Positions 1-64,000 of a stretch of DNA of 64,000 nt are shown one piece after another. Under the pieces are notes generated by a model, which was not told where the DNA came from, did no database searches, and saw only the letters and a list, made by a program, of their open reading frames with translations. This stretch comes from Bacteriovoracaceae bacterium (lineage in GTDB: Bacteria; Bdellovibrionota; Bacteriovoracia; Bacteriovoracales; Bacteriovoracaceae). The position numbers were made by a program, and so were the translations under genes. Every line of letters starts with the position of its first letter. Position 1 is the first letter of the stretch. The stretch is from assembly GCA_947441615.1 (NCBI GenBank), contig CANEUH010000022.1, forward strand, positions 1-64,000. The letters run 5' to 3'.

Positions 1-8
1 AATACAGT

Positions 9-127
9 TTGGGTGTGTCGATAGCGGTGAGGAAATACCCAGTAACATCTCGAACCTGGAAGTCAAGCTCACTTGCGGCGAAGGTAGTGCCAGGGTCACT
101 TGGTGTCAGAATAGCAAGATGCACCCT
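9..127 (+). rRNA. rrf: 5S ribosomal RNA
   Basis: The sequence matches the bacterial 5S consensus. The terminal helix is gggtg (11-15) with caccc (122-126), extended by G-U pairs. The conserved loop stretches 'cgatagcggtgagga', 'catctcgaac' and 'ggaagtcaagctc' follow in the expected order and spacing, and the length is about 119 nt. It is the last gene of an rRNA operon whose 16S and 23S must lie upstream of the window. The exact ends are uncertain by a few bases. Confidence 0.93.
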
Positions 128-136
128 CCATTTTAT

Positions 137-170
137 AAAAAAAGCCCACTTAAACGTGGGCTTTTTTATT
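137..170 (+). terminator. Intrinsic terminator of the rRNA operon
   Basis: Perfect stem aaagcccac / gtgggcttt with a six-base loop, preceded by A's and followed by a T-rich tract. It lies ten bases after the 5S gene and separates the rRNA operon from ftsK. Confidence 0.92.
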
Positions 171-193
171 TTAGCCCCTACGTTCTCAATCAC

Positions 194-222
194 TTGCAGA
201 AGAACAGGGTGCGCCATACAAT
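194..222 (+). promoter_or_regulatory. ftsK promoter placing the start site on the ATG
   Basis: TTGCAG (194-199), a 17-bp spacer and TACAAT (217-222, 5/6 match to the -10 consensus). The expected start site, seven bases past the -10, is base 229, the A of the ftsK ATG. No Shine-Dalgarno precedes the ATG, so a leaderless mRNA is inferred. The -35 is weak. Confidence 0.55.
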
Positions 223-228
223 TTAAGT

Positions 229-2601
229 ATGGAAAAAAAAATCTTAAAGTTTCAATTATACTCCCTCTTTATTCTCACAACCCTCAATCTAGTTTATTTT
301 TATTATCGGGATAATTTGCCTGATAATTATTATGAAATTAGTTATCAAAACTCCTCGATCAATTTTTTTACTTACTATTTTTTCACCTTACTCGCGAATT
401 TTGGGTACTGGTGTGGAATCTGGATTACGGCCTCATTTATAACTTTTGCTATTTTACACACCTTTATTTTGACCAAAAAAAAGGATGTAAAAAATCAAAT
501 CGTAATTGCTACTCTTATCCCATTAACCATTTGTCTTTGCTATTTTGTACTTCCTGTCACTATTGGAGAGGGTCTCTTTTTTCTTATGAAAGAATATTTA
601 AGCTCTCTTACAATTTTCTTCTCTATTCTATTTTTTGGTTCTAGCTTCTTTTATCTCGTTTCAGAGAAAAACTTTTTTAAAACAGCAAACTGGATCTGGA
701 AAAAAATTCTTAATTCTATTGAATTCATTAAAACTCAAGATTTTTCAATCTTAAAATCCGCGAAAATTGTTCAAGTAAAAAATAAAATTCTCTCACTCAC
801 ACTTCGTTTTAAAGAATTACAACTAAGTAAAACGATAGTAACTGCCTCGCCAAAACTAAAGATTACTGATTCTCCAAATATTTCTGAAAACATGACTCAA
901 AGAAAACTTCCTGTTGAAGAGCTTATGGAAGCTGATGACACTGAAGAAGTTCAACATCATGAAACTGATGATGAGGAAGAACTAGATGAAGATGAATTTA
1001 ATGATTCTTTAGACGATGAACATGAGATGGATGAAACTGAAGTTGAGGAGTTGGAGGAAGTAGAATCTCCATTTGAAACAAAGAAAAAAGTTGAAGATAA
1101 ATTTTTTGAAAGTGAAGAACTCATAAATTGTCTTATACCGAAAAATCAATCTCATAAAATCAGTGATCCTTCAGATAACTATTTTACAACGATCGCTCGT
1201 GCGATCGAAGAAAAATTAAAAGAATTCAATATCAGTGCCCAAATCATAAATGTTCTTAAGGGCCCAGTAGTAGATACATTTGAACTGGAACTTGGAGCAG
1301 GTGTTAAGGTTGCTGGAGTGACAAATAGAACTGATGATCTCTCTCTTGCACTCATGGGTGCACCTATACGTATGGTTTATCCAATGAAAGGAAAATCCAC
1401 AATTGGAATTGAGGTTCCTAGGAATCCTCGCGATGTGATCTATCTTGATGAAGTTTTAAAATCCCCTCATTTTAATAACACGAGCTACAAACTACCAATC
1501 GCAATGGGTAAAGATGCCTACGGTGATGCAGCTGTTATTGACCTTGCGGCAACCCCGCATTTACTAGTCGCTGGTACAACGGGTGCTGGTAAATCAGTAT
1601 TCGTGAATACACTTTTAGTTTCGCTCATTATTAAATTTTCGCCAAAAAAATTACGTTTAATTATGCTTGATCCAAAACAGTTGGAACTAGCTCTTTATCA
1701 AAATCTTCCACACCTCATCATGCCTGTCGTGACGGATCCATCTGTTGCTTCAGCAGCACTCCTTTGGGCCATTGATGAAATGGAAAGACGATATTCATTG
1801 CTCAAAGATTTTGGTGTAAAAAACATCGAAGGATTTAATAAGAAAATTACAGGAGCTGGTACAGATCTCACTTGCAGGATAAATAAATACTATCCAGATG
1901 CAGAAGTTGTGGGGTTTGAGCTTCCTTACATCGTTGTTGTCGTTGATGAATTTGCTGATCTCATGCTCTCAAAATCTGGCAAGGCGATTGAAACATCTAT
2001 TTCTCGGTTAGCTGCTAAGGCACGAGCTTCTGGTATTCATATTGTTCTCGCAACACAAAGACCTTCGACCGATATTATTACGGGTGTCATTAAAGCAAAT
2101 TTTCCAACTCGTGTGTCCTTTAGAGTTTTCACGAATATTGACTCTAGGGTTATTCTTGATGGAATAGGAGCGGAGAAACTTCTTGGTAAAGGGGACATGC
2201 TCTTTAAACAGGGAATTGATATCCTTCGTATGCACTCAGCTTTTGTAAATGAAGATGAAATTGAAGCCCTGGTAAGTAAACTCTCTACCCTTCCATCACA
2301 ATATGATCCAGGTGCGATGGAGTTTATTGAGAATAATGGAATTGTGGACACCGATGTTGATGGAATCACTTCTGATGCTGAAACAGGTGGACTCAAAGAC
2401 GAAAAATATGATGAGGCCGTGAGATGCGTTGCGATGCATCGAGTTGCCAGCGCTTCGTTCCTCCAAAGAAGACTTGGAGTAGGCTATAACCGAGCAGCTA
2501 ATTTAATAGAAGAAATGGAGCGTCATGGTGTGGTTGGACCAGCTCAAGGCTCTAAGCCTCGGAAAGTTTTAGTACCTCCACCCGCTGATTCTGCTCAGTA
2601 A
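229..2601 (+). CDS. ftsK: DNA translocase FtsK
   Basis: Septal DNA translocase that pumps chromosome ends apart at division. The N-terminal ~150 residues hold about four membrane segments. A very acidic linker follows (residues ~230-285, runs of D and E). Then comes the RecA-like motor with Walker A GTTGAGKS (449-456) and Walker B VVVVDEF near 570. The C-terminal ~65 residues form the winged-helix gamma domain that in E. coli reads KOPS and contacts XerD. At 790 residues it is shorter than E. coli FtsK (1329) because the linker is short and acidic rather than Pro/Gln-rich. It stands alone behind an rRNA operon. The start lacks a ribosome binding site and may be leaderless. Confidence 0.97.
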   Translation: MEKKILKFQLYSLFILTTLNLVYFYYRDNLPDNYYEISYQNSSINFFTYYFFTLLANFGYWCGIWITASFITFAILHTFILTKKKDVKNQIVIATLIPLTICLCYFVLPVTIGEGLFFLMKEYLSSLTIFFSILFFGSSFFYLVSEKNFFKTANWIWKKILNSIEFIKTQDFSILKSAKIVQVKNKILSLTLRFKELQLSKTIVTASPKLKITDSPNISENMTQRKLPVEELMEADDTEEVQHHETDDEEELDEDEFNDSLDDEHEMDETEVEELEEVESPFETKKKVEDKFFESEELINCLIPKNQSHKISDPSDNYFTTIARAIEEKLKEFNISAQIINVLKGPVVDTFELELGAGVKVAGVTNRTDDLSLALMGAPIRMVYPMKGKSTIGIEVPRNPRDVIYLDEVLKSPHFNNTSYKLPIAMGKDAYGDAAVIDLAATPHLLVAGTTGAGKSVFVNTLLVSLIIKFSPKKLRLIMLDPKQLELALYQNLPHLIMPVVTDPSVASAALLWAIDEMERRYSLLKDFGVKNIEGFNKKITGAGTDLTCRINKYYPDAEVVGFELPYIVVVVDEFADLMLSKSGKAIETSISRLAAKARASGIHIVLATQRPSTDIITGVIKANFPTRVSFRVFTNIDSRVILDGIGAEKLLGKGDMLFKQGIDILRMHSAFVNEDEIEALVSKLSTLPSQYDPGAMEFIENNGIVDTDVDGITSDAETGGLKDEKYDEAVRCVAMHRVASASFLQRRLGVGYNRAANLIEEMERHGVVGPAQGSKPRKVLVPPPADSAQ

Positions 2602-2609
2602 TTTAATCC

Positions 2610-2639
2610 GTTTGGGGCCACTTTTTAGTCGCTCCAAAC
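2610..2639 (+). terminator. Hairpin after ftsK, probable terminator without a T-tract
   Basis: A 13-position stem (2610-2622 with 2627-2639) with one G-U pair and one mismatch closes on a TTTT loop eight bases after the ftsK stop. No T-run follows, so it may be a weak or factor-assisted terminator or an RNA-stabilising 3' hairpin. Confidence 0.45.
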
Positions 2640-2674
2640 TGATATTCAAAGCCTTGATTTCACTCTCAAAACGC

Positions 2675-2703
2675 TTGCCCTAAACAAGTCACCATGTTAA
2701 ATA
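2675..2703 (+). promoter_or_regulatory. Candidate rpsB promoter
   Basis: TTGCCC (2675-2680) followed after 16-17 bp by TTAAAT/TAAATA (2697-2703). A start near 2710 would give a leader of about 105 nt containing the structured element described next. The match to consensus is moderate. Confidence 0.35.
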
Positions 2704-2723
2704 CTCTAGACCAAATAATTACA

Positions 2724-2809
2724 TCCCCCACAAGGGGAAATCTAATCACTTTAATTGGTTGGTCCATCAAGTAGATGGCACAAAGTGATTCGATCTAACC
2801 ACCAAGGAG
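2724..2809 (+). promoter_or_regulatory. Structured rpsB leader, candidate S2 autoregulatory element
   Basis: A CCCC-acaa-GGGG-type hairpin (2726-2737) is followed by a perfect 9-bp stem AATCACTTT (2744-2752) / AAAGTGATT (2782-2790). Nested inside is CCATC-aagta-GATGG (2764-2778). In the unpaired part, TTGGTTGGT (2755-2763) can pair with ACC-ACCAA (2798-2805) with one bulged T. That pseudoknot reaches the first bases of the Shine-Dalgarno AAGGAG (2804-2809). In E. coli, S2 represses rpsB-tsf through a structured leader, so the same role is inferred here. Confidence 0.55.
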
Positions 2810-2814
2810 TTCTC

Positions 2815-3606
2815 ATGTCTAAGTTACAAGTCAAGCAATTGCTTGAGGCCGGCGCCCACTTCGGTCACCAAACACACAAGTGGAATCCAAAGATGAAGAA
2901 GTATGTTTACGGCGAACGTAACGGCATCTACATCATCGATCTTCAACAAACTCTTCCTCTTGCTGAAAAAGCTTATGAGTTTTTAAAGAAGACATCTCAG
3001 TCTGGTAAGTCTGTTCTTTTCGTAGGAACAAAAAGACAAGCTTCAGACATGGTTAAGAAAAAAGCTGAAGAATGTGGTGCATACCATGTTACTTCTCGTT
3101 GGCTAGGTGGAATGCTTACAAACTACAAAACTATCGCTCTCTCTATCGATAAACTACGTAAAGTAGAAAAAATGAAAGAGAACGGTGATTTCAAACTTCT
3201 TACAAAAAAAGAGCAATCTAATATTGAGAAAGAAGTAGAAAAGCTAGAGAAGAACCTTGGCGGGATTAAGAATATGAGAAAGCTTCCAGGAGCTATCTTT
3301 ATTATCGATCCAAACAATGAGCACATTGCTGTTAAAGAAGCGAACGTTCTTGGAATTCCTGTTGTAGCTGTTACAGATACAAACTGTGACCCTACTGGAA
3401 TTGAGTACGTCGTTCCAGGAAACGATGACGCTTTAAAATCAATCACACTTTTCTTAGATTACTTCTCAAACGCAATCGTTGAAGGCGGATCTAAGGCTCG
3501 TAAAGATTCTGGTGAAGACCAAAATCGTGATCTTGATCTTGAAACAGAAATCCTTGCTAAGTATGAAAAGGATATCGATCTTCAAGGTGAAGAAGACGCT
3601 GAATAA
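2815..3606 (+). CDS. rpsB: Small ribosomal subunit protein uS2
   Basis: Ribosomal protein S2, a 30S component that binds late near the head-platform junction and is needed to recruit S1. The N-terminus carries the family signature LLEAGAHFGHQTHKWNPKM, with VLFVGTKRQA and SRWLGGMLTN further on and a DTNCDPTGIEYVVPGNDDA segment near the C-terminal part. The 263-residue length is normal (E. coli 241), with an acidic tail. The start is the ATG five bases after AAGGAG; an upstream in-frame TTG falls inside the leader stem and is rejected. It is co-transcribed with tsf 31 bp downstream. Confidence 0.98.
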   Translation: MSKLQVKQLLEAGAHFGHQTHKWNPKMKKYVYGERNGIYIIDLQQTLPLAEKAYEFLKKTSQSGKSVLFVGTKRQASDMVKKKAEECGAYHVTSRWLGGMLTNYKTIALSIDKLRKVEKMKENGDFKLLTKKEQSNIEKEVEKLEKNLGGIKNMRKLPGAIFIIDPNNEHIAVKEANVLGIPVVAVTDTNCDPTGIEYVVPGNDDALKSITLFLDYFSNAIVEGGSKARKDSGEDQNRDLDLETEILAKYEKDIDLQGEEDAE

Positions 3607-3637
3607 TTTTTTTAAAAATTTATAAAGGATAACGACC

Positions 3638-4555
3638 ATGGCCTATACAGCAGCTGACGTAAAAAATCTTCGTGAAACAACTGGTGCGGGGATGATGGAT
3701 TGTAAAAAAGCTTTAGACGAAACTGGAGATTTCCAGAAAGCCGTTGATTATCTTCGTGCAAAAGGCCTTGCGGCTGCTGCTAAAAAGCAATCTCGTGTTG
3801 CTGCAGAAGGTATGATCGCTGCAAACGTTAAAGGCAAACTTGCCGCTTTAGTAGAAGTTAACTGTGAAACAGATTTCGTTGCAAAAAACGATGCGTTCCA
3901 AGCTTTTGCTCACACAGCAGCTAACGTTGCTGTCGATGCAAACCTTACTACAATTGAAGAGCTCCTTAGCGCTAAAATCGCTAACGGTTTAACAGTTAAA
4001 GATAATGTTTCTGAGCTAACTATTAAGATTGGTGAAAAAATCGATCTACGTCGTGTAGCTGTTGTAAAACTAGATGGTAACGGAATGATTGGTTCATACG
4101 TGCATTCTGGTAAAATCGGTGTGCTTACTCGTGTAGAAACAGACAAAGACATCAATACGCATGATGCATTTAAAGATCTCGTGAAAGACCTTTGTATGCA
4201 AATTGCAGCAGCTGATCCAAAGTTTTTAAATGCTGGCGAAATCGATGAAACTTATAAGGCAAAAGAAGCAGAGATCTATGCTGCTCAACTCAAAGAGCAA
4301 GGTAAGCCAGATGCAATGATTCCAAACATTGTAAAAGGTAAACTCAATAAGCTTGCTTCAGAAGTTTGTCTTTATGAGCAGTCTTTTGTTAAGGATCCAG
4401 ATACGACTGTTGGTAAATTAATTGAAAAAGTTGCAAAAGAAACAGGGGCAACAATCAAAGTTACCAAGTTTATTAAACTGAACCTTGGTGAAGGTATTGA
4501 GAAGAAGTCAGAAAACTTCGCTGAAGAGATTGCAAAAATTACTGGGAACAATTAA
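3638..4555 (+). CDS. tsf: Elongation factor Ts
   Basis: Nucleotide exchange factor that releases GDP from EF-Tu. The N-terminal UBA-like module has VKNLRETTGAGMMDCKKAL (residues ~9-27). The EF-Tu contact motif follows near residue 80 as ETDFVAKNDAFQ. The 305 residues are slightly longer than E. coli (283), and dimerisation and C-terminal modules are present. The start follows 'aaaggataacgacc', giving a Shine-Dalgarno at normal spacing. It sits behind rpsB, the near-universal order, and an intrinsic terminator follows. Confidence 0.98.
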   Translation: MAYTAADVKNLRETTGAGMMDCKKALDETGDFQKAVDYLRAKGLAAAAKKQSRVAAEGMIAANVKGKLAALVEVNCETDFVAKNDAFQAFAHTAANVAVDANLTTIEELLSAKIANGLTVKDNVSELTIKIGEKIDLRRVAVVKLDGNGMIGSYVHSGKIGVLTRVETDKDINTHDAFKDLVKDLCMQIAAADPKFLNAGEIDETYKAKEAEIYAAQLKEQGKPDAMIPNIVKGKLNKLASEVCLYEQSFVKDPDTTVGKLIEKVAKETGATIKVTKFIKLNLGEGIEKKSENFAEEIAKITGNN

Positions 4556-4573
4556 TCCCAAATAAGATTCAAG

Positions 4574-4605
4574 AAAAGGGGACTTCAAAGTCCCCTTTTC
4601 CTTTT
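4574..4605 (+). terminator. Intrinsic terminator between tsf and pyrH
   Basis: Perfect 12-bp stem AAAAGGGGACTT (4574-4585) / AAGTCCCCTTTT (4588-4599) followed by CCTTTTT. It ends only 11 bases before the pyrH start codon, so it either closes rpsB-tsf completely or acts as a partial attenuator for pyrH-frr. Confidence 0.88.
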
Positions 4606-4616
4606 TAAAGGGTCTC

Positions 4617-5330
4617 ATGAAATATAATCGTGTTCTCATTAAACTATCAGGCGAAGCTTTAGCTGGAGATCAGGGGTCTGGAATCTCGGGAGATATTCTA
4701 GAGAAAATAAGCTCTGAAATTAAATCCCTTCATCAGACTGGTTGTGAGATTGCAATCGTTGTTGGAGGTGGAAATATTCACCGTGGTGTTGCTGGCGCAA
4801 CATCTGGAATGGATCGTGCGACTTCGGATTATATGGGGATGATGGCAACCGTTATTAATTCTCTCGCCCTTCAAGATGCGCTTGAGAGAAAAGATGTGTA
4901 CACAAGAGTGCTTTCAGCGATTGCTATGCAAGAAGTTGCAGAGCCTTATATTCGTCGCCGTGCTGTTCGCCACCTCGAGAAAAAACGAGTTGTGATTTTC
5001 GCAGCGGGTACAGGGAATCCCTATTTCACAACTGATACCACAGCGGCCCTTCGTGCGAATGAAATACATGCAGAAGTTATTATGAAAGCGACAAAGGTTG
5101 ATGGAATCTACGACAAAGATCCAATGAAACATAAAGATGCAAAGAAATTTGAAAAACTCTCATACATTGAAGTCCTTAATAAGGATTTAAAAGTGATGGA
5201 TTCGACTGCTATTACACTCTGTATGGATAACGATATGGATATTGTCGTCTTCAACATGTTTGAAAGCGGAAATATTGCAAGAGTTGTTAATGGCGAAAAT
5301 ATTGGAACTGTAGTTACTAAAAAAGCATAA
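4617..5330 (+). CDS. pyrH: Uridylate kinase
   Basis: Phosphorylates UMP to UDP in pyrimidine synthesis; the bacterial enzyme is hexameric and of the amino-acid-kinase fold. Visible motifs are IKLSGEAL (residues ~8-15), [10 protein letters not shown] in the phosphate-binding loop, [17 protein letters not shown], and the UMP-site segment [13 protein letters not shown]. The 237-residue length is typical. The start follows AAAGGG closely. It heads the run pyrH-frr-uppS-cdsA-rseP, conserved in many Proteobacteria. The terminator hairpin directly upstream leaves almost no room for a separate promoter. Confidence 0.97.
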
Positions 5331-5342
5331 GGAGATTAGGTT

Positions 5343-5900
5343 ATGATGAAAGAGCTAAAGCCTATACTTGATGATCATATGAATAAAGCGATTAAGTCGC
5401 TTCAAAACCAAATGTCGAAAGTGAGAACTGGTCGTGCAACAGCTTCGGTTCTCGATGGAATTTCTGCAGACTATTACGGTACACCAACTCCTATAAAAAA
5501 CTTAGGTCAGATTTCAACACCAGAAGCACGCCTCCTTCAAATCCAGCCTTTTGATAAGACAGCAATTCAAGCGATTGAAAAAGCGATCCTTGCTGCCAAT
5601 ATTGGTTTAACTCCTGGGAACGATGGAAATTTTATCCGAATTTCCTTCCCGGCACTGACTGAAGATAAACGTAAAGCGTTTGTTAAGGACGTTAAGAAAC
5701 TTGGCGAAGATACAAAGGTTGCGATTAGAAATATTCGTCGTGATCAAAATGATAAAGTAAAAGCTGCTGAAAAAGATAAAAAAGTTTCTGAAGATGAGTC
5801 TAAAAAGATTCAAGATGAAATTCAAAAGATCACAGATAACTTTATTAAGGAAGTTGATAAAGTCGTTGAAGCTAAAGAGAAAGAGCTTTTAACGGTTTAA
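5343..5900 (+). CDS. frr: Ribosome recycling factor
   Basis: Splits post-termination ribosomes together with EF-G. It is a two-domain L-shaped protein that mimics tRNA. The signature KVRTGRATASVLDGISADYYG lies at residues ~26-46 (quoted in part: VRTGRA, YYGTPTP). RDQNDKVK and a long charged helical segment follow to the C-terminus. The length (185) equals E. coli RRF. It lies 12 bp after pyrH, with AAGGAG at the junction, and 7 bp before uppS, so the three are one transcript. Confidence 0.97.
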   Translation: MMKELKPILDDHMNKAIKSLQNQMSKVRTGRATASVLDGISADYYGTPTPIKNLGQISTPEARLLQIQPFDKTAIQAIEKAILAANIGLTPGNDGNFIRISFPALTEDKRKAFVKDVKKLGEDTKVAIRNIRRDQNDKVKAAEKDKKVSEDESKKIQDEIQKITDNFIKEVDKVVEAKEKELLTV

Positions 5901-5907
5901 GGCATTT

Positions 5908-6669
5908 ATGTCTAAGATTAAACATGTCGCCATTATTATGGATGGAAATGGTCGCTGGGCAAAAAGGCGATTCAGACCTCGTATTTGGGGACATGTTCGT
6001 GGCTCTAGTGTTGTTTCCGATATTGTGAAATCTGCTGATGATATTGGTCTCGCTGCACTTACCATGTATGCTTTTTCAACTGAAAATTGGTCAAGACCAC
6101 TTGAAGAAGTTTCCTCTCTCTTTAAATTGTTAAAAAAATTTTTAATTAAAGAGAAGGCAAGGATCCTCGCCAATAATATTAAATTTAAAGTTATTGGCGA
6201 AACTCAATCGCTTCCTCACGAAACCATTTCATTAATTAATGAGATGGAGGAACTGACAAAAAATGCCACAGGTCTAAAACTAACTTTTGCTTTTAATTAC
6301 GGTGGACGCTCTGAAATAGTTAGGGCCGTAAATTCTTTCCAGTTAAGTCACCCTGATCGTCTGATCACAGAAGCTGACCTGAATGGACTTATGTATCGTC
6401 CTGAAACAGGTGATGTTGATCTTATGATCCGAACAGGTGGTGAGCAGAGAATCTCAAATTTTCTTATCTGGCAAATGGCCTATGCCGAATTATATTTTAC
6501 ACCAACAAAATGGCCAGATTTTACACCGAGTGAATTTAAGAAGATTGTTGACCACGTCTCTTTCCGTGAAAGACGGTTTGGTAATGTGAGCCATCAAGGC
6601 GATTTAGGTGATTCAATGGAAAAAGCAGATAATCACAAGACTGCTTTCGTTGAGGGGGCCAAGTACTGA
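5908..6669 (+). CDS. uppS: Undecaprenyl diphosphate synthase
   Basis: Cis-prenyltransferase that extends farnesyl-PP with IPP to C55-PP, the lipid carrier for peptidoglycan and surface polysaccharides. The start motif [13 protein letters not shown] carries the catalytic Asp (D12). [21 protein letters not shown] and the C-terminal [19 protein letters not shown] substrate-binding region are all intact. The 253 residues fit the family. Its stop overlaps the cdsA start by one base (TGATG), implying translational coupling. dxr, which lies between frr and uppS in E. coli, is missing here. Confidence 0.97.
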
Positions 6670-7490
6670 TGTCAAATAATATGACTCGAATCATTTCTGG
6701 ACTGGTTCTTCTCTTAATTGTTGGATTATGTCTTTATATGGGACCTAAGGCTAGCCTTGTTGCCATTGGGCTAATTGGTCTATTTACCATCGATGAAATC
6801 ATCACGAATTTCTACGATCAAAGTCGCTTATCAAAAAAATATATTTTTGCTCAGATCATTTACGTCGGATGCTATTCGTTTTTTAACTTTTATCAGATTA
6901 GTCAATCATCATTTAGCTTCTGGATCTCGGCGGGCATCGTACTCAACGTGCTCCTCTTATGTTATCTTTTTGTTGTGTATAAAAAATCTGAATTACTTCT
7001 AAAAATATTCAAAGCGACCTCTTGGGGTGCTGGCTTTTTTGTCGTGATCCCAATGATTTGTCTTTCTTATATTGTGCATTTTAATAATTGGATCATCTTA
7101 TTTATTGGTCTCATGATTTTAAATTTCATGGTTGATACGGCAGCTTATTTCACCGGAAAAAAATTTGGAAAACATAAGCTTTGGGAAGCCGTGAGTCCTA
7201 AGAAAACGATAGAGGGTTTAGTCGGTGGGGTCATTTTTTCCGTCTTAACAACCAGTGTTTATTGGAATTATTTTGTTGAAGAGGTTAATCCTCTTTTAAT
7301 CATCTTTTTTGTTATTGTCGCTTGTTGCTCTCAAATTGGAGACCTCGCTCAGTCCAAGTTAAAAAGACAGTTTGAAATTAAAGATAGTTCGTCTTTAATT
7401 CCAGGCCATGGTGGAGTATACGATCGAGTTGATAGCTTGATGTTTGTTGCACCTCTTTATGCTTTTTATCTGATGGCGAATTTCCGTTAA
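6669..7490 (+). CDS. cdsA: Phosphatidate cytidylyltransferase
   Basis: Integral membrane enzyme that makes CDP-diacylglycerol from phosphatidate and CTP, the precursor for PssA and PgsA. The family signature sits at residues ~230-255: [20 protein letters not shown] followed by YDRVDS. About seven to eight hydrophobic segments fill the rest. The 273-residue length is normal. The start overlaps the uppS stop. Downstream pssA uses its product, so this cluster couples lipid-carrier and phospholipid synthesis. Confidence 0.95.
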
Positions 7491-7500
7491 GGAATAGTTT

Positions 7501-9051
7501 ATGTTAGAAAAAGTTCTCATTTTTGTTATTTTTTTGGGTCCACTCATTTTCTTTCATGAATTAGGACATTTCTTTTTTGCTCGATTTTTTGGTGTAAGAG
7601 TTGAAGTCTTCTCCATAGGGTTTGGACCTAAAATCTTCAAGTATGTCCACAAAGGCACAGAGTACGCATTATCAATTATTCCTCTCGGGGGATATGTGAA
7701 AATGTTTGGAGATGATCCCTTTTCTGAAGTGACTCTTTCTGAAGAAGAAAAGAAAGTCGCCTTCAACTATAAATCAAAGTTTGCAAGATTTTGGATTGTT
7801 TTCGGAGGACCTCTCGCTAATCTTATTCTTGCCTATGTTTTATATGTCGGTTTGCTTGCAGGTGGAGAAAGAGTCCCTGAGACAAAAATAGGTGTTGTTG
7901 CTGAAAAATCAGTTCTGTTTGAAAAAGGTCTTAGAACTGGAGATGTATTAGTTGGAATTAACGATGAGAAAATTTTAAGTTTTGATGACCTGAATATTAA
8001 AAGTTCAAGAGTTGATAAAGTCATCGTCCAAAGGAATGGTCAAAAGATTGATCTAAGCATCGATATGGGGTTTGAGCCATTCATAAATCAATTTGTTGAA
8101 ATTGTTTCTTTAGTTAAAAAACCGATATTTATAAATAAAAGCGGTGAAAAGTTTTTAGTAAGTTTAGTTCAAAAACCAGAGGAGATGTCATTCTCCATCG
8201 ACGAAGTTAAGGCTGGGTTTTCTGGAAAGGCTTATCTTTATAAACTCACTGACAAAGACGGTAAGCTTAATGCTGACTTTAGTTCTGAGTCTGAAATGAC
8301 TTCAGGCAAGGATCAGTCAATTGCGGACCTTCTCAAAGGTCTTGAATTCTATCCAATTGACCTGTCTGTTAGAAATGTTGTGATGGCATCTCCAGCGGAT
8401 AAGGCGCAAATTAAGAAAGGCGATATCCTGGTTGAGGTTGATGGAAAACAACTTCAAAGCTTTGAAGACTTAAGACAAGGTCTCCAACTTTTTCCAGACG
8501 GAAAGGAAGTTGAAGTAAAAATTCTTTCTGCCGGGAAAACGGTTACAAAAAAATTGATTCCGGAAGTGAAAGAAATAGAGAAAAAAAAGACCAAGATTAT
8601 TGGTATTGAAAGTGCCGTTGAATACGTACAGCCCAAATTGATCGTCGTGAAGTCAGATAACATCGGCGAAGCTGTTCTTGGAGCATTCGCTAGAACTTGG
8701 GACGGAGTCGTAAAAACATTTAGTGGTTATAAAAAGCTTATCACTAGAGAAGTATCGCTCAATAATATCGGTGGACCACTTGCCATAGGTAAAGTCGCCT
8801 CAGATTCGTTCAATATCAGTCTTTCGATGTTTTTTAGATTAATGGCAATTATTAGTATTAATTTAGGAGTTATTAATTTATTTCCAATCCCTGTTTTGGA
8901 TGGTGGACATATAATGTTTCTCATCTTCGAAACATTTAATGGCGGCCCACTTTCGAGAAGAAAACTTGAGATTGCACAAAAGTTTGGAGTCTCAATTTTG
9001 TTCTTTTTAATCTTTGTGGCTTTATTTAACGATATATCCAAACTGTTTTAA
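7501..9051 (+). CDS. rseP: Site-2 metalloprotease RseP with two PDZ domains
   Basis: Intramembrane zinc protease that cleaves anti-sigma factors and signal-peptide remnants. The zinc motif HELGH (H19-H23) lies in the first membrane segment. The third-ligand motif NLFPIPVLDGGH is near residue 460 in the C-terminal membrane bundle. Two PDZ-like segments are visible (about residues 120-200 and 290-360, the second containing MASPADKAQIKKGDILVEVDG). At 516 residues it is longer than E. coli RseP (450), with an extended periplasmic part. The RseA/SigE partners are not in this window. Confidence 0.95.
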   Translation: MLEKVLIFVIFLGPLIFFHELGHFFFARFFGVRVEVFSIGFGPKIFKYVHKGTEYALSIIPLGGYVKMFGDDPFSEVTLSEEEKKVAFNYKSKFARFWIVFGGPLANLILAYVLYVGLLAGGERVPETKIGVVAEKSVLFEKGLRTGDVLVGINDEKILSFDDLNIKSSRVDKVIVQRNGQKIDLSIDMGFEPFINQFVEIVSLVKKPIFINKSGEKFLVSLVQKPEEMSFSIDEVKAGFSGKAYLYKLTDKDGKLNADFSSESEMTSGKDQSIADLLKGLEFYPIDLSVRNVVMASPADKAQIKKGDILVEVDGKQLQSFEDLRQGLQLFPDGKEVEVKILSAGKTVTKKLIPEVKEIEKKKTKIIGIESAVEYVQPKLIVVKSDNIGEAVLGAFARTWDGVVKTFSGYKKLITREVSLNNIGGPLAIGKVASDSFNISLSMFFRLMAIISINLGVINLFPIPVLDGGHIMFLIFETFNGGPLSRRKLEIAQKFGVSILFFLIFVALFNDISKLF

Positions 9052-9054
9052 ATT

Positions 9055-9669
9055 TTGAGTTACTTATTTGTTGATTCTACATACGACTTAAACTTAGGTC
9101 TTCTCGACGATAGATTGCACTGGCTTGGTATTGAAAAATTTAAAGGCCAGAAGGCATCGGCAATCATTCAGACCGAGTCTTATAAATTATTAGAAAAGAA
9201 TAATTTAAAGATGAGGGATCTCAAAGGGATCATAACGGTGAATGGTCCGGGGTTCTATACGGGTCTTAGGCTATCTGAGGGACTATCTGATGTATTTAGT
9301 TTTTTTGGATGTAAGCAATACTCATTTTATAGCTACGAAATTCCAAAGTGGTGTGGGTATGAAACCGGTCTGTGGTTCACGAAGGCCTATAGAGGTGAGT
9401 ATTTTATCCATCAGTGGGGACATGACAAAGTTTCGCAAAAATTGATTGCGGTCAAAGAAATTGATACGCACATTGAAGATGTGAAGCACTTTATTCATTC
9501 CGAAGCTTCTTTAGATCAGCACAGCTCGTCTGTTCTCAGGGATCCGATCCACACGAGTGACCTTATTTTAAAGCATTCATTTGAAATTTTTACTGAAGTC
9601 CTTAATGCCGAAAAGAAAGAGCCATTTTATTTTCGAGCACCAGAAGATGAGTTCAAGGTAAATCCATGA
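9055..9669 (+). CDS. tsaB: TsaB-like tRNA t6A37 threonylcarbamoyl transfer subunit
   Basis: Inactive ASKHA-fold partner of TsaD that supports N6-threonylcarbamoyladenosine formation at A37 of ANN-decoding tRNAs. It opens with a short FVDSTYDLNLGLL segment like TsaB's IDTST motif and carries NGPGFYTGLRLSEGL, matching the family's GPGSFTGLR. At 204 residues it is near E. coli TsaB (231). The start is TTG, three bases after the rseP stop, with no clear ribosome binding site, suggesting coupling. The N-terminal motif is degenerate, as is usual for TsaB compared with TsaD. The assignment is family level. Confidence 0.8.
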   Translation: MSYLFVDSTYDLNLGLLDDRLHWLGIEKFKGQKASAIIQTESYKLLEKNNLKMRDLKGIITVNGPGFYTGLRLSEGLSDVFSFFGCKQYSFYSYEIPKWCGYETGLWFTKAYRGEYFIHQWGHDKVSQKLIAVKEIDTHIEDVKHFIHSEASLDQHSSSVLRDPIHTSDLILKHSFEIFTEVLNAEKKEPFYFRAPEDEFKVNP

Positions 9670-10340
9670 CTCGGTTCTTCTTTCTACCTTCAGAAATAAC
9701 TTATTCTCTTTTAGGCGTTTTGATCTATGCCTTCGTAAAACTCCCTCTTTCAATTGAGATCCCTATAATTATCTTGAGCTCTTTTGTGCTTTTTCTTTTT
9801 CGAAGAGCTTCAATTCCGTACCGAGATACAGTTAAAAATGACGGAGAAATTTATCTTACTCCCGTTCATGGGAGAGTTGCCTCAATAAGGCACTCTGTTT
9901 CGAGCATGGATTATCCTTCTCCCTGTCATGAAATAAGAATTGCGATTTCTTTTTGGGATGAAAAAGGTCTTTATCTTCCAACGAGTGCTGAAGTGACTTT
10001 TCTAAAAGCGAATAAGGGTAAAAAACTAAACCGAGACCTAGAGACCCACTTTTTTTATGGGCCTGTTGATGAGCTTGCCCACACAGACTTTATCATCATG
10101 TCGAAGAATAAACTTCAGACATTAATGCGGTTTATTGATTGTAATTCGGGGATTAGACCAACTATATGGTTGAAATCCGGTGATAGAGGTCGAGCGGGGG
10201 CGTGTTTTGGGTATTATCCTTTTGGAGGGACTCTGCTAATCTATTTGCCGGCCAATAGTGATGTTTTAGTTTTTGAAAATGAAACCCTCATACCTGGTCA
10301 AACTGTTATCGCTGCAATTAAAGATCAACCTAAGGTTTAA
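9666..10340 (+). CDS. PSD-family protein lacking the catalytic triad
   Basis: Its fold-wide pattern matches short phosphatidylserine decarboxylases: two N-terminal membrane segments (residues ~10-45), a PVHGRVASI strand (66-74), then FGYYPFGGTLLIYLP (181-195) and LIPGQTVIAAI at the C-terminus. Active enzymes have an Asp in the P-x-DGRV motif, a His in DVHVNR, and a Ser in FGS whose cleavage makes the pyruvoyl group. Here these read His68, no recognisable His motif (GLYLPTSAEV), and Gly188 (FGGT). It therefore cannot self-process in the known way and is probably not a decarboxylase. It overlaps tsaB by four bases and precedes pssA by two. A working psd should exist elsewhere if PE is made this way. 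Confidence 0.75.
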   Translation: MTRFFFLPSEITYSLLGVLIYAFVKLPLSIEIPIIILSSFVLFLFRRASIPYRDTVKNDGEIYLTPVHGRVASIRHSVSSMDYPSPCHEIRIAISFWDEKGLYLPTSAEVTFLKANKGKKLNRDLETHFFYGPVDELAHTDFIIMSKNKLQTLMRFIDCNSGIRPTIWLKSGDRGRAGACFGYYPFGGTLLIYLPANSDVLVFENETLIPGQTVIAAIKDQPKV

Positions 10341-10342
10341 TT

Positions 10343-11095
10343 ATGCCACTTGAAAGTCGTCGTCTTGCTTATTTTATCCCCAATACATTTACTGCCCTCA
10401 ATATGGCGTGTGGATTCATAGCGATTCTTTTTGCTTTTCATGGAGAGTTCTATAAAGCGTGCATGTTCATTGTTCTTGGGGCGATCTTTGATAGTGTGGA
10501 TGGACGAATTGCTCGAATGACTAATACTCAATCCGCTTTTGGGGAGCAGTTTGATTCTTTGAGTGACTTGGTTTCCTTCGGGGTTTCACCGGCGATTGTC
10601 TATTATTTTCGTTTTCTTAAAGATGCAGGAAGGCCTGGAATGGTTGCCTGTTTTTTCTTCATGCTTTGTGGGGCCCTAAGACTTGCTAGGTTTAATGCCA
10701 ATATTGATAAAAATAAATCAGATTACTTTCAGGGACTACCTATCCCTGGTGGTGCTACTGCCGCAATTAGTTTGATTTTTCTGGGAATTAATTTTCCAGA
10801 GATTGAAAATTTTAAACCACTCACCGTAGCCTATCTTCTTTTTTACGCAGCCCTTATGATTTCAAATATCCCTTTTCCTAGTTTTAAAAAATCTGAGTGG
10901 GTTAAGAATCATAAGAAACAAGTTTTAATGGTCATCTTCATGATTATGGCCTCGCTCTTTATTTATGAAGAAGTCATGATTCCCGTGATTATTACTTTTT
11001 ATGTTTTGGCTTCACTTATTTATTGGATGACTCATTTAAAAAAGTTTGAACACATTTTTGATTGGTCAGAAGAGCCAGAAACTGAAGCTAAGTGA
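10343..11095 (+). CDS. pssA: CDP-diacylglycerol--serine O-phosphatidyltransferase
   Basis: Membrane enzyme joining CDP-diacylglycerol and serine to make phosphatidylserine. The CDP-alcohol phosphotransferase motif D-x2-DG-x2-AR-x8-G-x3-D-x3-D is complete: DSVDGRIAR ... FGEQFDSLSD (residues ~52-77). N-terminal PNTFTALNMACGF is typical of the type II (Bacillus-like) PssA. About six to seven membrane helices are visible, and 250 residues is normal. It lies directly after the PSD-family gene and its stop overlaps the truA GTG start. Confidence 0.94.
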   Translation: MPLESRRLAYFIPNTFTALNMACGFIAILFAFHGEFYKACMFIVLGAIFDSVDGRIARMTNTQSAFGEQFDSLSDLVSFGVSPAIVYYFRFLKDAGRPGMVACFFFMLCGALRLARFNANIDKNKSDYFQGLPIPGGATAAISLIFLGINFPEIENFKPLTVAYLLFYAALMISNIPFPSFKKSEWVKNHKKQVLMVIFMIMASLFIYEEVMIPVIITFYVLASLIYWMTHLKKFEHIFDWSEEPETEAK

Positions 11096-11859
11096 TTCAC
11101 TTTTACCGTCTTACTCTGGAGTATAAGGGAACTCGATATTTAGGCTGGCAGGTTCAGCCTGACGATGCCGGTCTTACAGTTCAGGGTGAACTCAATAAAG
11201 CTCTCAGAGTTATTTCCAAGTCAGATGATGTAAAAAGTATGGGTGCCGGTCGGACTGATGCTGGTGTTCATGCCCTTGGGCAAGTCGCTAAAATAGCTAT
11301 CGTTCTAAAGATCGCTCCAGAAAATTTACGTAAGGCCCTTAATGTGAATTTACCAGATGATATTCGGGTGATTTCTTGCGAAGTTTCGGATGAAGATTTT
11401 TTTCCTACGATACACGCCAAATCTAAGGAATATCATTATCGGTTTACTTGTAACCGCTCGTTCACTGCTTTTCAGAATGAACTTATCTGCAACCATCCCT
11501 TTGAATTAGATCTAGAAAAAATGCGTGCGGCCTGTCAGATCCTGATCGGTACTCATGATTTTTCTAATTTTTACTGTGAAGGGACCGAGGTTTCGCATAA
11601 TGTTCGCGATATTTTTGAATGTGAGATTTTAGAAATCCCACAAGAGAATTGGATGCTCCCCTCTCATTACGTATTTAGAATAGTTGGAAATGGTTTTTTA
11701 AAGCAAATGGTTAGACTACTCATGGGCGCAATTTGGAACATCGGGAGAGGGAAAATTACCCTTGAAGATTTAAAACAGGCCCTAGGCCCCAACAAGGTTC
11801 AAAGGTTGGGCCCGGTTGCTCCACCCGAAGGTCTTTATATGGTTCGCGTCAATTACTGA
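11092..11859 (+). CDS. truA: tRNA pseudouridine(38-40) synthase
   Basis: Makes pseudouridine at positions 38-40 of the tRNA anticodon stem. The catalytic motif GAGRTDAGVHALGQVA (residues ~52-67) holds the nucleophilic Asp. YLGWQVQP and the C-terminal GNGFLKQMVRLLMGAIWNIG block also match TruA. The 255-residue length is normal (E. coli 270). The start is GTG in a GTGA overlap with the pssA stop, so translation is probably coupled. It is the last gene of the pyrH-truA run; the tig promoter follows at once. Confidence 0.96.
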   Translation: MIHFYRLTLEYKGTRYLGWQVQPDDAGLTVQGELNKALRVISKSDDVKSMGAGRTDAGVHALGQVAKIAIVLKIAPENLRKALNVNLPDDIRVISCEVSDEDFFPTIHAKSKEYHYRFTCNRSFTAFQNELICNHPFELDLEKMRAACQILIGTHDFSNFYCEGTEVSHNVRDIFECEILEIPQENWMLPSHYVFRIVGNGFLKQMVRLLMGAIWNIGRGKITLEDLKQALGPNKVQRLGPVAPPEGLYMVRVNY

Positions 11860-11864
11860 ATTCT

Positions 11865-11892
11865 TTGACAATTTCAGGCTTTGTGTTAAAAA
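11865..11892 (+). promoter_or_regulatory. tig promoter
   Basis: Perfect -35 TTGACA (11865-11870), a 16-bp spacer and an extended -10, TG-T-TAAAAA (11884-11892). The predicted start near 11899 gives a leader of about 34 nt with a purine-rich AGAGAG before the tig ATG. The same TGTTAAAAA element appears before the radical-SAM gene at 39.8 kb. Confidence 0.65.
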
Positions 11893-11932
11893 CACTAATT
11901 CAAATTTTTCACTCGGAAACAAGAGAGATTTT

Positions 11933-13216
11933 ATGTCTTACATCATTGAAAATGTTAACAGCTGCACGAAGAAATTAGTCTTCAACTTCGAGAAAGTTGA
12001 TCTTTCGAAAGAAATCAAAGAAGCACTAATTGCAAAACAAGCAAGCTCAAACCTTAAAGGATTCCGTAAAGGTAAAGCTCCTTTAGAAATGGTACAAAAA
12101 TTATTTGGACCACAAGTTGAAAACGATGCTCTTTATCGCTTCATTTCTGATCAATATTACCAAGCGGTAAAAAAAGAAAATCTTCGTGCTGTTGGTTACC
12201 CACAGTTCGGAAACACAAAATATGAATTGGGAAAAAATGTTGCCTTTGAAGCAACTGTTGAAATCATTCCTGAAATTGAATTAAAAGATTACTCAAAGTT
12301 CACTTTCAAGAAGGATTCTGAGACTGTTTCGGACGAAGATTTTGAAACACTTAAGAAGAACTATCTTTCAAACAAAGCTGAAATCGTAGAAGTAAAAGAT
12401 GCTGGTCATGCTTTAAAACAAGGTGATTTTGCTGTTTTTAACTTTGAAGGTGAAATTGCTGATGGATCTAAGCCAGAGAATATGAAGGCGCAAGAATACA
12501 TGCTTGAAATCGGTTCTGGTCAGTTCATTCCAGGATTTGAAGACGGAATGATTGGTCTTAAAAAAGGCGAAAAGAAAGATGTGAAAGTCACTTTTCCAGC
12601 TGAATACCATGAGGAGTCGTTAAAGAATGCTCCAGTGACTTTTCACGTAGAGCTTCTTGAAATTAAAACTAAAATCCTTCCGGATTTTACAGATGAATTA
12701 GCAAAAGAATTTGGTTTTGAGTCAGTTTCAGATTTTACGACAAAAAACAAAGAAAGAATGGCGACTCAGAAAAAGCGTGAAGTTCAAACAAAACTTCAGC
12801 AAGAAATTCTTGAGAAGCTTATTTCGGAAAACCAATTTGATGTACCAACGGCACTCATTGAAGATCAAAAGCAATCTGTTAAAGAAGAGCTTTCTCGCAA
12901 TTTAAAGCAGCAAGGATTTAACGACCAAATGATTGGTTTATACTTCGAGCGCTGGGATGCGGATGTGACTCAAAAAGCTCTATTCCAAGTTCGTTCTGGC
13001 CTTATCCTTGATAAGCTAGCTAAGAAATATAATGTAGAATCAACTGAAGCTGATTTAGATGTGAAAATCGAAGAAATGGTTTCTCAATCTGGAATGAAGA
13101 AAGAAGAGATTACAAAATTTTATAAATCTAACGAGAACGTTAAGCGTAATCTTATGTACGCTATCCGCGAAGAAAAAACATTCGCAGCTCTTATGAAGGA
13201 TATGAAAGTTTCTTAA
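11933..13216 (+). CDS. tig: Trigger factor
   Basis: Ribosome-bound chaperone and prolyl isomerase that meets nascent chains at the exit tunnel. The N-terminal ribosome-binding domain contains the FRKGKAP signature (GFRKGKAPLEMVQ, residues ~43-55). The FKBP-type PPIase domain follows (about 160-245, GDFAVFNFEGE ... GSGQFIPGFEDGMIG), then a long helical C-terminal domain. The 427 residues match E. coli (432). The chosen ATG aligns with the family N-terminus; upstream in-frame codons overlap truA. clpP, clpX and lon do not follow it here, unlike E. coli. Confidence 0.97.
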   Translation: MSYIIENVNSCTKKLVFNFEKVDLSKEIKEALIAKQASSNLKGFRKGKAPLEMVQKLFGPQVENDALYRFISDQYYQAVKKENLRAVGYPQFGNTKYELGKNVAFEATVEIIPEIELKDYSKFTFKKDSETVSDEDFETLKKNYLSNKAEIVEVKDAGHALKQGDFAVFNFEGEIADGSKPENMKAQEYMLEIGSGQFIPGFEDGMIGLKKGEKKDVKVTFPAEYHEESLKNAPVTFHVELLEIKTKILPDFTDELAKEFGFESVSDFTTKNKERMATQKKREVQTKLQQEILEKLISENQFDVPTALIEDQKQSVKEELSRNLKQQGFNDQMIGLYFERWDADVTQKALFQVRSGLILDKLAKKYNVESTEADLDVKIEEMVSQSGMKKEEITKFYKSNENVKRNLMYAIREEKTFAALMKDMKVS

Positions 13217-14318
13217 TTTTTTTTCTACTGCTCCTCCTTTTGGGGGAGCAGTTTTCCCACCAAAATCCTCGCACTAACTTCATTCGACATCTTCCATCTG
13301 AATAAACTACATTGATATGATCTTCCTTTATCTGAGTGATGAGCATTTTCCCATCAGGGTAAAAATCATTCCTAGATAATCCAGGGGCCCTTAGATGGTC
13401 CATATTGAGATCGTGGCAATAGAGGAGACTTAGTGCGATCAGAGATTTCCAGTATTTTCTCTGAAGTAAAAGAATCATTATTAATCCGATGATATTTACT
13501 TCAATGGTTGGTAATTTCATCGAGAGACTTGCACAGAGATTAACCGCTTCTTGGGTGAGTTTGAGTAAGAAAATTCCTGATTTTAACTGCCAACTCCAAA
13601 GTGGAATGGCGAGTAGGAAAAGAAAAGGCATTAAGATCGTAAATAAGAGATTTAATAGCGGTGAAAAAATAAGAAGTAGTGGTGAAATATCGCTTTCTTG
13701 AAAAAAAGCAATCATGAGTTGGGCCAAGAAAAAATAAAGAATAAGAACAAGACCGTCAAAACCTGAATAAATAATTCCTAAGAAGAGAAAACTGTAAGTA
13801 AAACTCAATGTGCTTTCTTGAAAACTTCCCCACAGAATGTCCAAAATGAGAGCGATGATAAATCCTTCATGCCGTCCGAAGATCCTCTGATGTCCCTTGA
13901 TGAGAACCATCCTTTTCAGTGCTCCAAATCCCGGAAGAAGACAAAGTGTCATTCCGATCATGCATAAAATAATCAATTCACTGCGCGGGCGTTTCATCAG
14001 TTTCATTAGTGGTGAAAGGACGGCACTAAGATGAAATCCGGATGGAGTGAAGACGTGATTAAGTCCAAGTTCTTTATATTTTTCCTTTAAGATTTTTGAA
14101 ACAGGTGCAGAACGTCCTGTCAGAACCGATTCCCAAAGTTTTAGGTATTCCAAATCACTCTTTGGAACGAGGGATCTGGCGTCTTCAAAGTTTTTGAGCT
14201 TTATGACTCGATCCTGTTTATAAAAACGGCTAAGCAGTCTGGCCTCATGTGATTTTTGAATCAGCATCAGGCTAAAGGAGACTGTAAAGATGATGAGTGG
14301 CCATGTTCGATTCATCAT
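13191..14318 (-). CDS. ComEC/Rec2-like membrane protein, channel domain only
   Basis: About 375 residues with eight or more hydrophobic segments. NHVFTPSGFHLSAVLSPLM (residues ~92-110) resembles the ComEC signature (GLSHLLAVSGLHV). A later Arg-rich turn followed by SFTYSFLFLGIIYSG fits the Competence domain core. Full-length ComEC (~750 residues) also has an N-terminal OB domain and a C-terminal metallo-beta-lactamase domain; both are absent, so it is either a reduced DNA-uptake channel or a paralog with another job. The basic C-terminus (SPKRRSSRKKIKK) is encoded across the tig terminator, and the gene overlaps tig by 26 bp tail to tail. Confidence 0.6.
   Translation of the reverse strand: MMNRTWPLIIFTVSFSLMLIQKSHEARLLSRFYKQDRVIKLKNFEDARSLVPKSDLEYLKLWESVLTGRSAPVSKILKEKYKELGLNHVFTPSGFHLSAVLSPLMKLMKRPRSELIILCMIGMTLCLLPGFGALKRMVLIKGHQRIFGRHEGFIIALILDILWGSFQESTLSFTYSFLFLGIIYSGFDGLVLILYFFLAQLMIAFFQESDISPLLLIFSPLLNLLFTILMPFLFLLAIPLWSWQLKSGIFLLKLTQEAVNLCASLSMKLPTIEVNIIGLIMILLLQRKYWKSLIALSLLYCHDLNMDHLRAPGLSRNDFYPDGKMLITQIKEDHINVVYSDGRCRMKLVRGFWWENCSPKRRSSRKKIKKLSYPS
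13228..13255 (+). terminator. tig terminator inside the 3' end of the convergent gene
   Basis: CTGCTCCTCC (13228-13237) pairs with GGGGGAGCAG (13242-13251), one G-U pair, loop TTTT, followed by TTTT. It lies within the last codons of the opposite ComEC-like gene, so its sequence serves both as terminator and as coding sequence. Confidence 0.75.
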
Positions 14319-14406
14319 GCATCTGGAGCAAGAATTGGGCCTGCAAATTCAAAGCTAAGTCTAAGATAGTACAAGGGTGATTTTGCGGGGAGTAAAAGGG
14401 ATTCCC

Positions 14407-14435
14407 TTGCAGGATACGAGTTCTTGGGATACTTA
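14407..14435 (+). promoter_or_regulatory. nadC promoter with start site near the ATG
   Basis: TTGCAG (14407-14412, the same -35 as ftsK), a 17-bp spacer and TACTTA (14430-14435). The expected start site is near 14442, three bases before the first nadC ATG. The -10 match is only moderate. Confidence 0.4.
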
Positions 14436-14444
14436 GGTGGGACG

Positions 14445-15287
14445 ATGGATATGAGTATAAAGAGTCTACTTCCTGAAATTGAGAATTGGCTTAAGGAAGA
14501 TGATCTCACTAGAAATTTTCATTACACCCGATTGCTACCTAAGCATCCGGTTAAGCTTTCACTGAAAGTGAAGTCTCCACTTGTTTTGGCGGGCACAGAT
14601 TATTTTAGGGCAACTTTCCTAGCACTTGGCTCCCATGCAGATTTTTCGAACTTAAACGAATTTGAAGGCAAAACTTTAGGTGTTCAGACGATTGAGCTTT
14701 CAGAACCATTACCTTTTAATGTTGCAGTAACTGGAGAGAGACTCGCTCTTAATCTTCTTCAGCATGCGAGTTCAATTGCCACTTGGACTGATAAACACGT
14801 TCAACTAGCAAAAAATCAGGGAATTAAAATTCTTGATACAAGAAAAACGACACCTGGTCTTCGCTCCCTTGAAAAATACGCCGTAAGACTTGGTGGGGGA
14901 TATAATCACCGCTTTGGTCAGACAGATTCTTGGATGATTAAAGATAATCATAAGTCATCGTTGGGTGGTCTCAAGGCCTCTTGGGATTTTTTTCTTGGCC
15001 AAGGTGCTTTTTATAATAACATTATTGTTGAAATTCATTCTCTATCAGAGCTTAAAGAGGCCATCGCCCTTGGTTGCACGCACGTGATGTTAGATAACTT
15101 TGACCCTGAAGCAATTAGAGAAGCAATAAAATTAAAGAAGTCTGGCATGACCTACGAAGTGTCTGGTGGACTTAATTTAGGAACAATGTCGAATTATCTG
15201 ATTGAGGGTGTGGATGCCTTAAGCATGGGTTCTATAACCTATTCGGCTCCAAGGGTTGATCTCTCTTTAAAATTTAAGGCACTATGA
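14445..15287 (+). CDS. nadC: Nicotinate-nucleotide pyrophosphorylase (quinolinate phosphoribosyltransferase)
   Basis: Converts quinolinate and PRPP to nicotinate mononucleotide in de novo NAD synthesis. The core motifs are clear: TRKTTPGLRSLEKYAVRLGG, NHR, IKDNHKSS and the C-terminal barrel segments HVMLDNFDPEAI and YEVSGGLNL, SMGSITYS. The 280-residue length is normal. The N-terminal domain is more divergent than usual. Two close ATGs (14445 and 14451) are possible; AGGTGG upstream suits the second better, while the promoter points to the first. nadB overlaps its stop by four bases (ATGA). nadA is not in the window. Confidence 0.94.
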   Translation: MDMSIKSLLPEIENWLKEDDLTRNFHYTRLLPKHPVKLSLKVKSPLVLAGTDYFRATFLALGSHADFSNLNEFEGKTLGVQTIELSEPLPFNVAVTGERLALNLLQHASSIATWTDKHVQLAKNQGIKILDTRKTTPGLRSLEKYAVRLGGGYNHRFGQTDSWMIKDNHKSSLGGLKASWDFFLGQGAFYNNIIVEIHSLSELKEAIALGCTHVMLDNFDPEAIREAIKLKKSGMTYEVSGGLNLGTMSNYLIEGVDALSMGSITYSAPRVDLSLKFKAL

Positions 15288-16858
15288 AAGATTTTAATAC
15301 AGATGTACTCATTATTGGTTCTGGTATTGCTGGTCTGTCGGCGGCCATAAAGCTAGCGGAAAAAAAACTTAATATCACTATAGTCACTCGAGAGAAGCGA
15401 CCTGAGATAACGAATACATTTTGGGCACAGGGTGGGATCATTTATAGTCCGAAAGATCACAATGATCAGGAAGACCTCATTAAAGATATTATGAAGGCCT
15501 CTGCTTTTACCTCTAACGAAGAAGCAGCTAAGATTCTTTCTACTCGTTCGGCCGAAATTATTGATGAGGTTCTAATTCATAAGTCTCACACCGATTTTGC
15601 AAAGGATGCTGAAGGTGAGCTTCTTTTTACCAAGGAAGCTGCTCACTCAAAAGAACGAATTATTTATAATGGAGACATGACAGGTAAAGCTATTCAAGTC
15701 TCGCTTCTCAATTACCTTTCTAATGAGAGTAAGTTTCCAAACGTAACATTTCTCACATCACATACTGCGATTGATCTTATCACTCCCAATCATCACGGAG
15801 TTGATATCACTCAGCGCTACGAAGAAAATCAAGTTCTCGGTGCGTATCTTTTGGATCAAAAATCAAAGGAAGTTCGAAAGGTTCTTTCAAAGATAACGAT
15901 TCTCGCTACCGGAGGAATTGGGGCACTCTACCTTCACCACTCAAATGCTGAAGGGGCGAGAGGGGATGGCCATGCCATGGCCCACAGGGCCGGTGCCTAT
16001 GTGACGAATATGGAGTTTATCCAATTCCACCCAACGACTTTTTATAATCGCTCTTCTCATCGACGCTTCCTGATTTCAGAAGCAGTTAGAGGTGAGGGAG
16101 GAAAGCTCATCAATGCTAAGGGTGAGGCCTTTATGAAGAAGTATCACCCTGATGCTGAGCTTGCTCCACGTGATATCGTCGCGAGGGCCATTCTTGAGGA
16201 AATGATCGCTGAAAAAGAAGATTGTGTTTATCTAGATATCACCCATAAGAATGAGGAATACCTAAGACAGCGCTTCCCAACGATCAATGCTTATTGCTTA
16301 GAGAATAAAGTTGATTTGGCCAAAGAACCAATACCTGTGGTTCCTGCTGCTCACTACACTTGCGGGGGAGTCAAAACTGATCTTAAAGGTAGAACAAATC
16401 TAAAACGACTCTATGCTGTGGGAGAAGTTGCCTGCACGGGTCTTCATGGGGCCAATCGCCTTGCTTCAACTTCACTTCTTGAGGGCCTTACTTGGGGCTA
16501 TATTGCGGCCGAAGATATTCTCACCTACGTCCAAGACGTTAAGGATTATGATCTTAATAAGATCAAAGGTTGGAGCTTGGGCCATGAGGAGATTGATCTC
16601 GCTCTCATTACCCAGGATCAAATGACCCTAAGACAGACGATGTGGAATTATGTTGGCCTATCAAGATCCAAAAATAGGCTAAACCGCGCGAGAGCAATGT
16701 TTATTGAACTTCAGGATGAAATATCTAAATTTTATAAGAATGCCCAACTCCACGATGAACTGATCGGGTTAAGAAATGGAGTAGAGGTTGCCTTTATGGT
16801 TTTGAATGCATCTCTTCGAAATAAACAGTCAGTTGGTTGTTTTTATCTAAAAGACTAG
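15284..16858 (+). CDS. nadB: L-aspartate oxidase
   Basis: FAD enzyme that oxidises aspartate to iminoaspartate, the first step of de novo NAD synthesis. The N-terminal FAD motif is IIGSGIAGLSAAIKLAE. TFWAQGGI, GDGHAMAHRAGAYVTNMEF, QFHPT, ISEAVRGEGG and the C-terminal HGANRLASTSLLEGL are diagnostic for the NadB/SdhA superfamily, and the absence of the SdhA covalent-FAD His context favours NadB. At 524 residues it matches E. coli (540). It is coupled to nadC through an ATGA overlap and its TAG stop shares CTAG with the stop of the opposite gene. Confidence 0.95.
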   Translation: MKDFNTDVLIIGSGIAGLSAAIKLAEKKLNITIVTREKRPEITNTFWAQGGIIYSPKDHNDQEDLIKDIMKASAFTSNEEAAKILSTRSAEIIDEVLIHKSHTDFAKDAEGELLFTKEAAHSKERIIYNGDMTGKAIQVSLLNYLSNESKFPNVTFLTSHTAIDLITPNHHGVDITQRYEENQVLGAYLLDQKSKEVRKVLSKITILATGGIGALYLHHSNAEGARGDGHAMAHRAGAYVTNMEFIQFHPTTFYNRSSHRRFLISEAVRGEGGKLINAKGEAFMKKYHPDAELAPRDIVARAILEEMIAEKEDCVYLDITHKNEEYLRQRFPTINAYCLENKVDLAKEPIPVVPAAHYTCGGVKTDLKGRTNLKRLYAVGEVACTGLHGANRLASTSLLEGLTWGYIAAEDILTYVQDVKDYDLNKIKGWSLGHEEIDLALITQDQMTLRQTMWNYVGLSRSKNRLNRARAMFIELQDEISKFYKNAQLHDELIGLRNGVEVAFMVLNASLRNKQSVGCFYLKD

Positions 16859-17301
16859 AAACGGCAGTAGAAATTATATACGAGACTTTTCCCAGAAGTT
16901 ATTTCTCCCTCATCTTTTGGCTCTGGAGAAAAGGGAATAATCATATTTCCATAAAATTCTTTCGTTTCAGAAATGTCTTTAGGTTTTCGATCAAGCATAA
17001 CAAAAACGGTCTTAAGGATTTTATTTTTTCTCTTAATCTTATAGATCATGCGAGGAATGCGATTAACGATCAAATCCGATCTTACAAACTTCAAATCTTC
17101 TCCATCTAAATTCATTGAAAGAGTGTTGGCATTCGTAAGACTAAAAATGTCGACGAACGTGGAAAATTTAAGTTCATTCAAAATATTAGAACTATTGTTA
17201 TAGACACCATTAACGAGATGGCAATTCGCCTCTGTTGAAGCAAAGCAGTTCATCGAAGTGAATAATAAAAGAGTCCATATAAAACGCATGGGGCGCATCA
17301 T
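16855..17301 (-). CDS. Secreted protein of unknown function
   Basis: 148 residues starting with a signal peptide (MRFIWTLLLFTSMNCFAS), then a beta-rich, basic mature domain with two cysteines (ANCHLV near the N-terminus, NFYCRF at the very end) that could form a disulfide. No family is recognised. Three ATGs compete for the start; none has a Shine-Dalgarno. A TAAAAT element sits exactly seven bases before the first, so the first is preferred. It overlaps nadB by four bases tail to tail. It could be a periplasmic or exported protein. Confidence 0.7.
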   Translation of the reverse strand: MMRPMRFIWTLLLFTSMNCFASTEANCHLVNGVYNNSSNILNELKFSTFVDIFSLTNANTLSMNLDGEDLKFVRSDLIVNRIPRMIYKIKRKNKILKTVFVMLDRKPKDISETKEFYGNMIIPFSPEPKDEGEITSGKSLVYNFYCRF

Positions 17302-17307
17302 AAGGAT

Positions 17308-17313
17308 ATTTTA
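17308..17313 (-). promoter_or_regulatory. -10-like element abutting the start codon
   Basis: TAAAAT on the minus strand (5/6). Counting seven bases from its end gives 17301, the A of the downstream ATG. No convincing -35 is visible, so this is only a supporting case for leaderless starts. Confidence 0.3.
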
Positions 17314-17358
17314 TGATTTGTAGAGGATTAAATCTTTAGTTGTAAAAATTTCAAAATA

Positions 17359-17609
17359 CTAGTTTAGAAGAATTGGTTGCGATTCTTCATGAGTAAACCA
17401 TCTGATGATATCTTTGGGAGTGGCAATGATTCGAGTTGTTGGTATGGTTCGGTTTGCTTTGGTAACAGTACCATCACAGAGAGCATGGGTTTCATTAAGA
17501 ACTTCGATTTCTTGTAAGACCACTTCTTTTGTGAGATTTTTTGAAACAATAGATCAAACTCATCCCCACGATTGATGATAGATAGTGACTGACCTCTCGC
17601 TGCAATCAT
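17359..17609 (-). pseudogene. Possible frameshifted remnant gene
   Basis: An 81-codon frame begins MIAARGQSLSIINRGDEF. Its second half reads poorly (KKSKFLMKPMLSVMVLLPKQ), while the neighbouring frame over the same bases reads more like protein: VSKNLTKEVVLQEIEVLNE, then THALCDGTV, TIPTTRIIATPKDIIRW and a TAG stop at 17361-17359. One indel near 17530-17540 would join the two. No ribosome binding site is visible. Either a decayed gene or a sequence error; the product is not recognised. Confidence 0.35.
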
Positions 17610-17665
17610 TTTTAATCAGTATCAGATGCAAGAACGTGGGGATAGGTAGGTTGAATAAATTACTG

Positions 17666-18403
17666 CTAGCTATCACTGAGAGGTCTAAAATAGGAGTGTC
17701 CTAAGAGAACAAGATTTCGGCGAATAAAGTTTCTTCTACGAAGTACAAAGTTAGTTGGACGTTTAGGATTCCACCGACGAGGATTAGGAAGAATCGCCGC
17801 AAATAATTGCGCCTCTCCAAGGCTTAGCTTACTTGAAGGTTTTTTCCAGAAGTGAGTGGCAGCTGCTTCTGCACCATAAATACCTGGACCTAGTTCAATG
17901 ACATTAAGATAAACTTCAAGAATTCTTCTTTTATCCCAAAGCATTTCAATGAGAACAGTGAAATAAACCTCTAAACCTTTTCTTAAGTAAGTTCTTGAGG
18001 GATAGAGGAAAACATTTTTAGCTGTTTGCTGAGAAATAGTAGAGGCCCCCATTTTCACTTTACGACGTTTATTCGCATCAATGGCCTTTGCGATCGCTTC
18101 AAAGTCAAATCCATTATGGGAGAGAAACTTAGGGTCTTCAGAAGCGATGACTGCTCTTTGTAAGTGAGGAGAAATTTCATCAATTGAAACCCAGTCCTTA
18201 CTAATAGGAACCCACTTTCCCTCTAAGGCATATTCAATGGTTCTTAAAACAACGAGAGGGGTGGCATAGACGGGTAACCAACGATAGGCGGAAACTAAAA
18301 GAAAACTTCCAATAAAAAAAGCAGCAATACTTAAGAGGACGATCTTTTTGATCTTCCCAAAGTAAGGCCGCGCTTTTGCAAATTCTCTTCTAATGTATCC
18401 CAT
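17666..18403 (-). CDS. mtgA: Monofunctional biosynthetic peptidoglycan transglycosylase
   Basis: Glycosyltransferase family 51 enzyme that polymerises lipid II glycan strands at the outer face of the inner membrane. A single N-terminal anchor (residues ~21-44) precedes the GT51 domain with its five motifs: AVIASEDPKFLSHNGFDFEA (catalytic Glu in ASED), GASTISQQTAKNVFL, KRRILEVYLNVIELG, GIYGAEAAA and LAAILPNP-like LFAAILPNPRRW. The 245 residues and the lack of a transpeptidase domain identify MtgA rather than a class A PBP. It is transcribed away from rimO and its promoter region carries an inverted repeat. Confidence 0.95.
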   Translation of the reverse strand: MGYIRREFAKARPYFGKIKKIVLLSIAAFFIGSFLLVSAYRWLPVYATPLVVLRTIEYALEGKWVPISKDWVSIDEISPHLQRAVIASEDPKFLSHNGFDFEAIAKAIDANKRRKVKMGASTISQQTAKNVFLYPSRTYLRKGLEVYFTVLIEMLWDKRRILEVYLNVIELGPGIYGAEAAATHFWKKPSSKLSLGEAQLFAAILPNPRRWNPKRPTNFVLRRRNFIRRNLVLLGHSYFRPLSDS

Positions 18404-18442
18404 ACTCTTCTTTGATAAATAAAAACAAACTTTCTGTCTCTT

Positions 18443-18470
18443 ATTATATTGTAGAAGCGGTAAATTCTAC
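18443..18470 (-). promoter_or_regulatory. mtgA -10 element and operator-like inverted repeat
   Basis: On the minus strand a perfect TATAAT (18448-18443) sits about 40 bp before mtgA. Just upstream, GTAGAA (18451-18456) and TTCTAC (18465-18470) form an inverted repeat covering the region between -10 and -35. No good -35 is visible, which fits an activator- or repressor-controlled promoter; this role is inference. Confidence 0.4.
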
Positions 18471-18503
18471 TTGCCCCGAAATATTTTTCCTCCCCACTTG
18501 CAA

Positions 18504-18520
18504 TTTCCCCTAGGGGCAAA
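18504..18520. promoter_or_regulatory. Palindrome in the mtgA-rimO intergenic region
   Basis: TTTCCCCTAGGGGCAAA contains the perfect palindrome CCCCTAGGGG, embedded in a longer imperfect repeat (CACTTGCAATTT ... CAAATGTG). It lies centrally between the two divergent genes and could be a protein-binding site. No family is assigned. Confidence 0.35.
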
Positions 18521-18668
18521 TGTGAGAAAGTTGGACCCAATAAATCCCTGTTTTTGCATGGCGACATGCTGAGACTGTGGCATTTTTACAGACTGAAGTG
18601 TCCTTGTGAATGACTTTTCAATTCTATTCCTTTAGAACCACTCAAAACTTGAATCATAGGTGCACTTT

Positions 18669-20051
18669 ATGAACTTGGAACCAAAAAAATTTCAGGAAAA
18701 ATCCCTTTATTTTACTTCATTGGGATGCTCAAAAAACTTAGTCGACTCCCAGGTCATGTTGGGACATTTAAAGCTTGATGGTTTCACCATTGCGCAGGAG
18801 CCACAGGATGCCGAAGTCATCATAGTGAATACTTGTTCGTTCGTTGAAGCCGCTAAGGTTGAATCAATTGAAACCGTTTTAGATCTTGCGACTTATAAAG
18901 AAGATGGAAAATGCCAGGCATTGGTGATGTCTGGGTGTATGGCACAGAGATACTCAAATGAATTAGAAAATGAGATGCCGGAAATCGACATGTTTATTGG
19001 AACGGGAGAGTATCACAAAATCGTTCCTCTCTTAAAGGCGATGGAAGAAGGAAAGCTTGAAAAAAAATCTTTCGTAGAAATTCCACGGTTCATTCATACA
19101 GAGTTTGATCCACGTTTAAATACGTCTCCCTTTTATATGGCGTGGTTAAAAATTTCTGAAGGATGCAATCGAAATTGTACCTTCTGTATTATTCCTACAC
19201 TTCGTGGAAAGCTTCGTTCTCGTACAGTAGATTCTTTAGTTAAGGAAGCTGAACAGTTGGCATCAACAGGTGTACGTGAATTAAATCTTATTTCTCAGGA
19301 CTTCTCTGACTACGGCGTAGACTTAGAGGGGGGCGGAAAGAAAGAGAGCAAGAACCCAATGATCTATGAGCTACTTTCTAGGCTAGAAAAAGTTCAAGGT
19401 ATAGACTGGGTTAGAGTGTTTTATTTTTATCCAGATGATCTGACTGAAGATGTGATGGATTTAATGGCGAAATCTACAAAAATCACAAAATATTTAGATA
19501 TGCCCGTCCAGCACTTTGCCGACGGTGTGCTTAAGAGAATGAATCGCCGAGTAACTGAAGAAGTTATTCATCAAAAAATTAAAACCCTTCGGGAAAAAAT
19601 TCCAGGCATCGTTTTAAGGACTTCGATCATTGTTGGTTTCCCTGGTGAAACAGAAGAAGATTTTGAAGCTCTTCTAAATGGAATTAAGACTGCACGATTT
19701 AACCACCTTGGAGTCTTTAAGTATTCTGATGAGGAAGGAACTCCAGCTGTTCGCTTAAAAAACAAAGTTTCTCAAGAGATTATTGATGAGCGTTTTGAAA
19801 AGCTTTATGAGGCACAAAAAGAAATTGCTCGTGAATTAAACCAAGAATATGTAGGTAAAGTGATTGAAGTTCTTGTTGAAGGACCACACGAAGAAACGGA
19901 ACTCCTTCTCCAAGGTCGCCATGCTGGTCAGGCCCCAGATATTGATGGAAAAGTGATCATTAACGATGGATTGGCCAAGGCCGGAGATATAGTAAAAGTT
20001 GAAATAACTGAAGTCCTAGACTACGACCTCGTGGGAAGAATTATTCAATAA
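18669..20051 (+). CDS. rimO: Ribosomal protein uS12 methylthiotransferase RimO
   Basis: Radical-SAM enzyme that adds a methylthio group to the beta carbon of an Asp in ribosomal protein S12. The N-terminal UPF0004 domain has SLGCSKNLVDSQVMLG and VNTCSFVEAAKVESIE, supplying cluster cysteines. The radical-SAM motif is ISEGCNRNCTFCIIPTLRG. A C-terminal TRAM-like segment ends the 460-residue chain. KNLVDSE/Q-type N-terminus separates RimO from MiaB. ATG at 18669 is chosen because AGGTG lies at good spacing; a GTG three codons earlier is inside that site. Confidence 0.96.
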   Translation: MNLEPKKFQEKSLYFTSLGCSKNLVDSQVMLGHLKLDGFTIAQEPQDAEVIIVNTCSFVEAAKVESIETVLDLATYKEDGKCQALVMSGCMAQRYSNELENEMPEIDMFIGTGEYHKIVPLLKAMEEGKLEKKSFVEIPRFIHTEFDPRLNTSPFYMAWLKISEGCNRNCTFCIIPTLRGKLRSRTVDSLVKEAEQLASTGVRELNLISQDFSDYGVDLEGGGKKESKNPMIYELLSRLEKVQGIDWVRVFYFYPDDLTEDVMDLMAKSTKITKYLDMPVQHFADGVLKRMNRRVTEEVIHQKIKTLREKIPGIVLRTSIIVGFPGETEEDFEALLNGIKTARFNHLGVFKYSDEEGTPAVRLKNKVSQEIIDERFEKLYEAQKEIARELNQEYVGKVIEVLVEGPHEETELLLQGRHAGQAPDIDGKVIINDGLAKAGDIVKVEITEVLDYDLVGRIIQ

Positions 20052-20070
20052 ATGATTCTTTAAGGAAGTC

Positions 20071-20973
20071 ATGATGAGATTACTTACCTTTCTTCTAGCC
20101 CTGTTTTTTTCATTTTTTGCATCAGCATTTACTCAAGAAGTGAATGTTGATGTTATAACTGCCAAAAAGCACTTAAATTTTCCCGTGGGTGTTGGATCAA
20201 AAGTAAGATTAACTTTCAGTACGGATCAAAAGACGAAAGAAGCCATCTTCTTAGGACGATTGGTTAATCAAGAAAATGAAACTGAAGAGTATTTATTTTT
20301 AGATGAAGTAAAAACTCGAATTGTCATGATTGATTCAGAAAATATTGTGGGACTAAGAAAATCCCGTACAGAGGCCATCGTCCGACCTATAAATCAGCAG
20401 GGTTCAACTTGTGCAGCTTATGGTTTCTTTCATTTTTGGAATCAAATGCATGCCAGTGGTTTTAATAAATCAGAAAATCTTACTCAAATGATGAGCTCTG
20501 ACCGCACTCGTCTTCAGTTTTTAGAGGAAGCGATCGATATCTATTATTTGCAGAATCGTAATAACATCACAAACATTATGAAGCTTTTCGGCAAGAGATT
20601 TGGCTTCTCTTGTAAGTCACATCATTTTACAAGTTCTAAGGATGTTTCTGAATTTCTCTTTATTAAGTCAGCCGAAGGAAGACCTCTTTTGATTGATTTT
20701 AATATTGGTTCGGATATGGTTTCTTCAACTTATGAAATTAAAGATTACGAAAATCCGACTTCGATTGACCCTCGTCTTTGGATCCCTCGTCAAGTTGGGC
20801 AAAGAACTGCTAGTGGCCACGTGATCGTAGCGGCCGGGTCATTTATTTCTAGGGGAAAGAAGAAACTTTTAATTCTAGATTCTAACTGGTCTGAACCCAG
20901 AGTTTGGGATCTCGAGAAATATGTAGCTAGAAAAGCTGCTTATAAAGAAATGGGTGTTCATACTTGTCAGTGA
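20071..20973 (+). CDS. Secreted papain-like cysteine protease candidate
   Basis: A signal peptide (residues 1-18) leads into a ~280-residue exported protein. INQQGSTCAAYGFFHFW (residues 107-123) resembles the papain active site NQGxCGSCWAF, with Gln109/110 as oxyanion residue and Cys114 as nucleophile. ASGHVIVAAGS places the catalytic His at 250, and LILDSNW the Asn at 272. The order Gln-Cys-His-Asn is that of clan CA peptidases. Family membership is inferred from these motifs alone. A clear Shine-Dalgarno (AAGGAAG) precedes the start. A role in digesting external or prey protein would be consistent but is not shown. Confidence 0.65.
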   Translation: MMRLLTFLLALFFSFFASAFTQEVNVDVITAKKHLNFPVGVGSKVRLTFSTDQKTKEAIFLGRLVNQENETEEYLFLDEVKTRIVMIDSENIVGLRKSRTEAIVRPINQQGSTCAAYGFFHFWNQMHASGFNKSENLTQMMSSDRTRLQFLEEAIDIYYLQNRNNITNIMKLFGKRFGFSCKSHHFTSSKDVSEFLFIKSAEGRPLLIDFNIGSDMVSSTYEIKDYENPTSIDPRLWIPRQVGQRTASGHVIVAAGSFISRGKKKLLILDSNWSEPRVWDLEKYVARKAAYKEMGVHTCQ

Positions 20974-21293
20974 TCTTTTAGAGGCGACTTTTTTTGATTT
21001 AGTGCTTCTTCAAGGTCTTTAATTTCATCATTTAATTTATTGTTTTTTGCTTCGTGTAGTTTGTAATGAAGAAGACCATAGGCCTGTTTGTCCTTTAGGT
21101 CTTTTGTGAGAAGCTTTGTTTCCATTTGAACCAACCCTAGTTCAATTTCTTTTACTTGAGCTGAAAGTTCTTTGAACCTGAGATCAATTTGATGGTGTAG
21201 ATCGTTAATGAGAGCAGAGGTTTGAGTCACGACTGCTGCTACGATAACATCGTCCTCAATTTTACGCTTTTTCGAAAAGAAACTTCCAAACAT
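20967..21293 (-). CDS. Small coiled-coil protein of unknown function
   Basis: 108 residues, highly charged, with heptad-like spacing from about residue 25 to 100 (INDLHHQIDLRFKELSAQV, then EIELGLVQMETKLL and LNDEIKDLEEAL). No signal peptide or membrane segment; it is probably cytoplasmic and oligomeric. The N-terminus FGSFFSKKRKIEDD is amphipathic. It overlaps the upstream protease gene tail to tail by seven bases. A GGGGTG lies before the ATG. No family is recognised. Confidence 0.65.
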   Translation of the reverse strand: MFGSFFSKKRKIEDDVIVAAVVTQTSALINDLHHQIDLRFKELSAQVKEIELGLVQMETKLLTKDLKDKQAYGLLHYKLHEAKNNKLNDEIKDLEEALNQKKSPLKDH

Positions 21294-21415
21294 GATTCAC
21301 CCCGCTCTTATCTATCATAGAGCAAAATGACATAAGAATCTTTCGAGGCAAGAATCTCCTAGTGAGAGGGTAGAGGATTTGACTTAAAATGGTTGAATAA
21401 TTAAGGAGTTACTTC

Positions 21416-22246
21416 GTGAAAAAGTTGATTATCGTCATCGGACTTCTATCCTCTATGATTTCATTCGCTCATGCGTCCTCTGTTGAGCCGAGCTGGAAAA
21501 TAAAACTCAGGGGTTTGATCACGAGTGTTGCCGGTGAAGAGTGGGGCAATAAAATTCTTGGAGAACCTCCCGCTTTGAATCTTTCAGAGTTCGTTTTACC
21601 AGAAATTCCTAAGCAATTTAAAAAATCAACGGACATAGGAAGTTATTCAAAGAAAACCAAAGCTCCAACTGAGTTTGATAAGTTGCCACTAGATAAGAAA
21701 AGGCAATTTGATTATAAATTTATTGAAGAACTTTTTCAGGTGACTAGGAAAACAGAAGCAAAGGATGAGGATTTGGTGAATTGGCTTAACACTCTTGAAC
21801 AGGGTGGATCACGTGAGGGCATCTATCAAGCTCTTGTCTTAGATGAAGTCTACAATGGTATGGAAAGCATGGAGGAGAGACCAACAAAAAAATTGTTGGA
21901 TTTTTGTCTTCAATACAGCCAAAAGTTTCACAATCAAACTTTTAAGCCGGAATCGTTGAATCAGCTTAATCTATACTCATTAAAAAGAATTTTCACTGAA
22001 AAGGGCTTGGATCTTTTGGAGTATTATGAAGTGAAAGACCTGGACTCACTTTACAGATGGTATGCCATTCTTTCTGAAGATATGGCAAAAAATGATGGAC
22101 CATTGATGCAATCACAAATCAGGAAAAATCAGTCTGCAAAATACCACTACGAGTGGGCGAAGAGTATGCCAATTCAGCACATTAAATCTGAGTACGTGAT
22201 CAAAATGCACTCAATTATGAATGGTCTTCAGCTTATTTCTCAATAG
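21416..22246 (+). CDS. Secreted protein of unknown function
   Basis: 276 residues with a GTG start nine bases after AAGGAG and a typical signal peptide (KKLIIVIGLLSSMISFAHAS, cleavage near residue 21). The mature part is mostly helical and charged, with no cysteine pair except one in FCLQYS and no catalytic motif that I recognise. The 3' end overlaps epmA by seven bases tail to tail. It is probably periplasmic or exported; no function is proposed. Confidence 0.75.
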   Translation: MKKLIIVIGLLSSMISFAHASSVEPSWKIKLRGLITSVAGEEWGNKILGEPPALNLSEFVLPEIPKQFKKSTDIGSYSKKTKAPTEFDKLPLDKKRQFDYKFIEELFQVTRKTEAKDEDLVNWLNTLEQGGSREGIYQALVLDEVYNGMESMEERPTKKLLDFCLQYSQKFHNQTFKPESLNQLNLYSLKRIFTEKGLDLLEYYEVKDLDSLYRWYAILSEDMAKNDGPLMQSQIRKNQSAKYHYEWAKSMPIQHIKSEYVIKMHSIMNGLQLISQ

Positions 22247-23199
22247 AAAAAAGGATTATCAATCTTAAAAATTGAATAGAGAAGCCTCTCGACTCCGAGA
22301 GCAATTCCTGCTGATGGCGGGAGACCTTTATCCATGACTAAATAAAAGTTCGAAGGAGTCGGAAGTTGATAATGGTAAATTTTTTGTTTCAATTCGTTCT
22401 GAATCCTAAATCTTTCTCTCTGTTCTTTGGCATCCGTCAGTTCATTAAAACAGTTACAGAGTTCAATTCCGTTAATATAAATTTCAAATCTCTCACAAAC
22501 TCTTGGATCCTCTTTCTTTAATGTGGAGAGAGCACTCAGAGGAGCAGGAAATTCCGTAATCATGAGTAAAGGATATTTTGAGATAACGGGCTCTATTTTA
22601 TTTAAGTAAAGAAGGAAAAAGTAATCATCCCATTCTAGTTCTGCGGCCGGAACTGGAACCTCTGGAAAATTATTTAATAACTTTTTTATTGAATCTATTT
22701 CGAGATAGTTAAGAATTTCGATATTGAGCTCTTCTCTAAAGAGTTCACTCATTGTCTTCTTTATTAGTTTTTTACCAATGAGTTCGGGTCTTATTGGTAA
22801 GCCTTTCTTTTGACCTTGATTCATAACTGTTTGAATAAGCTCTTCCGTATCGTGCATGATGCTCTCATAGCGCTCATTTTTCCTATACCATTCAAGCATG
22901 AGAAATTGTGGTCTATGAATGGGGGATTCTGGCTCATCTCTAAAACAATAAGAAATAGAAAAAATTCTATCCAAACTATCTTCACTTCCCAAAAGTTCCT
23001 TCATGCAAAACTCAGGAGATGTGTGGAGGTAGAGAGGTTTTAATGAATTTTTCTGAACAGAATGCAATTGAAAAGGGTGAATATGGACTTCCATCCCTGG
23101 ATTTTCGACGGCGGGGGGAGTTAACACGTCGAGGAAGCCTTGCTCCCCGAAATAGTTTCTAATAATCTGTATGAGTTCAAAAAGGTGCCTACGACTCAT
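22240..23199 (-). CDS. epmA: EF-P lysine ligase EpmA
   Basis: Paralog of class II lysyl-tRNA synthetase without the anticodon-binding domain. It attaches (R)-beta-lysine to a conserved Lys of EF-P so that polyproline stretches are translated. Class II motifs are visible: TSPEFCMKELL and FSISYCFRDEPESPIHRPQF with FLMLEWYR (motif 2), and GIALGVERLL (motif 3) near the C-terminus. The 319 residues fit EpmA (325) and not LysS (~500). The ATG start is fixed by an upstream in-frame TGA. Its start codon overlaps that of the divergent Nudix gene by two bases (CATG). epmB and efp are not in the window. Confidence 0.93.
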   Translation of the reverse strand: MSRRHLFELIQIIRNYFGEQGFLDVLTPPAVENPGMEVHIHPFQLHSVQKNSLKPLYLHTSPEFCMKELLGSEDSLDRIFSISYCFRDEPESPIHRPQFLMLEWYRKNERYESIMHDTEELIQTVMNQGQKKGLPIRPELIGKKLIKKTMSELFREELNIEILNYLEIDSIKKLLNNFPEVPVPAAELEWDDYFFLLYLNKIEPVISKYPLLMITEFPAPLSALSTLKKEDPRVCERFEIYINGIELCNCFNELTDAKEQRERFRIQNELKQKIYHYQLPTPSNFYLVMDKGLPPSAGIALGVERLLYSIFKIDNPFFY

Positions 23200-23791
23200 G
23201 GATTTTCACCGTATAAGACAAATTGTTCAGGGAGAGCATACCCTTATGCCCAGCGAGTGGAAAGGGGCGGTTCTTTTTTTGTGTAATGAGGAACATGTTT
23301 TTTTCATCAAGCGCTCTCCACATATGCCAACTCACGGTGGGCAAATAGCTTTTGTGGGAGGTCACAAAAAAGAATCTGAAGTTGATCCCTGGATTGTTGC
23401 TCAGAGAGAATTTGAAGAAGAAACAGGGCTTAATTCAAATAAGGTTAGTTTTTTGGGCCATCTTCCAGTTGTTATGACGGCAAGATTGCAGCCGATTGTT
23501 CCAGTGATGGGAAAACTTCTTATCTCCACTGAAGAATTCATGCGAGAAGTGAAAAGTAATGGAGAGTGGGACGATTGCCTTGCCTATCCATGGAGTGAAC
23601 TTTGTATTGAAGAGAATTGGGAATTTGCATGGAGAAACGGTTATGCGAAATTTCCAGTTCTCTTTCACGCGATCAGAAGAGGTACCTATAGACCTAAGTC
23701 CCAAGAGATTCAAACTCACTTACTGTGGGGCGCAACAGCTTCTATGGTCTGGGATTTCTTGCGCCTTTACTATGGGCATGGGGATAGTTAA
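23198..23791 (+). CDS. Nudix hydrolase, CoA pyrophosphatase type
   Basis: 198 residues. HGGQIAFVGGHKKESEVDPW, followed by REFEEETGL, is a Nudix box with the preceding HxGQIAFPGG-like UPF0035 signature typical of NudL/YeaB/PCD1 enzymes that split coenzyme A into phosphopantetheine and ADP. The C-terminal part is tolerant and shows no other domain. The start is uncertain: ATG 23198 (chosen) overlaps the epmA start codon head to head, while another ATG at 23171 would extend it nine codons into epmA. AAAAAGG lies about twelve bases upstream of the chosen ATG. Confidence 0.82.
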   Translation: MDFHRIRQIVQGEHTLMPSEWKGAVLFLCNEEHVFFIKRSPHMPTHGGQIAFVGGHKKESEVDPWIVAQREFEEETGLNSNKVSFLGHLPVVMTARLQPIVPVMGKLLISTEEFMREVKSNGEWDDCLAYPWSELCIEENWEFAWRNGYAKFPVLFHAIRRGTYRPKSQEIQTHLLWGATASMVWDFLRLYYGHGDS

Positions 23792-23820
23792 TACTAGCGT
23801 GCATTAAAAAGGAAATTGAG

Positions 23821-24909
23821 ATGAATACTATCGGGTTAATACTGGTTGGGCTTTTGATTGTAGCACTGGTTATTTATTTTCTGTTCTTTAGAAAGAAACC
23901 CCGAGTTCCAGAGATTTCTTCAAAAGCGCCAGCAATTGAAGTGACTCCTGTCGTTGAAGAAAAAAAAATAGTCGAAGTTCCTAAGGTTGGGTGGAAAGAA
24001 AGATTGAGTCTTGGTCTGTCCACATCGCGCTCACAAGTCTGGGGAAAAATTGGAAATTTATTTTCAGGCCCATCCCCACAACTCGATGAAATTGAAGAAG
24101 TTCTTTATACGGCAGATATCCCGACGGGCCTGGTTCAGGAGCTACTCGAGAAACTAGAAAAAGATGGTAAGGGAAAATCTTCAACTGAAATTCAAAATTT
24201 AGTTTTTGGCTTTATGAAAAATAAAATGGAGCCTGTTCAACATAATATTCATCATGATGTTTTTGAATTTAAGGCTGGAGGAAATAAAACTCGAGTTTTC
24301 ATGATTGTCGGAGTGAATGGTGCTGGCAAAACCACCACGATAGGAAAACTAGCTACGAAATTAAAATCCCAGGGCGCAAAAGTTATTGTTGGCGCGTGTG
24401 ATACCTTTCGCGCAGCTGCTGTAGATCAACTTCAAGTTTGGTGTGACAGGGCCGGAGTTGATATGGTTAGGGCCAAGGACGGGGCTGATCCAAGTGGAGT
24501 GGCTTATGACACGGTGGCTAAGGCTTATGCTGAGGGCTATGATTATTGTTTAATTGATACCGCCGGAAGACTTCACACGAATCAAAATCTCATGGATGAA
24601 CTTTCAAAAACCAAAAGAGTGATGGCCAAAATTAATGCTGAGGCACCTCAGGAAGTCCTCCTTGTCCTTGATGCCATCACTGGCCAGAATGCTCTCAAGC
24701 AGGCCCAAGAATTTAATAAGGCTCTTCAACTCACTGGAATCATATTCACCAAATGTGATGGGTCCGCTAAAGCAGGAAGTGCAGTTGGTATTGTTGATCA
24801 ACTCAAGGTCCCGATTACCTATATCGGAGTAGGTGAATCAGTCGATGATCTCCTCACTTTTGACCTAGATATATATCTAAAAACTTTAGTCGGTATAGAA
24901 ACTACTTAA
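23821..24909 (+). CDS. ftsY: Signal recognition particle receptor FtsY, membrane-anchored form
   Basis: GTPase receptor that docks SRP-bound ribosomes at the inner membrane. Residues ~4-24 form a real membrane segment (LILVGLLIVALVIYFLFF), replacing the acidic A domain of E. coli FtsY. The N domain spans about 65-150. The G domain has GVNGAGKTTTIGKLA, the DTFRAAAVDQLQ insertion box, DTAGRLHTNQNLMDEL, TKCDGSAKAGSAVGI and a C-terminal GVGESVDDL. The 362 residues are complete. AAAGGAA lies at normal distance from the ATG. Confidence 0.97.
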   Translation: MNTIGLILVGLLIVALVIYFLFFRKKPRVPEISSKAPAIEVTPVVEEKKIVEVPKVGWKERLSLGLSTSRSQVWGKIGNLFSGPSPQLDEIEEVLYTADIPTGLVQELLEKLEKDGKGKSSTEIQNLVFGFMKNKMEPVQHNIHHDVFEFKAGGNKTRVFMIVGVNGAGKTTTIGKLATKLKSQGAKVIVGACDTFRAAAVDQLQVWCDRAGVDMVRAKDGADPSGVAYDTVAKAYAEGYDYCLIDTAGRLHTNQNLMDELSKTKRVMAKINAEAPQEVLLVLDAITGQNALKQAQEFNKALQLTGIIFTKCDGSAKAGSAVGIVDQLKVPITYIGVGESVDDLLTFDLDIYLKTLVGIETT

Positions 24910-24945
24910 GCTCTTGAATTTACGCCAGTTCTTAAAGCGTCTTCG

Positions 24946-24974
24946 TTGACTTTTATCCAGGTCTCCCGTACCTT
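24946..24974 (+). promoter_or_regulatory. zapA promoter placing the start site on the ATG
   Basis: TTGACT (24946-24951, 5/6), exactly 17 bp, then TACCTT (24969-24974, 3/6). Seven bases past the -10 is 24981, the A of the zapA ATG, and no Shine-Dalgarno is present. Leaderless transcription is inferred. Confidence 0.5.
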
Positions 24975-24980
24975 ATTTCT

Positions 24981-25271
24981 ATGACTGAAAGTCAGGAAAA
25001 AGAGTTTAACGTTTTAGGTTGTAAGGTTAAGTACCGGCCTCTTCAAAACGATAGTCAAAATGCAAAGGCAGTCATTGAGCTGGTTCTTCGGGAGATCGAA
25101 GAACTTAAGTCAAAGAGGCCTATGCTAAGAGATACTGATGTGGCAGTTTTAGTTGCACTAAAACTCGCATCTGAAAAAATAGAGCTTGAGGATGAATATA
25201 AATTGAACATCATCAAACTCGAAGAATCTCTCGAAATGGCACTTCAAGCTTTAGGGCCTGAAGCGAATTAA
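24981..25271 (+). CDS. zapA: Cell division protein ZapA-like
   Basis: 96-residue protein with the ZapA pattern: a short beta-rich N-terminal head (FNVLGCKVKYRPL) and a long helix with a coiled-coil C-terminus (DTDVAVLVALKLASEKIELE onward). ZapA tetramers bundle FtsZ filaments at the division ring. The context supports it: in many Proteobacteria zapA precedes 6S RNA and the cyclo-ligase gene ygfA, which follows here only two bases after the stop, leaving no room for 6S RNA between them. No ribosome binding site precedes the ATG. Confidence 0.8.
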   Translation: MTESQEKEFNVLGCKVKYRPLQNDSQNAKAVIELVLREIEELKSKRPMLRDTDVAVLVALKLASEKIELEDEYKLNIIKLEESLEMALQALGPEAN

Positions 25272-25273
25272 TT

Positions 25274-25822
25274 GTGGGTAAGGAAAAAATTAGAAGTGAA
25301 CTTCTAAAAAAAATTTCTCTTCTTCCTCATGATGAAATTCAATCGTTAAGTTTTAATGTAACCAACCAACTTATTAAGTTCATCTCATCACTTCCTGAAT
25401 TATCAGATCAGATTGTGGGCGCCTATTTGCCTTTAAAATTTGAGATAGCCCCGGTTTATCAGGAACTTTTAAAACAAATTCCTTTGAACCTCGCCTATCC
25501 GGTTTTAATTGAAGGCCAAATGCTTTTTGGAATACCAAATGGCATGCCTCGGGGTGGGACTTGGTTAGATCAACCTTATCACCTCGTTGAACCGAACTGG
25601 TTTTTGGTCCCTGGTGTCGCTTTTGATTTGAATGGTGTCAGGCTTGGAAGAGGTAAAGGTTATTACGATCGTTATCTAGAAAACAGAGATGTTTTAAAAG
25701 TCGGAGTCACTTGGAGTCATCAGATCGTAGAACATGTTCCTTTTGAGCAGCATGACTGCCAAATGGATTTTATAATAACAGAAGATTTTTGTTGGGATGT
25801 TTCTCAGCAAATAAAGTTTTAA
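25274..25822 (+). CDS. 5-formyltetrahydrofolate cyclo-ligase family protein
   Basis: Converts 5-formyl-THF to 5,10-methenyl-THF using ATP, salvaging a dead-end folate. The C-terminal signature LVPGVAFDLNGVRLGRGKGYYDRYL (quoted in part: GRGKGYYDRYL) is complete, and the N-terminal RSELLKKI basic element fits the ATP site. At 182 residues it equals E. coli YgfA. The GTG start is two bases after zapA, so the two are coupled, and rny begins 11 bases further, making a zapA-cyclo-ligase-rny run. Confidence 0.92.
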   Translation: MGKEKIRSELLKKISLLPHDEIQSLSFNVTNQLIKFISSLPELSDQIVGAYLPLKFEIAPVYQELLKQIPLNLAYPVLIEGQMLFGIPNGMPRGGTWLDQPYHLVEPNWFLVPGVAFDLNGVRLGRGKGYYDRYLENRDVLKVGVTWSHQIVEHVPFEQHDCQMDFIITEDFCWDVSQQIKF

Positions 25823-25833
25823 GGGGAATATAT

Positions 25834-27387
25834 ATGGATCCAATTATGATGGCCGTTGTGGGCGTAATTGTTGGTGCGGTCGTTGCTTTCTTAGTTGTGA
25901 CACTTAAAAACGCATCAGCGATGAAATCCAAAGAAGGTGCTGCCCAAGATATTTTAAAGAAAGCAGAAGCTCAGGCAGAAGAAACAAAAAAGAAAGCTGA
26001 AGACAAAGCAAAGCAAATTGTTCGTGAAGAGAGAAACCTTCTTGAAACAGAAATGGATAAGAAGAAAAAGCATCTCACTGATCTTGAGAGGGGTCTCACA
26101 AAAAAAGAAGTCGCTCTTGAGCAAAAAGTTGAGCAGATTCAAAAAGACACTGATCGCGTGAAAGCGAAAGAAACAGAAATCGAAACACGTGTTCAAAAAT
26201 TAGATCTTGAGCTTAAGAAAAACCATGAGATTCAAGAAGAGTTAGCGAATAAACTAACTCAAGTGGCAGGACTAACAAAAGAGCAAGCTAAGACTGAGCT
26301 CATTGCCCAAATTGAAGAAGAAGCTAAACTTGATGCAGCTAAAAGATTAAAGCGTATTGAAGAAGAAGCAAACGAGGAAGCAGAAAAACGTGCAAAAAGA
26401 GTTGTCGGCATCGCTATCCAGCGTTTTGCTGGTGAATACGTTGCTGAACAAACAATATCTTCTGTCGAAATTGCTGATGATGGCGTTAAAGGTCGCTTGA
26501 TTGGTCGAGAAGGTCGAAACATCCGTGCTTTTGAACAGATTTGCGGCGTTGATCTCATCATCGATGATACCCCAGGGATTGTGACGATTTCTTCCTTCAA
26601 TGTTGTTCGTAAGGAAATCTCACGTATGACAATTGAGCGCTTGATTGCTGATGGTCGAATTCACCCAGCTAAAATTGAAGAATTCTACGAAAAATGTAAG
26701 CACGAGTTTGAATCTCGCCTACGTGAATTAGGTGAAAAAGCTCAAATGGAAATTGGGGTTCACGGAATTCATCCCGAGATTTTAAAACTCATTGGGGCAT
26801 TAAACTGGAGAACTTCTTATACTCAAAACCAATACCAACATGCTCTTGAGACAGCTTTCCTCGCTGGTAACATGGCAGCAGAACTTGGTCTTAACGTAAA
26901 ACAAGCGCGAAGAGCAGGACTTATGCATGATATTGGTAAAGTGCTTGATGCCTCTGCAGAAGGCTCACATGCTGTAATCGGTGCAGACTTTGCTAAAAAA
27001 TATGGAGAGTCTCCGGATATCGTTCATGCGATTCGCGCTCACCACGATGATGAAAAACCTGAATCGGTTCTTGCTCACCTTGTAGCAGCTGGAGATGCAC
27101 TCTCTGGTGCTCGTCCCGGTGCTCGTAAAGCACTTAAAGAGTCTTATGTTTCTCGTCTTTCTGATATTGAAAAAATTGTGAATAGCTTTGAAGGTGTTCA
27201 TCGTTCTTACGCCATTTCAGCAGGTCGTGAAGTCAGAGTCCTTGTTGAGAATGAGAAAGTATCAGATGAGCAAACAATTATGCTATCACGAGATATTGCG
27301 CGCAAAATTGAACAGGAGATGTCATATCCTGGAACTATTAAAGTTTCAGTCATTCGTGAGACTCGTGCCGTAGGAATTGCTAAGTAA
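25834..27387 (+). CDS. rny: Ribonuclease Y
   Basis: Membrane-anchored endoribonuclease that starts mRNA decay in bacteria without RNase E or in addition to it. One N-terminal membrane segment (residues ~5-24), a long coiled coil (about 30-205, rich in K and E), a KH RNA-binding domain (GRLIGREGRNIRAFEQICG), and an HD phosphohydrolase domain with the metal motif GLMHDIGK (H364-D365) and AIRAHHDDEKPES. The 517 residues match the family. The ATG after AAGGGG is used; upstream in-frame codons lie inside the preceding gene. Confidence 0.96.
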   Translation: MDPIMMAVVGVIVGAVVAFLVVTLKNASAMKSKEGAAQDILKKAEAQAEETKKKAEDKAKQIVREERNLLETEMDKKKKHLTDLERGLTKKEVALEQKVEQIQKDTDRVKAKETEIETRVQKLDLELKKNHEIQEELANKLTQVAGLTKEQAKTELIAQIEEEAKLDAAKRLKRIEEEANEEAEKRAKRVVGIAIQRFAGEYVAEQTISSVEIADDGVKGRLIGREGRNIRAFEQICGVDLIIDDTPGIVTISSFNVVRKEISRMTIERLIADGRIHPAKIEEFYEKCKHEFESRLRELGEKAQMEIGVHGIHPEILKLIGALNWRTSYTQNQYQHALETAFLAGNMAAELGLNVKQARRAGLMHDIGKVLDASAEGSHAVIGADFAKKYGESPDIVHAIRAHHDDEKPESVLAHLVAAGDALSGARPGARKALKESYVSRLSDIEKIVNSFEGVHRSYAISAGREVRVLVENEKVSDEQTIMLSRDIARKIEQEMSYPGTIKVSVIRETRAVGIAK

Positions 27388-27407
27388 TAAGCTAGAGGAG
27401 GAGTGAC

Positions 27408-28088
27408 ATGGAAAAGTGTGCAATCATCACTGGCTCCTCCTCTGGTCTTGGTCTTGAAATAACAAAATCACTTTTAAATTTAGGTTATAAGGTTTTTGGC
27501 GGCTCCAGATCGGGAACAGATCTTGAGCACCCAAACTTTTATGATGTTGAACTAGACATTACTTCTTCTGAGTCAGTAGAAGAGTTTTTTGAAACAATCA
27601 GAGAGTTTACCGATAAGGTTCATCTTTGTGTGAACAATGCTGGCATTTGTGAAATGTCTTCAATCTCAGAAATGACTGCAGAAGTTTTTGAACAACATCT
27701 TGCAATTAATACCACTGGACCCTTTTTACTTTTTCAAGGGCTTGAGTCTTTTGTCCTTGAGAATGAGACGCATATTATTTCCATCCTATCGACTGCCGCC
27801 CATTATGGGTATCCAAATGTAGCTGCCTATAATGCTTCTAAGTTTGGTCAACTGGGGCTCATTGAGAGTTTAAAGAAAGAATGGAAAGATTATAAAATTC
27901 GCTTCACAAACTTATTTCCTGGTGCGATCGATACTCCGCTTTGGGATAAAATGGGTACTAAGTTTTCAAGATCAAAGATGCTTAAGCCAGAAGAATTTAT
28001 GACGATTTTTAATTTTATAGTGACAGCACCACCAACGATTCAGTTTCCTGAAATAACCTTCCTTCACAAAGAGGGATATCTCGAATGA
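27408..28088 (+). CDS. Short-chain dehydrogenase/reductase
   Basis: 226-residue classical SDR. The NAD(P) motif is TGSSSGLGLEI, followed by NNAG in NNAGICEMS and the catalytic Ser...Tyr-x3-Lys as STAAHYGYPNVAAYNASK. GAIDTPLW matches the post-catalytic PG-x-V/I-x-T segment (FPGAIDT). The substrate cannot be read from sequence. GGAGG precedes the ATG. Its stop overlaps the next gene by four bases, starting a run of five tightly coupled genes. Confidence 0.88.
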   Translation: MEKCAIITGSSSGLGLEITKSLLNLGYKVFGGSRSGTDLEHPNFYDVELDITSSESVEEFFETIREFTDKVHLCVNNAGICEMSSISEMTAEVFEQHLAINTTGPFLLFQGLESFVLENETHIISILSTAAHYGYPNVAAYNASKFGQLGLIESLKKEWKDYKIRFTNLFPGAIDTPLWDKMGTKFSRSKMLKPEEFMTIFNFIVTAPPTIQFPEITFLHKEGYLE

Positions 28089-28504
28089 GTGGCATGTCCT
28101 TACCACGAAGAAAATATCTTGAGTTAGGGCTGATGCTCATTGCAAGTGGTGTATTTTATTTTTTCATACCTAAGTTTGAAGAACTCACTCTTTTTTATTT
28201 CGGATTTATTTGGAATTGGTCTTACTCAGTAGAGCTAGATCCGATTTATGAAAATCCTCGTTATCGTTTTTCCATGCTTAGGACCGTGATTAATTTTCAG
28301 AAATTAATTCTTCGTCCCTTTAATCGTGCTCCTGAGGCGATTAAGCGCTTGGTAGGTGTATTGCCGGCCGGTATATTTTGGTGGCTCGTGATTTATATCA
28401 ATCAGAGCTCAATGCCTTGGTGGACAACTTTTGTAGGAAGTATTTGTTTTGAATTGGTTCAGATTCAAATGACTTTTTTAAAAAGCGAGAAATCAAATCC
28501 ATGA
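28085..28504 (+). CDS. Small membrane protein of unknown function
   Basis: 139 residues with two clear hydrophobic helices near the N-terminus (LGLMLIASGVFYFFIPKF and TLFYFGFIWNW) and one or two near the C-terminus (VLPAGIFWWLVIYIN, TTFVGSICFELVQ). The loop between them is basic. No conserved motif is recognised. It is coupled to the SDR (ATGA overlap) and to the MutT gene (four-base overlap), so the three are almost surely translated together. Confidence 0.75.
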   Translation: MSGMSLPRRKYLELGLMLIASGVFYFFIPKFEELTLFYFGFIWNWSYSVELDPIYENPRYRFSMLRTVINFQKLILRPFNRAPEAIKRLVGVLPAGIFWWLVIYINQSSMPWWTTFVGSICFELVQIQMTFLKSEKSNP

Positions 28505-28920
28505 AACTTATTCCAGTCTCCCTTGCTGTTTTCTATAGGACAACCGGTGGGAGTCTTGAGGTATGGACTCAAAGAAGAGAGGATGATGGTATCTATCACG
28601 GACTCTTAGAGTTTCCTGGCGGAAAAATTGAAGAAAATGAACTTCCAATTGAAGCAGCGGTCAGGGAAGTTCTAGAGGAAGTTGGAATTTCGATTCATCC
28701 AAGTGAAGGTCGATTGATGGGGATATACCCCAGCCACCTGCAAGGGCGAGTCATCTTACTTAATGTCTTTTTATTTCCAGATCAACTGGCCCTTAAAGAT
28801 AAGGGTGAATGGCTCACGATTCATTCGAATCAATTAAGTGTTCCGTATCAAGGAAAGATCCCCGCCCCCAACCATCAGATCATTGATGATCTCTTTCGCG
28901 CACTATATAGTGAAGCCTAA
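28501..28920 (+). CDS. MutT-like Nudix hydrolase
   Basis: 139-residue Nudix protein. The box GGKIEENELPIEAAVREVLEEVGI has the full G-x5-E-x7-REUxEExGU pattern, preceded by LEFPGG as in MutT, which clears 8-oxo-dGTP from the nucleotide pool. The substrate is inferred from this MutT-like N-terminal context (VWTQRREDDGIYHGLLEFPG). The start overlaps the preceding gene by four bases. Confidence 0.82.
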   Translation: MKLIPVSLAVFYRTTGGSLEVWTQRREDDGIYHGLLEFPGGKIEENELPIEAAVREVLEEVGISIHPSEGRLMGIYPSHLQGRVILLNVFLFPDQLALKDKGEWLTIHSNQLSVPYQGKIPAPNHQIIDDLFRALYSEA

Positions 28921-28932
28921 GGATATGTTTCT

Positions 28933-29709
28933 ATGAATAGTATTACTCAAATTATTTCTCATTTGTTTTTGTTATCTCTGGCATTTGGAACTCAGCTCTT
29001 TGCACCGGTTGTAAATACAAAGCTCACTGGAGTTGGTTTTTATAAACTGGGGACTTCAATTGTTCTTGCCTCTTTGGTTCTTTCTATTGGGGTTGGCTAT
29101 TTTATGGTGCCTTCCATTACTCCCATTGAATGGTGGTGTTATGGCATTTTATTGAGTTCAAATATCATCACTTCTATTTTTCATCGAGATCACAAATCGT
29201 GGGCCATGTGGTTTCTGTATGGAATACAGATTATTTCTTTCTGTGTTCTTTTATTCAATGTGCTAGATATGAATCCCATGTGGATCATGTTCTTTTTCAT
29301 GAGCATGAGCCTTTTAGGTATTAGTCATTTTGCTATGCTTTTGGGTCACTATTATCTTGTTGTTCCTAAGCTCACTGAAGAGCCTCTTCTTTATTGCCTT
29401 TATATCTTTTGGATGCTGATGTTTTTAAGAATCATCTCTTCTCTTGCGGTGATTTTAACCGTGGGACTTCCTTACCTTGAAGAAGGCACACCACTTGGTG
29501 ATGGATATATTTATAACTGGTTATTTATCAGTATGCGGTATTTATGGGGCTACATTGCTCCACTTATTCTTAGCTTCTTTACATTTAGATTATGCAAATT
29601 ACGCTCTATTCAAAGTGCTACAGGTGTTCTTTACATTATAGAGTTTTTTGTTATTGTGGGCGAATTGATATCGATTTATCTAATGGCAAAACACGGATTA
29701 TCCCTATGA
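28933..29709 (+). CDS. Polytopic membrane protein with a GHYYLV motif
   Basis: 258 residues with about eight predicted membrane helices. The fifth contains two histidines spaced seven apart, SHFAMLLGHYYLVVPKL (residues ~128-144), and Met residues are abundant around it; such paired helix histidines can bind heme or metal, but no known family is assigned. AAGGA precedes the start. The stop overlaps the start of the zinc-ribbon gene (ATGA), so the two proteins are probably made together and may work together. Confidence 0.75.
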   Translation: MNSITQIISHLFLLSLAFGTQLFAPVVNTKLTGVGFYKLGTSIVLASLVLSIGVGYFMVPSITPIEWWCYGILLSSNIITSIFHRDHKSWAMWFLYGIQIISFCVLLFNVLDMNPMWIMFFFMSMSLLGISHFAMLLGHYYLVVPKLTEEPLLYCLYIFWMLMFLRIISSLAVILTVGLPYLEEGTPLGDGYIYNWLFISMRYLWGYIAPLILSFFTFRLCKLRSIQSATGVLYIIEFFVIVGELISIYLMAKHGLSL

Positions 29710-30158
29710 TGGAAATACAAATTACTTGTCCTTCATGCGGTTCTAGTATTGAAGTTCTCCCAGATCACAATGCTTCAAAAGTTGAGTGTGGAGTTTGTAA
29801 GCACGTTGTTGACGTGAAATTTACCCGTGAGCATGAACAGGGAATATTAAAAGAGTGTCCAACATGTTCCCGCATGGATTTTTATAAGCAAAAAGACTTT
29901 AACCGAAAAATTGGAGTTTTTCTTTTTGTCGTTGCGGCCATTCTTTCGATTTGGACTTATGGTTTAAGTTTGGTGGCCCTTTACCTCGTTGATCTGTTCT
30001 TATTTAGAAAGTTAGCGATGGTGAGTATCTGCTATAAATGCCGGACGAACTTTAGGGAAATAAAAAATATTGATGAAATAAGAGACTTTGACCACGAAAT
30101 GAATGACCGGATCATCTATTCTGATCATGACTTTAAGGGTAAGCCTCTATCTCATTAA
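29706..30158 (+). CDS. Membrane protein with two zinc-ribbon CxxC pairs per half
   Basis: 150 residues. The first half has CPSCGSSIEV ... CGVCKH, an MJ0042-like zinc ribbon. A second set, CPTCSRMDF and CYKCRTNF, flanks two hydrophobic helices (IGVFLFVVAAILSIWTYGLSLVALYLV). The picture is a hairpin membrane protein with cytoplasmic zinc-binding ends. The first ATG of ATGATG overlaps the previous stop. No function is recognised; the pairing with the upstream polytopic protein is the best clue. Confidence 0.75.
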   Translation: MMEIQITCPSCGSSIEVLPDHNASKVECGVCKHVVDVKFTREHEQGILKECPTCSRMDFYKQKDFNRKIGVFLFVVAAILSIWTYGLSLVALYLVDLFLFRKLAMVSICYKCRTNFREIKNIDEIRDFDHEMNDRIIYSDHDFKGKPLSH

Positions 30159-30194
30159 TATTACTTTTGATCTAAGTGAATTATGTTTAACGTT

Positions 30195-30224
30195 TTGATC
30201 TTTCGGTACCCTCCGTGCTATAAT
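30195..30224 (+). promoter_or_regulatory. Promoter of the CNNM/CorC gene
   Basis: TTGATC (30195-30200), 18-bp spacer, perfect TATAAT (30219-30224). Start predicted near 30231, giving a ~95-nt leader that carries AGGAG (30250-30254) far from the annotated ATG, plus a GC-rich stretch and an open upstream reading frame. Confidence 0.65.
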
Positions 30225-30263
30225 CATGACGCTTAATTGTTAAACTAACAGGAGATCGATTTT

Positions 30264-30329
30264 ATCGAACCCCCGGTCGCATCGGCCCTATTATTAACCA
30301 AAAAATTTTATCAAGAACATAAAATATGA
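30264..30329 (+). other. Candidate upstream ORF with an ATC start, coupled to the CNNM gene
   Basis: From ATC at 30264 the frame reads I/M-EPPVASALLLTKKFYQEHKI and stops at TGA 30327-30329, overlapping the downstream ATG (ATGA). AGGAG lies nine bases before the ATC. The frame is closed upstream by TAA (30246-30248) and has no ATG, GTG or TTG. The main gene has no Shine-Dalgarno of its own, which fits coupling. ATC initiation is rare, so this is a hypothesis; ATC could also be a mutated or misread ATG. Confidence 0.35.
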
Positions 30330-31654
30330 GTACTGACCAAGAGGTTTTGATTCTTGTCGTGTCTCTTCTATTGTCTGCTTTTTTTTCAGGCTCAGAAGCT
30401 GCACTCCTTTCTTTACCCCATGAAAAAGCCAAACAGATAGCCGAAGAGCATGGCGTGGATTCATGGGCGATGAAGAAGTGGCTAGAAATCCCTAATGATA
30501 TTCTCACCACAATTCTCGTGGGGAATAACTTTGTTAATATTTTAATTGCTACTCTTTCGGCCAATATTGCTGAGAGATATTTCTCAAACGATGCCCTTGC
30601 AATCAGTGTGGGTGTTACGACCATGATCATTTTACTCTTCGGTGAGATTGCTCCAAAAACATTTGGACGAGGTCAGTCTGAAAGATTTGCTCCTTTGTGT
30701 GTTGTAGTTCTCATGGCCTGTTATTTTATCATGTGGCCGATAGTGAAGGCTTTTACAAAAATCATTCAGCTGGTACTTGGAAAAAATGCCAATGTTCGGA
30801 GTAGGGCCGTGACTAAAGATGATATTGAAGTGATGGTTGAGATGGCCGAAGAAGAGAGAACGATAGATTCAAAACAATTAGATCTCTTGAACTCAATCCT
30901 TGAGTTTCCTTCGATTAAAGTAAAAGACATCATGGTTCCTCGGACAGCGATTGAGGGCCTAAAGAGCCGCTGCTCATTTCTTGAAGTGATTAGGACAGTG
31001 AGAGAGGTCGCCCATAGTCGCTACCCTGTTTATGGAGAAGATCTCGATGATGTTCTAGGGTTTTTGCACGTAAAAGATCTGGCCTTCATGGCGACAGAGG
31101 AGCAAAAAAGTTTTGATGTTACAAAATATTTAAAGCCTCCATTCTTTGTTTACGAGCACATGAAAATCCAAGCTGTTTTCGATCATATGAACCGTAAAAA
31201 GGTTCACTTGGCACTTGTGAAAGATGAAAATGGCATGGTCGTAGGAATGCTTACACTTGAAGATATCATGGAAGAGATTTTTGGCTCTATTCAAGACGAA
31301 CATGATGATGATGATGATTTAGTTCCTGGTGTAGAAAGCGAGGAAGGGGTTCTTGTTCCTTCAACCATTTCACTTCGTGATTTATATAATGAATACGACG
31401 TTGAAATTCCTTTGAATGATAACTACTCAACCTTGAATGGTTTTCTCATGGATCAACTTGGGAATGGTTTTCCTAAAAAAGGCCACATGATTATTTGGGA
31501 TGGTTACTCGTTCGAGCTTGTTAGGGTAAAAAGTTCTGAAATAAAAGAAGTTAAGATTAAGTCTACAACGGGTGTTCACCTTAGAGAGCCTGATCTTAGG
31601 GAGTCGATTGATACTCGTGAAGATGAGCCACACAAAGCTTTTGGCGCCAAATAA
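30326..31654 (+). CDS. CNNM/HlyC-CorC family transporter-associated protein
   Basis: 442 residues in the order DUF21/CNNM membrane domain (residues ~5-190, with SGSEAALLSLPHEKA and ILVGNNFVNILIATLS), a pair of CBS domains (about 200-320, IMVPRTAIEG ... GMVVGMLTLEDIMEEIFG) and a C-terminal CorC_HlyC domain (about 345-425). Relatives are linked to magnesium and cobalt homeostasis or efflux; TlyC 'hemolysin' naming is historical. The C-terminus is acidic around EHDDDDDLVPG. No ribosome binding site sits before the ATG; it may depend on translation of the upstream frame. Confidence 0.88.
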   Translation: MSTDQEVLILVVSLLLSAFFSGSEAALLSLPHEKAKQIAEEHGVDSWAMKKWLEIPNDILTTILVGNNFVNILIATLSANIAERYFSNDALAISVGVTTMIILLFGEIAPKTFGRGQSERFAPLCVVVLMACYFIMWPIVKAFTKIIQLVLGKNANVRSRAVTKDDIEVMVEMAEEERTIDSKQLDLLNSILEFPSIKVKDIMVPRTAIEGLKSRCSFLEVIRTVREVAHSRYPVYGEDLDDVLGFLHVKDLAFMATEEQKSFDVTKYLKPPFFVYEHMKIQAVFDHMNRKKVHLALVKDENGMVVGMLTLEDIMEEIFGSIQDEHDDDDDLVPGVESEEGVLVPSTISLRDLYNEYDVEIPLNDNYSTLNGFLMDQLGNGFPKKGHMIIWDGYSFELVRVKSSEIKEVKIKSTTGVHLREPDLRESIDTREDEPHKAFGAK

Positions 31655-31657
31655 AAG

Positions 31658-32635
31658 ATGACTCAAAAAATTCATTCAGTTTGCGTTATTGGTGGGGGAT
31701 CCGCGGGAACGATGGCGGTTCTTAGAACTGTTCTGAATAATGATGACTGCCTTTTTTTCCCCGGTAGTCCGAAAAATAAAAAGCGCTCTCGCGCCATGTG
31801 GGTAAAAAAAGTCGAAAACATGCCTTCTCATCTCCAATATAAAAGAGGGATTGAGGAGCCGAATGCAGAAACCTTAAAGTGGATTTTAGAATCTGATTTT
31901 AAGGATAAACTGACTTTAAATAAAAACACAGGTGTGACGTCTCTTAAAAAAGAGAATGGGGTTTTTCACATTACCGATTCAAAAAATAATCTTCACTTCG
32001 CCAAATTTGTGATTCTTTGTACCGGAGTTATGGATGTTCAGCCTGAAATCCAAGGGTCCATTGAAAAAGTCTTTGATTTTGCCAACGCTCAAACCATCGA
32101 TTATTGCCTCATTTGCGATGGGCACCATTCTTTAAATAAAGATGTATCAGTTATTGGCCACTCCAATGGGGCGGCGTGGGTTTCGATCATGCTGTCTGAG
32201 CGTTATGCGCCCAAGAGTATGCATATTCTCACCAATGGTAAAACTCCTGAATTTGAATCTGATACAAAAAGATTGATAGAGATCTATGGAATTCGAGTTG
32301 TGGAGAGTCCGATTGAAAGTATTAATGGTGAGGATAAGGGACACATTCTTAAATCCTTTACTCTACAAGATAAAACTCAGGTAAAGACAGATCTTTGTTT
32401 TATTTCATTAGGAATGATTATTTATAATGAACTCGCAAAGGAAGCAGGGGCCGATTTAGACGAACGTGGGTTTGTGAAAACCACTGATTCGGGTGAGACT
32501 AATATTCCAGGCCTTTATGTAGCGGGGGATCTTCGGGCCAATGCCAAAAAACAAATCTATACCGCTTGGGATCATGCTGTTAGCGCTGCTAATGCTATTA
32601 ATATGAAATTAAGGGCGTCAAGAAGACCTATTTAA
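31658..32635 (+). CDS. Thioredoxin-reductase-like flavoprotein
   Basis: 325 residues. FAD motif CVIGGGSAGTMA at the N-terminus, a second dinucleotide motif VIGHSNGAAWVS in the middle, and GLYVAGDLR near the C-terminus, the order of low-molecular-weight thioredoxin reductases. The redox pair is C150-LI-C153 in DYCLICDGH, at the place of TrxB's CATC. The FAD motif is less canonical than TrxB (GGGSAG rather than GSGPAG) and the N-terminal loop is longer. It starts three bases after the CNNM gene without its own ribosome binding site. The partner redoxin is not evident; a 2Fe-2S ferredoxin lies opposite, tail to tail. Confidence 0.82.
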   Translation: MTQKIHSVCVIGGGSAGTMAVLRTVLNNDDCLFFPGSPKNKKRSRAMWVKKVENMPSHLQYKRGIEEPNAETLKWILESDFKDKLTLNKNTGVTSLKKENGVFHITDSKNNLHFAKFVILCTGVMDVQPEIQGSIEKVFDFANAQTIDYCLICDGHHSLNKDVSVIGHSNGAAWVSIMLSERYAPKSMHILTNGKTPEFESDTKRLIEIYGIRVVESPIESINGEDKGHILKSFTLQDKTQVKTDLCFISLGMIIYNELAKEAGADLDERGFVKTTDSGETNIPGLYVAGDLRANAKKQIYTAWDHAVSAANAINMKLRASRRPI

Positions 32636-32927
32636 GTGGCTTCAAAGTCACATCTCCCAGCACTTTGGCTCGACAGGAAAGTCTCATTTCCCTAGTGCTA
32701 TCGATTTTTAACTCTAATCTTACAGCATCAATAGTGTTTTGCTCAATGAGACTTGGGGGTAGGAGATTTTCTTTACCCTTCATGATTTCAACCCTACAGG
32801 CGCCACAGGAACCAGCTAGACATCCATGGGGAAGCTCCTCGCCCTGATCTGAGAGGGCGTTATAGATAATATCCTCGGTTTTCACCTCAAAAGATTTGGC
32901 CGTACCTTCGATTGACACTCTGGGCAT
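32628..32927 (-). CDS. 2Fe-2S ferredoxin
   Basis: 99 residues. Cluster ligands C-x4-C-x2-C ... C are visible as HGCLAGSCGACRVEI and LSCRAK, the plant/adrenodoxin-type pattern. MPRVSIEG is chosen as start because CTTCCTT on the plus strand gives AAGGAAG at ideal spacing; a longer start six codons upstream would place that site inside the gene. It is transcribed opposite leucine dehydrogenase and overlaps the flavoprotein gene by eight bases at the 3' ends. It would serve as an electron carrier for an unidentified partner. Confidence 0.92.
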   Translation of the reverse strand: MPRVSIEGTAKSFEVKTEDIIYNALSDQGEELPHGCLAGSCGACRVEIMKGKENLLPPSLIEQNTIDAVRLELKIDSTREMRLSCRAKVLGDVTLKPLK

Positions 32928-33043
32928 ACGATTCTTCCTTGTCAAAAACCTAAGAGTTTAAGAAACTTCTCGCCATTAGAAATTAGTCTAAACCAAGTCT
33001 TAATTTTGGTCATCAGGAAATCCTGCGCCAAAGGAGAAAGTAC

Positions 33044-34156
33044 ATGTTAACTCTAGAAAAAATGTATTCAATGGGTCACGAAGAAGTTGTTTTCTTTCAG
33101 GATAAAACCTGTGGATTAAAGGCGATTGTAGGAATTCATGATACGACTTTAGGTCCAGCTCTTGGTGGAACTCGTATGTACCCTTATGCGAGTGAAGAAG
33201 AGGCATTAGTTGATGTTCTTCGTCTCTCTCGTGGTATGACTTATAAAAATGCAATCTCTGGTCTGAATCTTGGTGGCGGTAAGGCCGTAATCATCGGAGA
33301 CCCAAAGAAAGATAAATCAGAAGCTTTATTTAGATCTTTTGGACGATTTGTTGAATCCCTCAATGGTCGCTACATCACAGCTGAAGATGTTAATACGACG
33401 GTTGAAGATATTGAGCACATCTTTACTGAAACAAATTATGTAACAGGGGTCGCTCAACAATACGGTGGATCAGGTAATCCTGCTCCTTATACGGCCCTAG
33501 GTGTTTTCCGTGGAATCGAAGCTTCTGTGACAAAAGCTTTTGGAAACCGCTCCCTCAAAGGCAAGACAGTTGCTATTCAAGGTGTGGGATCAGTTGGGTT
33601 TGAACTAGCTAAACTTCTCACTGAGGTCGGTGCAAATATCGTTTACACAGATGTAAGTGAGCGCGGCATTCAGAAAATGAAGGAATCTTTTCCTCATGCT
33701 AAATTTGTCGCTCCTAATGACATTTTCTCAGTTCCTTGTGATGTGTATGCTCCTTGTGCTCTTGGGGCTTCAGTGAACGATGAAACAATTCCTCAATTAA
33801 AATGTAAGATTGTTTGTGGTGCAGCTAATAACCAATTAAAAGAAGACCGCCATGGGTTAATTCTCAAAGAAAAAGGCATTCTTTATGCTCCAGACTTTCT
33901 TGTGAATGCTGGTGGTGTGATGAACGTTTCAATTGAGTTTGAAGGTTGGGCGGATTCTAAATCACGTCGCATGATTGATACCATTTATGACAAGACTCTT
34001 CAGGTTTTCTCAATATCTGATGAGCAAAATATTCCAGTCAATAAGGCCGCTGACGTTATGGCAGAAAATAGAATTACTTCGATGAAAAACATCAAGAATT
34101 CTTATCTCGGTGTCAAAATTAACCACAGAATGCCTGGTCAAAAAAGAAGATTCTAA
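33044..34156 (+). CDS. Leucine dehydrogenase (Glu/Leu/Phe/Val dehydrogenase family)
   Basis: NAD-dependent oxidative deaminase giving branched-chain 2-oxoacids and ammonia. LGPALGGTRMYPY, the catalytic Lys region RGMTYKNAISGLNLGGGKAVI, EDVNTTVEDIEHI and the Rossmann motif QGVGSVGFELAKLL are all present; the segment AAPYTALGV-like NPAPYTALGVFRGIEA is typical of leucine/phenylalanine rather than glutamate dehydrogenases. The 370 residues match. A strong AAAGGAG precedes the ATG and a clean terminator follows. Its products feed the fused branched-chain oxoacid dehydrogenase E1 encoded 12 kb away. Confidence 0.93.
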   Translation: MLTLEKMYSMGHEEVVFFQDKTCGLKAIVGIHDTTLGPALGGTRMYPYASEEEALVDVLRLSRGMTYKNAISGLNLGGGKAVIIGDPKKDKSEALFRSFGRFVESLNGRYITAEDVNTTVEDIEHIFTETNYVTGVAQQYGGSGNPAPYTALGVFRGIEASVTKAFGNRSLKGKTVAIQGVGSVGFELAKLLTEVGANIVYTDVSERGIQKMKESFPHAKFVAPNDIFSVPCDVYAPCALGASVNDETIPQLKCKIVCGAANNQLKEDRHGLILKEKGILYAPDFLVNAGGVMNVSIEFEGWADSKSRRMIDTIYDKTLQVFSISDEQNIPVNKAADVMAENRITSMKNIKNSYLGVKINHRMPGQKRRF

Positions 34157-34160
34157 ATCA

Positions 34161-34190
34161 AAAGGCCCCCTTTTTGGGGGCTTTTTTTTT
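34161..34190 (+). terminator. Leucine dehydrogenase terminator
   Basis: GCCCCC (34165-34170) / GGGGGC (34176-34181) with a TTTTT loop and a nine-base T-tract, starting five bases after the stop codon. Confidence 0.93.
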
Positions 34191-34237
34191 GGCATCAATC
34201 CTGCTTCACTCCCTTGAGTCTAGAAACGGGAGATCAA

Positions 34238-34498
34238 ATGCCAAACCTACTTAAAAAGTTATTTCAAAAACGCATTCAAGCCATCAAAAAAAAATCTTCA
34301 GATAAATCTCCTCCACGAGGAGTGAAGTACAGTCATACAGAAAATTCTGAATTTGCTCGAGGGGCAGAAAAAACTGAAGCTGTTGGAATTGATAAATTTG
34401 ATGAAGAAGAAGTTTATGAATCTCAGGAATTGGTGTTGAAACCAGAAGAGCAAAATCAAAAACAGATTCAGAAACAAAATCTAGATGAGTATCATTAG
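34238..34498 (+). CDS. Small charged protein of unknown function
   Basis: 86 residues, no signal or membrane segment. The first 25 residues are strongly basic (NLLKKLFQKRIQAIKKK), the rest acidic and Gln-rich (DEEEVYESQELVLKP, then a Q/N-rich end). Likely disordered, perhaps nucleic-acid or membrane-surface binding through the basic helix; this is only composition. GGGAG lies seven bases before the ATG. It overlaps the large lipoprotein gene by four bases at the 3' ends. Confidence 0.6.
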   Translation: MPNLLKKLFQKRIQAIKKKSSDKSPPRGVKYSHTENSEFARGAEKTEAVGIDKFDEEEVYESQELVLKPEEQNQKQIQKQNLDEYH

Positions 34499-37400
34499 AA
34501 TTTATTATCAAGATAAGTGAGAATATTTGTTTTCTGTGCACCACTGAGAGTCCCAGCGATGGCCATTATCTCACCAATACCACCAGAAAAAGTGGTATCT
34601 ATAACTGTACCAGCGCCGAAACTCACTGGAGAATCAAAGTCCACTTGAATAATTTGTGTTGTAGAAAGACCAAGGTTTGTATCATGAATAGTACCGGTGT
34701 ACGTTGTTCCACCAATCTTAATGGTCGCACTGGTCGAAGATAAATCCCAAACAGTACCCACAACATCTTCTTCTAAAATGAGATCAGTGCTAAAGAGATT
34801 ATGATTGGCCCCAATCGCGGATGGAGTTTTTACAACGATAAAAATTGTTTCCACGTTATTTAAGGCTCCACCAAGGGAAAAAGAATCATCACCGTTAAAA
34901 AGGCGACAGGTCGTGATCCCGCATGTGGTGGTCGTTACCGCTCCAGCGCTACTAATCGATGGGCTTCCTGTAACAGCACGACTTGTAAGTGAAGTCGTAA
35001 CGGCCCATAAATCAGTATCAGGATAGGTAACGTAAATGGAGGAAAGGTTTTTAGCGGTAAATGTGGTAGCCCCATTATTAGCGACACTGTCTGTAATAGT
35101 ACCTCCATTAAGAGTGATACTTGAAATTGAAGAAGGAAGGCCATCAAAGTCATAATCACTGGAAGTCATGGTGTAGCTAAAAGTGAGTGTCGTTGTTCCA
35201 GTACCAGAGGCATAATCAAAATTCGCTGTCCCTGATGTTAAAATAACATCAATACTTGGAGTTCCTGTTACCGTCACGGCTTCCGAATAAACAACACTGA
35301 AGGAAAGAGTGTTTCCGTTTTCATATGTTCCATTCGTTGGTGCGGTCACGCTTGAAATCGTGGGTGCAGCGGCATCAACCAAAATACCTGCTGATGAGAC
35401 GGCTGTAAGAGTTGAACTCACGTTATTTCGGCCCACGTCTCTGGCGTAGGCCGTTGTCCCATTATTTGCAAATGAGTTGACAGTGATCGCGACTCCGTTT
35501 GTATCTAGATCTCCAGAAACAATGGTGTAACGGAAAGTGTGGGTGGTTCCAGTGGTACTCGCGGTTGGGTTTAAGTACCTAGTGGTTGATCCAACCACTA
35601 AAGAAATTCGTGGATATCCTCCAGCGACACTGGTTGTAACAGATTCACTGAACGTCACGGAATAATCGATTGTTTGTCCAGCAATATAAGTCCCATCAGA
35701 AGTGATAGCAGTAATCGAGGTTACGGTCGGAGCCGTGGTATCAACAAGAATTCCAGTTGTGGTTGGAGGAGTGAAAGTTTTAGCACTAACAGTATTACCT
35801 GCTAAGTCTTTAAGAGTTGCAGTTCCAGAAAGAGGGGAGGTGACAGCAATACCGTCTAGGTCATTGTAGCCTGTTAAGCTTGAGGGCCTATAGATAATAC
35901 TGCTGCTGTTATTTCCTGATGAGTAAACAGCACTGACACTGCTCGCCCCAATCGTGAGAGGTACATAGGTCGCGGCCGCTGTCGTAGCACTCAGATTGAC
36001 GGCTTCCGTCCAAGTAACCGTGAAGCTCATATTCGTTGGAGCATAGGGTGTGACTTGAGAATAAGTTGCATCCACTGGTGCTGTGACACTTGAAATCGTG
36101 GGTCTCACACCATCAACATAGGTTGTTGTGATACTGGAGACCGGCATTGTGAGTAAGGAATTTGTTAATGAAGCATCAGTGATAACTCCACCATTAAGAC
36201 TAATACTTCCTATTCCAATGGATCCGTCATTATCTAAATCACCTTCTTGAATGGTGTAGCGGAAAACGAGAGATGTTTGTCCATCTCCTCCAGATAAATA
36301 AGTTGCATTTCTAGTGGTTGAACCGATCGTGAGGGCGAGTGTTGGTGTTCCACCAGTTTGAGTCACATACATATTGGTATTAAAACCCACTGTGATATTT
36401 AAATCTTGCCCGATGATCCAGTAATTATCTAGTGTCGTGGTTGTTCCCCAAGTTGGGTAAGTTGAATCCAGTCCCTTGGTGACCGTGGTTGCTTGAGGCT
36501 GAAGAGAATTCGCGAGAATTCCAGCGGTCGTCGGAACTGTAAACGTATTATTGGCAGTGATCGAAAAGAAACTTGTAAAAGGTGTTGTGGCGTCCGTAAT
36601 TGTCCCACTATTCGCCGTAATAGTGGTAGCGAGAGTTACTCCGTCTGAATCAACATCCCCAGGAACAAGAGTGTACCTAAAAACTAAGGAATCAGTTCCT
36701 GTGCCTGAAACGTATTGGGCCTGTCTTGAAGTGGAGCCAACGGTTAAAGTAATATAAGGAGTTCCTGTGACAGCGACAGTTCTATCGAAGTCTAAGGTAA
36801 AATCTAAACTTTGTGCGGCAACATAAGTTCCATTCGCTGGGACAGAAACATTTGTGATATAGGGAATTCTTCCACTAATATCGACGGTGGCACTATAGGT
36901 TTGAGCAGCAGCGACGAAGGAAGAAAAATCCAATGAAGCACTATTTCCCACGGCATCTTTTATCGTAGCTGTTCCTAAACTAATAGGTGAAGTAAATGTG
37001 TACCCATCTGTATCAACATACCCAGCAGCAACATCAAATGAAAAAATAAGAAGTGTACTGCCCGAACCAGACTCGTAATTAACGTCGACAGCTCCACCGG
37101 TTCCAAGTGTTGCCACAAATTTCGGAGTATCTGTAACGTAAACTTCTTCAGAAAATGTCATTGCAAAGCTAATCGTATCTCCCAAATGATAAAGGGCAGG
37201 GATATTAGTCGAAGTAAATGCAGTGATAGTTGGGCCAGAAGTATCAACTTTGACATTAGATAAGTTCGTGGACGTAATAGATGAAACATCACAATCCGTC
37301 ATGGTTCCATTGTTGTCGAATTTTAATGTGCTTCCATTAAGTTCAAGGGCCGTAACATCAATTCCATTTGTGTCATTTTGTGCGGCCAGTATCGTGTAAG

Positions 37401-37707
37401 TAAATTGCAATTTTCTGAGATCACTTTGAGCAACATACGTGGCATAAGCGGTTGTTGCCCCAATGGTAATAGCGAGCCTAGGATTTCCCCCCCCTGTATT
37501 AATGGTCATGTCGAAAGGAAAAGTGACATTAAAAGTAATCACATCTCCAGTCACACGTGTTCCAGATGAAGGAGTCTGGAGAGTAAATTTATTTGTTGTT
37601 CCTAAGTGGCCAGAGAACAAAGAACTACCAGATGTACCTTCCTTAACCTGACATGAGGCCATGAGAAGAGGTAACAAAATTGAAAAGATTAAATTGATAC
37701 TTTTCAT
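34495..37707 (-). CDS. Large repeat lipoprotein with Ig-like repeats and LamG-like C-terminus
   Basis: 1070 residues with a lipoprotein signal ending LLMASC (Cys19). Seven repeats of about 110-130 residues follow, each with the pattern P-T-I-x-S-V ... Y-x-x-G-x-x-I-x-F-S-V-x-F-S-E-x-V ... L-x-L-T-I-G-S-T-T-R ... F-x-Y-T-x-x-x-G-D-x-D-x-D-G, ending with GTITD and a VDTT linker. This resembles bacterial Ig-like/cadherin-like adhesin repeats. The last ~150 residues lack the repeat and end GGIGEIMAIAGTLSGAQKTN, like LamG/concanavalin jelly-roll ends. Composition is Thr/Ser-rich with few charges. Likely surface-exposed or periplasmic; a binding or adhesion role is inferred. It lies beside two other surface-protein genes. 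Confidence 0.85.
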   Translation of the reverse strand: MKSINLIFSILLPLLMASCQVKEGTSGSSLFSGHLGTTNKFTLQTPSSGTRVTGDVITFNVTFPFDMTINTGGGNPRLAITIGATTAYATYVAQSDLRKLQFTYTILAAQNDTNGIDVTALELNGSTLKFDNNGTMTDCDVSSITSTNLSNVKVDTSGPTITAFTSTNIPALYHLGDTISFAMTFSEEVYVTDTPKFVATLGTGGAVDVNYESGSGSTLLIFSFDVAAGYVDTDGYTFTSPISLGTATIKDAVGNSASLDFSSFVAAAQTYSATVDISGRIPYITNVSVPANGTYVAAQSLDFTLDFDRTVAVTGTPYITLTVGSTSRQAQYVSGTGTDSLVFRYTLVPGDVDSDGVTLATTITANSGTITDATTPFTSFFSITANNTFTVPTTAGILANSLQPQATTVTKGLDSTYPTWGTTTTLDNYWIIGQDLNITVGFNTNMYVTQTGGTPTLALTIGSTTRNATYLSGGDGQTSLVFRYTIQEGDLDNDGSIGIGSISLNGGVITDASLTNSLLTMPVSSITTTYVDGVRPTISSVTAPVDATYSQVTPYAPTNMSFTVTWTEAVNLSATTAAATYVPLTIGASSVSAVYSSGNNSSSIIYRPSSLTGYNDLDGIAVTSPLSGTATLKDLAGNTVSAKTFTPPTTTGILVDTTAPTVTSITAITSDGTYIAGQTIDYSVTFSESVTTSVAGGYPRISLVVGSTTRYLNPTASTTGTTHTFRYTIVSGDLDTNGVAITVNSFANNGTTAYARDVGRNNVSSTLTAVSSAGILVDAAAPTISSVTAPTNGTYENGNTLSFSVVYSEAVTVTGTPSIDVILTSGTANFDYASGTGTTTLTFSYTMTSSDYDFDGLPSSISSITLNGGTITDSVANNGATTFTAKNLSSIYVTYPDTDLWAVTTSLTSRAVTGSPSISSAGAVTTTTCGITTCRLFNGDDSFSLGGALNNVETIFIVVKTPSAIGANHNLFSTDLILEEDVVGTVWDLSSTSATIKIGGTTYTGTIHDTNLGLSTTQIIQVDFDSPVSFGAGTVIDTTFSGGIGEIMAIAGTLSGAQKTNILTYLDNKF

Positions 37708-37803
37708 TCTATTTTTCTTATCGACTAAAATTCATGAATTCATAGTGAATTCCAAGAATTGTTGGCATTTTCCCCTTTGGGGTAGGAGATTTTTGCCGAT
37801 GTT

Positions 37804-37822
37804 CCATAGAGCTAAGCTATGG
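37804..37822. promoter_or_regulatory. Inverted repeat between divergent surface-protein genes
   Basis: CCATAG (37804-37809) and CTATGG (37817-37822) form a six-base inverted repeat 27 bp before the barrel lipoprotein start. A CCCC-TTT-GGGG repeat lies 20 bp further upstream. Either could be a hairpin in the leader or a binding site; nothing more can be said. Confidence 0.3.
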
Positions 37823-37848
37823 ACGACCATGGATGTTGAGAGAATTGC

Positions 37849-38562
37849 ATGAAATTATTTGACTTCATTATCCTCCTGTTTTTGTCAGGCTGTGCAACTA
37901 AGTACATCCTTCCGGGAAATCGATTTATCACTCCTGAAACTCAAGGATCTTTCTTCCTTGGCCAAATGGAATATCAGCAAGCCGGAGCGACTCAACTCAC
38001 GATTGATACCTCCAATGGAACTGTTGATGATGGCGTTCTTACTGAGGATGTGATCCGATCGGGATTTTTAATGTCAAACTCACTTTTTGATAGCTTTGAT
38101 TTTGTTTGGTCTCACACCGGAGAAAGTGCTTCCATGCTAGGTGGAAAATACCAATTTCTCGGTGGATCTCGTTCAGGAAATACCGCTGGACCTAAGGCGA
38201 GCATTGCTATTCTTGCTGGAGGAAATGACTACGAGACAGATGACAAGGCGATTAAATTTAATCTTGGTGGAACGGAATATATCGCCCTTTATGGGTACAG
38301 ATTAAATCCGGCCGTTCTTACTTACTCGAGTTTTTCCTACTCTACTTATGACTTCAAAGGAACGATTAACTCAAGTGACCCTGTTCTCGATGGACTGACC
38401 CCCAAACTTCAAAGTCGGTTAATCACTCTAAGTGGTGGATTGGAGCTCACGTACTCACCGTTTATCACAAAACTTGAGGCTAGCTATCAGCAATTACAAA
38501 CATCTGATTCGGAAGACAAATCGTCATTCATTTTCGGTTATTCATTCGGTTTCAACTGGTAG
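37849..38562 (+). CDS. Lipoprotein with outer-membrane beta-barrel character
   Basis: 237 residues. Lipobox LFLSGC (Cys15). The mature part alternates polar and hydrophobic residues with Gly/Tyr/Ser-rich strands and ends with an aromatic C-terminus (SFGFNW), as outer-membrane barrels do. It is short for a barrel, so about eight strands are possible. GAGAG precedes the ATG weakly. It is divergent from the large repeat lipoprotein and 70 bp upstream of a PorV-like gene. No named family. Confidence 0.7.
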   Translation: MKLFDFIILLFLSGCATKYILPGNRFITPETQGSFFLGQMEYQQAGATQLTIDTSNGTVDDGVLTEDVIRSGFLMSNSLFDSFDFVWSHTGESASMLGGKYQFLGGSRSGNTAGPKASIAILAGGNDYETDDKAIKFNLGGTEYIALYGYRLNPAVLTYSSFSYSTYDFKGTINSSDPVLDGLTPKLQSRLITLSGGLELTYSPFITKLEASYQQLQTSDSEDKSSFIFGYSFGFNW

Positions 38563-38632
38563 TGGGAGCTTTTGTCCCTCCATTGAGACTTAAATCCCGT
38601 TATTCTAGAATATCAGGGTGAGGAAGTTTAAT

Positions 38633-39727
38633 TTGAAAATACTTCTCTTGTTAACATTTTTCCTGGGTATTCTGCCCGCATATGCAACGCTAGATTTTGA
38701 GGACCACGCATTCCCTGAATTTATTACCTCGGCACGTGCCCTTGCAATGGGAAATGCTTACATCAACAAAGTCGATGATTCATGGTCATCATTTTACAAT
38801 CCAGCGGGCCTTGGAACAGTCAGGGGTCCGCAACTTCATCTCGCTAACGTCCACATGGAGGCCAGTAGTGGCCTTATGGATATCGTGGGAGATGGGCCCG
38901 CCTATGCGATTCCGGGAAAGTATATTAATTCGTATGATATGGCGGAACTTCGAACTGAACTCGCCGAAAACCAAGGAAAAATCGCTCATTCAAGGTTTAA
39001 TATTTTTCCTAATTTCACTGTCCGCGGTTTAACACTTGGGTATCTTTATACTCAGAGAAATCGCGCCATCATCAATAATGATACTGCTAATGAATTTGAA
39101 ATTGCGGAAAGATTAGATCAAGGTCCAGTGATGTCTCTAAGTGGCTCACTCTTTGGTGGTGTCTTTAAATTAGGAGCGACAGCCGTTTATTTATCTAGAA
39201 GAGATCTCTATAAATCTTTTGGCCCAACTGAAGTCGTGGATATAGCTGGTTCAGATTATAAAAAAGGATCCAGTCTTCAACTCACTTTAGGAACAAGACT
39301 AACACTTCCTTTTACATTCCTTCCCACGTTCTCAGCAGTCCTGAGAAACGCCACTCAAAATGATTTTGAAAATACGAGTGCTGGAGGTTCACCAGATAAA
39401 ATACCTCAAACTGTGGATCTTGCTTTTTCTATTACCCCACAAATTGCGCAAACTTCGAGACTTCATTTAGAGGTGAACTTAAGGGATCTTGGAGACAGCT
39501 ACAACACAGATTATTCCAGACGAATGGCCGCCGGTGCAGAGATCGATTTTAAGCGCCGGATTTTTATCCGCGGTGGCTGGGGTGATGGCTGGGGGTCTGG
39601 AGGGATTGGAGTGCGCTCTCGTTCATTTGTCCTAGATTTAACTACCTACGCCGTTGATCGGTCTCAGTCCGGTTTTAGAGAAGAAGAAGATCGACGCTGG
39701 GTGATCTCGATAGCCTCAGGATTGTAA
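38633..39727 (+). CDS. PorV/FadL-like outer-membrane barrel protein
   Basis: About 364 residues. Signal peptide (KILLLLTFFLGILPAYA), then the typical start of PorV/PorQ-like and UPF0164 proteins: SARALAMGNAYINKVDDSWSSFYNPAGLG shortened here to ALAMGNAY and SFYNPAGLG. The rest is barrel-like with FLPTFSAVLRNAT and a region similar to the family's DLGxxY segment (LRDLGDSY). TTG at 38633 is chosen since GAGGAAG lies six bases upstream; the earlier GTG has no site. In other phyla PorV works with type IX secretion, but no T9SS genes are seen here. Confidence 0.7.
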   Translation: MKILLLLTFFLGILPAYATLDFEDHAFPEFITSARALAMGNAYINKVDDSWSSFYNPAGLGTVRGPQLHLANVHMEASSGLMDIVGDGPAYAIPGKYINSYDMAELRTELAENQGKIAHSRFNIFPNFTVRGLTLGYLYTQRNRAIINNDTANEFEIAERLDQGPVMSLSGSLFGGVFKLGATAVYLSRRDLYKSFGPTEVVDIAGSDYKKGSSLQLTLGTRLTLPFTFLPTFSAVLRNATQNDFENTSAGGSPDKIPQTVDLAFSITPQIAQTSRLHLEVNLRDLGDSYNTDYSRRMAAGAEIDFKRRIFIRGGWGDGWGSGGIGVRSRSFVLDLTTYAVDRSQSGFREEEDRRWVISIASGL

Positions 39728-39737
39728 AAATTTCAAC

Positions 39738-39766
39738 TTGTTATCCACGTCATCATTTGTTAAAAA
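39738..39766 (+). promoter_or_regulatory. Promoter of the radical-SAM gene
   Basis: TTGTTA (39738-39743), 17-bp spacer, extended -10 TG-T-TAAAAA (39758-39766), the same element as at tig. It would give a leader of about 60 nt. Confidence 0.45.
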
Positions 39767-39780
39767 AGCCTCATCCTTTT

Positions 39781-39797
39781 GAGGGTTCAATTCCCTC
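39781..39797 (+). other. tRNA T-arm-like hairpin
   Basis: GAGGG-TTCAATT-CCCTC has the 5-bp stem and TTCRANY loop of a tRNA T-arm. No matching acceptor, D or anticodon arm is found upstream, so it is not a tRNA gene. It may be a remnant or a chance hairpin in the leader of the next gene. Confidence 0.3.
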
Positions 39798-39835
39798 CAC
39801 TTTATAAGTGAAACAAACCAATTTAGGAGTCCTCT

Positions 39836-42547
39836 GTGGCGTCTCACAATCCTTACGCTTCTTTTTTAGATCAAGTTGAAAAGCCTGCTAGATATATCGG
39901 TGGAGAGCATTTCGTTACCAAGAAAAATTGGGATGAGGCCATCGCTAGAGTCGCCTTGTGTTTTCCAGACACGTACGAAATTGGCATGAGTCACTTAGGG
40001 ATGAAAATCCTTTATGAAGAAATTAATCAGCATCAGGGATTACTGGCCGAGAGAGTTTTTTGTCCTTGGGTTGATATGGAAAAAGAGATTCGTTCGAGAG
40101 ATCTACACCTGGTTTCTCTGGAGAATTTTAAACCACTAAAAGACTTCCATATTGTTGGCTTCTCTCTTCAGTATGAGATGAGTTACTCAAATATTTTGAA
40201 TATGCTTGATATGGGTGGCATTTCTATTTGGACAAAAGACAGAAGAGAAGAAGAACCATTTGTTATTTGTGGTGGTCCTTGTGCCACTCACCCTGAGCCT
40301 CTAGCTCCTTTTATGGATTTTGTGGTGATTGGAGATGGTGAAAAACTCTTTGCCAGGATTACACATTTCGTAGGAGAGGCGCGAGCTCAGGGGATGAAGC
40401 GGGATGAAATCCTTTTTGAGTTAGCAAAATGGAAAGGAATTTACGTTCCTAAGTTTTATGAAACCGCGATTGATCCCATGACTCAAATGGAAGTCGTGAC
40501 AGGCCCCAAGGCAGAGTTCGCTGGAGTTATTCCAGATAGAGTTCAGAGATACTTTGTCGATAATCTCGCTAATTATCCCTTTCCCACAAAGTCTCCAATC
40601 CCGCATATGACGGCGATCTTTGATCGCTTTTCGGTTGAGCTTGCGCGTGGATGCACTGAGGGGTGTCGTTTCTGCCAGGCCGGGATGATTTATAGGCCCG
40701 TCCGAGAAAGAAATCCAGAAAATGTCGTTCAAATGATGATGGATGGATTAAAAAATGGGGGCTTTGATGAAGCTTCTCTTACTTGTTTATCCACGGCTGA
40801 CTATTCCGCGGTAACTCCGCTTGTGATTGAACTTTTAGATAAGCTTCACAAAGAGAACGCGACGTTAGGTATTTCATCCCTTCGCGCCTACGGTCTTGAT
40901 AACAGAATTTTAGATAAACTCGCTGAAGTTAAAAACACATCTCTTACTTTTGCTCCAGAAGCAGGATCTCAGCGCATGAGAGATGTGATTAATAAAAATA
41001 TTTCCGAAGAAGATCTCTTAAAGACAGCTGAAAATGTTTTCTCCCGTGGTTGGAGTAAAATGAAGCTTTATTTCATGATTGGTCTTCCAACGGAAGAAGA
41101 TGAAGATGTTGTTGCCATCATGGAGACAGCTGCCAAGGCACGCAAAAAGGCGATGGAATGTGGAGTAAGAAATCCCACCGTAACAGTCTCTGTCTCCTCT
41201 TTTGTTCCCAAGCCTCACACTCCTTTTCAGTGGTCGAATATGATCACACTTCCAGAAATTGAAAGAAAACAGAATCTTCTAAAGGAGCATGCCGATAAGC
41301 ACCGATTAAATTTCAGAAAGCATTTTTCAAAAATTTCTGCTCTCGAAGGAATTGTTGCTAGGGGAGATCGAAGGATTGCAAATATTATTTTTAATGCCTG
41401 GAAAGGTGGAGCACGCTTTGATGGTTGGGATGAAACTCATAATCACGCCTTGTGGGTTAAGTGTGTTGAAGAATCTGGAATTGATCCTGAAATCTTTTTG
41501 AGCACAATTCCGATGAATGGAAAACTAGCTTGGGATCACATTGATGTTGGTCTTACGGAGAGATTTCTTGAAATTGAATGGAAGAAGGCCACTCACAATA
41601 GGCTTTCTCCTCCTTGCGGAAAAGTTTACGGCATGATTGTTCACCATTCTAGTCTTGAGGCTTTAGAGAAAACTTTTGATATCGATAAGAAAAAGCTTGT
41701 TTGCTATCACTGTGGTGTTGCCTGTGACCTTAAAGGAATGGTTGAAGAGAGAAGAGATTTTCTTAAGGGCATGAATGCCGTTGAAGATGCTCCTTATGTT
41801 CAGCCAGAAAAACTAAAAAAAGATATCGTTGAACTACGTGAAAAACGAAACCAAGATGTGGGATTTCGTTACCGTGTTGAGTTTTCTAAGATTGGACCTA
41901 TTACTTTCATTTCTCACCTTGATCTTCAGAAGGTGATGACTCGAATCTTTAAAAGGGCAGGTCTCGAAACTCTTCACTCTGAGGGGTATAACATTAGGGC
42001 CCTTCTCTCTTTTGGGCCTGCGCTCACTCTTGGAATAAGTTCTTTGACGGAGTATTTTGATGTTCGGGTACCAGCAGAATGGAATGATTTTGAATCGATG
42101 ATGAATCGACTTCAGGAGCATTCAGAACCAGGGATCATATTTAAAAATATTTCAGTGATAACAAGTAAAACACCTTCGATTCAAGATTCAGCTAAGGCGT
42201 TTACTTACTTTGTTCCGGTTAAATCAAATGCCGAAGTTGAAGCGGTCGTTAATGAGCTCAATCAACAGGAACAAATTATTATTAAGTCTTACTCTAAAAA
42301 AGAAGAAAAGCTTTTAGATAAAGACATTAGACCTCTTCTCTTAGAAATTCGATCAGGAGATTTAAATCTTTCTGAGAAAATTCTTGAAACAATCGATGAA
42401 GTCTCGCCTTGCCGGATGCCGGGGATTCACCTGAAAACTGAGGTTAAGCAGGGAGCTGGCATAAGACCTTCAGAAATTATCGAACTTCTGACATCAAAGG
42501 GATTGATTGTTGAGCGTCCGATTAAAACAGGGATAGAACTCATTTGA
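39836..42547 (+). CDS. B12-binding-like radical-SAM protein fused to a DUF2344 domain
   Basis: 903 residues corresponding to TIGR03960 (uncharacterised radical-SAM) followed by TIGR03936/DUF2344. The N-terminal ~230 residues resemble a cobalamin-binding domain region (CFPDTYEIGMSHLGMKILYE, VCGGPCATHPEPL-like). The SAM cluster motif is ELARGCTEGCRFCQAG near residue 280. The C-terminal ~230 residues begin RYRVEFSKIGPITFISHLD, the DUF2344 signature. In other genomes this fusion often neighbours rng or L21/L27 ribosomal genes; here it stands alone. The substrate is unknown; tRNA or rRNA modification is a common guess. GTG start with AGGAG at good spacing. Confidence 0.9.
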   Translation: MASHNPYASFLDQVEKPARYIGGEHFVTKKNWDEAIARVALCFPDTYEIGMSHLGMKILYEEINQHQGLLAERVFCPWVDMEKEIRSRDLHLVSLENFKPLKDFHIVGFSLQYEMSYSNILNMLDMGGISIWTKDRREEEPFVICGGPCATHPEPLAPFMDFVVIGDGEKLFARITHFVGEARAQGMKRDEILFELAKWKGIYVPKFYETAIDPMTQMEVVTGPKAEFAGVIPDRVQRYFVDNLANYPFPTKSPIPHMTAIFDRFSVELARGCTEGCRFCQAGMIYRPVRERNPENVVQMMMDGLKNGGFDEASLTCLSTADYSAVTPLVIELLDKLHKENATLGISSLRAYGLDNRILDKLAEVKNTSLTFAPEAGSQRMRDVINKNISEEDLLKTAENVFSRGWSKMKLYFMIGLPTEEDEDVVAIMETAAKARKKAMECGVRNPTVTVSVSSFVPKPHTPFQWSNMITLPEIERKQNLLKEHADKHRLNFRKHFSKISALEGIVARGDRRIANIIFNAWKGGARFDGWDETHNHALWVKCVEESGIDPEIFLSTIPMNGKLAWDHIDVGLTERFLEIEWKKATHNRLSPPCGKVYGMIVHHSSLEALEKTFDIDKKKLVCYHCGVACDLKGMVEERRDFLKGMNAVEDAPYVQPEKLKKDIVELREKRNQDVGFRYRVEFSKIGPITFISHLDLQKVMTRIFKRAGLETLHSEGYNIRALLSFGPALTLGISSLTEYFDVRVPAEWNDFESMMNRLQEHSEPGIIFKNISVITSKTPSIQDSAKAFTYFVPVKSNAEVEAVVNELNQQEQIIIKSYSKKEEKLLDKDIRPLLLEIRSGDLNLSEKILETIDEVSPCRMPGIHLKTEVKQGAGIRPSEIIELLTSKGLIVERPIKTGIELI

Positions 42548-42640
42548 AAGGAATCAATGTCTATCATTTCATCGCCTTAGGCTAGGTATTGTCAGTCAAA
42601 TGGGGACAGTGATGAATGAGTTGAGATGTCCTGATCATGA

Positions 42641-42669
42641 TGAAGTGGTGTAAAAATTACACCACTTCA
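42641..42669. promoter_or_regulatory. Perfect 13-bp inverted repeat upstream of the subtilase
   Basis: TGAAGTGGTGTAA (42641-42653) and TTACACCACTTCA (42657-42669) with an AAA loop. A's, not T's, follow on the plus strand, and T's precede rather than follow on the minus strand, so it is not a classical intrinsic terminator in either direction. It may be an operator for the protease gene 94 bp downstream or a 3' stability hairpin for the gene upstream. The remaining 215-bp gap shows no gene. Confidence 0.5.
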
Positions 42670-42762
42670 GATAAAAAAACTAACACCTACTTCTAAGGCT
42701 TGAGTTGTCTGCTGTTTTCATGTTTTACTCACTAAAAATAAATCTACAAAGGAAGAACTCCC

Positions 42763-44508
42763 ATGATCTCTAAAAAAGCCTTATTACTGATGGCACTTCC
42801 CGTTTCTATATCTTCTGCTTTCGCCCGAACACAAATGATCCCTAAAGCGGTTGAAGATTTAAAAATTATTGAAAGATCACAAACACAATCACAATTTGTT
42901 TTAAAAAGCGCTCAAAGATCAATTTTAACAATTCACTCTTTCATGAGCACTCGCCCAGAAAATTGGTTTAACCTCTCGCCAGCTGATGGTGCAGAAGGAG
43001 TTAGAAGCGAGGAAACATACAGGACGTTCGGTAGGCCCACATCTGAAGATATTATTGTTGCTGTGATTGATTCTGGAGTTGATGTTAACCACGAAGATCT
43101 TCAAGGTAAAGTTTGGATCAACACTAGTGAAACTCCTAATGACGGTATTGATAATGACGGAAATGGATACAAAGATGATGTTTTTGGCTGGAACTTCCTT
43201 GGTGGAAACGACGGAATGGCATCTATTGTTGAGGATGGTTCCCTTAAAAACGGTATAAAACTCATTAAGGGGAATCCAGCTGCTCAAGTGGATGCAGATA
43301 CTTTGGAAGTGACTCGAGAGCTTGTGAGAATGAAAAAAATTAAGGCACGACTTGAAGACTTAGGTGAGTCTTTATCGGCTGCTCAGACAAAGTATCTAAA
43401 TTCACTGGTCTCTGAAGTTGAATCAGCAGTGAAGGAAGCAAAAAATATCGTGACAACTTACTCTGCTCGACTCAAGAGCTATAAAACAGCTGAGTCTATT
43501 CTTAAAGAAGCTGGTGTTTCGACAATGACGATCGAAGCTGTTCGATCTGTTCAGTCAACTGATGAAAATGTTCTTGATGCTCAAAAAACGATGCTGGAGC
43601 TTCTTTCAAATAACATGACTGAAGCGAGACTTAATCGGATTCTTGATACTTATGGGGATCAACTTCAGTATTTTTATAATGAAGACTTCAACTCTAGAAC
43701 GATTGTGGGAGATAACTACACGGATACTACGCAAAGAATTTATGGAAATAATGACGTTATTGGCCCTGATTCAAGTCACGGAACTCACGTGGCCGGTATT
43801 ATTGCTGCCACTAGAGATAACAACCTTGGAATTAAGGGTGTTGCTACCAATGTAAAAATCATGGCCATTAGAGTTGTTCCGAATGGTGATGAGAGAGATA
43901 AAGATGTTGCCAATGGAATTCGCTACGCTGTTGATAACGGGGCTAAAGTCATTAATATGAGTTTTGGTAAATCTTTTTCTCCATTTAAAAAAGCGGTTGA
44001 TGAAGCTGTGAGATACGCTGAATCCAAAGGTGTTCTTCTCGTTCATGCTGCTGGAAATTCGAATCAAAACAATGATACTGAAGCAAATTTTCCGAATAGA
44101 AATGATAAGGCCAATAGCAAAGAATTTTCTAACTGGTTAGAGATTGGAGCTTCTTCATTCCAGAAAGGTTTAACTTTACCTGCGAAGTTTTCGAACTATG
44201 GTAAGAAGTCGGTTGATTTCTTCGCCCCAGGAGTGGATATTCTTTCAACTGTTCCTGATAATAAATACGACACATATTCTGGTACATCGATGGCGTCCCC
44301 AGCTGCGGCCGGCGTAGCGAGCCTTCTTCTTTCTTATGATTCGAAAATGGATGCTGAGACAGTGAGATCTCTCATGATAGATACATCTAGGCGTTATCCA
44401 AATCTTAAAGTGAATCTACCTGGAACTACATCTCAGGTTGTTTTTAGTTCTTTATCAACCTATGGTTCCGTCGTTGATGCCTTTGAAGCAGCTAAGTTAT
44501 TGAAATAG
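42763..44508 (+). CDS. Secreted subtilisin-like serine protease (S8) with helical insertion
   Basis: 581 residues with signal peptide (residues 1-21). The triad is D103 (VAVIDSGVD), H339 (DSSHGTHVAG) and S509 (SGTSMASP). The D-to-H distance is 236 residues instead of ~32 in subtilisin. The insertion starts with the acidic, Asn/Gly-rich NDGIDNDGNGYKDDVFGWNF, likely calcium-binding and common in large S8 enzymes, and continues with ~150 residues of helix/coiled-coil (about 165-310). No propeptide inhibitor domain is obvious beyond residues 22-90. Good Shine-Dalgarno (AAAGGAAG). Likely a periplasmic or secreted hydrolase. Confidence 0.94.
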   Translation: MISKKALLLMALPVSISSAFARTQMIPKAVEDLKIIERSQTQSQFVLKSAQRSILTIHSFMSTRPENWFNLSPADGAEGVRSEETYRTFGRPTSEDIIVAVIDSGVDVNHEDLQGKVWINTSETPNDGIDNDGNGYKDDVFGWNFLGGNDGMASIVEDGSLKNGIKLIKGNPAAQVDADTLEVTRELVRMKKIKARLEDLGESLSAAQTKYLNSLVSEVESAVKEAKNIVTTYSARLKSYKTAESILKEAGVSTMTIEAVRSVQSTDENVLDAQKTMLELLSNNMTEARLNRILDTYGDQLQYFYNEDFNSRTIVGDNYTDTTQRIYGNNDVIGPDSSHGTHVAGIIAATRDNNLGIKGVATNVKIMAIRVVPNGDERDKDVANGIRYAVDNGAKVINMSFGKSFSPFKKAVDEAVRYAESKGVLLVHAAGNSNQNNDTEANFPNRNDKANSKEFSNWLEIGASSFQKGLTLPAKFSNYGKKSVDFFAPGVDILSTVPDNKYDTYSGTSMASPAAAGVASLLLSYDSKMDAETVRSLMIDTSRRYPNLKVNLPGTTSQVVFSSLSTYGSVVDAFEAAKLLK

Positions 44509-44524
44509 TATTGAGTTTTTACTG

Positions 44525-44556
44525 GATGGGCCCATTTGCGGGCCCATCTTTATTTG
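44525..44556 (+). terminator. Subtilase terminator
   Basis: GATGGGCCC (44525-44533) / GGGCCCATC (44540-44548) with a six-base loop, followed by a short T-rich tract (TTTATTT). Confidence 0.85.
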
Positions 44557-44604
44557 AGTCACTACGAATAAGAACTTTCCTATAAAAGTCCGATAAGTCT
44601 TCTT

Positions 44605-45294
44605 ATGAGAATCTATCTCTTGTTTCTCATATTTGGTCTTTATTCTTGCTCAAGTTCTGGGCCCCAAAGAAAAATTGCCTCTTACGAGGAACCAAAAATT
44701 CGAAAGGGTGAGATCGATTTTTTACTAAGTAAAGTTTCAATCTATCCCGCCAAGGAAATGGAAGATGATATTTCGTATTATCTATTTCTTGAATTAAGAA
44801 ACAGTGAAGGAAGGTATGTTGACTGTGATCAGAAGGATCTTAGTATTAAAACAAAACAGGGAAAAAGAATTGATTTTGACTTTCATCGGGCCCTTGTAGG
44901 GAGATATTACCTCAAGATAGAAAAAGAAGAAGATATAAAAGCAAAACACATTGATCTCTACCTCAAAGATAAATCACTTAAAGAGCAATTTAAAGTTCGC
45001 CTCAATAAGCCCCATAAATCCTATACGAAGTTGACTCTTGTAAATAATCAAAAATACCGACTAACTTTTAGATTAAGATTTGCTGACAAAAAGAATTCCC
45101 CCATTGAGTTACCCGAGGCGCCGGAAATCTGGATTGATGGTCAGGGTCTTATTGAGGATGTGAAGCACCTTAAAGAAGGAATTTGGGAATTTAGCATCAT
45201 TTATCCTGAGGAAAATCAGGTCATGTACATCTCAGCTAGGGCCATGGGTGTTTCGTTTCGGAATTTGTATCGTTTCCAACACATAGAGAAATAA
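44605..45294 (+). CDS. Lipoprotein of unknown function
   Basis: 229 residues with lipobox FGLYSC (Cys15) and Ser+2/+3, favouring outer-membrane sorting by the usual rule. The mature protein is beta-rich and lysine-rich and reads like one or two Ig-type sandwich domains (KLTLVNNQKYRLTFRLRF, YISARAMGVSFRNLY). No family is recognised. There is no Shine-Dalgarno before the ATG; TCCGATAA ends nine bases upstream and resembles the FliA (sigma-28) -10, but the -35 does not match well. Confidence 0.75.
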   Translation: MRIYLLFLIFGLYSCSSSGPQRKIASYEEPKIRKGEIDFLLSKVSIYPAKEMEDDISYYLFLELRNSEGRYVDCDQKDLSIKTKQGKRIDFDFHRALVGRYYLKIEKEEDIKAKHIDLYLKDKSLKEQFKVRLNKPHKSYTKLTLVNNQKYRLTFRLRFADKKNSPIELPEAPEIWIDGQGLIEDVKHLKEGIWEFSIIYPEENQVMYISARAMGVSFRNLYRFQHIEK

Positions 45295-45366
45295 TTCTCA
45301 ATTTCAAATGGTAGATTTTCCCCTCCCATAAGGGTAAGATGAGGGCAATTTTTAGGGGTAATTACT

Positions 45367-47538
45367 ATGCGCACAAACGTATCAGAAACAGGGGGCACTT
45401 CCGTGTCTAAATCGAATCCAGCTTACAACAAAAAATTGGACCTCATTAAAAAACATAAGCTAACGAAAGCTGACCTTTCATGGTTTTTAAAAAACGTTTA
45501 TATTTCTAGAAAAACGGATGATGCAGAGATCACGATGAAAAAGCAAAATAAAGCTTTTTTCCAAATCTCAGGAGCTGGTCACGAGGGGATTCTTTCTGCT
45601 GCCGCGAAAGTTTTAAAACCTAAGCACGATTATTTTATTCCCTACTACAGAGACCGTGCTTTATGTCTTGGTCTTGGAGTGACTCCTTACGAAATGCTTT
45701 GTCAGGCAAATGGTAACACAGGCGATACCGCTTCTCATGGTCGACAAATGCCTGCTCACTGGGGAAATGTAAAACTCAATATCGTTTCGAAGTCTTCTTG
45801 TACGGGGACTCAATTCCTTCAAGCTGTGGGGGTCGCGGAAGCTGGTCTTCATTTGAAAAAAATGAAATTGAAAGATACACCTGTTTATCATGATCAAGAA
45901 ATTGTGTATGTATCCAGTGGAGATGGAACGACTTCTCAAGGGGAGTTTTGGGAAGGAATTACTACTGCTTGTGTAAATAAGCTCCCAGTTCTTTTCATGA
46001 TTGAAGATAACGGCTACGCAATTTCAGTTCCAGTGAGAGTTCAAACTCCGGGTGCTTCCATTTCTGTGGCGCTTGCGAATTTCCCTGGTCTTAAGATTTT
46101 TACCTGTGATGGAAACTGCCCGATTGATTCATTTAATACAATGGTTGAAGCAGAAAAATATCTACGAGCTGGAAATGGTCCAGTTCTTTTACACGCGGAA
46201 GTGACTCGTCCGTATTCTCACTCACTTTCTGATGATCACTCTTATTACAGAACCAAAGAAGATTTAGCTGATGAAGCTGCTAAAGATGTTTTTAATTCTT
46301 ATCCAAAATTTTTAACTGAAACGGGCCTTATGACTTCAGATGAAGTGAAGTCTCATTTGGATGAGGCAACAAAAGAAGTTCGAGAGGCGATGACTCGTGC
46401 TCTTGAAACAGCTTGGCCTGATAAATCAACTTTTAATGATCACTTGTACTCACCGGATGTTGATCCCACTTCAAGTGCTTTTGAAACACCAGCATCTTTT
46501 TCTGGGAAGGAAGATATTCCTCTCGCTACTGCAGTGAACATGACTTTAAAGTCAGAAATTAAAAAGAATCCTTTGATGATGGTTTTTGGAGAAGATGTTG
46601 CGGACTTTACTGAAGTAGAAAAATACGACAACCCTGATCTCAAAGGAAAGGGTGGAGTTTTCAAGGTTACTCATGGAGTTCAGAAAGCTGGCCTTCCTGG
46701 GCAAGTCTTTAACTCACCTCTAGCTGAGGCCAATATCATTGGACGTGCTATTGGGATGGCGATGAGAGGTCTTAAGCCAGTGGTTGAGATTCAGTTCTTT
46801 GATTACATCTGGACCGCTTATATGCAGCTTAAAAACGAAATGGCGACGACAAGATATCGTTCTGGTGGAGACTTCAAGTGTCCCATGGTTGTAAGAGTTC
46901 CTATCGGTGGCTACCTACGTGGCGGGGCCATGTATCACTCGCAATCAGGGGAGTCACTCTTTACTCACAATCCTGGAATTAGAGTTGTTTATCCATCAAA
47001 TGCTCTCGATGCGATTGGTTTATTAAGAACCGCTATTCGTTGTGATGACCCTGTAATGTTCTTTGAACATAAGCACCTTTATTACCAAGGATATAATCGT
47101 TCGGCAGATCCAGGTGAGGAATACATGATCCCATTTGGTAAAGCTCGAACGGTGAAAGAAGGAAAGGACGCGACTATTGTAGCTTGGGGGGCACTGGTCC
47201 AAAAGTCAGTAGAAGCTGCTAAAGAGCTAGAGAAGGAAGGATTCACTATCGAAATCCTTGATGCGCGAACGATTGCTCCATTTGATTTTGAAGCCGTCTT
47301 CAAGTCTCTTAAGAAAACTCACAGACTCCTTATTTGTCATGAAGAGCACAAAACTTCTGGCTTTGCTGGAGAGATTGCTGCTCGTGTGAACGAAGAAGCC
47401 TTTGAATCTCTTGATGCTCCTATTCTAAGAGTTTGCTCAAAAGATACCCACGTTGCCTACTGTCCTGATTTAGAAGAAGTGATTCTTCCACAGACGAGTG
47501 ATGTGGTTGTGGCCCTCAGAAAATTACTTTCTTATTAA
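45367..47538 (+). CDS. Fused branched-chain 2-oxoacid dehydrogenase E1 (alpha-beta)
   Basis: 723 residues joining both E1 subunits. Residues ~30-365 are E1-alpha with the thiamine-diphosphate motif SSGDGTTSQGEFWEGI ... EDNGYAIS and the phosphorylation-loop-like SHSLSDDHSYYR. Residues ~385-723 are E1-beta (NPLMMVFGEDVADF, FNSPLAEANIIGRAIGMA, EIQFFDYIWTA). It decarboxylates 2-oxoisovalerate-type acids and passes acyl groups to E2 lipoyl domains; E2 and E3 are not here. Single-chain E1 of this type is known in several phyla. ATG 45367 is used, but a GTG at 45403 behind GGGGG is a good alternative. Confidence 0.9.
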   Translation: MRTNVSETGGTSVSKSNPAYNKKLDLIKKHKLTKADLSWFLKNVYISRKTDDAEITMKKQNKAFFQISGAGHEGILSAAAKVLKPKHDYFIPYYRDRALCLGLGVTPYEMLCQANGNTGDTASHGRQMPAHWGNVKLNIVSKSSCTGTQFLQAVGVAEAGLHLKKMKLKDTPVYHDQEIVYVSSGDGTTSQGEFWEGITTACVNKLPVLFMIEDNGYAISVPVRVQTPGASISVALANFPGLKIFTCDGNCPIDSFNTMVEAEKYLRAGNGPVLLHAEVTRPYSHSLSDDHSYYRTKEDLADEAAKDVFNSYPKFLTETGLMTSDEVKSHLDEATKEVREAMTRALETAWPDKSTFNDHLYSPDVDPTSSAFETPASFSGKEDIPLATAVNMTLKSEIKKNPLMMVFGEDVADFTEVEKYDNPDLKGKGGVFKVTHGVQKAGLPGQVFNSPLAEANIIGRAIGMAMRGLKPVVEIQFFDYIWTAYMQLKNEMATTRYRSGGDFKCPMVVRVPIGGYLRGGAMYHSQSGESLFTHNPGIRVVYPSNALDAIGLLRTAIRCDDPVMFFEHKHLYYQGYNRSADPGEEYMIPFGKARTVKEGKDATIVAWGALVQKSVEAAKELEKEGFTIEILDARTIAPFDFEAVFKSLKKTHRLLICHEEHKTSGFAGEIAARVNEEAFESLDAPILRVCSKDTHVAYCPDLEEVILPQTSDVVVALRKLLSY

Positions 47539-47571
47539 AAAAAAAGCCCCGGTAACAGGGGCTTTTTTTTT
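47537..47571. terminator. Bidirectional terminator between convergent genes
   Basis: GCCCC (47546-47550) / GGGGC (47558-47562) flanked by nine A's and nine T's, so it works on both strands: it ends the E1 gene and the TIGR03545 gene. Confidence 0.92.
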
Positions 47572-49456
47572 AGAATTTAATTCCTTTAAAAATCTTTTTA
47601 CCTTGCTCCTTCAGCTTATCAATGCCCCCATTTTTTTGAAGCTTTTTGATCTCTTCCTGGATTCTCGCCTCATTTTTCTTATAGAGGTTCTGAAGATCAC
47701 CAAGGGAGTTGAGGTTACTTGTGTTTCCACCAAGAGCGGCTATAAGTTCAGCTTTAGGCTTATTGATTTTTTCATCAATCATCGCTTGTATTTTATTTTG
47801 TGCTTCAGAGACTTTTGCCCCAATTTCACGTTGGAATCCATCTCCAAGTTCTGTTCCTAGGTTTGAAGAGAGATTCATACTAAGATTATTAAATGGTCCT
47901 GATGCATTTCCATCAATATGGATAACTGGAATGTTATTTACGACATTAGAAAGTATTTCTTTAGCAATTTTATTCTGTGTCTCAACAACAAACTGGGGTT
48001 TTGTCAGAGCAGAAACCCAATTCATCTTAATTTCTTTATCTTGAAGGGAAGCACTTATGGTGGTTGAACCATTGGCGCCGGCAAGACCAAACTTAAGCTT
48101 CTCATCATCAACAAACATTTTTTCAGGAACTTCAAAAGAGTTAACTTGAATAAGAGCTGATTGACGTCCGATGTCCCTCGTAAAATCTGCTGTAACCGTA
48201 ATCTTAGCACCTAAGACTTTTGCTGTAGGAAAGTCTCCTTTCATTTCAAGGACAATCGGTTTTCCGACTTGTTTAGGAGAAGTTGTGACATTCGTAAGTT
48301 CTCCAGAAACATTTCCTGAAAAGGAGTCCGCAGTTCCTTTAGAACTAATTGCCGCGCGTTTTAACCAGAAAAGTGGATACCCAGAAGTCACTGGAAATTG
48401 AAAACTTTTCCCTTCAGATCTTTTTGGAGGAACAACAACATCCTGGTCTTTTTTCTTCTCTGGAAGATATTGTTCTGCCACAGCTTGGTATTTTCTTGCT
48501 TTCACAATGTAGCTAGCAAATTCTCCAGCAAAAAGATTCATCGCCATATCTTTAAAGTCGACTTTAGGAACGGAAAAGCGATCTTTTAGGGCCGCAATAT
48601 CTTCATTGACGAGAGTCTGTAGCTCTGTTGGATATTGAGAAAGAGTTTTAACTTCTGCTTGAAGTTGCTTCGAAGATTTTTCTGCTTCTTTATACTGCTT
48701 CTCTACATCCTTTAGTAACCCAGAAAGTTTTTTAATTCCTTCAGCTTGTTTTAGAAAATTTTTCTCCGCCTTCACTGATTGGAGAGTTTTTTCAATTTCT
48801 TTTACTTTTGTGGTATCTGAGAGTTCTTTCACTCGTCCATCCCAGAATGTTTTTTTTGAATTAACATCTGCTACCATTGATTTAAGTCTTTCTTCTGACT
48901 TTAAGGTTTCACGAATCTCTTGAAGCTTACCTTCGTAATCTCCGCCCTCAAGAATACCCATGACGTCCCCAAGCATGTTTCCGCCATACTTATTTTTTAT
49001 CTGACTAATCACTTGATGTTGGATTTCTTCCATCTTGCTGGGAGAAGCTGGCTTCGGAGGAAGAACATAACCGGGTTTTGATCTAGGTTTCGATATTTGA
49101 ATGTTGTTGATACTGGCATCTTCCACCACGAACTTCATTCTTAGAAGAGCGTCCCAAAGGTATTTAAAGTGAATGTTTCCAATTTCGAGTGAATTGTGGG
49201 TGGGTTTCTCCGGGTTCGTTACTTGAAGTCGATTGAGATCAAATGAACCTTTTATAAAACTCGTCTTCACTGATTCCACATTGACTTCGGCTCCATTGAC
49301 TTCTGTCCCCACGTACTCAAATAATTTTTTCATGTGGCCATCAAAGTAATAGGAAAAATAGCCAACCGTAATAAGCGAAATCACTCCAACAGGGATGATC
49401 GCTTCGAACCGGATTGGACCCTTCTTTTTATTTTTTTTATCTGTTATGTTCATCAT
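47570..49456 (-). CDS. TIGR03545-family AsmA-like envelope protein
   Basis: 628 residues. One membrane anchor near the N-terminus (FEAIIPVGVISLITVGYFSYYF), then an AsmA-like periplasmic domain (VNGAEVNVESVKTSFIKGSF, LEIGNIHFKYLWDAL), a central coiled coil (about 190-290), a beta-rich region and a C-terminal helical tail (LNSLGDLQNLYKK). It matches the conserved hypothetical family TIGR03545 from memory, always paired with TIGR03546, which lies 12 bases upstream here. AsmA-like proteins are linked to lipid transport to the outer membrane; function for this pair is unproven. Confidence 0.85.
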   Translation of the reverse strand: MMNITDKKNKKKGPIRFEAIIPVGVISLITVGYFSYYFDGHMKKLFEYVGTEVNGAEVNVESVKTSFIKGSFDLNRLQVTNPEKPTHNSLEIGNIHFKYLWDALLRMKFVVEDASINNIQISKPRSKPGYVLPPKPASPSKMEEIQHQVISQIKNKYGGNMLGDVMGILEGGDYEGKLQEIRETLKSEERLKSMVADVNSKKTFWDGRVKELSDTTKVKEIEKTLQSVKAEKNFLKQAEGIKKLSGLLKDVEKQYKEAEKSSKQLQAEVKTLSQYPTELQTLVNEDIAALKDRFSVPKVDFKDMAMNLFAGEFASYIVKARKYQAVAEQYLPEKKKDQDVVVPPKRSEGKSFQFPVTSGYPLFWLKRAAISSKGTADSFSGNVSGELTNVTTSPKQVGKPIVLEMKGDFPTAKVLGAKITVTADFTRDIGRQSALIQVNSFEVPEKMFVDDEKLKFGLAGANGSTTISASLQDKEIKMNWVSALTKPQFVVETQNKIAKEILSNVVNNIPVIHIDGNASGPFNNLSMNLSSNLGTELGDGFQREIGAKVSEAQNKIQAMIDEKINKPKAELIAALGGNTSNLNSLGDLQNLYKKNEARIQEEIKKLQKNGGIDKLKEQGKKIFKGIKF

Positions 49457-49468
49457 AAGTGTTCCTGA

Positions 49469-49996
49469 TTATTTCCAGCTGTATTGATCATATTTGTAGT
49501 ACCACTGATAAAATTTGGTAGCTTCAACTGCTTTCCAAATTTTTGTTTCTTTAAAACGAGAAACAAAAATTTCACGGTATTTCTTGATGAAGTATTGGCT
49601 TAGTAAAAAAACGATGGGAGAGAGAAGAAAAGTCACGACAGCTGATCCCATAACAATGGAGTTGTTAAAACGTGTAAAAGGAATGATGGGCATGTTATAG
49701 AGAGTTGTGAAGATGCTTTTAAGAGAATCCATCTCTAAAACTTTTGATCCCACCGAATGAAACATTGGATCCAAGATAAACGCCACAAATTTAAAAAAGA
49801 AAGCAGCAATCAAGGCAGCACCAATTTGAATTCTAAAAAAGAAAAGAATGAGAAAGACCAAAAGACTATGAAGAGAGAGCGTAGGAGTCATCCCTAATAT
49901 AAATCCACAGGTCATTCCCATGGCGAGGGAAATGGTTCCTGTATCTGAGTTTAATAATTTAATAAATGCGAATAGCTGTTTGAGAATTAATCCCAT
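49469..49996 (-). CDS. TIGR03546/DUF2062 membrane protein
   Basis: 175 residues with about three to four membrane helices. The N-terminal half (MGMTCGFILGMTPTLSLHSLL) is the DUF2062-like core with its G-x2-G-x5-P pattern. The C-terminus is amphipathic and aromatic (FYQWYYKYDQYSW). It is the standard partner of TIGR03545, here in one operon with AAGGAG before the ATG. The pair likely forms an inner-membrane/periplasm assembly. Confidence 0.86.
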   Translation of the reverse strand: MGLILKQLFAFIKLLNSDTGTISLAMGMTCGFILGMTPTLSLHSLLVFLILFFFRIQIGAALIAAFFFKFVAFILDPMFHSVGSKVLEMDSLKSIFTTLYNMPIIPFTRFNNSIVMGSAVVTFLLSPIVFLLSQYFIKKYREIFVSRFKETKIWKAVEATKFYQWYYKYDQYSWK

Positions 49997-50079
49997 GGTC
50001 GCTCCTTAATATTTCTTAGGATTTCATTCTAATTTCGAGAGGGGATTTTTGCCACCACTAAGAAAACAAAAGCATGGCG

Positions 50080-50565
50080 TTAATCATCCTTTGGCCGATA
50101 GATAAGGTCAGTAAATTCCTCGATACTCAAAAACAATTTTTCCTTTGAGTCATTGCAGAGAAAAGATTGAAAATCACGAGTGAATTTACACGCATTGGGA
50201 GACGTTGAGATAAGGGTGTATTCAAGAATTTCTTCTTCGAAGATCAGCTGATTCATGAGGTCATAGAGAGCGAGTTCAATTTTCATATCATCCAAACCCT
50301 CTGGAAGTTGAGGGCTTATCGTTGTGAGATTTTCAAAAATTTCATTTAGTACCAATTTAGGGAGCTCGATTTTTAAGGAAAGATACTTCTCTATAAAATA
50401 GATCCTTTCTTGAGGTCCAAGTTTAATGATCTTATTTTGACAATCTAAGGGTGTCGACTCCCATGTTCGATCTGAAAAAATAACAATTGATGGAAGTAAA
50501 CGGCCCCGATTCATAGAATGTTCATAGCTAGAAGTGTGCCAAATGGGTGTTTTAATTAAAGTCAT
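50080..50565 (-). CDS. Cytoplasmic protein of unknown function
   Basis: 161 residues, acidic, helical, no signal or membrane segment. No motif is recognised. The ATG overlaps a TATAAT sequence (TATAATG on the minus strand); if that is the real -10, transcription would begin after this ATG and the true start would be Met18 (SMNRGRLLPS). Neither start has a ribosome binding site. It is divergent from a small secreted-protein gene across an 84-bp region holding a palindrome. Confidence 0.6.
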   Translation of the reverse strand: MTLIKTPIWHTSSYEHSMNRGRLLPSIVIFSDRTWESTPLDCQNKIIKLGPQERIYFIEKYLSLKIELPKLVLNEIFENLTTISPQLPEGLDDMKIELALYDLMNQLIFEEEILEYTLISTSPNACKFTRDFQSFLCNDSKEKLFLSIEEFTDLIYRPKDD

Positions 50566-50568
50566 TAT

Positions 50569-50623
50569 ATGACTCAGTCATTTTTACACTGTTTCAACTA
50601 CTTAACTCTTTTTGATCTATACT
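50569..50623. promoter_or_regulatory. Palindrome and -10 element in a divergent promoter region
   Basis: ATGACT-C-AGTCAT (50569-50581) is a perfect 6-1-6 palindrome next to the minus-strand gene. For the plus-strand gene a TATACT -10 (50618-50623, 5/6) lies 27 bp before its TTG start; its -35 is unclear. An operator role is inference. Confidence 0.4.
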
Positions 50624-50649
50624 GCGGCAAACTTTTTTCGGAGTAAATT

Positions 50650-51156
50650 TTGAAACAATTCCTACTCACTCTTTTAGCGTTAACAATCTCAGCTTTGTCT
50701 TACTCAGATACAGCGACAGATCTTCAAAAGAATTGTGAATCAGCGAATGCCCTAAAAGCGAAGGGAGACAGTGGGTCATGTCGAGTGGTCGTCGCCGTGA
50801 AAAAAGTAGATAAAAGAGGAACTTGTGAAGGGATTTTTTCAAATAAATTGAAGTGTGAAGTTAGGTATCTATCTACAGAAGAAGGAGCTGGGGTAAACTT
50901 GTTTTGTGGTGAACGCCAAGAACCTGTGATCAATCAAGATTTCTCTGCTGAGATATTGAGTTTTAATAATCTTTCAATCATTAAGGACTCTCAAGATAAA
51001 GAAACAATTATAAATGATCCAATCGAATATACACTGATCTCCAGTAGAGTGATTGAATTGAGTCTTCAAGAAGATGTTAATCAAAAAGTGACTGGTACTG
51101 TAACGATCCTATTAGAAAAAGGTAAAGTGCCTTTAACAAATGTTATTTGTTATTAA
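50650..51156 (+). CDS. Small secreted protein of unknown function
   Basis: 168 residues. TTG start seven bases after GGAG. Signal peptide (KQFLLTLLALTISALSYS). The mature protein has six cysteines (NCESANAL, GSCRVVV, GTCEGIF, LKCEVRY, LFCGERQ, and the final CY), suggesting disulfides in the periplasm or outside. No family is recognised. Its stop is immediately followed by the stop of the opposite flavin reductase gene. Confidence 0.72.
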   Translation: MKQFLLTLLALTISALSYSDTATDLQKNCESANALKAKGDSGSCRVVVAVKKVDKRGTCEGIFSNKLKCEVRYLSTEEGAGVNLFCGERQEPVINQDFSAEILSFNNLSIIKDSQDKETIINDPIEYTLISSRVIELSLQEDVNQKVTGTVTILLEKGKVPLTNVICY

Positions 51157-51783
51157 TTATTTTTGAATTTGAGACTTTGTTAATCTCTCGAGCTGAAAAC
51201 GATTATCAGTTTTAAACCAATCATTCCCAGAGCCACGTCCCACGGCCTTAAGTAGATCAGTGGAGATTTTACCGTCTTTTAAAATAGATTCATCGATATG
51301 GACGAGTTTCACTTCTCCAGTAATGAGTGATCCCGAGCCTGGTGTCTTACCGTAGCAAAGCATGTCTCTAAAAACGCACTCAAATTGGACAGGTGATTCT
51401 TCCATCCTCTGGGCCTTTACGAGCTCTGAATTTATAGGAGTGAGACCCGTAAATTTAAATTCATCATCACCGAAAGGGAGTTCAGTTGAAGCGAGATTTA
51501 CTTTTTCATAGTTAGTCTCGGTACAAAAGTTCACAACAAACTCTCTCTCTCTTAATATATTTTTGACTGTGTCCTTGAATTCTCCGTCTGAGCTTCTAAT
51601 CATGGGAGAGAAGGCGATGATCATAGGACTCGCAGATACGGCGGTAAAAAATGAAAACGGGGCGAGATTATTAGAGCCATCGATATTTCGAGTAGATATA
51701 ACTGCAATTGGTCTTGGAATAATTGACCCAATTAGAAATTTATAATTCTCTGCAAAAGCACCATTAGTTTGATATGTTTTCAT
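51157..51783 (-). CDS. Flavin reductase-like FMN-binding protein
   Basis: 208 residues of the FMN-binding split-barrel type. IGSIIPRPIAVISTRNIDG and LAPFSFFTAVSASPMIIAFSP carry the pattern of flavoredoxin/flavin reductase family DIM6/NTAB; VVNFC and a C-terminal beta region follow. It probably reduces or binds FMN for an unknown partner. The stop abuts the opposite gene's stop. The start is 21 bp from the divergent MBL gene start, with one symmetric -10 between them. Confidence 0.85.
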   Translation of the reverse strand: MKTYQTNGAFAENYKFLIGSIIPRPIAVISTRNIDGSNNLAPFSFFTAVSASPMIIAFSPMIRSSDGEFKDTVKNILREREFVVNFCTETNYEKVNLASTELPFGDDEFKFTGLTPINSELVKAQRMEESPVQFECVFRDMLCYGKTPGSGSLITGEVKLVHIDESILKDGKISTDLLKAVGRGSGNDWFKTDNRFQLERLTKSQIQK

Positions 51784-51791
51784 AAAAACAG

Positions 51792-51799
51792 TTTATAAG
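51792..51799. promoter_or_regulatory. Shared symmetric -10 of a divergent gene pair
   Basis: TTTATAAG reads TATAAG on the plus strand and TATAAA on the minus strand. Expected starts (about 51806 plus, 51785 minus) fall within 2 bases of the two start codons, 51804/51807 and 51783. Neither gene has a Shine-Dalgarno. TTGATA at 51769-51774 is a possible plus-strand -35 at a long 19-bp spacing. Confidence 0.45.
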
Positions 51800-51803
51800 A
51801 TGG

Positions 51804-52703
51804 ATGATGATGTTTAAAACTCTATTTTTTATTTTCTTGGGCCTAAGTTCTACAAATCTCTTGGCCGCTGTGACAGCTAGGTGGCTAACAGTTGCTTCTG
51901 TTGTTATAGATGACGGAAAAACGCGCCTTTTGTTCGATCCAGCTTGGACTAGACCTGGTGTTTTGCATTGGCTTGGTGTGAATCAGCTCAAGTCTGATGA
52001 AAACTTAGTGAAAAGTGTCCTTTCTAAAAATAAACTGGATCGTGTGGATGCGACTTTTGTGAGTCATTCCCATTTTGATCACGCTATCGATGCTCCCATG
52101 GTTTCGAAACACGCCAAGAGCATTTACTACGCAGATGAGAACAATGAACGGCTAGCTCTTGCTTATAAGGATCCAGCGATCAAGATGGTGAGAGTTAGTC
52201 CTTATAAAAAAATTAAAGTAGGGGACTTTTTGGTGACTCCTCTTCCAAAAGAGCATTCTCAAATTTTGCATTTATTTGATTTTCTCCCTGGGCCTGTTCC
52301 AAAAGATACGAATTTAAGTTTGTGGGACTATTGCGTAGGAGACACTTGGTTTTATTTTATCGAACATCCATTTGGTAATATTCTTATCGACCAGGGAGCT
52401 GCACCGTTTCTGAATCGAATCCCAAAATCAGTTTTAAAAGTGGATGCTCTTATTCAGGGAGTTGCAAATCGAAAAAATGATGAAGTCCTTTTAGAAGGGT
52501 ATGCAAAATCATTTAGACCTAAAGTCTTTATTCCGATCCATTTTGATAATTTCTTCCTTGAGTTTAGTGAGGGCAATGAGGGATTACTTCCGGGTGTGAA
52601 CTTAGATGAGATTTTACTTAAACTAAAACAGACCTATCCTAGCATGAGCGTGAATAGGCCTTGGTATGGAAATCCAATAAAGATCTTAGAAGCTAAAAGA
52701 TAA
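51804..52703 (+). CDS. Secreted metallo-beta-lactamase-fold hydrolase
   Basis: 299 residues. Signal peptide ending SSTNLLAA. The metal motif HSHFDHAIDAP is present, with a later KEHSQ and a C-terminal PIHFDNF. This is the UlaG/RomA-like beta-lactamase branch that acts on lipids or sugars rather than antibiotics; the substrate is unknown. Three consecutive ATGs make the exact start uncertain. Its stop directly abuts the stop of hmgA. Confidence 0.82.
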   Translation: MMMFKTLFFIFLGLSSTNLLAAVTARWLTVASVVIDDGKTRLLFDPAWTRPGVLHWLGVNQLKSDENLVKSVLSKNKLDRVDATFVSHSHFDHAIDAPMVSKHAKSIYYADENNERLALAYKDPAIKMVRVSPYKKIKVGDFLVTPLPKEHSQILHLFDFLPGPVPKDTNLSLWDYCVGDTWFYFIEHPFGNILIDQGAAPFLNRIPKSVLKVDALIQGVANRKNDEVLLEGYAKSFRPKVFIPIHFDNFFLEFSEGNEGLLPGVNLDEILLKLKQTYPSMSVNRPWYGNPIKILEAKR

Positions 52704-53798
52704 CTACTTCAGCATCCAACTCTTCCAATACTCTGTGTTCTCAAATGTTGAAAAGTCTGGAGTCATTTGAAGTGAGTTTTTGGCATCAATCATCACTGCA
52801 AATTCATCGGTGAATTCATTGTTATTGGCATTTTTAAAGGCCTTAGGATGAGGTCCGTGATGAATTCCCTGAGGGTGAAAGGTAATCGCCCCTGCATCGA
52901 TATTATCTCGAGAGAAAAAGTTACCTTGGTGATAGAAGAGAATTTCATCATAATCAATATTCGAGTGGAAAAAGGGAACTTTTAAAACGCCCTCAGACGT
53001 CCACTCAAGTGGACGAGCGACAAAAGAGCAGACCACAAAGTTTTGGGCAACAAACATGGTGTGGCCACTCGGTGGAATATGATAGCGGTGAGAGTTAATA
53101 GGACAATAATCATAGATGGAAATTTTCCAAGCATAAAGGGACCCCTTCCATCCAACTGCATCTAAGGGATTAAAGGGATAAGTTACTTGGGTGATCTTTC
53201 CATGGTGTTTAATATCAACGAGATATTCACTGAGATTTTGCTCAGAACCCAAAGCGGCTTCGGGAATAAATTTCGCCGACTGATCATAGAGAGCATTGGG
53301 CCCTAAAATGCCACGACTAGGCTCTTCAAATTCAGAACTCGATTCTACTTTTAATATTTTCATGGGTTTTGTTACAAAGGTCTTATAAGTTGTGCCCCTG
53401 GGAACAATAACATAATCACCTTTAGTAAGGGGGATATGCCCATAAATGGTTTCCATGAGCCCTTCGCCGTCATGAATAAAAAACATCTCATCAAAATCTG
53501 CGTTTCGATAAAATGTCTCCGGGGTTTTCGTCATGGTTCCTAGATAAACTTGAACATCTTTATTAAAGAGCATTTTTATAAATTTATTTTGAAATGCTGA
53601 TTGATCAAAAAGTGGGGGAAGATTACGAGGTTTTAAATCCCCAGAAATGTTTGTCCAATCAGTTGGCTTATTTTTGTGATAGAGATGAGACACTCGTCCA
53701 AAAAAACCCTTTCTCCCATGCTCCTCTTCAAAAGTTCCTTCTGGGATTTTAACGTGAGCTTGTTTAGTATGAATGCCACTTCTTAAAAAGTTTTCCAT
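52704..53798 (-). CDS. hmgA: Homogentisate 1,2-dioxygenase
   Basis: Opens the ring of homogentisate to maleylacetoacetate in tyrosine and phenylalanine breakdown. The 364 residues fit the shorter bacterial branch (human 445). The iron-binding C-terminal part has FFHSNIDYDEILFYHQGNF and HPQGIHHGPHP, matching the His/Glu/His ligand arrangement. GHTMFVAQNFVVCSFVARPLE (in part) is also typical. It is the last gene of aminotransferase-fumarylacetoacetase-hmgA, nine bases after the hydrolase gene. 4-Hydroxyphenylpyruvate dioxygenase and maleylacetoacetate isomerase are not in the window. Confidence 0.93.
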   Translation of the reverse strand: MENFLRSGIHTKQAHVKIPEGTFEEEHGRKGFFGRVSHLYHKNKPTDWTNISGDLKPRNLPPLFDQSAFQNKFIKMLFNKDVQVYLGTMTKTPETFYRNADFDEMFFIHDGEGLMETIYGHIPLTKGDYVIVPRGTTYKTFVTKPMKILKVESSSEFEEPSRGILGPNALYDQSAKFIPEAALGSEQNLSEYLVDIKHHGKITQVTYPFNPLDAVGWKGSLYAWKISIYDYCPINSHRYHIPPSGHTMFVAQNFVVCSFVARPLEWTSEGVLKVPFFHSNIDYDEILFYHQGNFFSRDNIDAGAITFHPQGIHHGPHPKAFKNANNNEFTDEFAVMIDAKNSLQMTPDFSTFENTEYWKSWMLK

Positions 53799-53807
53799 AA
53801 AGACGTC

Positions 53808-54824
53808 CTAAGGCTTAAAGTTGGGAGTTCCAACAATATTTTTTAAAGTTCCAATTTTATCGATCGTTAATTCCAAGAGATCACCTGGTTGAATCCATCG
53901 ATCGAGTTCAAGTCCGCAACCTGTTCCTACTGTGCCTGAGCCAATAAAGTCTGTTGCTCTAATCCACTCCTCCATACTCATGTGCTCAATCATCTGACCC
54001 CAAGTGTAGTGAGAATCTCCAGAATATCCTCGAGACCATTCTGTACCGTTAACTGCTGCCGTCATCAAAAGATTTGGTTCTTCGTAATTAAATTCATCGA
54101 AAGTCACAATCACTGGGCCCATAACCGAACACCAGTCTTTTCCTTTCGCTGGCCCCAAACGAATCGACATTTCTTTCCGCTGAATATCTCTCGCTGAAAT
54201 ATCATTTAATATGGTGAAACCAAAAATATGTTTTTTAATGTCTTTTTCTTTTACATTTTTTCCATCACGCCCGATCACAACACCCAACTCAAGTTCATAA
54301 TCTAGTTGTTGGGAGTAATAAGGCCAAGGGATCACTTCATCATTTCCAATAAACCCCGTGTTTCCACCCTTGTAGTAAGCAGGAATTTCATACCAAGCAG
54401 CTGGCACAGTTTCATTTCTTTTTTCAAAACCTTTCTTAACGTGCTTTTCATGAGCATAGAAATCTCGGTACATCGCAATTTCATCTAATGGAACATCAAA
54501 AGTCAGGTCATTTGCGTCCAGAATATGTAAAGCAATGTCGGCCTGATTTTTTGTTTTTAAAATACCTCGTGAAGCAAGATCTCCCCAGCACTGAAGAGTT
54601 TCCTGAAGTTTTGAAATTGAAGCATCTTGATAGAATTTTAAAAAAGTAGCTAAAGAATTCGGAGCGAGTAAGTCTGCCCTTTTATCTGGAGCATAGTATC
54701 CAAATCTTTCAAAGATCGCTTGCCAAGTGAAATTAACGTCCACAATCGTTTTATCATTGTAGAGGATTCCTAGGCGTTTTTGAGTTCCAAAAACAGTTGG
54801 GCGTTTGTAGGTGAGAATTTTCAT
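53808..54824 (-). CDS. Fumarylacetoacetate hydrolase family protein
   Basis: 338 residues. Divalent-metal binding motifs of the family are visible: LDYELELGVVIGRDG (acidic ligands E-x-E), ILNDISARDIQRKEM, and GSGTVGTGCGLEL-x-RWIQPGD. Between hmgA and an aromatic-type aminotransferase it is almost certainly fumarylacetoacetase, releasing fumarate and acetoacetate. Its start overlaps the aminotransferase stop by four bases (ATGA). Confidence 0.9.
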   Translation of the reverse strand: MKILTYKRPTVFGTQKRLGILYNDKTIVDVNFTWQAIFERFGYYAPDKRADLLAPNSLATFLKFYQDASISKLQETLQCWGDLASRGILKTKNQADIALHILDANDLTFDVPLDEIAMYRDFYAHEKHVKKGFEKRNETVPAAWYEIPAYYKGGNTGFIGNDEVIPWPYYSQQLDYELELGVVIGRDGKNVKEKDIKKHIFGFTILNDISARDIQRKEMSIRLGPAKGKDWCSVMGPVIVTFDEFNYEEPNLLMTAAVNGTEWSRGYSGDSHYTWGQMIEHMSMEEWIRATDFIGSGTVGTGCGLELDRWIQPGDLLELTIDKIGTLKNIVGTPNFKP

Positions 54825-55948
54825 GATTTCATTCCATATTTTTCTTTATATTTGGGCATGACTTCACTCATGGCTTCATAGAAGTGGTTCATCTCTTCTT
54901 TGGTACCTATCGAAATACGAACATGGTCTGGCATAAGATTTGCTCTTAAAGGACGAATAATCACGCCATGATTTAAGAGTTCATTAAAAAGATAAAGACT
55001 TTTTTCTTCAGAACCAGTTTTGATGGTAATAAAATTTGTCACCGAAGGTATCGGCTTGAATCCATGTTCAGTTAGATAATCAAAAAGAATTTCGTACTGT
55101 TCTTTATTGTTAAGGAGTGTCCGCTCAAGATGAGGATAATCTTTCAGAGCACCAAAGGCACCTTTCTGGGCAATTAGACCTGGTTCAAAGGGAAGTTTAA
55201 CTTTATGTAAATTTCCTATGAGGTAGTCGTGGCCAAAACCATAGCCGCAACGAACTCCCGATATACCGTAGGCCTTAGAAAAAGTACGAAGGGTGATCAC
55301 GTTATCGTAGCGGTAGTTCATTGAATCTGGATAATCCCAATGAGATTGAGCAAATTCAAAGTAAGCTTCATCTAAGATGACAATCGTATGAGAGGGAACG
55401 TGTTTCATTAAGAAATCAAATTCTTCTTTGGTGATATAAGTTCCAGTAGGGTTATCTGGATTTGCGATATAAACGATTTTTGTATTTTCATTAATTTTTT
55501 TTGCCATCGCAACTACGTCGTACTTGTAATCAGCACCACGAGGAACCTGAATGAGTTTTGCTCCAACGGATTTTGCCAAAATAAGAAAGCCAATAAATGT
55601 ATTTTCTGAGGTCACTACTTCTTCATTGGGTTGCAAAAAAGCGCGCACGATATAGCCCATGATTCCTTCTGAGCCATTGCCGAGGATAATATTTTGAGGC
55701 TTAAGATTGTAGAGCCTGCTGAGGGAATTTTTTAATTCATGGGCGAACATATCTGGATAACGGTGAACGTCCCAAAGAGCGTTGGTCATTTCTCGTATCG
55801 CAAAAGGGGAGGGCCCTAGGGGATTTTCATTACTCGCTAACTTTGAAATCTTTGTTAAACCTTTCTCACGAGCAAGCTCATCGATTGGTTTTCCTGCCTG
55901 ATAGACCTCTAGTTTTTCAATGTAATCTGGAACAAGTTTCTTTTGCAT
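54821..55948 (-). CDS. HisC-like class I/II aminotransferase, probable aromatic aminotransferase
   Basis: 375-residue PLP enzyme of the histidinol-phosphate aminotransferase type: KLASNENPLGPSPFAIREM, GNGSEGIM, ANPDNPTGTY, VILDEAYFEF, and the PLP lysine in TLRTFSKAYGISGVRCGYG. HisC-like enzymes often act on aromatic amino acids, and the operon with fumarylacetoacetase and hmgA points to tyrosine transamination. A true HisC role cannot be excluded. The start used (MQKKLVPDYIEK) aligns with HisC; AGAGG lies eight bases before it. An in-frame extension of 12 codons lacks support. Confidence 0.85.
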   Translation of the reverse strand: MQKKLVPDYIEKLEVYQAGKPIDELAREKGLTKISKLASNENPLGPSPFAIREMTNALWDVHRYPDMFAHELKNSLSRLYNLKPQNIILGNGSEGIMGYIVRAFLQPNEEVVTSENTFIGFLILAKSVGAKLIQVPRGADYKYDVVAMAKKINENTKIVYIANPDNPTGTYITKEEFDFLMKHVPSHTIVILDEAYFEFAQSHWDYPDSMNYRYDNVITLRTFSKAYGISGVRCGYGFGHDYLIGNLHKVKLPFEPGLIAQKGAFGALKDYPHLERTLLNNKEQYEILFDYLTEHGFKPIPSVTNFITIKTGSEEKSLYLFNELLNHGVIIRPLRANLMPDHVRISIGTKEEMNHFYEAMSEVMPKYKEKYGMKS

Positions 55949-56122
55949 GAGTGGGCCTCTATATTTTGACTTAAAAAGTACCAAACATGGCCCTAAAGGT
56001 CAGGAGGTTTTCCTAACGAGAGCAGTGCGGCATGAGTCATTTCTTCTAATAATAGGGATCTTATTGATTTTTATGCCTCCAATCTAAAGCTTCCCTTAAT
56101 ATCGTCTCATACGCTATGAATC

Positions 56123-57973
56123 GTGAAAAAATGCGCTATGTTATTGTGCATGGATGAAATTTCGGCTGATCAAATCTTAAAAAATTTTGCGGATGTTTAC
56201 CCTGGTCTTTTGGCCTATGTGGACAAAAATCTAAAAAATCTCTTTATCAACGAGACCTATAGAGAATGGATCGGAAAGCCCAAAGAAGAAATCATTGGCC
56301 ATCACGTTATAGAAGTCGTCGGATTAGAATTTTATGAATCAAGATTAACTTATATTGAAAGGGTTTTACGGGGTGAAGCTTTAAAATTTAGAACCACTCT
56401 CAAGCACTCAAAACTTGGTACTCGTTATGTGGAGCAAATGTACCGGCCTGATTTTGATCAAGATGGATCAGTGAGGGGTTTTTTTGTCATGGCCTATGAT
56501 ATTGATGATCAAGTCTCGGCCTTAAATCAACTTCAAGAAAGTGAAAGATTATTTAGACATTATGTTGAAATGATCCCACATATTGCATTCATCATGGATG
56601 AAAAGGGACTCGTCACTTACTTTAATGAACGTTGGTATGAGTTCACTGGAAAATCCAAAGCTGAGCGCGAGATTTGGGACCCAACGACGATCATTCATCC
56701 CGAGGATTTAGACGAAACTCACCGACGCTGGATGCATTCTCTTGATACGGGTCTTCCTTTTGAAATGGAGTACCGACTAAAGAGAAAAGATGGGAAGTAC
56801 CGTTGGCACCTTTGTCGTTCAGTCGCCATTAAAGACCCTCATGATAAAATTACAAAATGGGTTGGAACCGACACGGATATTCACGACCACAAAGAAATTG
56901 AAGTAAATCAACAACGCTTAATCAAAATTCTTGAAAGTTCATCAGATATTATTGGTTTAACAAATAAAGAAGGTGAGGTGCTTTATTTAAACCATGCAGG
57001 CCGATTAGCTTTTGAAGTCGATGAAGATTATAAAGGAAAAAAGATTGAAGATTTTATTTATCAAGATGACTTAAATTATTTTCAAGAACAGATTATCCCG
57101 AGTCTTATTGAAAAACGAAAAATAGATGGCGATTTGAGATTTAAAAAATTTAAATCAAATGATCATATGAAAGTTAATTTTAGTGGATTTGTAACCACAT
57201 CTGATAAAACAGGGGAGATCACGGGTCTTGCGACAATATCAAAAGATTTAAGTGAGTTGAGACACAAAGAGAAAAAACTTGAAGAGGCCCTCGTTTCCAG
57301 AGATCAGTTTCTCTCGATGGCATCCCATGAATTAAAAACTCCATTGACCTCACTGAAGCTTCAAGCGGAGATAACGTTAAGACATCTGAACTCCAATAAA
57401 ACGATTCCACATGAGAGGCAATTTATCATTGCTCATCAAACAAATCAATTAGTAGGGCGGCTCACAAGATTAATTGATGACATGTTGGATGTTTCAAGAA
57501 TTAGAACAGGGAAGCTCAATATTGATAAATCCGAGCACGAACTTGGTGATATTGTGAGAGAAGCTGTCTTTAGGATGTATTCCCTTTTTGAGGCCGGAGG
57601 ACTCTTAATGCCTTCAATTTATATTGAGGATAAAATTTATGGCTCCTGGGACCGGTTTCGTTTGGAGCAAGTGATAGGAAATCTTTTAACCAATGCTATC
57701 CGATACGGGCGAGGAAGACCCATAGAGATTAGAGTTATCAAAAAATCGGAAATGGCAATTATCTCTGTAAAGGATCAAGGGTATGGAATTGCAGGAGAGG
57801 ATCTAAGACGAATTTTTGACCGATTTGAGAGGGCCATTCATTACACAGAAGTAAGTGGTATGGGTCTTGGGCTTTTTATTTCGAAAGAAATTATTGAGGC
57901 GCATAGAGGTCAAATTTGGGTAGAAAGTGAAATTGATAAGGGATCAACTTTCTATGTTTCTATTCCGTTGTAA
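56123..57973 (+). CDS. PAS-domain sensor histidine kinase
   Basis: 616 residues, no membrane segments, so cytoplasmic. Three PAS domains (about 10-135, 145-260 with a clear PAC motif YRWHLCRSVAI, and 270-385). HisKA with FLSMASHELKTPLTSLK (His402), then HATPase_c with GNLLTNAIRYGRG (N box), KDQGYGIAGEDL (G1) and GMGLGLFISKEI (G2). A hybrid receiver is absent and no response regulator is adjacent, making it an orphan kinase. The start is uncertain: GTG 56123 or ATG 56150; neither has a Shine-Dalgarno. Confidence 0.9.
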   Translation: MKKCAMLLCMDEISADQILKNFADVYPGLLAYVDKNLKNLFINETYREWIGKPKEEIIGHHVIEVVGLEFYESRLTYIERVLRGEALKFRTTLKHSKLGTRYVEQMYRPDFDQDGSVRGFFVMAYDIDDQVSALNQLQESERLFRHYVEMIPHIAFIMDEKGLVTYFNERWYEFTGKSKAEREIWDPTTIIHPEDLDETHRRWMHSLDTGLPFEMEYRLKRKDGKYRWHLCRSVAIKDPHDKITKWVGTDTDIHDHKEIEVNQQRLIKILESSSDIIGLTNKEGEVLYLNHAGRLAFEVDEDYKGKKIEDFIYQDDLNYFQEQIIPSLIEKRKIDGDLRFKKFKSNDHMKVNFSGFVTTSDKTGEITGLATISKDLSELRHKEKKLEEALVSRDQFLSMASHELKTPLTSLKLQAEITLRHLNSNKTIPHERQFIIAHQTNQLVGRLTRLIDDMLDVSRIRTGKLNIDKSEHELGDIVREAVFRMYSLFEAGGLLMPSIYIEDKIYGSWDRFRLEQVIGNLLTNAIRYGRGRPIEIRVIKKSEMAIISVKDQGYGIAGEDLRRIFDRFERAIHYTEVSGMGLGLFISKEIIEAHRGQIWVESEIDKGSTFYVSIPL

Positions 57974-57995
57974 GGAATCATACTTGTGTTAAACT
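57968..57995 (+). promoter_or_regulatory. Promoter placing the start site on the GTG of the next gene
   Basis: TTGTAA (57968-57973, overlapping the kinase stop), 16 bp, then an extended -10 TG-T-TAAACT (57987-57995). Seven bases past it is 58002, the G of the GTG start. No Shine-Dalgarno is present. A third leaderless candidate. Confidence 0.45.
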
Positions 57996-58001
57996 AAAAT
58001 C

Positions 58002-58424
58002 GTGCAAAAAATAACAATCTTGTTTTTTCTTCTTTTTTCCCTTCCATTGCGAGCGGTTCCAGTGAGGGATAATATTCTCTTCGCATTCGAAAAGTGCAAA
58101 GAGCTTGGCATTGATCTAGATAAGGGGCAATTGAAAGAATCGATAAGTTCATTGTTCGATATGGTTTGTCATAAAATTTCCAATTCAGAATTAGAATTTA
58201 ATTGTGACTATTTTGAAACGGGCTCACGTCTCAAACTTAGCTCAGAATCCTTTATAGGAGGGTCAGATCTTGGGATCGCTGAATTGAAGAGTAAGTCTGG
58301 AAAAAGGCTGAAGTTTCTCATTGGAAAACAATTTGCCTCTTACGAGTCGTCTACTGATCATAAAGTTTGTATTGGGATTTATTTATTTGAGCAAGATGCT
58401 TTGAAAAAGAAAACTCTGCGTTAG
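58002..58424 (+). CDS. Small secreted protein of unknown function
   Basis: 140 residues with GTG start. Signal peptide (TILFFLLFSLPLRA), mature protein with four cysteines (EKCKELG, MVCHKIS, FNCDYFE, KVCIGIY) likely paired by disulfides. No family recognised. It follows the histidine kinase by 28 bp but seems to have its own promoter. Confidence 0.68.
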   Translation: MQKITILFFLLFSLPLRAVPVRDNILFAFEKCKELGIDLDKGQLKESISSLFDMVCHKISNSELEFNCDYFETGSRLKLSSESFIGGSDLGIAELKSKSGKRLKFLIGKQFASYESSTDHKVCIGIYLFEQDALKKKTLR

Positions 58425-58503
58425 GATTTTTTTTCCATTTTCTTTTAAAGTTTAAATTTATCAAGAATTGATTTTTAATGTCCTAATAACCTTAGGAGAT
58501 TTT

Positions 58504-58971
58504 ATGAATATATACCCGCTTTTGTTATCAATGATGTTTTTATTCTCCTGTTCTACCACCACAAATAGAAACCAAAAGAGTAGTGCTTTAGATGTTTCAC
58601 TAACATCACGCTTAGAGGCTGAGCTTGATATTGATATGAGTAAAAAGATTCATGGTACGGCCAAACAATCAAAGCTTTTTGGCTTTATTAGTATTCATAC
58701 GACTTCGGATTACGTTGATGGAGTTAACTATGATGGCTCTGGTTCAGGTTTTAGTTTATTTTCAGGAGGAATAGTTGAAGACACCAAATCAGCAGCTGCT
58801 TACAATGCAGTTGTACCTAATAAGGCAGACGTGATTGTGGCGCCTCAATATATTGTTCAGATTCATTCGTTTCTGGGAATTTATAAGGAAGTCACGGCCC
58901 TTGTTTCTGGCTATGCTGGTAAAATTAAGGATATCCGTCACAAGGATACTTCAACAGTTTCTCAAAAGTAA
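58504..58971 (+). CDS. Small lipoprotein with TRL-like character
   Basis: 155 residues. Lipobox LFLFSC (Cys16). The mature part has short hydrophobic strands (KLFGFISIHTTSDYVDG, AAAYNAVVPNKADVIVAPQY), a pattern like TRL-type small lipoproteins, but this similarity is from memory and weak. AGGAG lies five bases before the ATG; a longer in-frame start upstream would bury the signal peptide and is rejected. Confidence 0.72.
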   Translation: MNIYPLLLSMMFLFSCSTTTNRNQKSSALDVSLTSRLEAELDIDMSKKIHGTAKQSKLFGFISIHTTSDYVDGVNYDGSGSGFSLFSGGIVEDTKSAAAYNAVVPNKADVIVAPQYIVQIHSFLGIYKEVTALVSGYAGKIKDIRHKDTSTVSQK

Positions 58972-59046
58972 TTAATTCAGAGGTTTATCCCCACTGCAAA
59001 TTCTACATAGACTCCTTTAAGTAGGTCTTTTTTGTGATAAAAAAAG

Positions 59047-59059
59047 CTCCTCTAAGGAG
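59047..59059 (+). promoter_or_regulatory. Hairpin covering a Shine-Dalgarno
   Basis: CTCCT (59047-59051) pairs with AGGAG (59055-59059), the only Shine-Dalgarno of the next gene, closing a three-base loop. Just upstream CTTTTTT (59026-59033 region) can pair with AAAAAAG. Together they could modulate initiation; five base pairs is weak, so the role is uncertain. Confidence 0.35.
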
Positions 59060-59064
59060 TTTAT

Positions 59065-59718
59065 ATGAAGTTCATTGTCTCAATATTGATGGCGTTTTCA
59101 ATTCTTAATGTCCAAGCGGATGCGGGGGAAAAGTTAAGGATCAAAGAAATCAAGGCCCATTTAGAAACCATAAATCCTGATAGCACATGTATGGATGAAT
59201 ACTTGAAGAGAAGAAATCAGCTTATCGTTAAGTTGACTCTTTCACCAGTAACGATGGTGGCCGGAACAGTCGCTTCTGCTTATGCTGGGTTATTATCAGG
59301 AGCAATCATTGGTAACTCATTTTTCAATGGTTGGGATGTTTTAGGTGTGGTTATCTTAGGTGGCATGGCCGGAACACTTGTTGGTGGCGTTTATTCTGCA
59401 ACTGATACAGTGAAAACAGGAGTGACGCTTCATAAGCACACACTCGTTGTGAAAACTGTTGCAGAAAATCAGCTTAATCGCGGTGATTATTATTCTAATA
59501 AGCTCTACGATTCGTACTCACGTCAGTCTAATAAAGATCAAAAACTTCCTCTTCCTAAAGATCTATTTATTAAAGAACTAGTTGATCTCGATGCTGCTGG
59601 TACTCTTTGTGATGGCTCACTTGTTAAGCAGCCTCGCATTAAGTTAGGACCAAAACTTAAATTTAAAGTCGCCAAATCAAAAAACATTTTCCAAAAAATA
59701 AACGAGGCGAAGAGATAG
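59065..59718 (+). CDS. Secreted or membrane-associated protein with glycine-rich helices
   Basis: 217 residues. Signal peptide (FIVSILMAFSILNVQA). The centre has two Gly/Ala-rich hydrophobic segments (MVAGTVASAYAGLLSGAIIG and VVILGGMAGTLVGGVYSA), the glycine-zipper pattern of membrane-inserting proteins. The C-terminal third is basic. Two cysteines (STCMDEY, GTLCDGS). No family recognised. Its TAG stop is directly followed by the stop of the doxX gene, and its last codons lie in a palindrome shared with that gene. Confidence 0.7.
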   Translation: MKFIVSILMAFSILNVQADAGEKLRIKEIKAHLETINPDSTCMDEYLKRRNQLIVKLTLSPVTMVAGTVASAYAGLLSGAIIGNSFFNGWDVLGVVILGGMAGTLVGGVYSATDTVKTGVTLHKHTLVVKTVAENQLNRGDYYSNKLYDSYSRQSNKDQKLPLPKDLFIKELVDLDAAGTLCDGSLVKQPRIKLGPKLKFKVAKSKNIFQKINEAKR

Positions 59719-59730
59719 TTATCTCTTCGC
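59707..59730. terminator. Palindrome spanning two convergent stop codons
   Basis: GCGAAGAGATA (59707-59717) / TATCTCTTCGC (59720-59730). The plus gene's TAG and the minus gene's TAA sit back to back in the centre. The arms encode the last residues of both proteins, which both end in AKR. T-tracts are short (CTTTG), so it may be a weak bidirectional terminator. Confidence 0.6.
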
Positions 59731-60189
59731 TTTGCGATCGCGTCTCGAATCCATACTGACAGGCCCTGCACCATAAAATGCAAATAACATTGCACCACCA
59801 ATCAGGGCCATATTTTTCAAAAATTGAATCATCTGCATTTGCGCCTCTGCTGGATTCGTATAACTCCAGAATTTGTGCATCATGAGAGTCACAGGAATCA
59901 AAAAAAGCAAAATCAGAACCCCTCCGAAGCGAGCATGAAGTCCCAAAAGAATGCTCCCTCCTCCGAGAATGGCGATGAGTCCAGAGATGGGCACTAGCAT
60001 GTCGGCCATGGGGACACCCATAGAATCCGCGTAACCGATGCTCCCAGATGTAAAATGATTAAATCCTGAAATAATAAAAATTTGTGAAAATAAAAATCTA
60101 GAGATGGGAATAATCCAATTTAATGAAGTTGTTTTTTCGGTGGTTTCGTCTGGAAAGTAATTAGGTCGAGGATGAAAAAGTGTCGGCAT
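59719..60189 (-). CDS. DoxX family membrane protein
   Basis: 156 residues with four hydrophobic helices: ISRFLFSQIFIISGFNHFT, MLVPISGLIAILGGGSILLGL, GGVLILLFLIPVTLMMH and FLKNMALIGGAMLFAFYGAG. FIxSGxxH-x(F) followed by GxxLxxG and the FLKNMALxGGxL pattern match DoxX/DoxD-like proteins, which in some bacteria help handle oxidative stress. Function here is unknown. AGGGGG precedes the ATG. Confidence 0.85.
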   Translation of the reverse strand: MPTLFHPRPNYFPDETTEKTTSLNWIIPISRFLFSQIFIISGFNHFTSGSIGYADSMGVPMADMLVPISGLIAILGGGSILLGLHARFGGVLILLFLIPVTLMMHKFWSYTNPAEAQMQMIQFLKNMALIGGAMLFAFYGAGPVSMDSRRDRKAKR

Positions 60190-60357
60190 AGGTCCCCCTT
60201 AATTTCTAACATCATGTTACTCATTTTTAAAAATATCAACGCAGAAGCATACTCCAATATTAAAGTAACAAACTAGAAGCGGTTATCTTCGGCGCATCTT
60301 TACGTGATTGTCTTTTTAAAGAAGAATCCAGCGTGAAGATTTAACAAAGGAGTCCTT

Positions 60358-60618
60358 ATGAAAGTATTTTTCACGACATTAGCTTTTGTTTCTACTTTTA
60401 TGAGTTTTGCGGAAACAGATCTAACCTCTCTTAAGGAGAAAGCGAATTATAATATCGATCAGAGAATGAATGAGTTGAAGGAAGCAAGAAATTGTATTTC
60501 AAGAGCAATGACAATGGATAAATACCGATCTTGCAATTTTGATATGACTGAAGAAGTTCAAATGCAAAAAATGGAAATGAAAGAGACTAAAAAAGAAATA
60601 AAAAAAGTTATAGAATAA
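60358..60618 (+). CDS. Small secreted helical protein of unknown function
   Basis: 86 residues. Signal peptide (KVFFTTLAFVSTFMSFA), then a charged, mostly helical mature protein with two cysteines (RNCISRAM, RSCNFDM) that may pair. AAAGGAG at ideal distance supports the start. The 168-bp upstream gap shows no other gene. No family recognised. Confidence 0.68.
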   Translation: MKVFFTTLAFVSTFMSFAETDLTSLKEKANYNIDQRMNELKEARNCISRAMTMDKYRSCNFDMTEEVQMQKMEMKETKKEIKKVIE

Positions 60619-60626
60619 TTTTCATT

Positions 60627-60665
60627 TAAGAGACCAGATGACAAGGATGCTATCCGGTCTCTTTT
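60627..60665 (+). terminator. Terminator of the small secreted gene
   Basis: AAGAGACC (60627-60634) pairs with GGTCTCTT (60655-60662), extended inside by GAT/ATC, followed by TTT. It reaches the stop codon of the opposite MFS gene. Confidence 0.78.
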
Positions 60666-61891
60666 TAGAGAAGCTCTTTTTCTAGTTCGTTCAAGTCTAA
60701 TTTCCTTAAACGAGGGGAGAGTAGGGAAATAGTAAAAACAGAAATGAGACACATGACTCCACCAAAAACAGCTGCTGGGAATGTGCCCATTAATTTAGCC
60801 GTTACCCCGGATTCAAATTCTCCAATTTCATTTGATGAACCTATAAAGATAGAATTCACCGCCGAAATTCTTCCTCGCATATGATCTGGAGAAGAGAGTT
60901 GGACTGCAGCAGTTCTTATGACCATGGAGACACTATCAAACATACCGCTTAGGATAAGTGAAATCATTGAAAGAATATAATTGCGACTAAAAGCGAAAAC
61001 TAAAATACATAGACCAAAACCCGCCACAGACCAAAAAAGTTTTTTTCCTGCGTGGGATTTAATACCTCCTCTAATAAGCCAGGAGCTCATTATAAATGCA
61101 CCAATTGCCGGAGAGGCCCTTAATAAACCAAGCCCTTCTGGGCCCACAAATAAAATTTCAGCAGCGTAAACCGGAAGTAGCGCCGTGACTCCACCAAATA
61201 AGACGGACACCATGTCGAGAGACATCGCTGGAAAAAGAACTGGATGAGATAAAACGAATTTTAATCCTGAGAGAAGGTCCTCTTTTACAGATTTCCCTGG
61301 AGTAGGTGTATTGGCAGGAGGATTGAAACTCAACATATACAGTGTGAATGTCGTTATTGTTAAACACACGCAAATGATCGACGCCGTACCTGAAACTCCC
61401 AAGAAACCATAAAGAATTCCTCCTACTGCAGGACCTGACATCCTAGCTGTTTGCATCGCCGAGGACATCCATGCTGAAGACTGAGGAAGAAGCTGGCGGG
61501 GAATTATTTTAGGAACAATTGAGTACATCGAGGGTTGCGAAAAGGCCCTCGCTATTCCAGTCAGAAAAGAAGAAACAAAAAGTAATTTAACCTGAAGATC
61601 AACTGAAATACCAATCGATGGTAGTTGAGTCAGGAGCATGATTAGCCCTGAGGTCAAACTGACAAAGGTCAGACGTCGGTAAATAACAAGAGGGCGACCA
61701 CGGTCAACGATATAACCAGCAAAGAGAGCTAGTCCTAGTGCAGGGATCGCCTCAGCTAACCCAATGAGTCCTAAGTAAAGAGCGTCTTTAGTGAGTTCAT
61801 ACATTCTCCAGCCCAGCACAATCGCCTGCATCTGGACTGCAAAAGTAAAGAAAAACCGAGCAAACATGAGCTTTTTAAAATCTAATGGCAT
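60665..61891 (-). CDS. MFS exporter, EntS-like
   Basis: 408 residues with 12 predicted membrane helices. The first loop has the MFS motif AGYIVDRGRPLVIYRR (G-x3-D-R-x-G-R-R/K type). The second half repeats it weakly (RGGIKSHAGKKLF). This resembles the MFS_3/EntS group that exports siderophores, but the substrate is not readable. ATG 61891 is preferred; a GTG five codons earlier is possible. It is divergent from the rhomboid gene by about 75 bp. Confidence 0.85.
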   Translation of the reverse strand: MPLDFKKLMFARFFFTFAVQMQAIVLGWRMYELTKDALYLGLIGLAEAIPALGLALFAGYIVDRGRPLVIYRRLTFVSLTSGLIMLLTQLPSIGISVDLQVKLLFVSSFLTGIARAFSQPSMYSIVPKIIPRQLLPQSSAWMSSAMQTARMSGPAVGGILYGFLGVSGTASIICVCLTITTFTLYMLSFNPPANTPTPGKSVKEDLLSGLKFVLSHPVLFPAMSLDMVSVLFGGVTALLPVYAAEILFVGPEGLGLLRASPAIGAFIMSSWLIRGGIKSHAGKKLFWSVAGFGLCILVFAFSRNYILSMISLILSGMFDSVSMVIRTAAVQLSSPDHMRGRISAVNSIFIGSSNEIGEFESGVTAKLMGTFPAAVFGGVMCLISVFTISLLSPRLRKLDLNELEKELL

Positions 61892-61969
61892 GAATAAACT
61901 TACCACATCTAATAAAGACAGGAAAGACTGAGTCGTTTCAAGTCTTAAAAATGAGTCTAGATTTTGAGG

Positions 61970-62590
61970 ATGATATTGTACAAGGAATTGGTCAATATAA
62001 ACGTCGTCTCTATTATCATTAAAATCAATGTTGCCGTATTTTTTCTTTGGATTGTTGGCGCTTTCACCAATCCAGAATTCATGATGAAAAATTTTCTTGT
62101 AAGCTGGAAAGGTCTAACTGAAGGTAGGATCTGGACACTTGTAACATCTGTTTTCTCCCATAACATGCTTTTTCATATTTTTATAAATATGTATGTCTTT
62201 TATGGATTTGGATTTGTTTTAGAAAATGCGTTGGGAGCGAAACGATTTTTACTTTTTTACTTAGGTGCTGGAATTTTTGCATCTCTTTGTCATGCTCTCG
62301 TGAGTGTCTTTTGGATTGGGGATGGAAGTCTTCAGGCCCTAGGTGCTTCTGGAGCAATTTCGGGAGTGATTTTAGTTTATTCTTTGATGTTTCCGAATGA
62401 GAAATTGTTTTTGTTTGGCATTTTACCGATTCCTGCCTTGATGGCGTCAATTTTAGTTGTAGGTTTAGACATCTGGGGATTAATACAGCAAACCAAGGGT
62501 GGGTCACTACCCATTGGCCATGGGGCACATTTAGGTGGAGCACTTTATGGCCTTATCTATCACTTCAGTTCGATTTATGCGAAAAGGTAG
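61970..62590 (+). CDS. Rhomboid intramembrane serine protease
   Basis: About 206 residues with six membrane helices. The catalytic Ser is in GASGAISG and the His in HGAHLGGALYG; the L1-loop segment GRIWTLVTSVFSH fits W-R in other rhomboids. It cleaves membrane proteins within the bilayer; targets unknown. The start is uncertain (TTG 61964 or ATG 61970); no ribosome binding site precedes either. The stop lies inside the following terminator hairpin. Confidence 0.88.
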   Translation: MILYKELVNINVVSIIIKINVAVFFLWIVGAFTNPEFMMKNFLVSWKGLTEGRIWTLVTSVFSHNMLFHIFINMYVFYGFGFVLENALGAKRFLLFYLGAGIFASLCHALVSVFWIGDGSLQALGASGAISGVILVYSLMFPNEKLFLFGILPIPALMASILVVGLDIWGLIQQTKGGSLPIGHGAHLGGALYGLIYHFSSIYAKR

Positions 62591-62611
62591 CGTATACCTT
62601 TTCGCGTTTTT
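62579..62611 (+). terminator. Rhomboid gene terminator
   Basis: GCGAAAAGGTA (62579-62589) / TACCTTTTCGC (62595-62605) followed by GTTTTT. It overlaps the rhomboid stop codon and reaches the stop of the opposite gene. Confidence 0.9.
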
Positions 62612-64000
62612 ACATCAGGATCTTTAATTTTGAGCGAAGTTCAGCTGCATAGGACGGTGTAGCAATGCCGCTTCTTTTTTCAGGTGACTTTCCTTCCCAG
62701 GTTTTTAATAAGTTCAGAATTTTTTCATCCTTGCATGATTGAAGTACGCAACCAGAAAGAGCTCCGGGAATCTTTTTCAAAATCTCATTTTCAAAAGATT
62801 GAAATTCACCAAGAAATGGAGATTTCATGATGTTTACTGGAAAGCCTGATTCAGGGATCTTGTATCCCTGATTTGCTAAAGAATTTAAAACACCATTAGC
62901 ACAAGTTTTATTCACATCATTTCTATCGTAGTTGTCCCAAATGTGTCGGCCAATAAAACCCTGAGAAACTTTTGAGTCTGACGCAGAGTAATCAATAAAC
63001 GTTTGAACCTGCTTAGAGTCGTTTATGGTTCCCTGAAAAATTTCAACAGTCTTAATACCTTTAAGGCAACCTTTTAACCATTGAGAGGTTTTTGTGTCAG
63101 CTAGTTTATTTCCAATTGATGCCATTCTATCTGGTACCCTTTTCTTTAAAATACTTGATACGGTAGCTTCAAGTTCTTTAGGTGGATTTAATGAAAGATT
63201 TGCCTTTCCTAGAACACAAGCTACCGTATAGTCTTTGTCAAATTCGCAAGCCTCTATCGCCGGTTTTAAATCAGCTTTTTTTCCCTCTTCTATAATATTA
63301 ATAAATGCACTAGTGGCCTTCCCACAAACCCTTCCAAACTGCTCGTTAATTTTATTTGTCCCACCCATCTCGCAAAAATTTTCTTCCGCTTCAAGTTTAA
63401 TACTCATCTCTACAATTTTTTCTTTTTTATATTTATTAAAGCACTCATTTGTATCAACTTGCGATGATGTTTTGTTCCAACTTGAAAGGTCCAATGTTTT
63501 AATGCACTCAGAAATTTTAGTATTACATGTCGATTCATCGGCAAGTAGATCATCGAGTTTAGGCCATGCTTTTAATTCTGGGTTAGTCCAAACTTCATTA
63601 GTGAATTCTTTATTTTTAAAATGATATTGTTTCATATAGGCATATTTCTCGGGAGCCTTTGATTTCAATTCTTGTGGGTGGAGGATGTAGTTCATACAAG
63701 ACTCAGCATAATCTTCTGCCGGATTCGATCGGGCATAGCTACTGACAAATTTTGCATCCTCGCTTGGTTTCCATGATGTTCTACCTTTATCATCTGTGAC
63801 TTCTTTCCAACCCGAAATCTTTTTGAATGGGGATTCCTTCTGTGAACTTGTTAATGCAGAAAAGTTACTAGCGTAATAGCCTTTGTAGTCATGATGATGA
63901 CAGAGTTCGTGAATAAAAACTTCCTGAGGCCATGAAACAATCTCATAGGGATTTTTTCCATTGGTGAGATTTCTTAATCCAGCATCGTAGGTTACAAGTT
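62610..64000 (-). CDS. Zinc metallopeptidase-like protein, N-terminus beyond the window
   Basis: The frame stays open through the right edge, so about 463 residues are visible and the start is missing. Near the visible N-terminus, EVFIHELCHHHDY holds an HExxH zinc motif, and about 65 residues later NPAEDYAES offers an acidic third ligand (E of AEDYAES). The remaining ~360 residues are Cys-rich (about 15 cysteines, e.g. STCNTKISEC, ENFCEMGG, SGCVLQSCKDE) and charged, suggesting an exported, disulfide-bonded protein. An internal Met could be mistaken for the start, but that would drop the zinc motif. No named family is assigned. Confidence 0.75.
   Translation of the reverse strand, partial: LVTYDAGLRNLTNGKNPYEIVSWPQEVFIHELCHHHDYKGYYASNFSALTSSQKESPFKKISGWKEVTDDKGRTSWKPSEDAKFVSSYARSNPAEDYAESCMNYILHPQELKSKAPEKYAYMKQYHFKNKEFTNEVWTNPELKAWPKLDDLLADESTCNTKISECIKTLDLSSWNKTSSQVDTNECFNKYKKEKIVEMSIKLEAEENFCEMGGTNKINEQFGRVCGKATSAFINIIEEGKKADLKPAIEACEFDKDYTVACVLGKANLSLNPPKELEATVSSILKKRVPDRMASIGNKLADTKTSQWLKGCLKGIKTVEIFQGTINDSKQVQTFIDYSASDSKVSQGFIGRHIWDNYDRNDVNKTCANGVLNSLANQGYKIPESGFPVNIMKSPFLGEFQSFENEILKKIPGALSGCVLQSCKDEKILNLLKTWEGKSPEKRSGIATPSYAAELRSKLKILM

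Follow-up and report, generated by a model that had tools for sequence, protein, structure and literature searches.

The window analyzed here, by which we mean the whole stretch of 64,000 nucleotides (G000:C22:1-64000), derives from a 3.26-Mb assembly of 40 contigs and carries 57 called genes. A comparison of FtsK places Bacteriovorax stolpii and further metagenome-derived genomes of the Bacteriovoracaceae nearest among the named relatives found, with identities of up to 86%; the host therefore belongs to this family, which comprises predatory bacteria and their relatives. Near the beginning of the window, ftsK is preceded by a 5S rRNA gene, a hairpin, and two promoter elements:

11-127, 5S rRNA gene (Rfam RF00001)
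138..167, plus strand, terminator-like hairpin with a U-rich 3′ side, downstream of the 5S rRNA gene (fold of 130-175)
194..199, plus strand, ftsK -35 element TTGCAG (from sequence)
217..222, plus strand, ftsK -10 element TACAAT, its last base 7 bases ahead of the start codon, or gap 6 (from sequence)
229..2601, plus strand, ftsK, 790 aa (Pfam FtsK_SpoIIIE, FtsK_gamma, FtsK_alpha), with transcription predicted to start at A229, the first base of its ATG

Letter by letter, the ftsK promoter reads TTGCAG(194-199)-17-TACAAT(217-222)-gap 6-ATG229, where the gap counts the bases that separate the -10 box from the start codon; start codons, here and throughout, are our own calls rather than protein-verified ones. 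Promoter scores come from a sigma-70 matrix based on E. coli consensus frequencies. On this scale, the ftsK promoter attains 7.7, a value reached by 0.17% of the 31,510 positions that served as background ahead of called starts. No Shine-Dalgarno match of at least 4 bases, the criterion applied to all starts, lies upstream of ftsK, and the first 60 bases of its mRNA are predicted to be unstructured (0 kcal/mol). The segment 130-175 folds with -17.4 kcal/mol (z -4.81), a stability attained in 0 of 200 shuffles, and a simple terminator scan did not flag the hairpin at 138-167. This hairpin likely isolates ftsK from upstream transcription, and the 61 bases between its end and the ftsK ATG leave room for the ftsK promoter.

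A second instance of the same layout precedes zapA:

24946..24951, plus strand, zapA -35 element TTGACT (from sequence)
24969..24974, plus strand, zapA -10 element TACCTT, its last base 7 bases ahead of the start codon, or gap 6 (from sequence)
24981..25271, plus strand, zapA, 96 aa (Pfam ZapA PF05164, 25.3 bits, cut-off 23.8), with a predicted transcription start at A24981

Read in the same manner, this promoter is TTGACT(24946-24951)-17-TACCTT(24969-24974)-gap 6-ATG24981, and its score of 7.2 is reached by 0.25% of the 31,510 background positions. Upstream of zapA, too, there is no Shine-Dalgarno match of at least 4 bases; the folding of the first 60 bases of the mRNA is not exceptional (z 0.62). 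A simple promoter scan, at its threshold, flagged neither the ftsK nor the zapA promoter.

An earlier note on this DNA had proposed a third lead promoter, before an open reading frame near the far end of the window:

57968..57995, plus strand, promoter-like TTGTAA-16-TAAACT before GTG58002, score 4.85, indistinguishable from chance
58002..58424, plus strand, 140-aa open reading frame whose N-terminus resembles a signal peptide by eye, an orphan of unproven gene status, coding score -3.9 bits

In all three places, 229, 24981, and 58002, the geometry described in that note is indeed found, namely, a -10 box ending seven bases before the start (gap 6 in our terms) and a -35-like hexamer 16–17 bp further up, and all three are without a Shine-Dalgarno match of at least 4 bases. 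The cases of ftsK and zapA hold. At 58002, only the geometry stands: the layout TTGTAA(57968-57973)-16-TAAACT(57990-57995)-gap 6-GTG58002 has a score that 1.1% of background positions reach, and sites of this grade are expected by chance among the 57 window genes about 0.6 times at gap 6 and 2.5 times over gaps 5–8. The reading frame was not called by the gene finder, has no Pfam match, and in a homologue search of 59 Bacteriovoracaceae genomes returned its self-match only; it may not be a real gene. With its chance-level score, missing gene call, orphan status, and negative coding score, it was dropped as a supporting case. The same befell two weaker examples. The TACTTA box of nadC lies at gap 9 from ATG14445, which has a 5-base Shine-Dalgarno match (AGGTG), and the TTG at 14424 has a promoter score of at most 0.9 over gaps 3–11. 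The gene at 17301 has a -10-like TAAAAT at gap 6, but its full promoter score is only 0.9. Three of the five examples (58002, nadC, 17301) are not supported, and the observation as a whole is partly confirmed.

Whether such promoters recur was assessed in 61 sequences (the window and 60 further stretches) comprising 1,259,775 bases of the 3.26-Mb genome. A gene finder that uses codon usage and ignores both Shine-Dalgarno sequences and promoters called 1064 genes, and the 1033 starts preceded by 150 or more bases of their stretch were kept; background rates were taken per position over gaps 14–59. Promoter scores of at least 7 occur at gap 6 for 17 of the 1033 starts versus 2.24 per position (Poisson 3e-10), and at gaps 5–8 for 32 versus 8.96 expected (2e-9), while TANNNT stands at gap 6 before 54 of the 1033 versus 25.5 (6e-7). 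Among the 412 starts that are separated from the preceding gene by more than 40 bases and lack a Shine-Dalgarno match of 4 or more, promoters at gap 6 number 11 versus 0.59, and TANNNT is found at gaps 5–8 in 87 versus 38.9. Where such far starts do have a Shine-Dalgarno match (n = 273), the frequency of TANNNT at gaps 5–8 falls below background (3, 5, 3, and 2 versus 9.0 per position). No gap-6 peak is seen before internal in-frame ATGs (n = 6562; 6 versus 4.6 at score 7), and the same pipeline applied to 329 starts of E. coli K-12 yielded 0 at gap 6 and 1 over gaps 5–8 versus 3.0 expected. Weak peaks at gaps 6–7 appear in a complete Bdellovibrio-like genome of 3.77 Mb and 50% GC (G117; 6 in 341 starts versus 1.9, p 0.014) and in another genome of the Bacteriovoracaceae (G002; 5 in 342 starts versus 1.7, p 0.03). 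Over the 1.26 of 3.26 Mb sampled, the spacing between -10 box and start, which the earlier note had proposed to compare with chance, is thus far from it; a Shine-Dalgarno match of at least 4 bases at 473 of the 1033 starts likewise bears out the suggestion that two initiation modes exist side by side.

The promoter excess (32 less 8.96) amounts to 2.2% of the 1033 starts, and the TANNNT excess of about 48 in the 412 far, Shine-Dalgarno-free starts to 4.7%, from which we estimate that the predicted leaderless layout is present at 2–5% of starts in this genome. Both percentages may be underestimates, given the noise in the start calls and the existence of -10 boxes that deviate from TANNNT. Forty-four genome-wide candidates begin with ATG (41) or GTG (3), and ATG is not enriched among them compared with all starts (41/44 versus 960/1033). 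The start codon is preceded by a pyrimidine in 30 of 39 candidates versus 226 of 383 other far starts lacking a Shine-Dalgarno match, which fits, though weakly, a transcription start at +1. An EM mixture of background, Shine-Dalgarno, and TA signal was set aside as uninformative: its TA fraction of 0.43 lies inside that of Markov controls (0.38–0.54), and although its weight at gap 6 (0.39) exceeds the controls (0.18–0.30), E. coli also rises above its own (0.48 at gap 8 versus 0.21–0.38).

The same promoters can be followed through orthologs within the Bacteriovoracaceae. Ortholog starts were assigned as the in-frame ATG nearest the aligned first codon, with promoters ignored, and the best promoter was then sought within 50 positions upstream. 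For ftsK, 60 loci were assembled (30 of 33 from one search and 30 from another) and 48 kept, after 4 with identical upstream sequence, 6 without a 5′ match, and 2 without an ATG or enough upstream sequence had been dropped. Every other set began with 30 loci extracted by search, and the host's own copies were included; zapA had matches in 56 of 59 genomes, and all 30 of its extracted loci were kept. The best promoter of ftsK lies at gap 5–8 in 44 of 48 orthologs, where about 4 would be expected by chance (four positions in fifty), and 36 have it exactly at gap 6; of the 48, 2 carry a Shine-Dalgarno match of 4 or more. Where TANNNT stands at gap 5–8, TTG is found 16–18 bases above it in 33 of 46 orthologs versus 14 of 230 at control offsets. 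The zapA promoter is more loosely placed, with its best position at gap 5–8 in 16 of 30 orthologs, at gap 4–11 in 25, and elsewhere in 5. TANNNT is present at gap 5–8 in 21 of the 30 and at gap 5–11 in 28, with TTG at 16–18 in 19 of those 21 (versus 7/105 at control offsets), and a Shine-Dalgarno match of 4 or more occurs in 5 of 30.

Three recognizable core genes, lgt, pilM, and rnhB, were picked from the 44 candidates for the same comparison, and tsf and ftsY, selected because both have Shine-Dalgarno starts in the window, served as controls. Pfam confirms Lgt, RNase HII, EF-Ts, PilM, and, for the ftsY gene, an SRP-type GTPase domain. In the controls, the best promoter falls at gap 5–8 in 1 of 29 tsf orthologs and 0 of 14 ftsY orthologs (16 of 30 ftsY loci having been dropped). 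The lgt promoter lies there in 17 of 29 orthologs, a set that includes three distant copies (36–39% identity), two of them among the 17; TTG stands at 16–18 above TANNNT in 10 of 15 versus 2 of 75 at control offsets. A Shine-Dalgarno match of 4 or more accompanies 2 of the 17 leaderless-type lgt orthologs versus 7 of the 12 others (Fisher p 0.014), which suggests that in lgt the two kinds of start tend to replace one another, and that the modes may be interchangeable over time; ftsK would appear to be held more tightly to one of them. For pilM, the best promoter is at gap 5–8 in 13 of 27 orthologs and TANNNT at gap 5–8 in 25 of 27, with a -35 TTG at 16–18 in 3 of 25 (versus 4/125 at control offsets) and a TG-extended -10 in 12 of 25. 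By contrast with these genes, rnhB was rejected as a conserved leaderless gene, given a best promoter at gap 5–8 in just 2 of 27 orthologs.

We interpret these data to indicate, with a probability of about 0.88, that the ftsK and zapA mRNAs are leaderless or nearly so, being driven by sigma-70-like promoters that abut the reading frame, and that this layout recurs in the genome and in the family. In this mechanism, promoters of the housekeeping type have the -10 box so near the reading frame that RNA polymerase would initiate at the first base of the ATG or no more than a few bases ahead of it, and the resulting ftsK and zapA messages would carry neither a 5′ leader nor a Shine-Dalgarno sequence. 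By analogy with the leaderless mRNAs that have been studied, where the available text describes 70S ribosomes as able to bind an AUG that forms the 5′ end or lies close to it (PMC9031893), a ribosome, probably the 70S particle with initiator tRNA, would engage the 5′-terminal AUG directly. The promoter layout is found side by side with ordinary Shine-Dalgarno genes and recurs in the family at ftsK, zapA, and in part lgt and pilM. The reading given in the earlier note, of promoters that put the transcription start on the start codon beside genes with Shine-Dalgarno sites, is strongly supported by this recurrence, which the two control genes lack, and also by the gap-6 excess across the genome.

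Two other accounts are about equally improbable. Transcription could begin further upstream, yielding leadered mRNAs without a Shine-Dalgarno sequence in which the AT-rich stretch acts as a translation signal, either for ribosomal protein S1 or through low structure. An AT-rich bias at about -20 to -10 may indeed also reflect S1 binding, according to the part of the literature available to us (PMC5397173), and the 560 of 1033 starts without a Shine-Dalgarno match of at least 4 far exceed the leaderless estimate. Yet an S1 signal predicts neither the TTG placed 16–18 bases above TANNNT in the ftsK and zapA orthologs nor the best gap of exactly 6 that prevails in ftsK, and the short interval between hairpin and ftsK ATG offers little space for a promoter plus a leader; we consider this account very unlikely. 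Comparably slim are the chances that the messages bear very short leaders of 1–5 nt and are not strictly leaderless, an idea suggested by the varying distance from -10 to start: the best gap is 9–11 in 9 of 30 zapA orthologs, implying leaders of about 3–5 nt, and the genome-wide promoter excess extends to gap 8 (7 versus 2.2). Against it, gap 6 is the commonest in ftsK (36/48), zapA (9/30), lgt (14/29), and pilM (8/27), which under the usual spacing would put +1 on the A of the ATG. That the called start codons are wrong, with transcription beginning there and translation further down at a leadered start, is the least credible account of all, for although the starts rest on calls, the ftsK ATG and the residues after it (an MEKKILK-like N-terminus) are shared by relatives whose identity is as low as about 45%, and M1 is invariant in 16 aligned ZapA proteins, albeit under a start rule that itself selects an ATG.

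Leaderless mRNAs are an established kind of message, known in many bacteria; the present case is notable for how deeply the layout is conserved at division genes. Their prediction from a TA-like signal is described by Zheng et al. (2011; PMC3160421), in the available text of which 8 of 33 delta-proteobacterial genomes had such genes; the signal, which resembles a -10 box and precedes the start codon by about 10 bp, is the same as ours, and the excess reported here derives from our own score rather than their published algorithm. Unlike here, no single promoter is followed through the orthologs of a family in that text, and the word "bdellovibrio" is absent from its main body. In Caulobacter crescentus, the available text reports 375 leaderless mRNAs, 9.6% of CDSs, identified by 5′ mapping and ribosome profiling, which coexist with leadered ones at similar translation efficiency (PMC4117421); that class is measured, whereas the 2–5% here is predicted only, and neither "ftsK" nor "zapA" occurs in the main text of the study. 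The available account of Mycobacterium tuberculosis has genes of active growth depleted from the leaderless set (PMC3898074), in contrast to the two division genes that are the clearest members here. For the related predator Bdellovibrio bacteriovorus, experimental transcription start data cover the attack phase only, with 140 promoters mapped, 92 of them bearing a FliA-type motif, and "leaderless" is absent from the available text (PMC3627812). Among open-licence papers, we found no report of leaderless messages in Bacteriovorax or Bdellovibrio, and in the leaderless-mRNA literature the single mention of ftsK in the available text of a Sinorhizobium paper concerns a CtrA motif. A gene finder that reportedly models leaderless transcription (Lomsadze et al. 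2018) is among the works cited in the genome paper on Bacteriovorax sp. HI3; a leaderless prediction for the Bacteriovorax group may exist in that work.

Leaderless initiation has often been treated as a genome-level fraction; here, single orthologous promoters can be traced through dozens of genera and, together with the lgt swaps, allow direct tests of how the mode of initiation evolves. For predators of the Bacteriovorax type, leaderless promoters should be taken into account when start codons are annotated and expression constructs designed. It is conceivable, since leaderless messages bypass Shine-Dalgarno selection, that the Bacteriovoracaceae keep a conserved leaderless regulon (the divisome genes ftsK and zapA, the pilus-assembly gene pilM, and lgt), through which the condition of the ribosome pool would adjust septation and envelope genes when these predators pass between the attack and growth phases, a speculative and rather unlikely scheme.

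Beyond the family, the picture for ftsK is mixed: when the candidate start furthest upstream is taken, 7 of 20 genomes have their best promoter at gap 5–8 (scores 4.0 to 9.7, at unverified starts), and two of these belong to the Bdellovibrio-like genus g83. A zapA match was obtained in 10 of 24 genomes of other families, where the best promoter is at gap 5–8 at some listed start in 3 of the 10 loci (scores 9.1, 6.5, and 2.2), one of them strong; the notion of a leaderless zapA throughout the phylum is not supported. For lgt, 23 of 30 loci were examined and 20 placed, 5 of them at gap 5–8, two with low scores. On these counts, the ftsK layout may predate the Bacteriovoracaceae, and that of zapA looks like a trait of the family.

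Within the family Bacteriovoracaceae, the initiation mode of lgt is not fixed: leaderless-type starts, with 5-8 bases between the -10 box and the start codon, alternate with Shine-Dalgarno starts among its orthologs (loci L224-L253), and a Shine-Dalgarno match is found in 2 of 17 leaderless-type orthologs versus 7 of the 12 others.

Inverted repeats lie at two leaderless-type starts:

window 24982-24994 (zapA +2 to +14): TGACT-GAA-AGTCA, an inverted repeat located directly where the zapA mRNA is predicted to begin
L035:16299-16574, minus strand: BrnT-type toxin gene (Pfam PF04365)

Five of the 30 zapA genes compared within the family share the zapA repeat (the window's own copy, L096, L097, L098, and L100), with some base substitutions and loops of differing size among the copies; the repeat could represent an operator, a 5′ hairpin, or simply conserved codons. 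Upstream of the toxin gene lies a leaderless-type promoter with a gap of 5 bases, overlapped by the inverted repeat TGTACATA...TATGTACA, an arrangement that looks as if the gene were autoregulated. When ftsK orthologs sharing 60% identity or more are compared, the spacer bases adjoining the -10 box (about CGCTCC, positions -19 to -14) agree more closely than any promoter consensus would require, hinting at a putative regulator site; the window ftsK carries partly different bases there (211-216).

In tsf, one of the two Shine-Dalgarno control genes, the EF-Ts match of six orthologs (L338-L343; family members G006, G011, G028, G019, G029, and G022) is split into query residues about 1-94 and about 176-305. 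Both pieces lie within one shorter open frame of 216-236 amino acids, and the middle part of EF-Ts appears to have been lost in these members.
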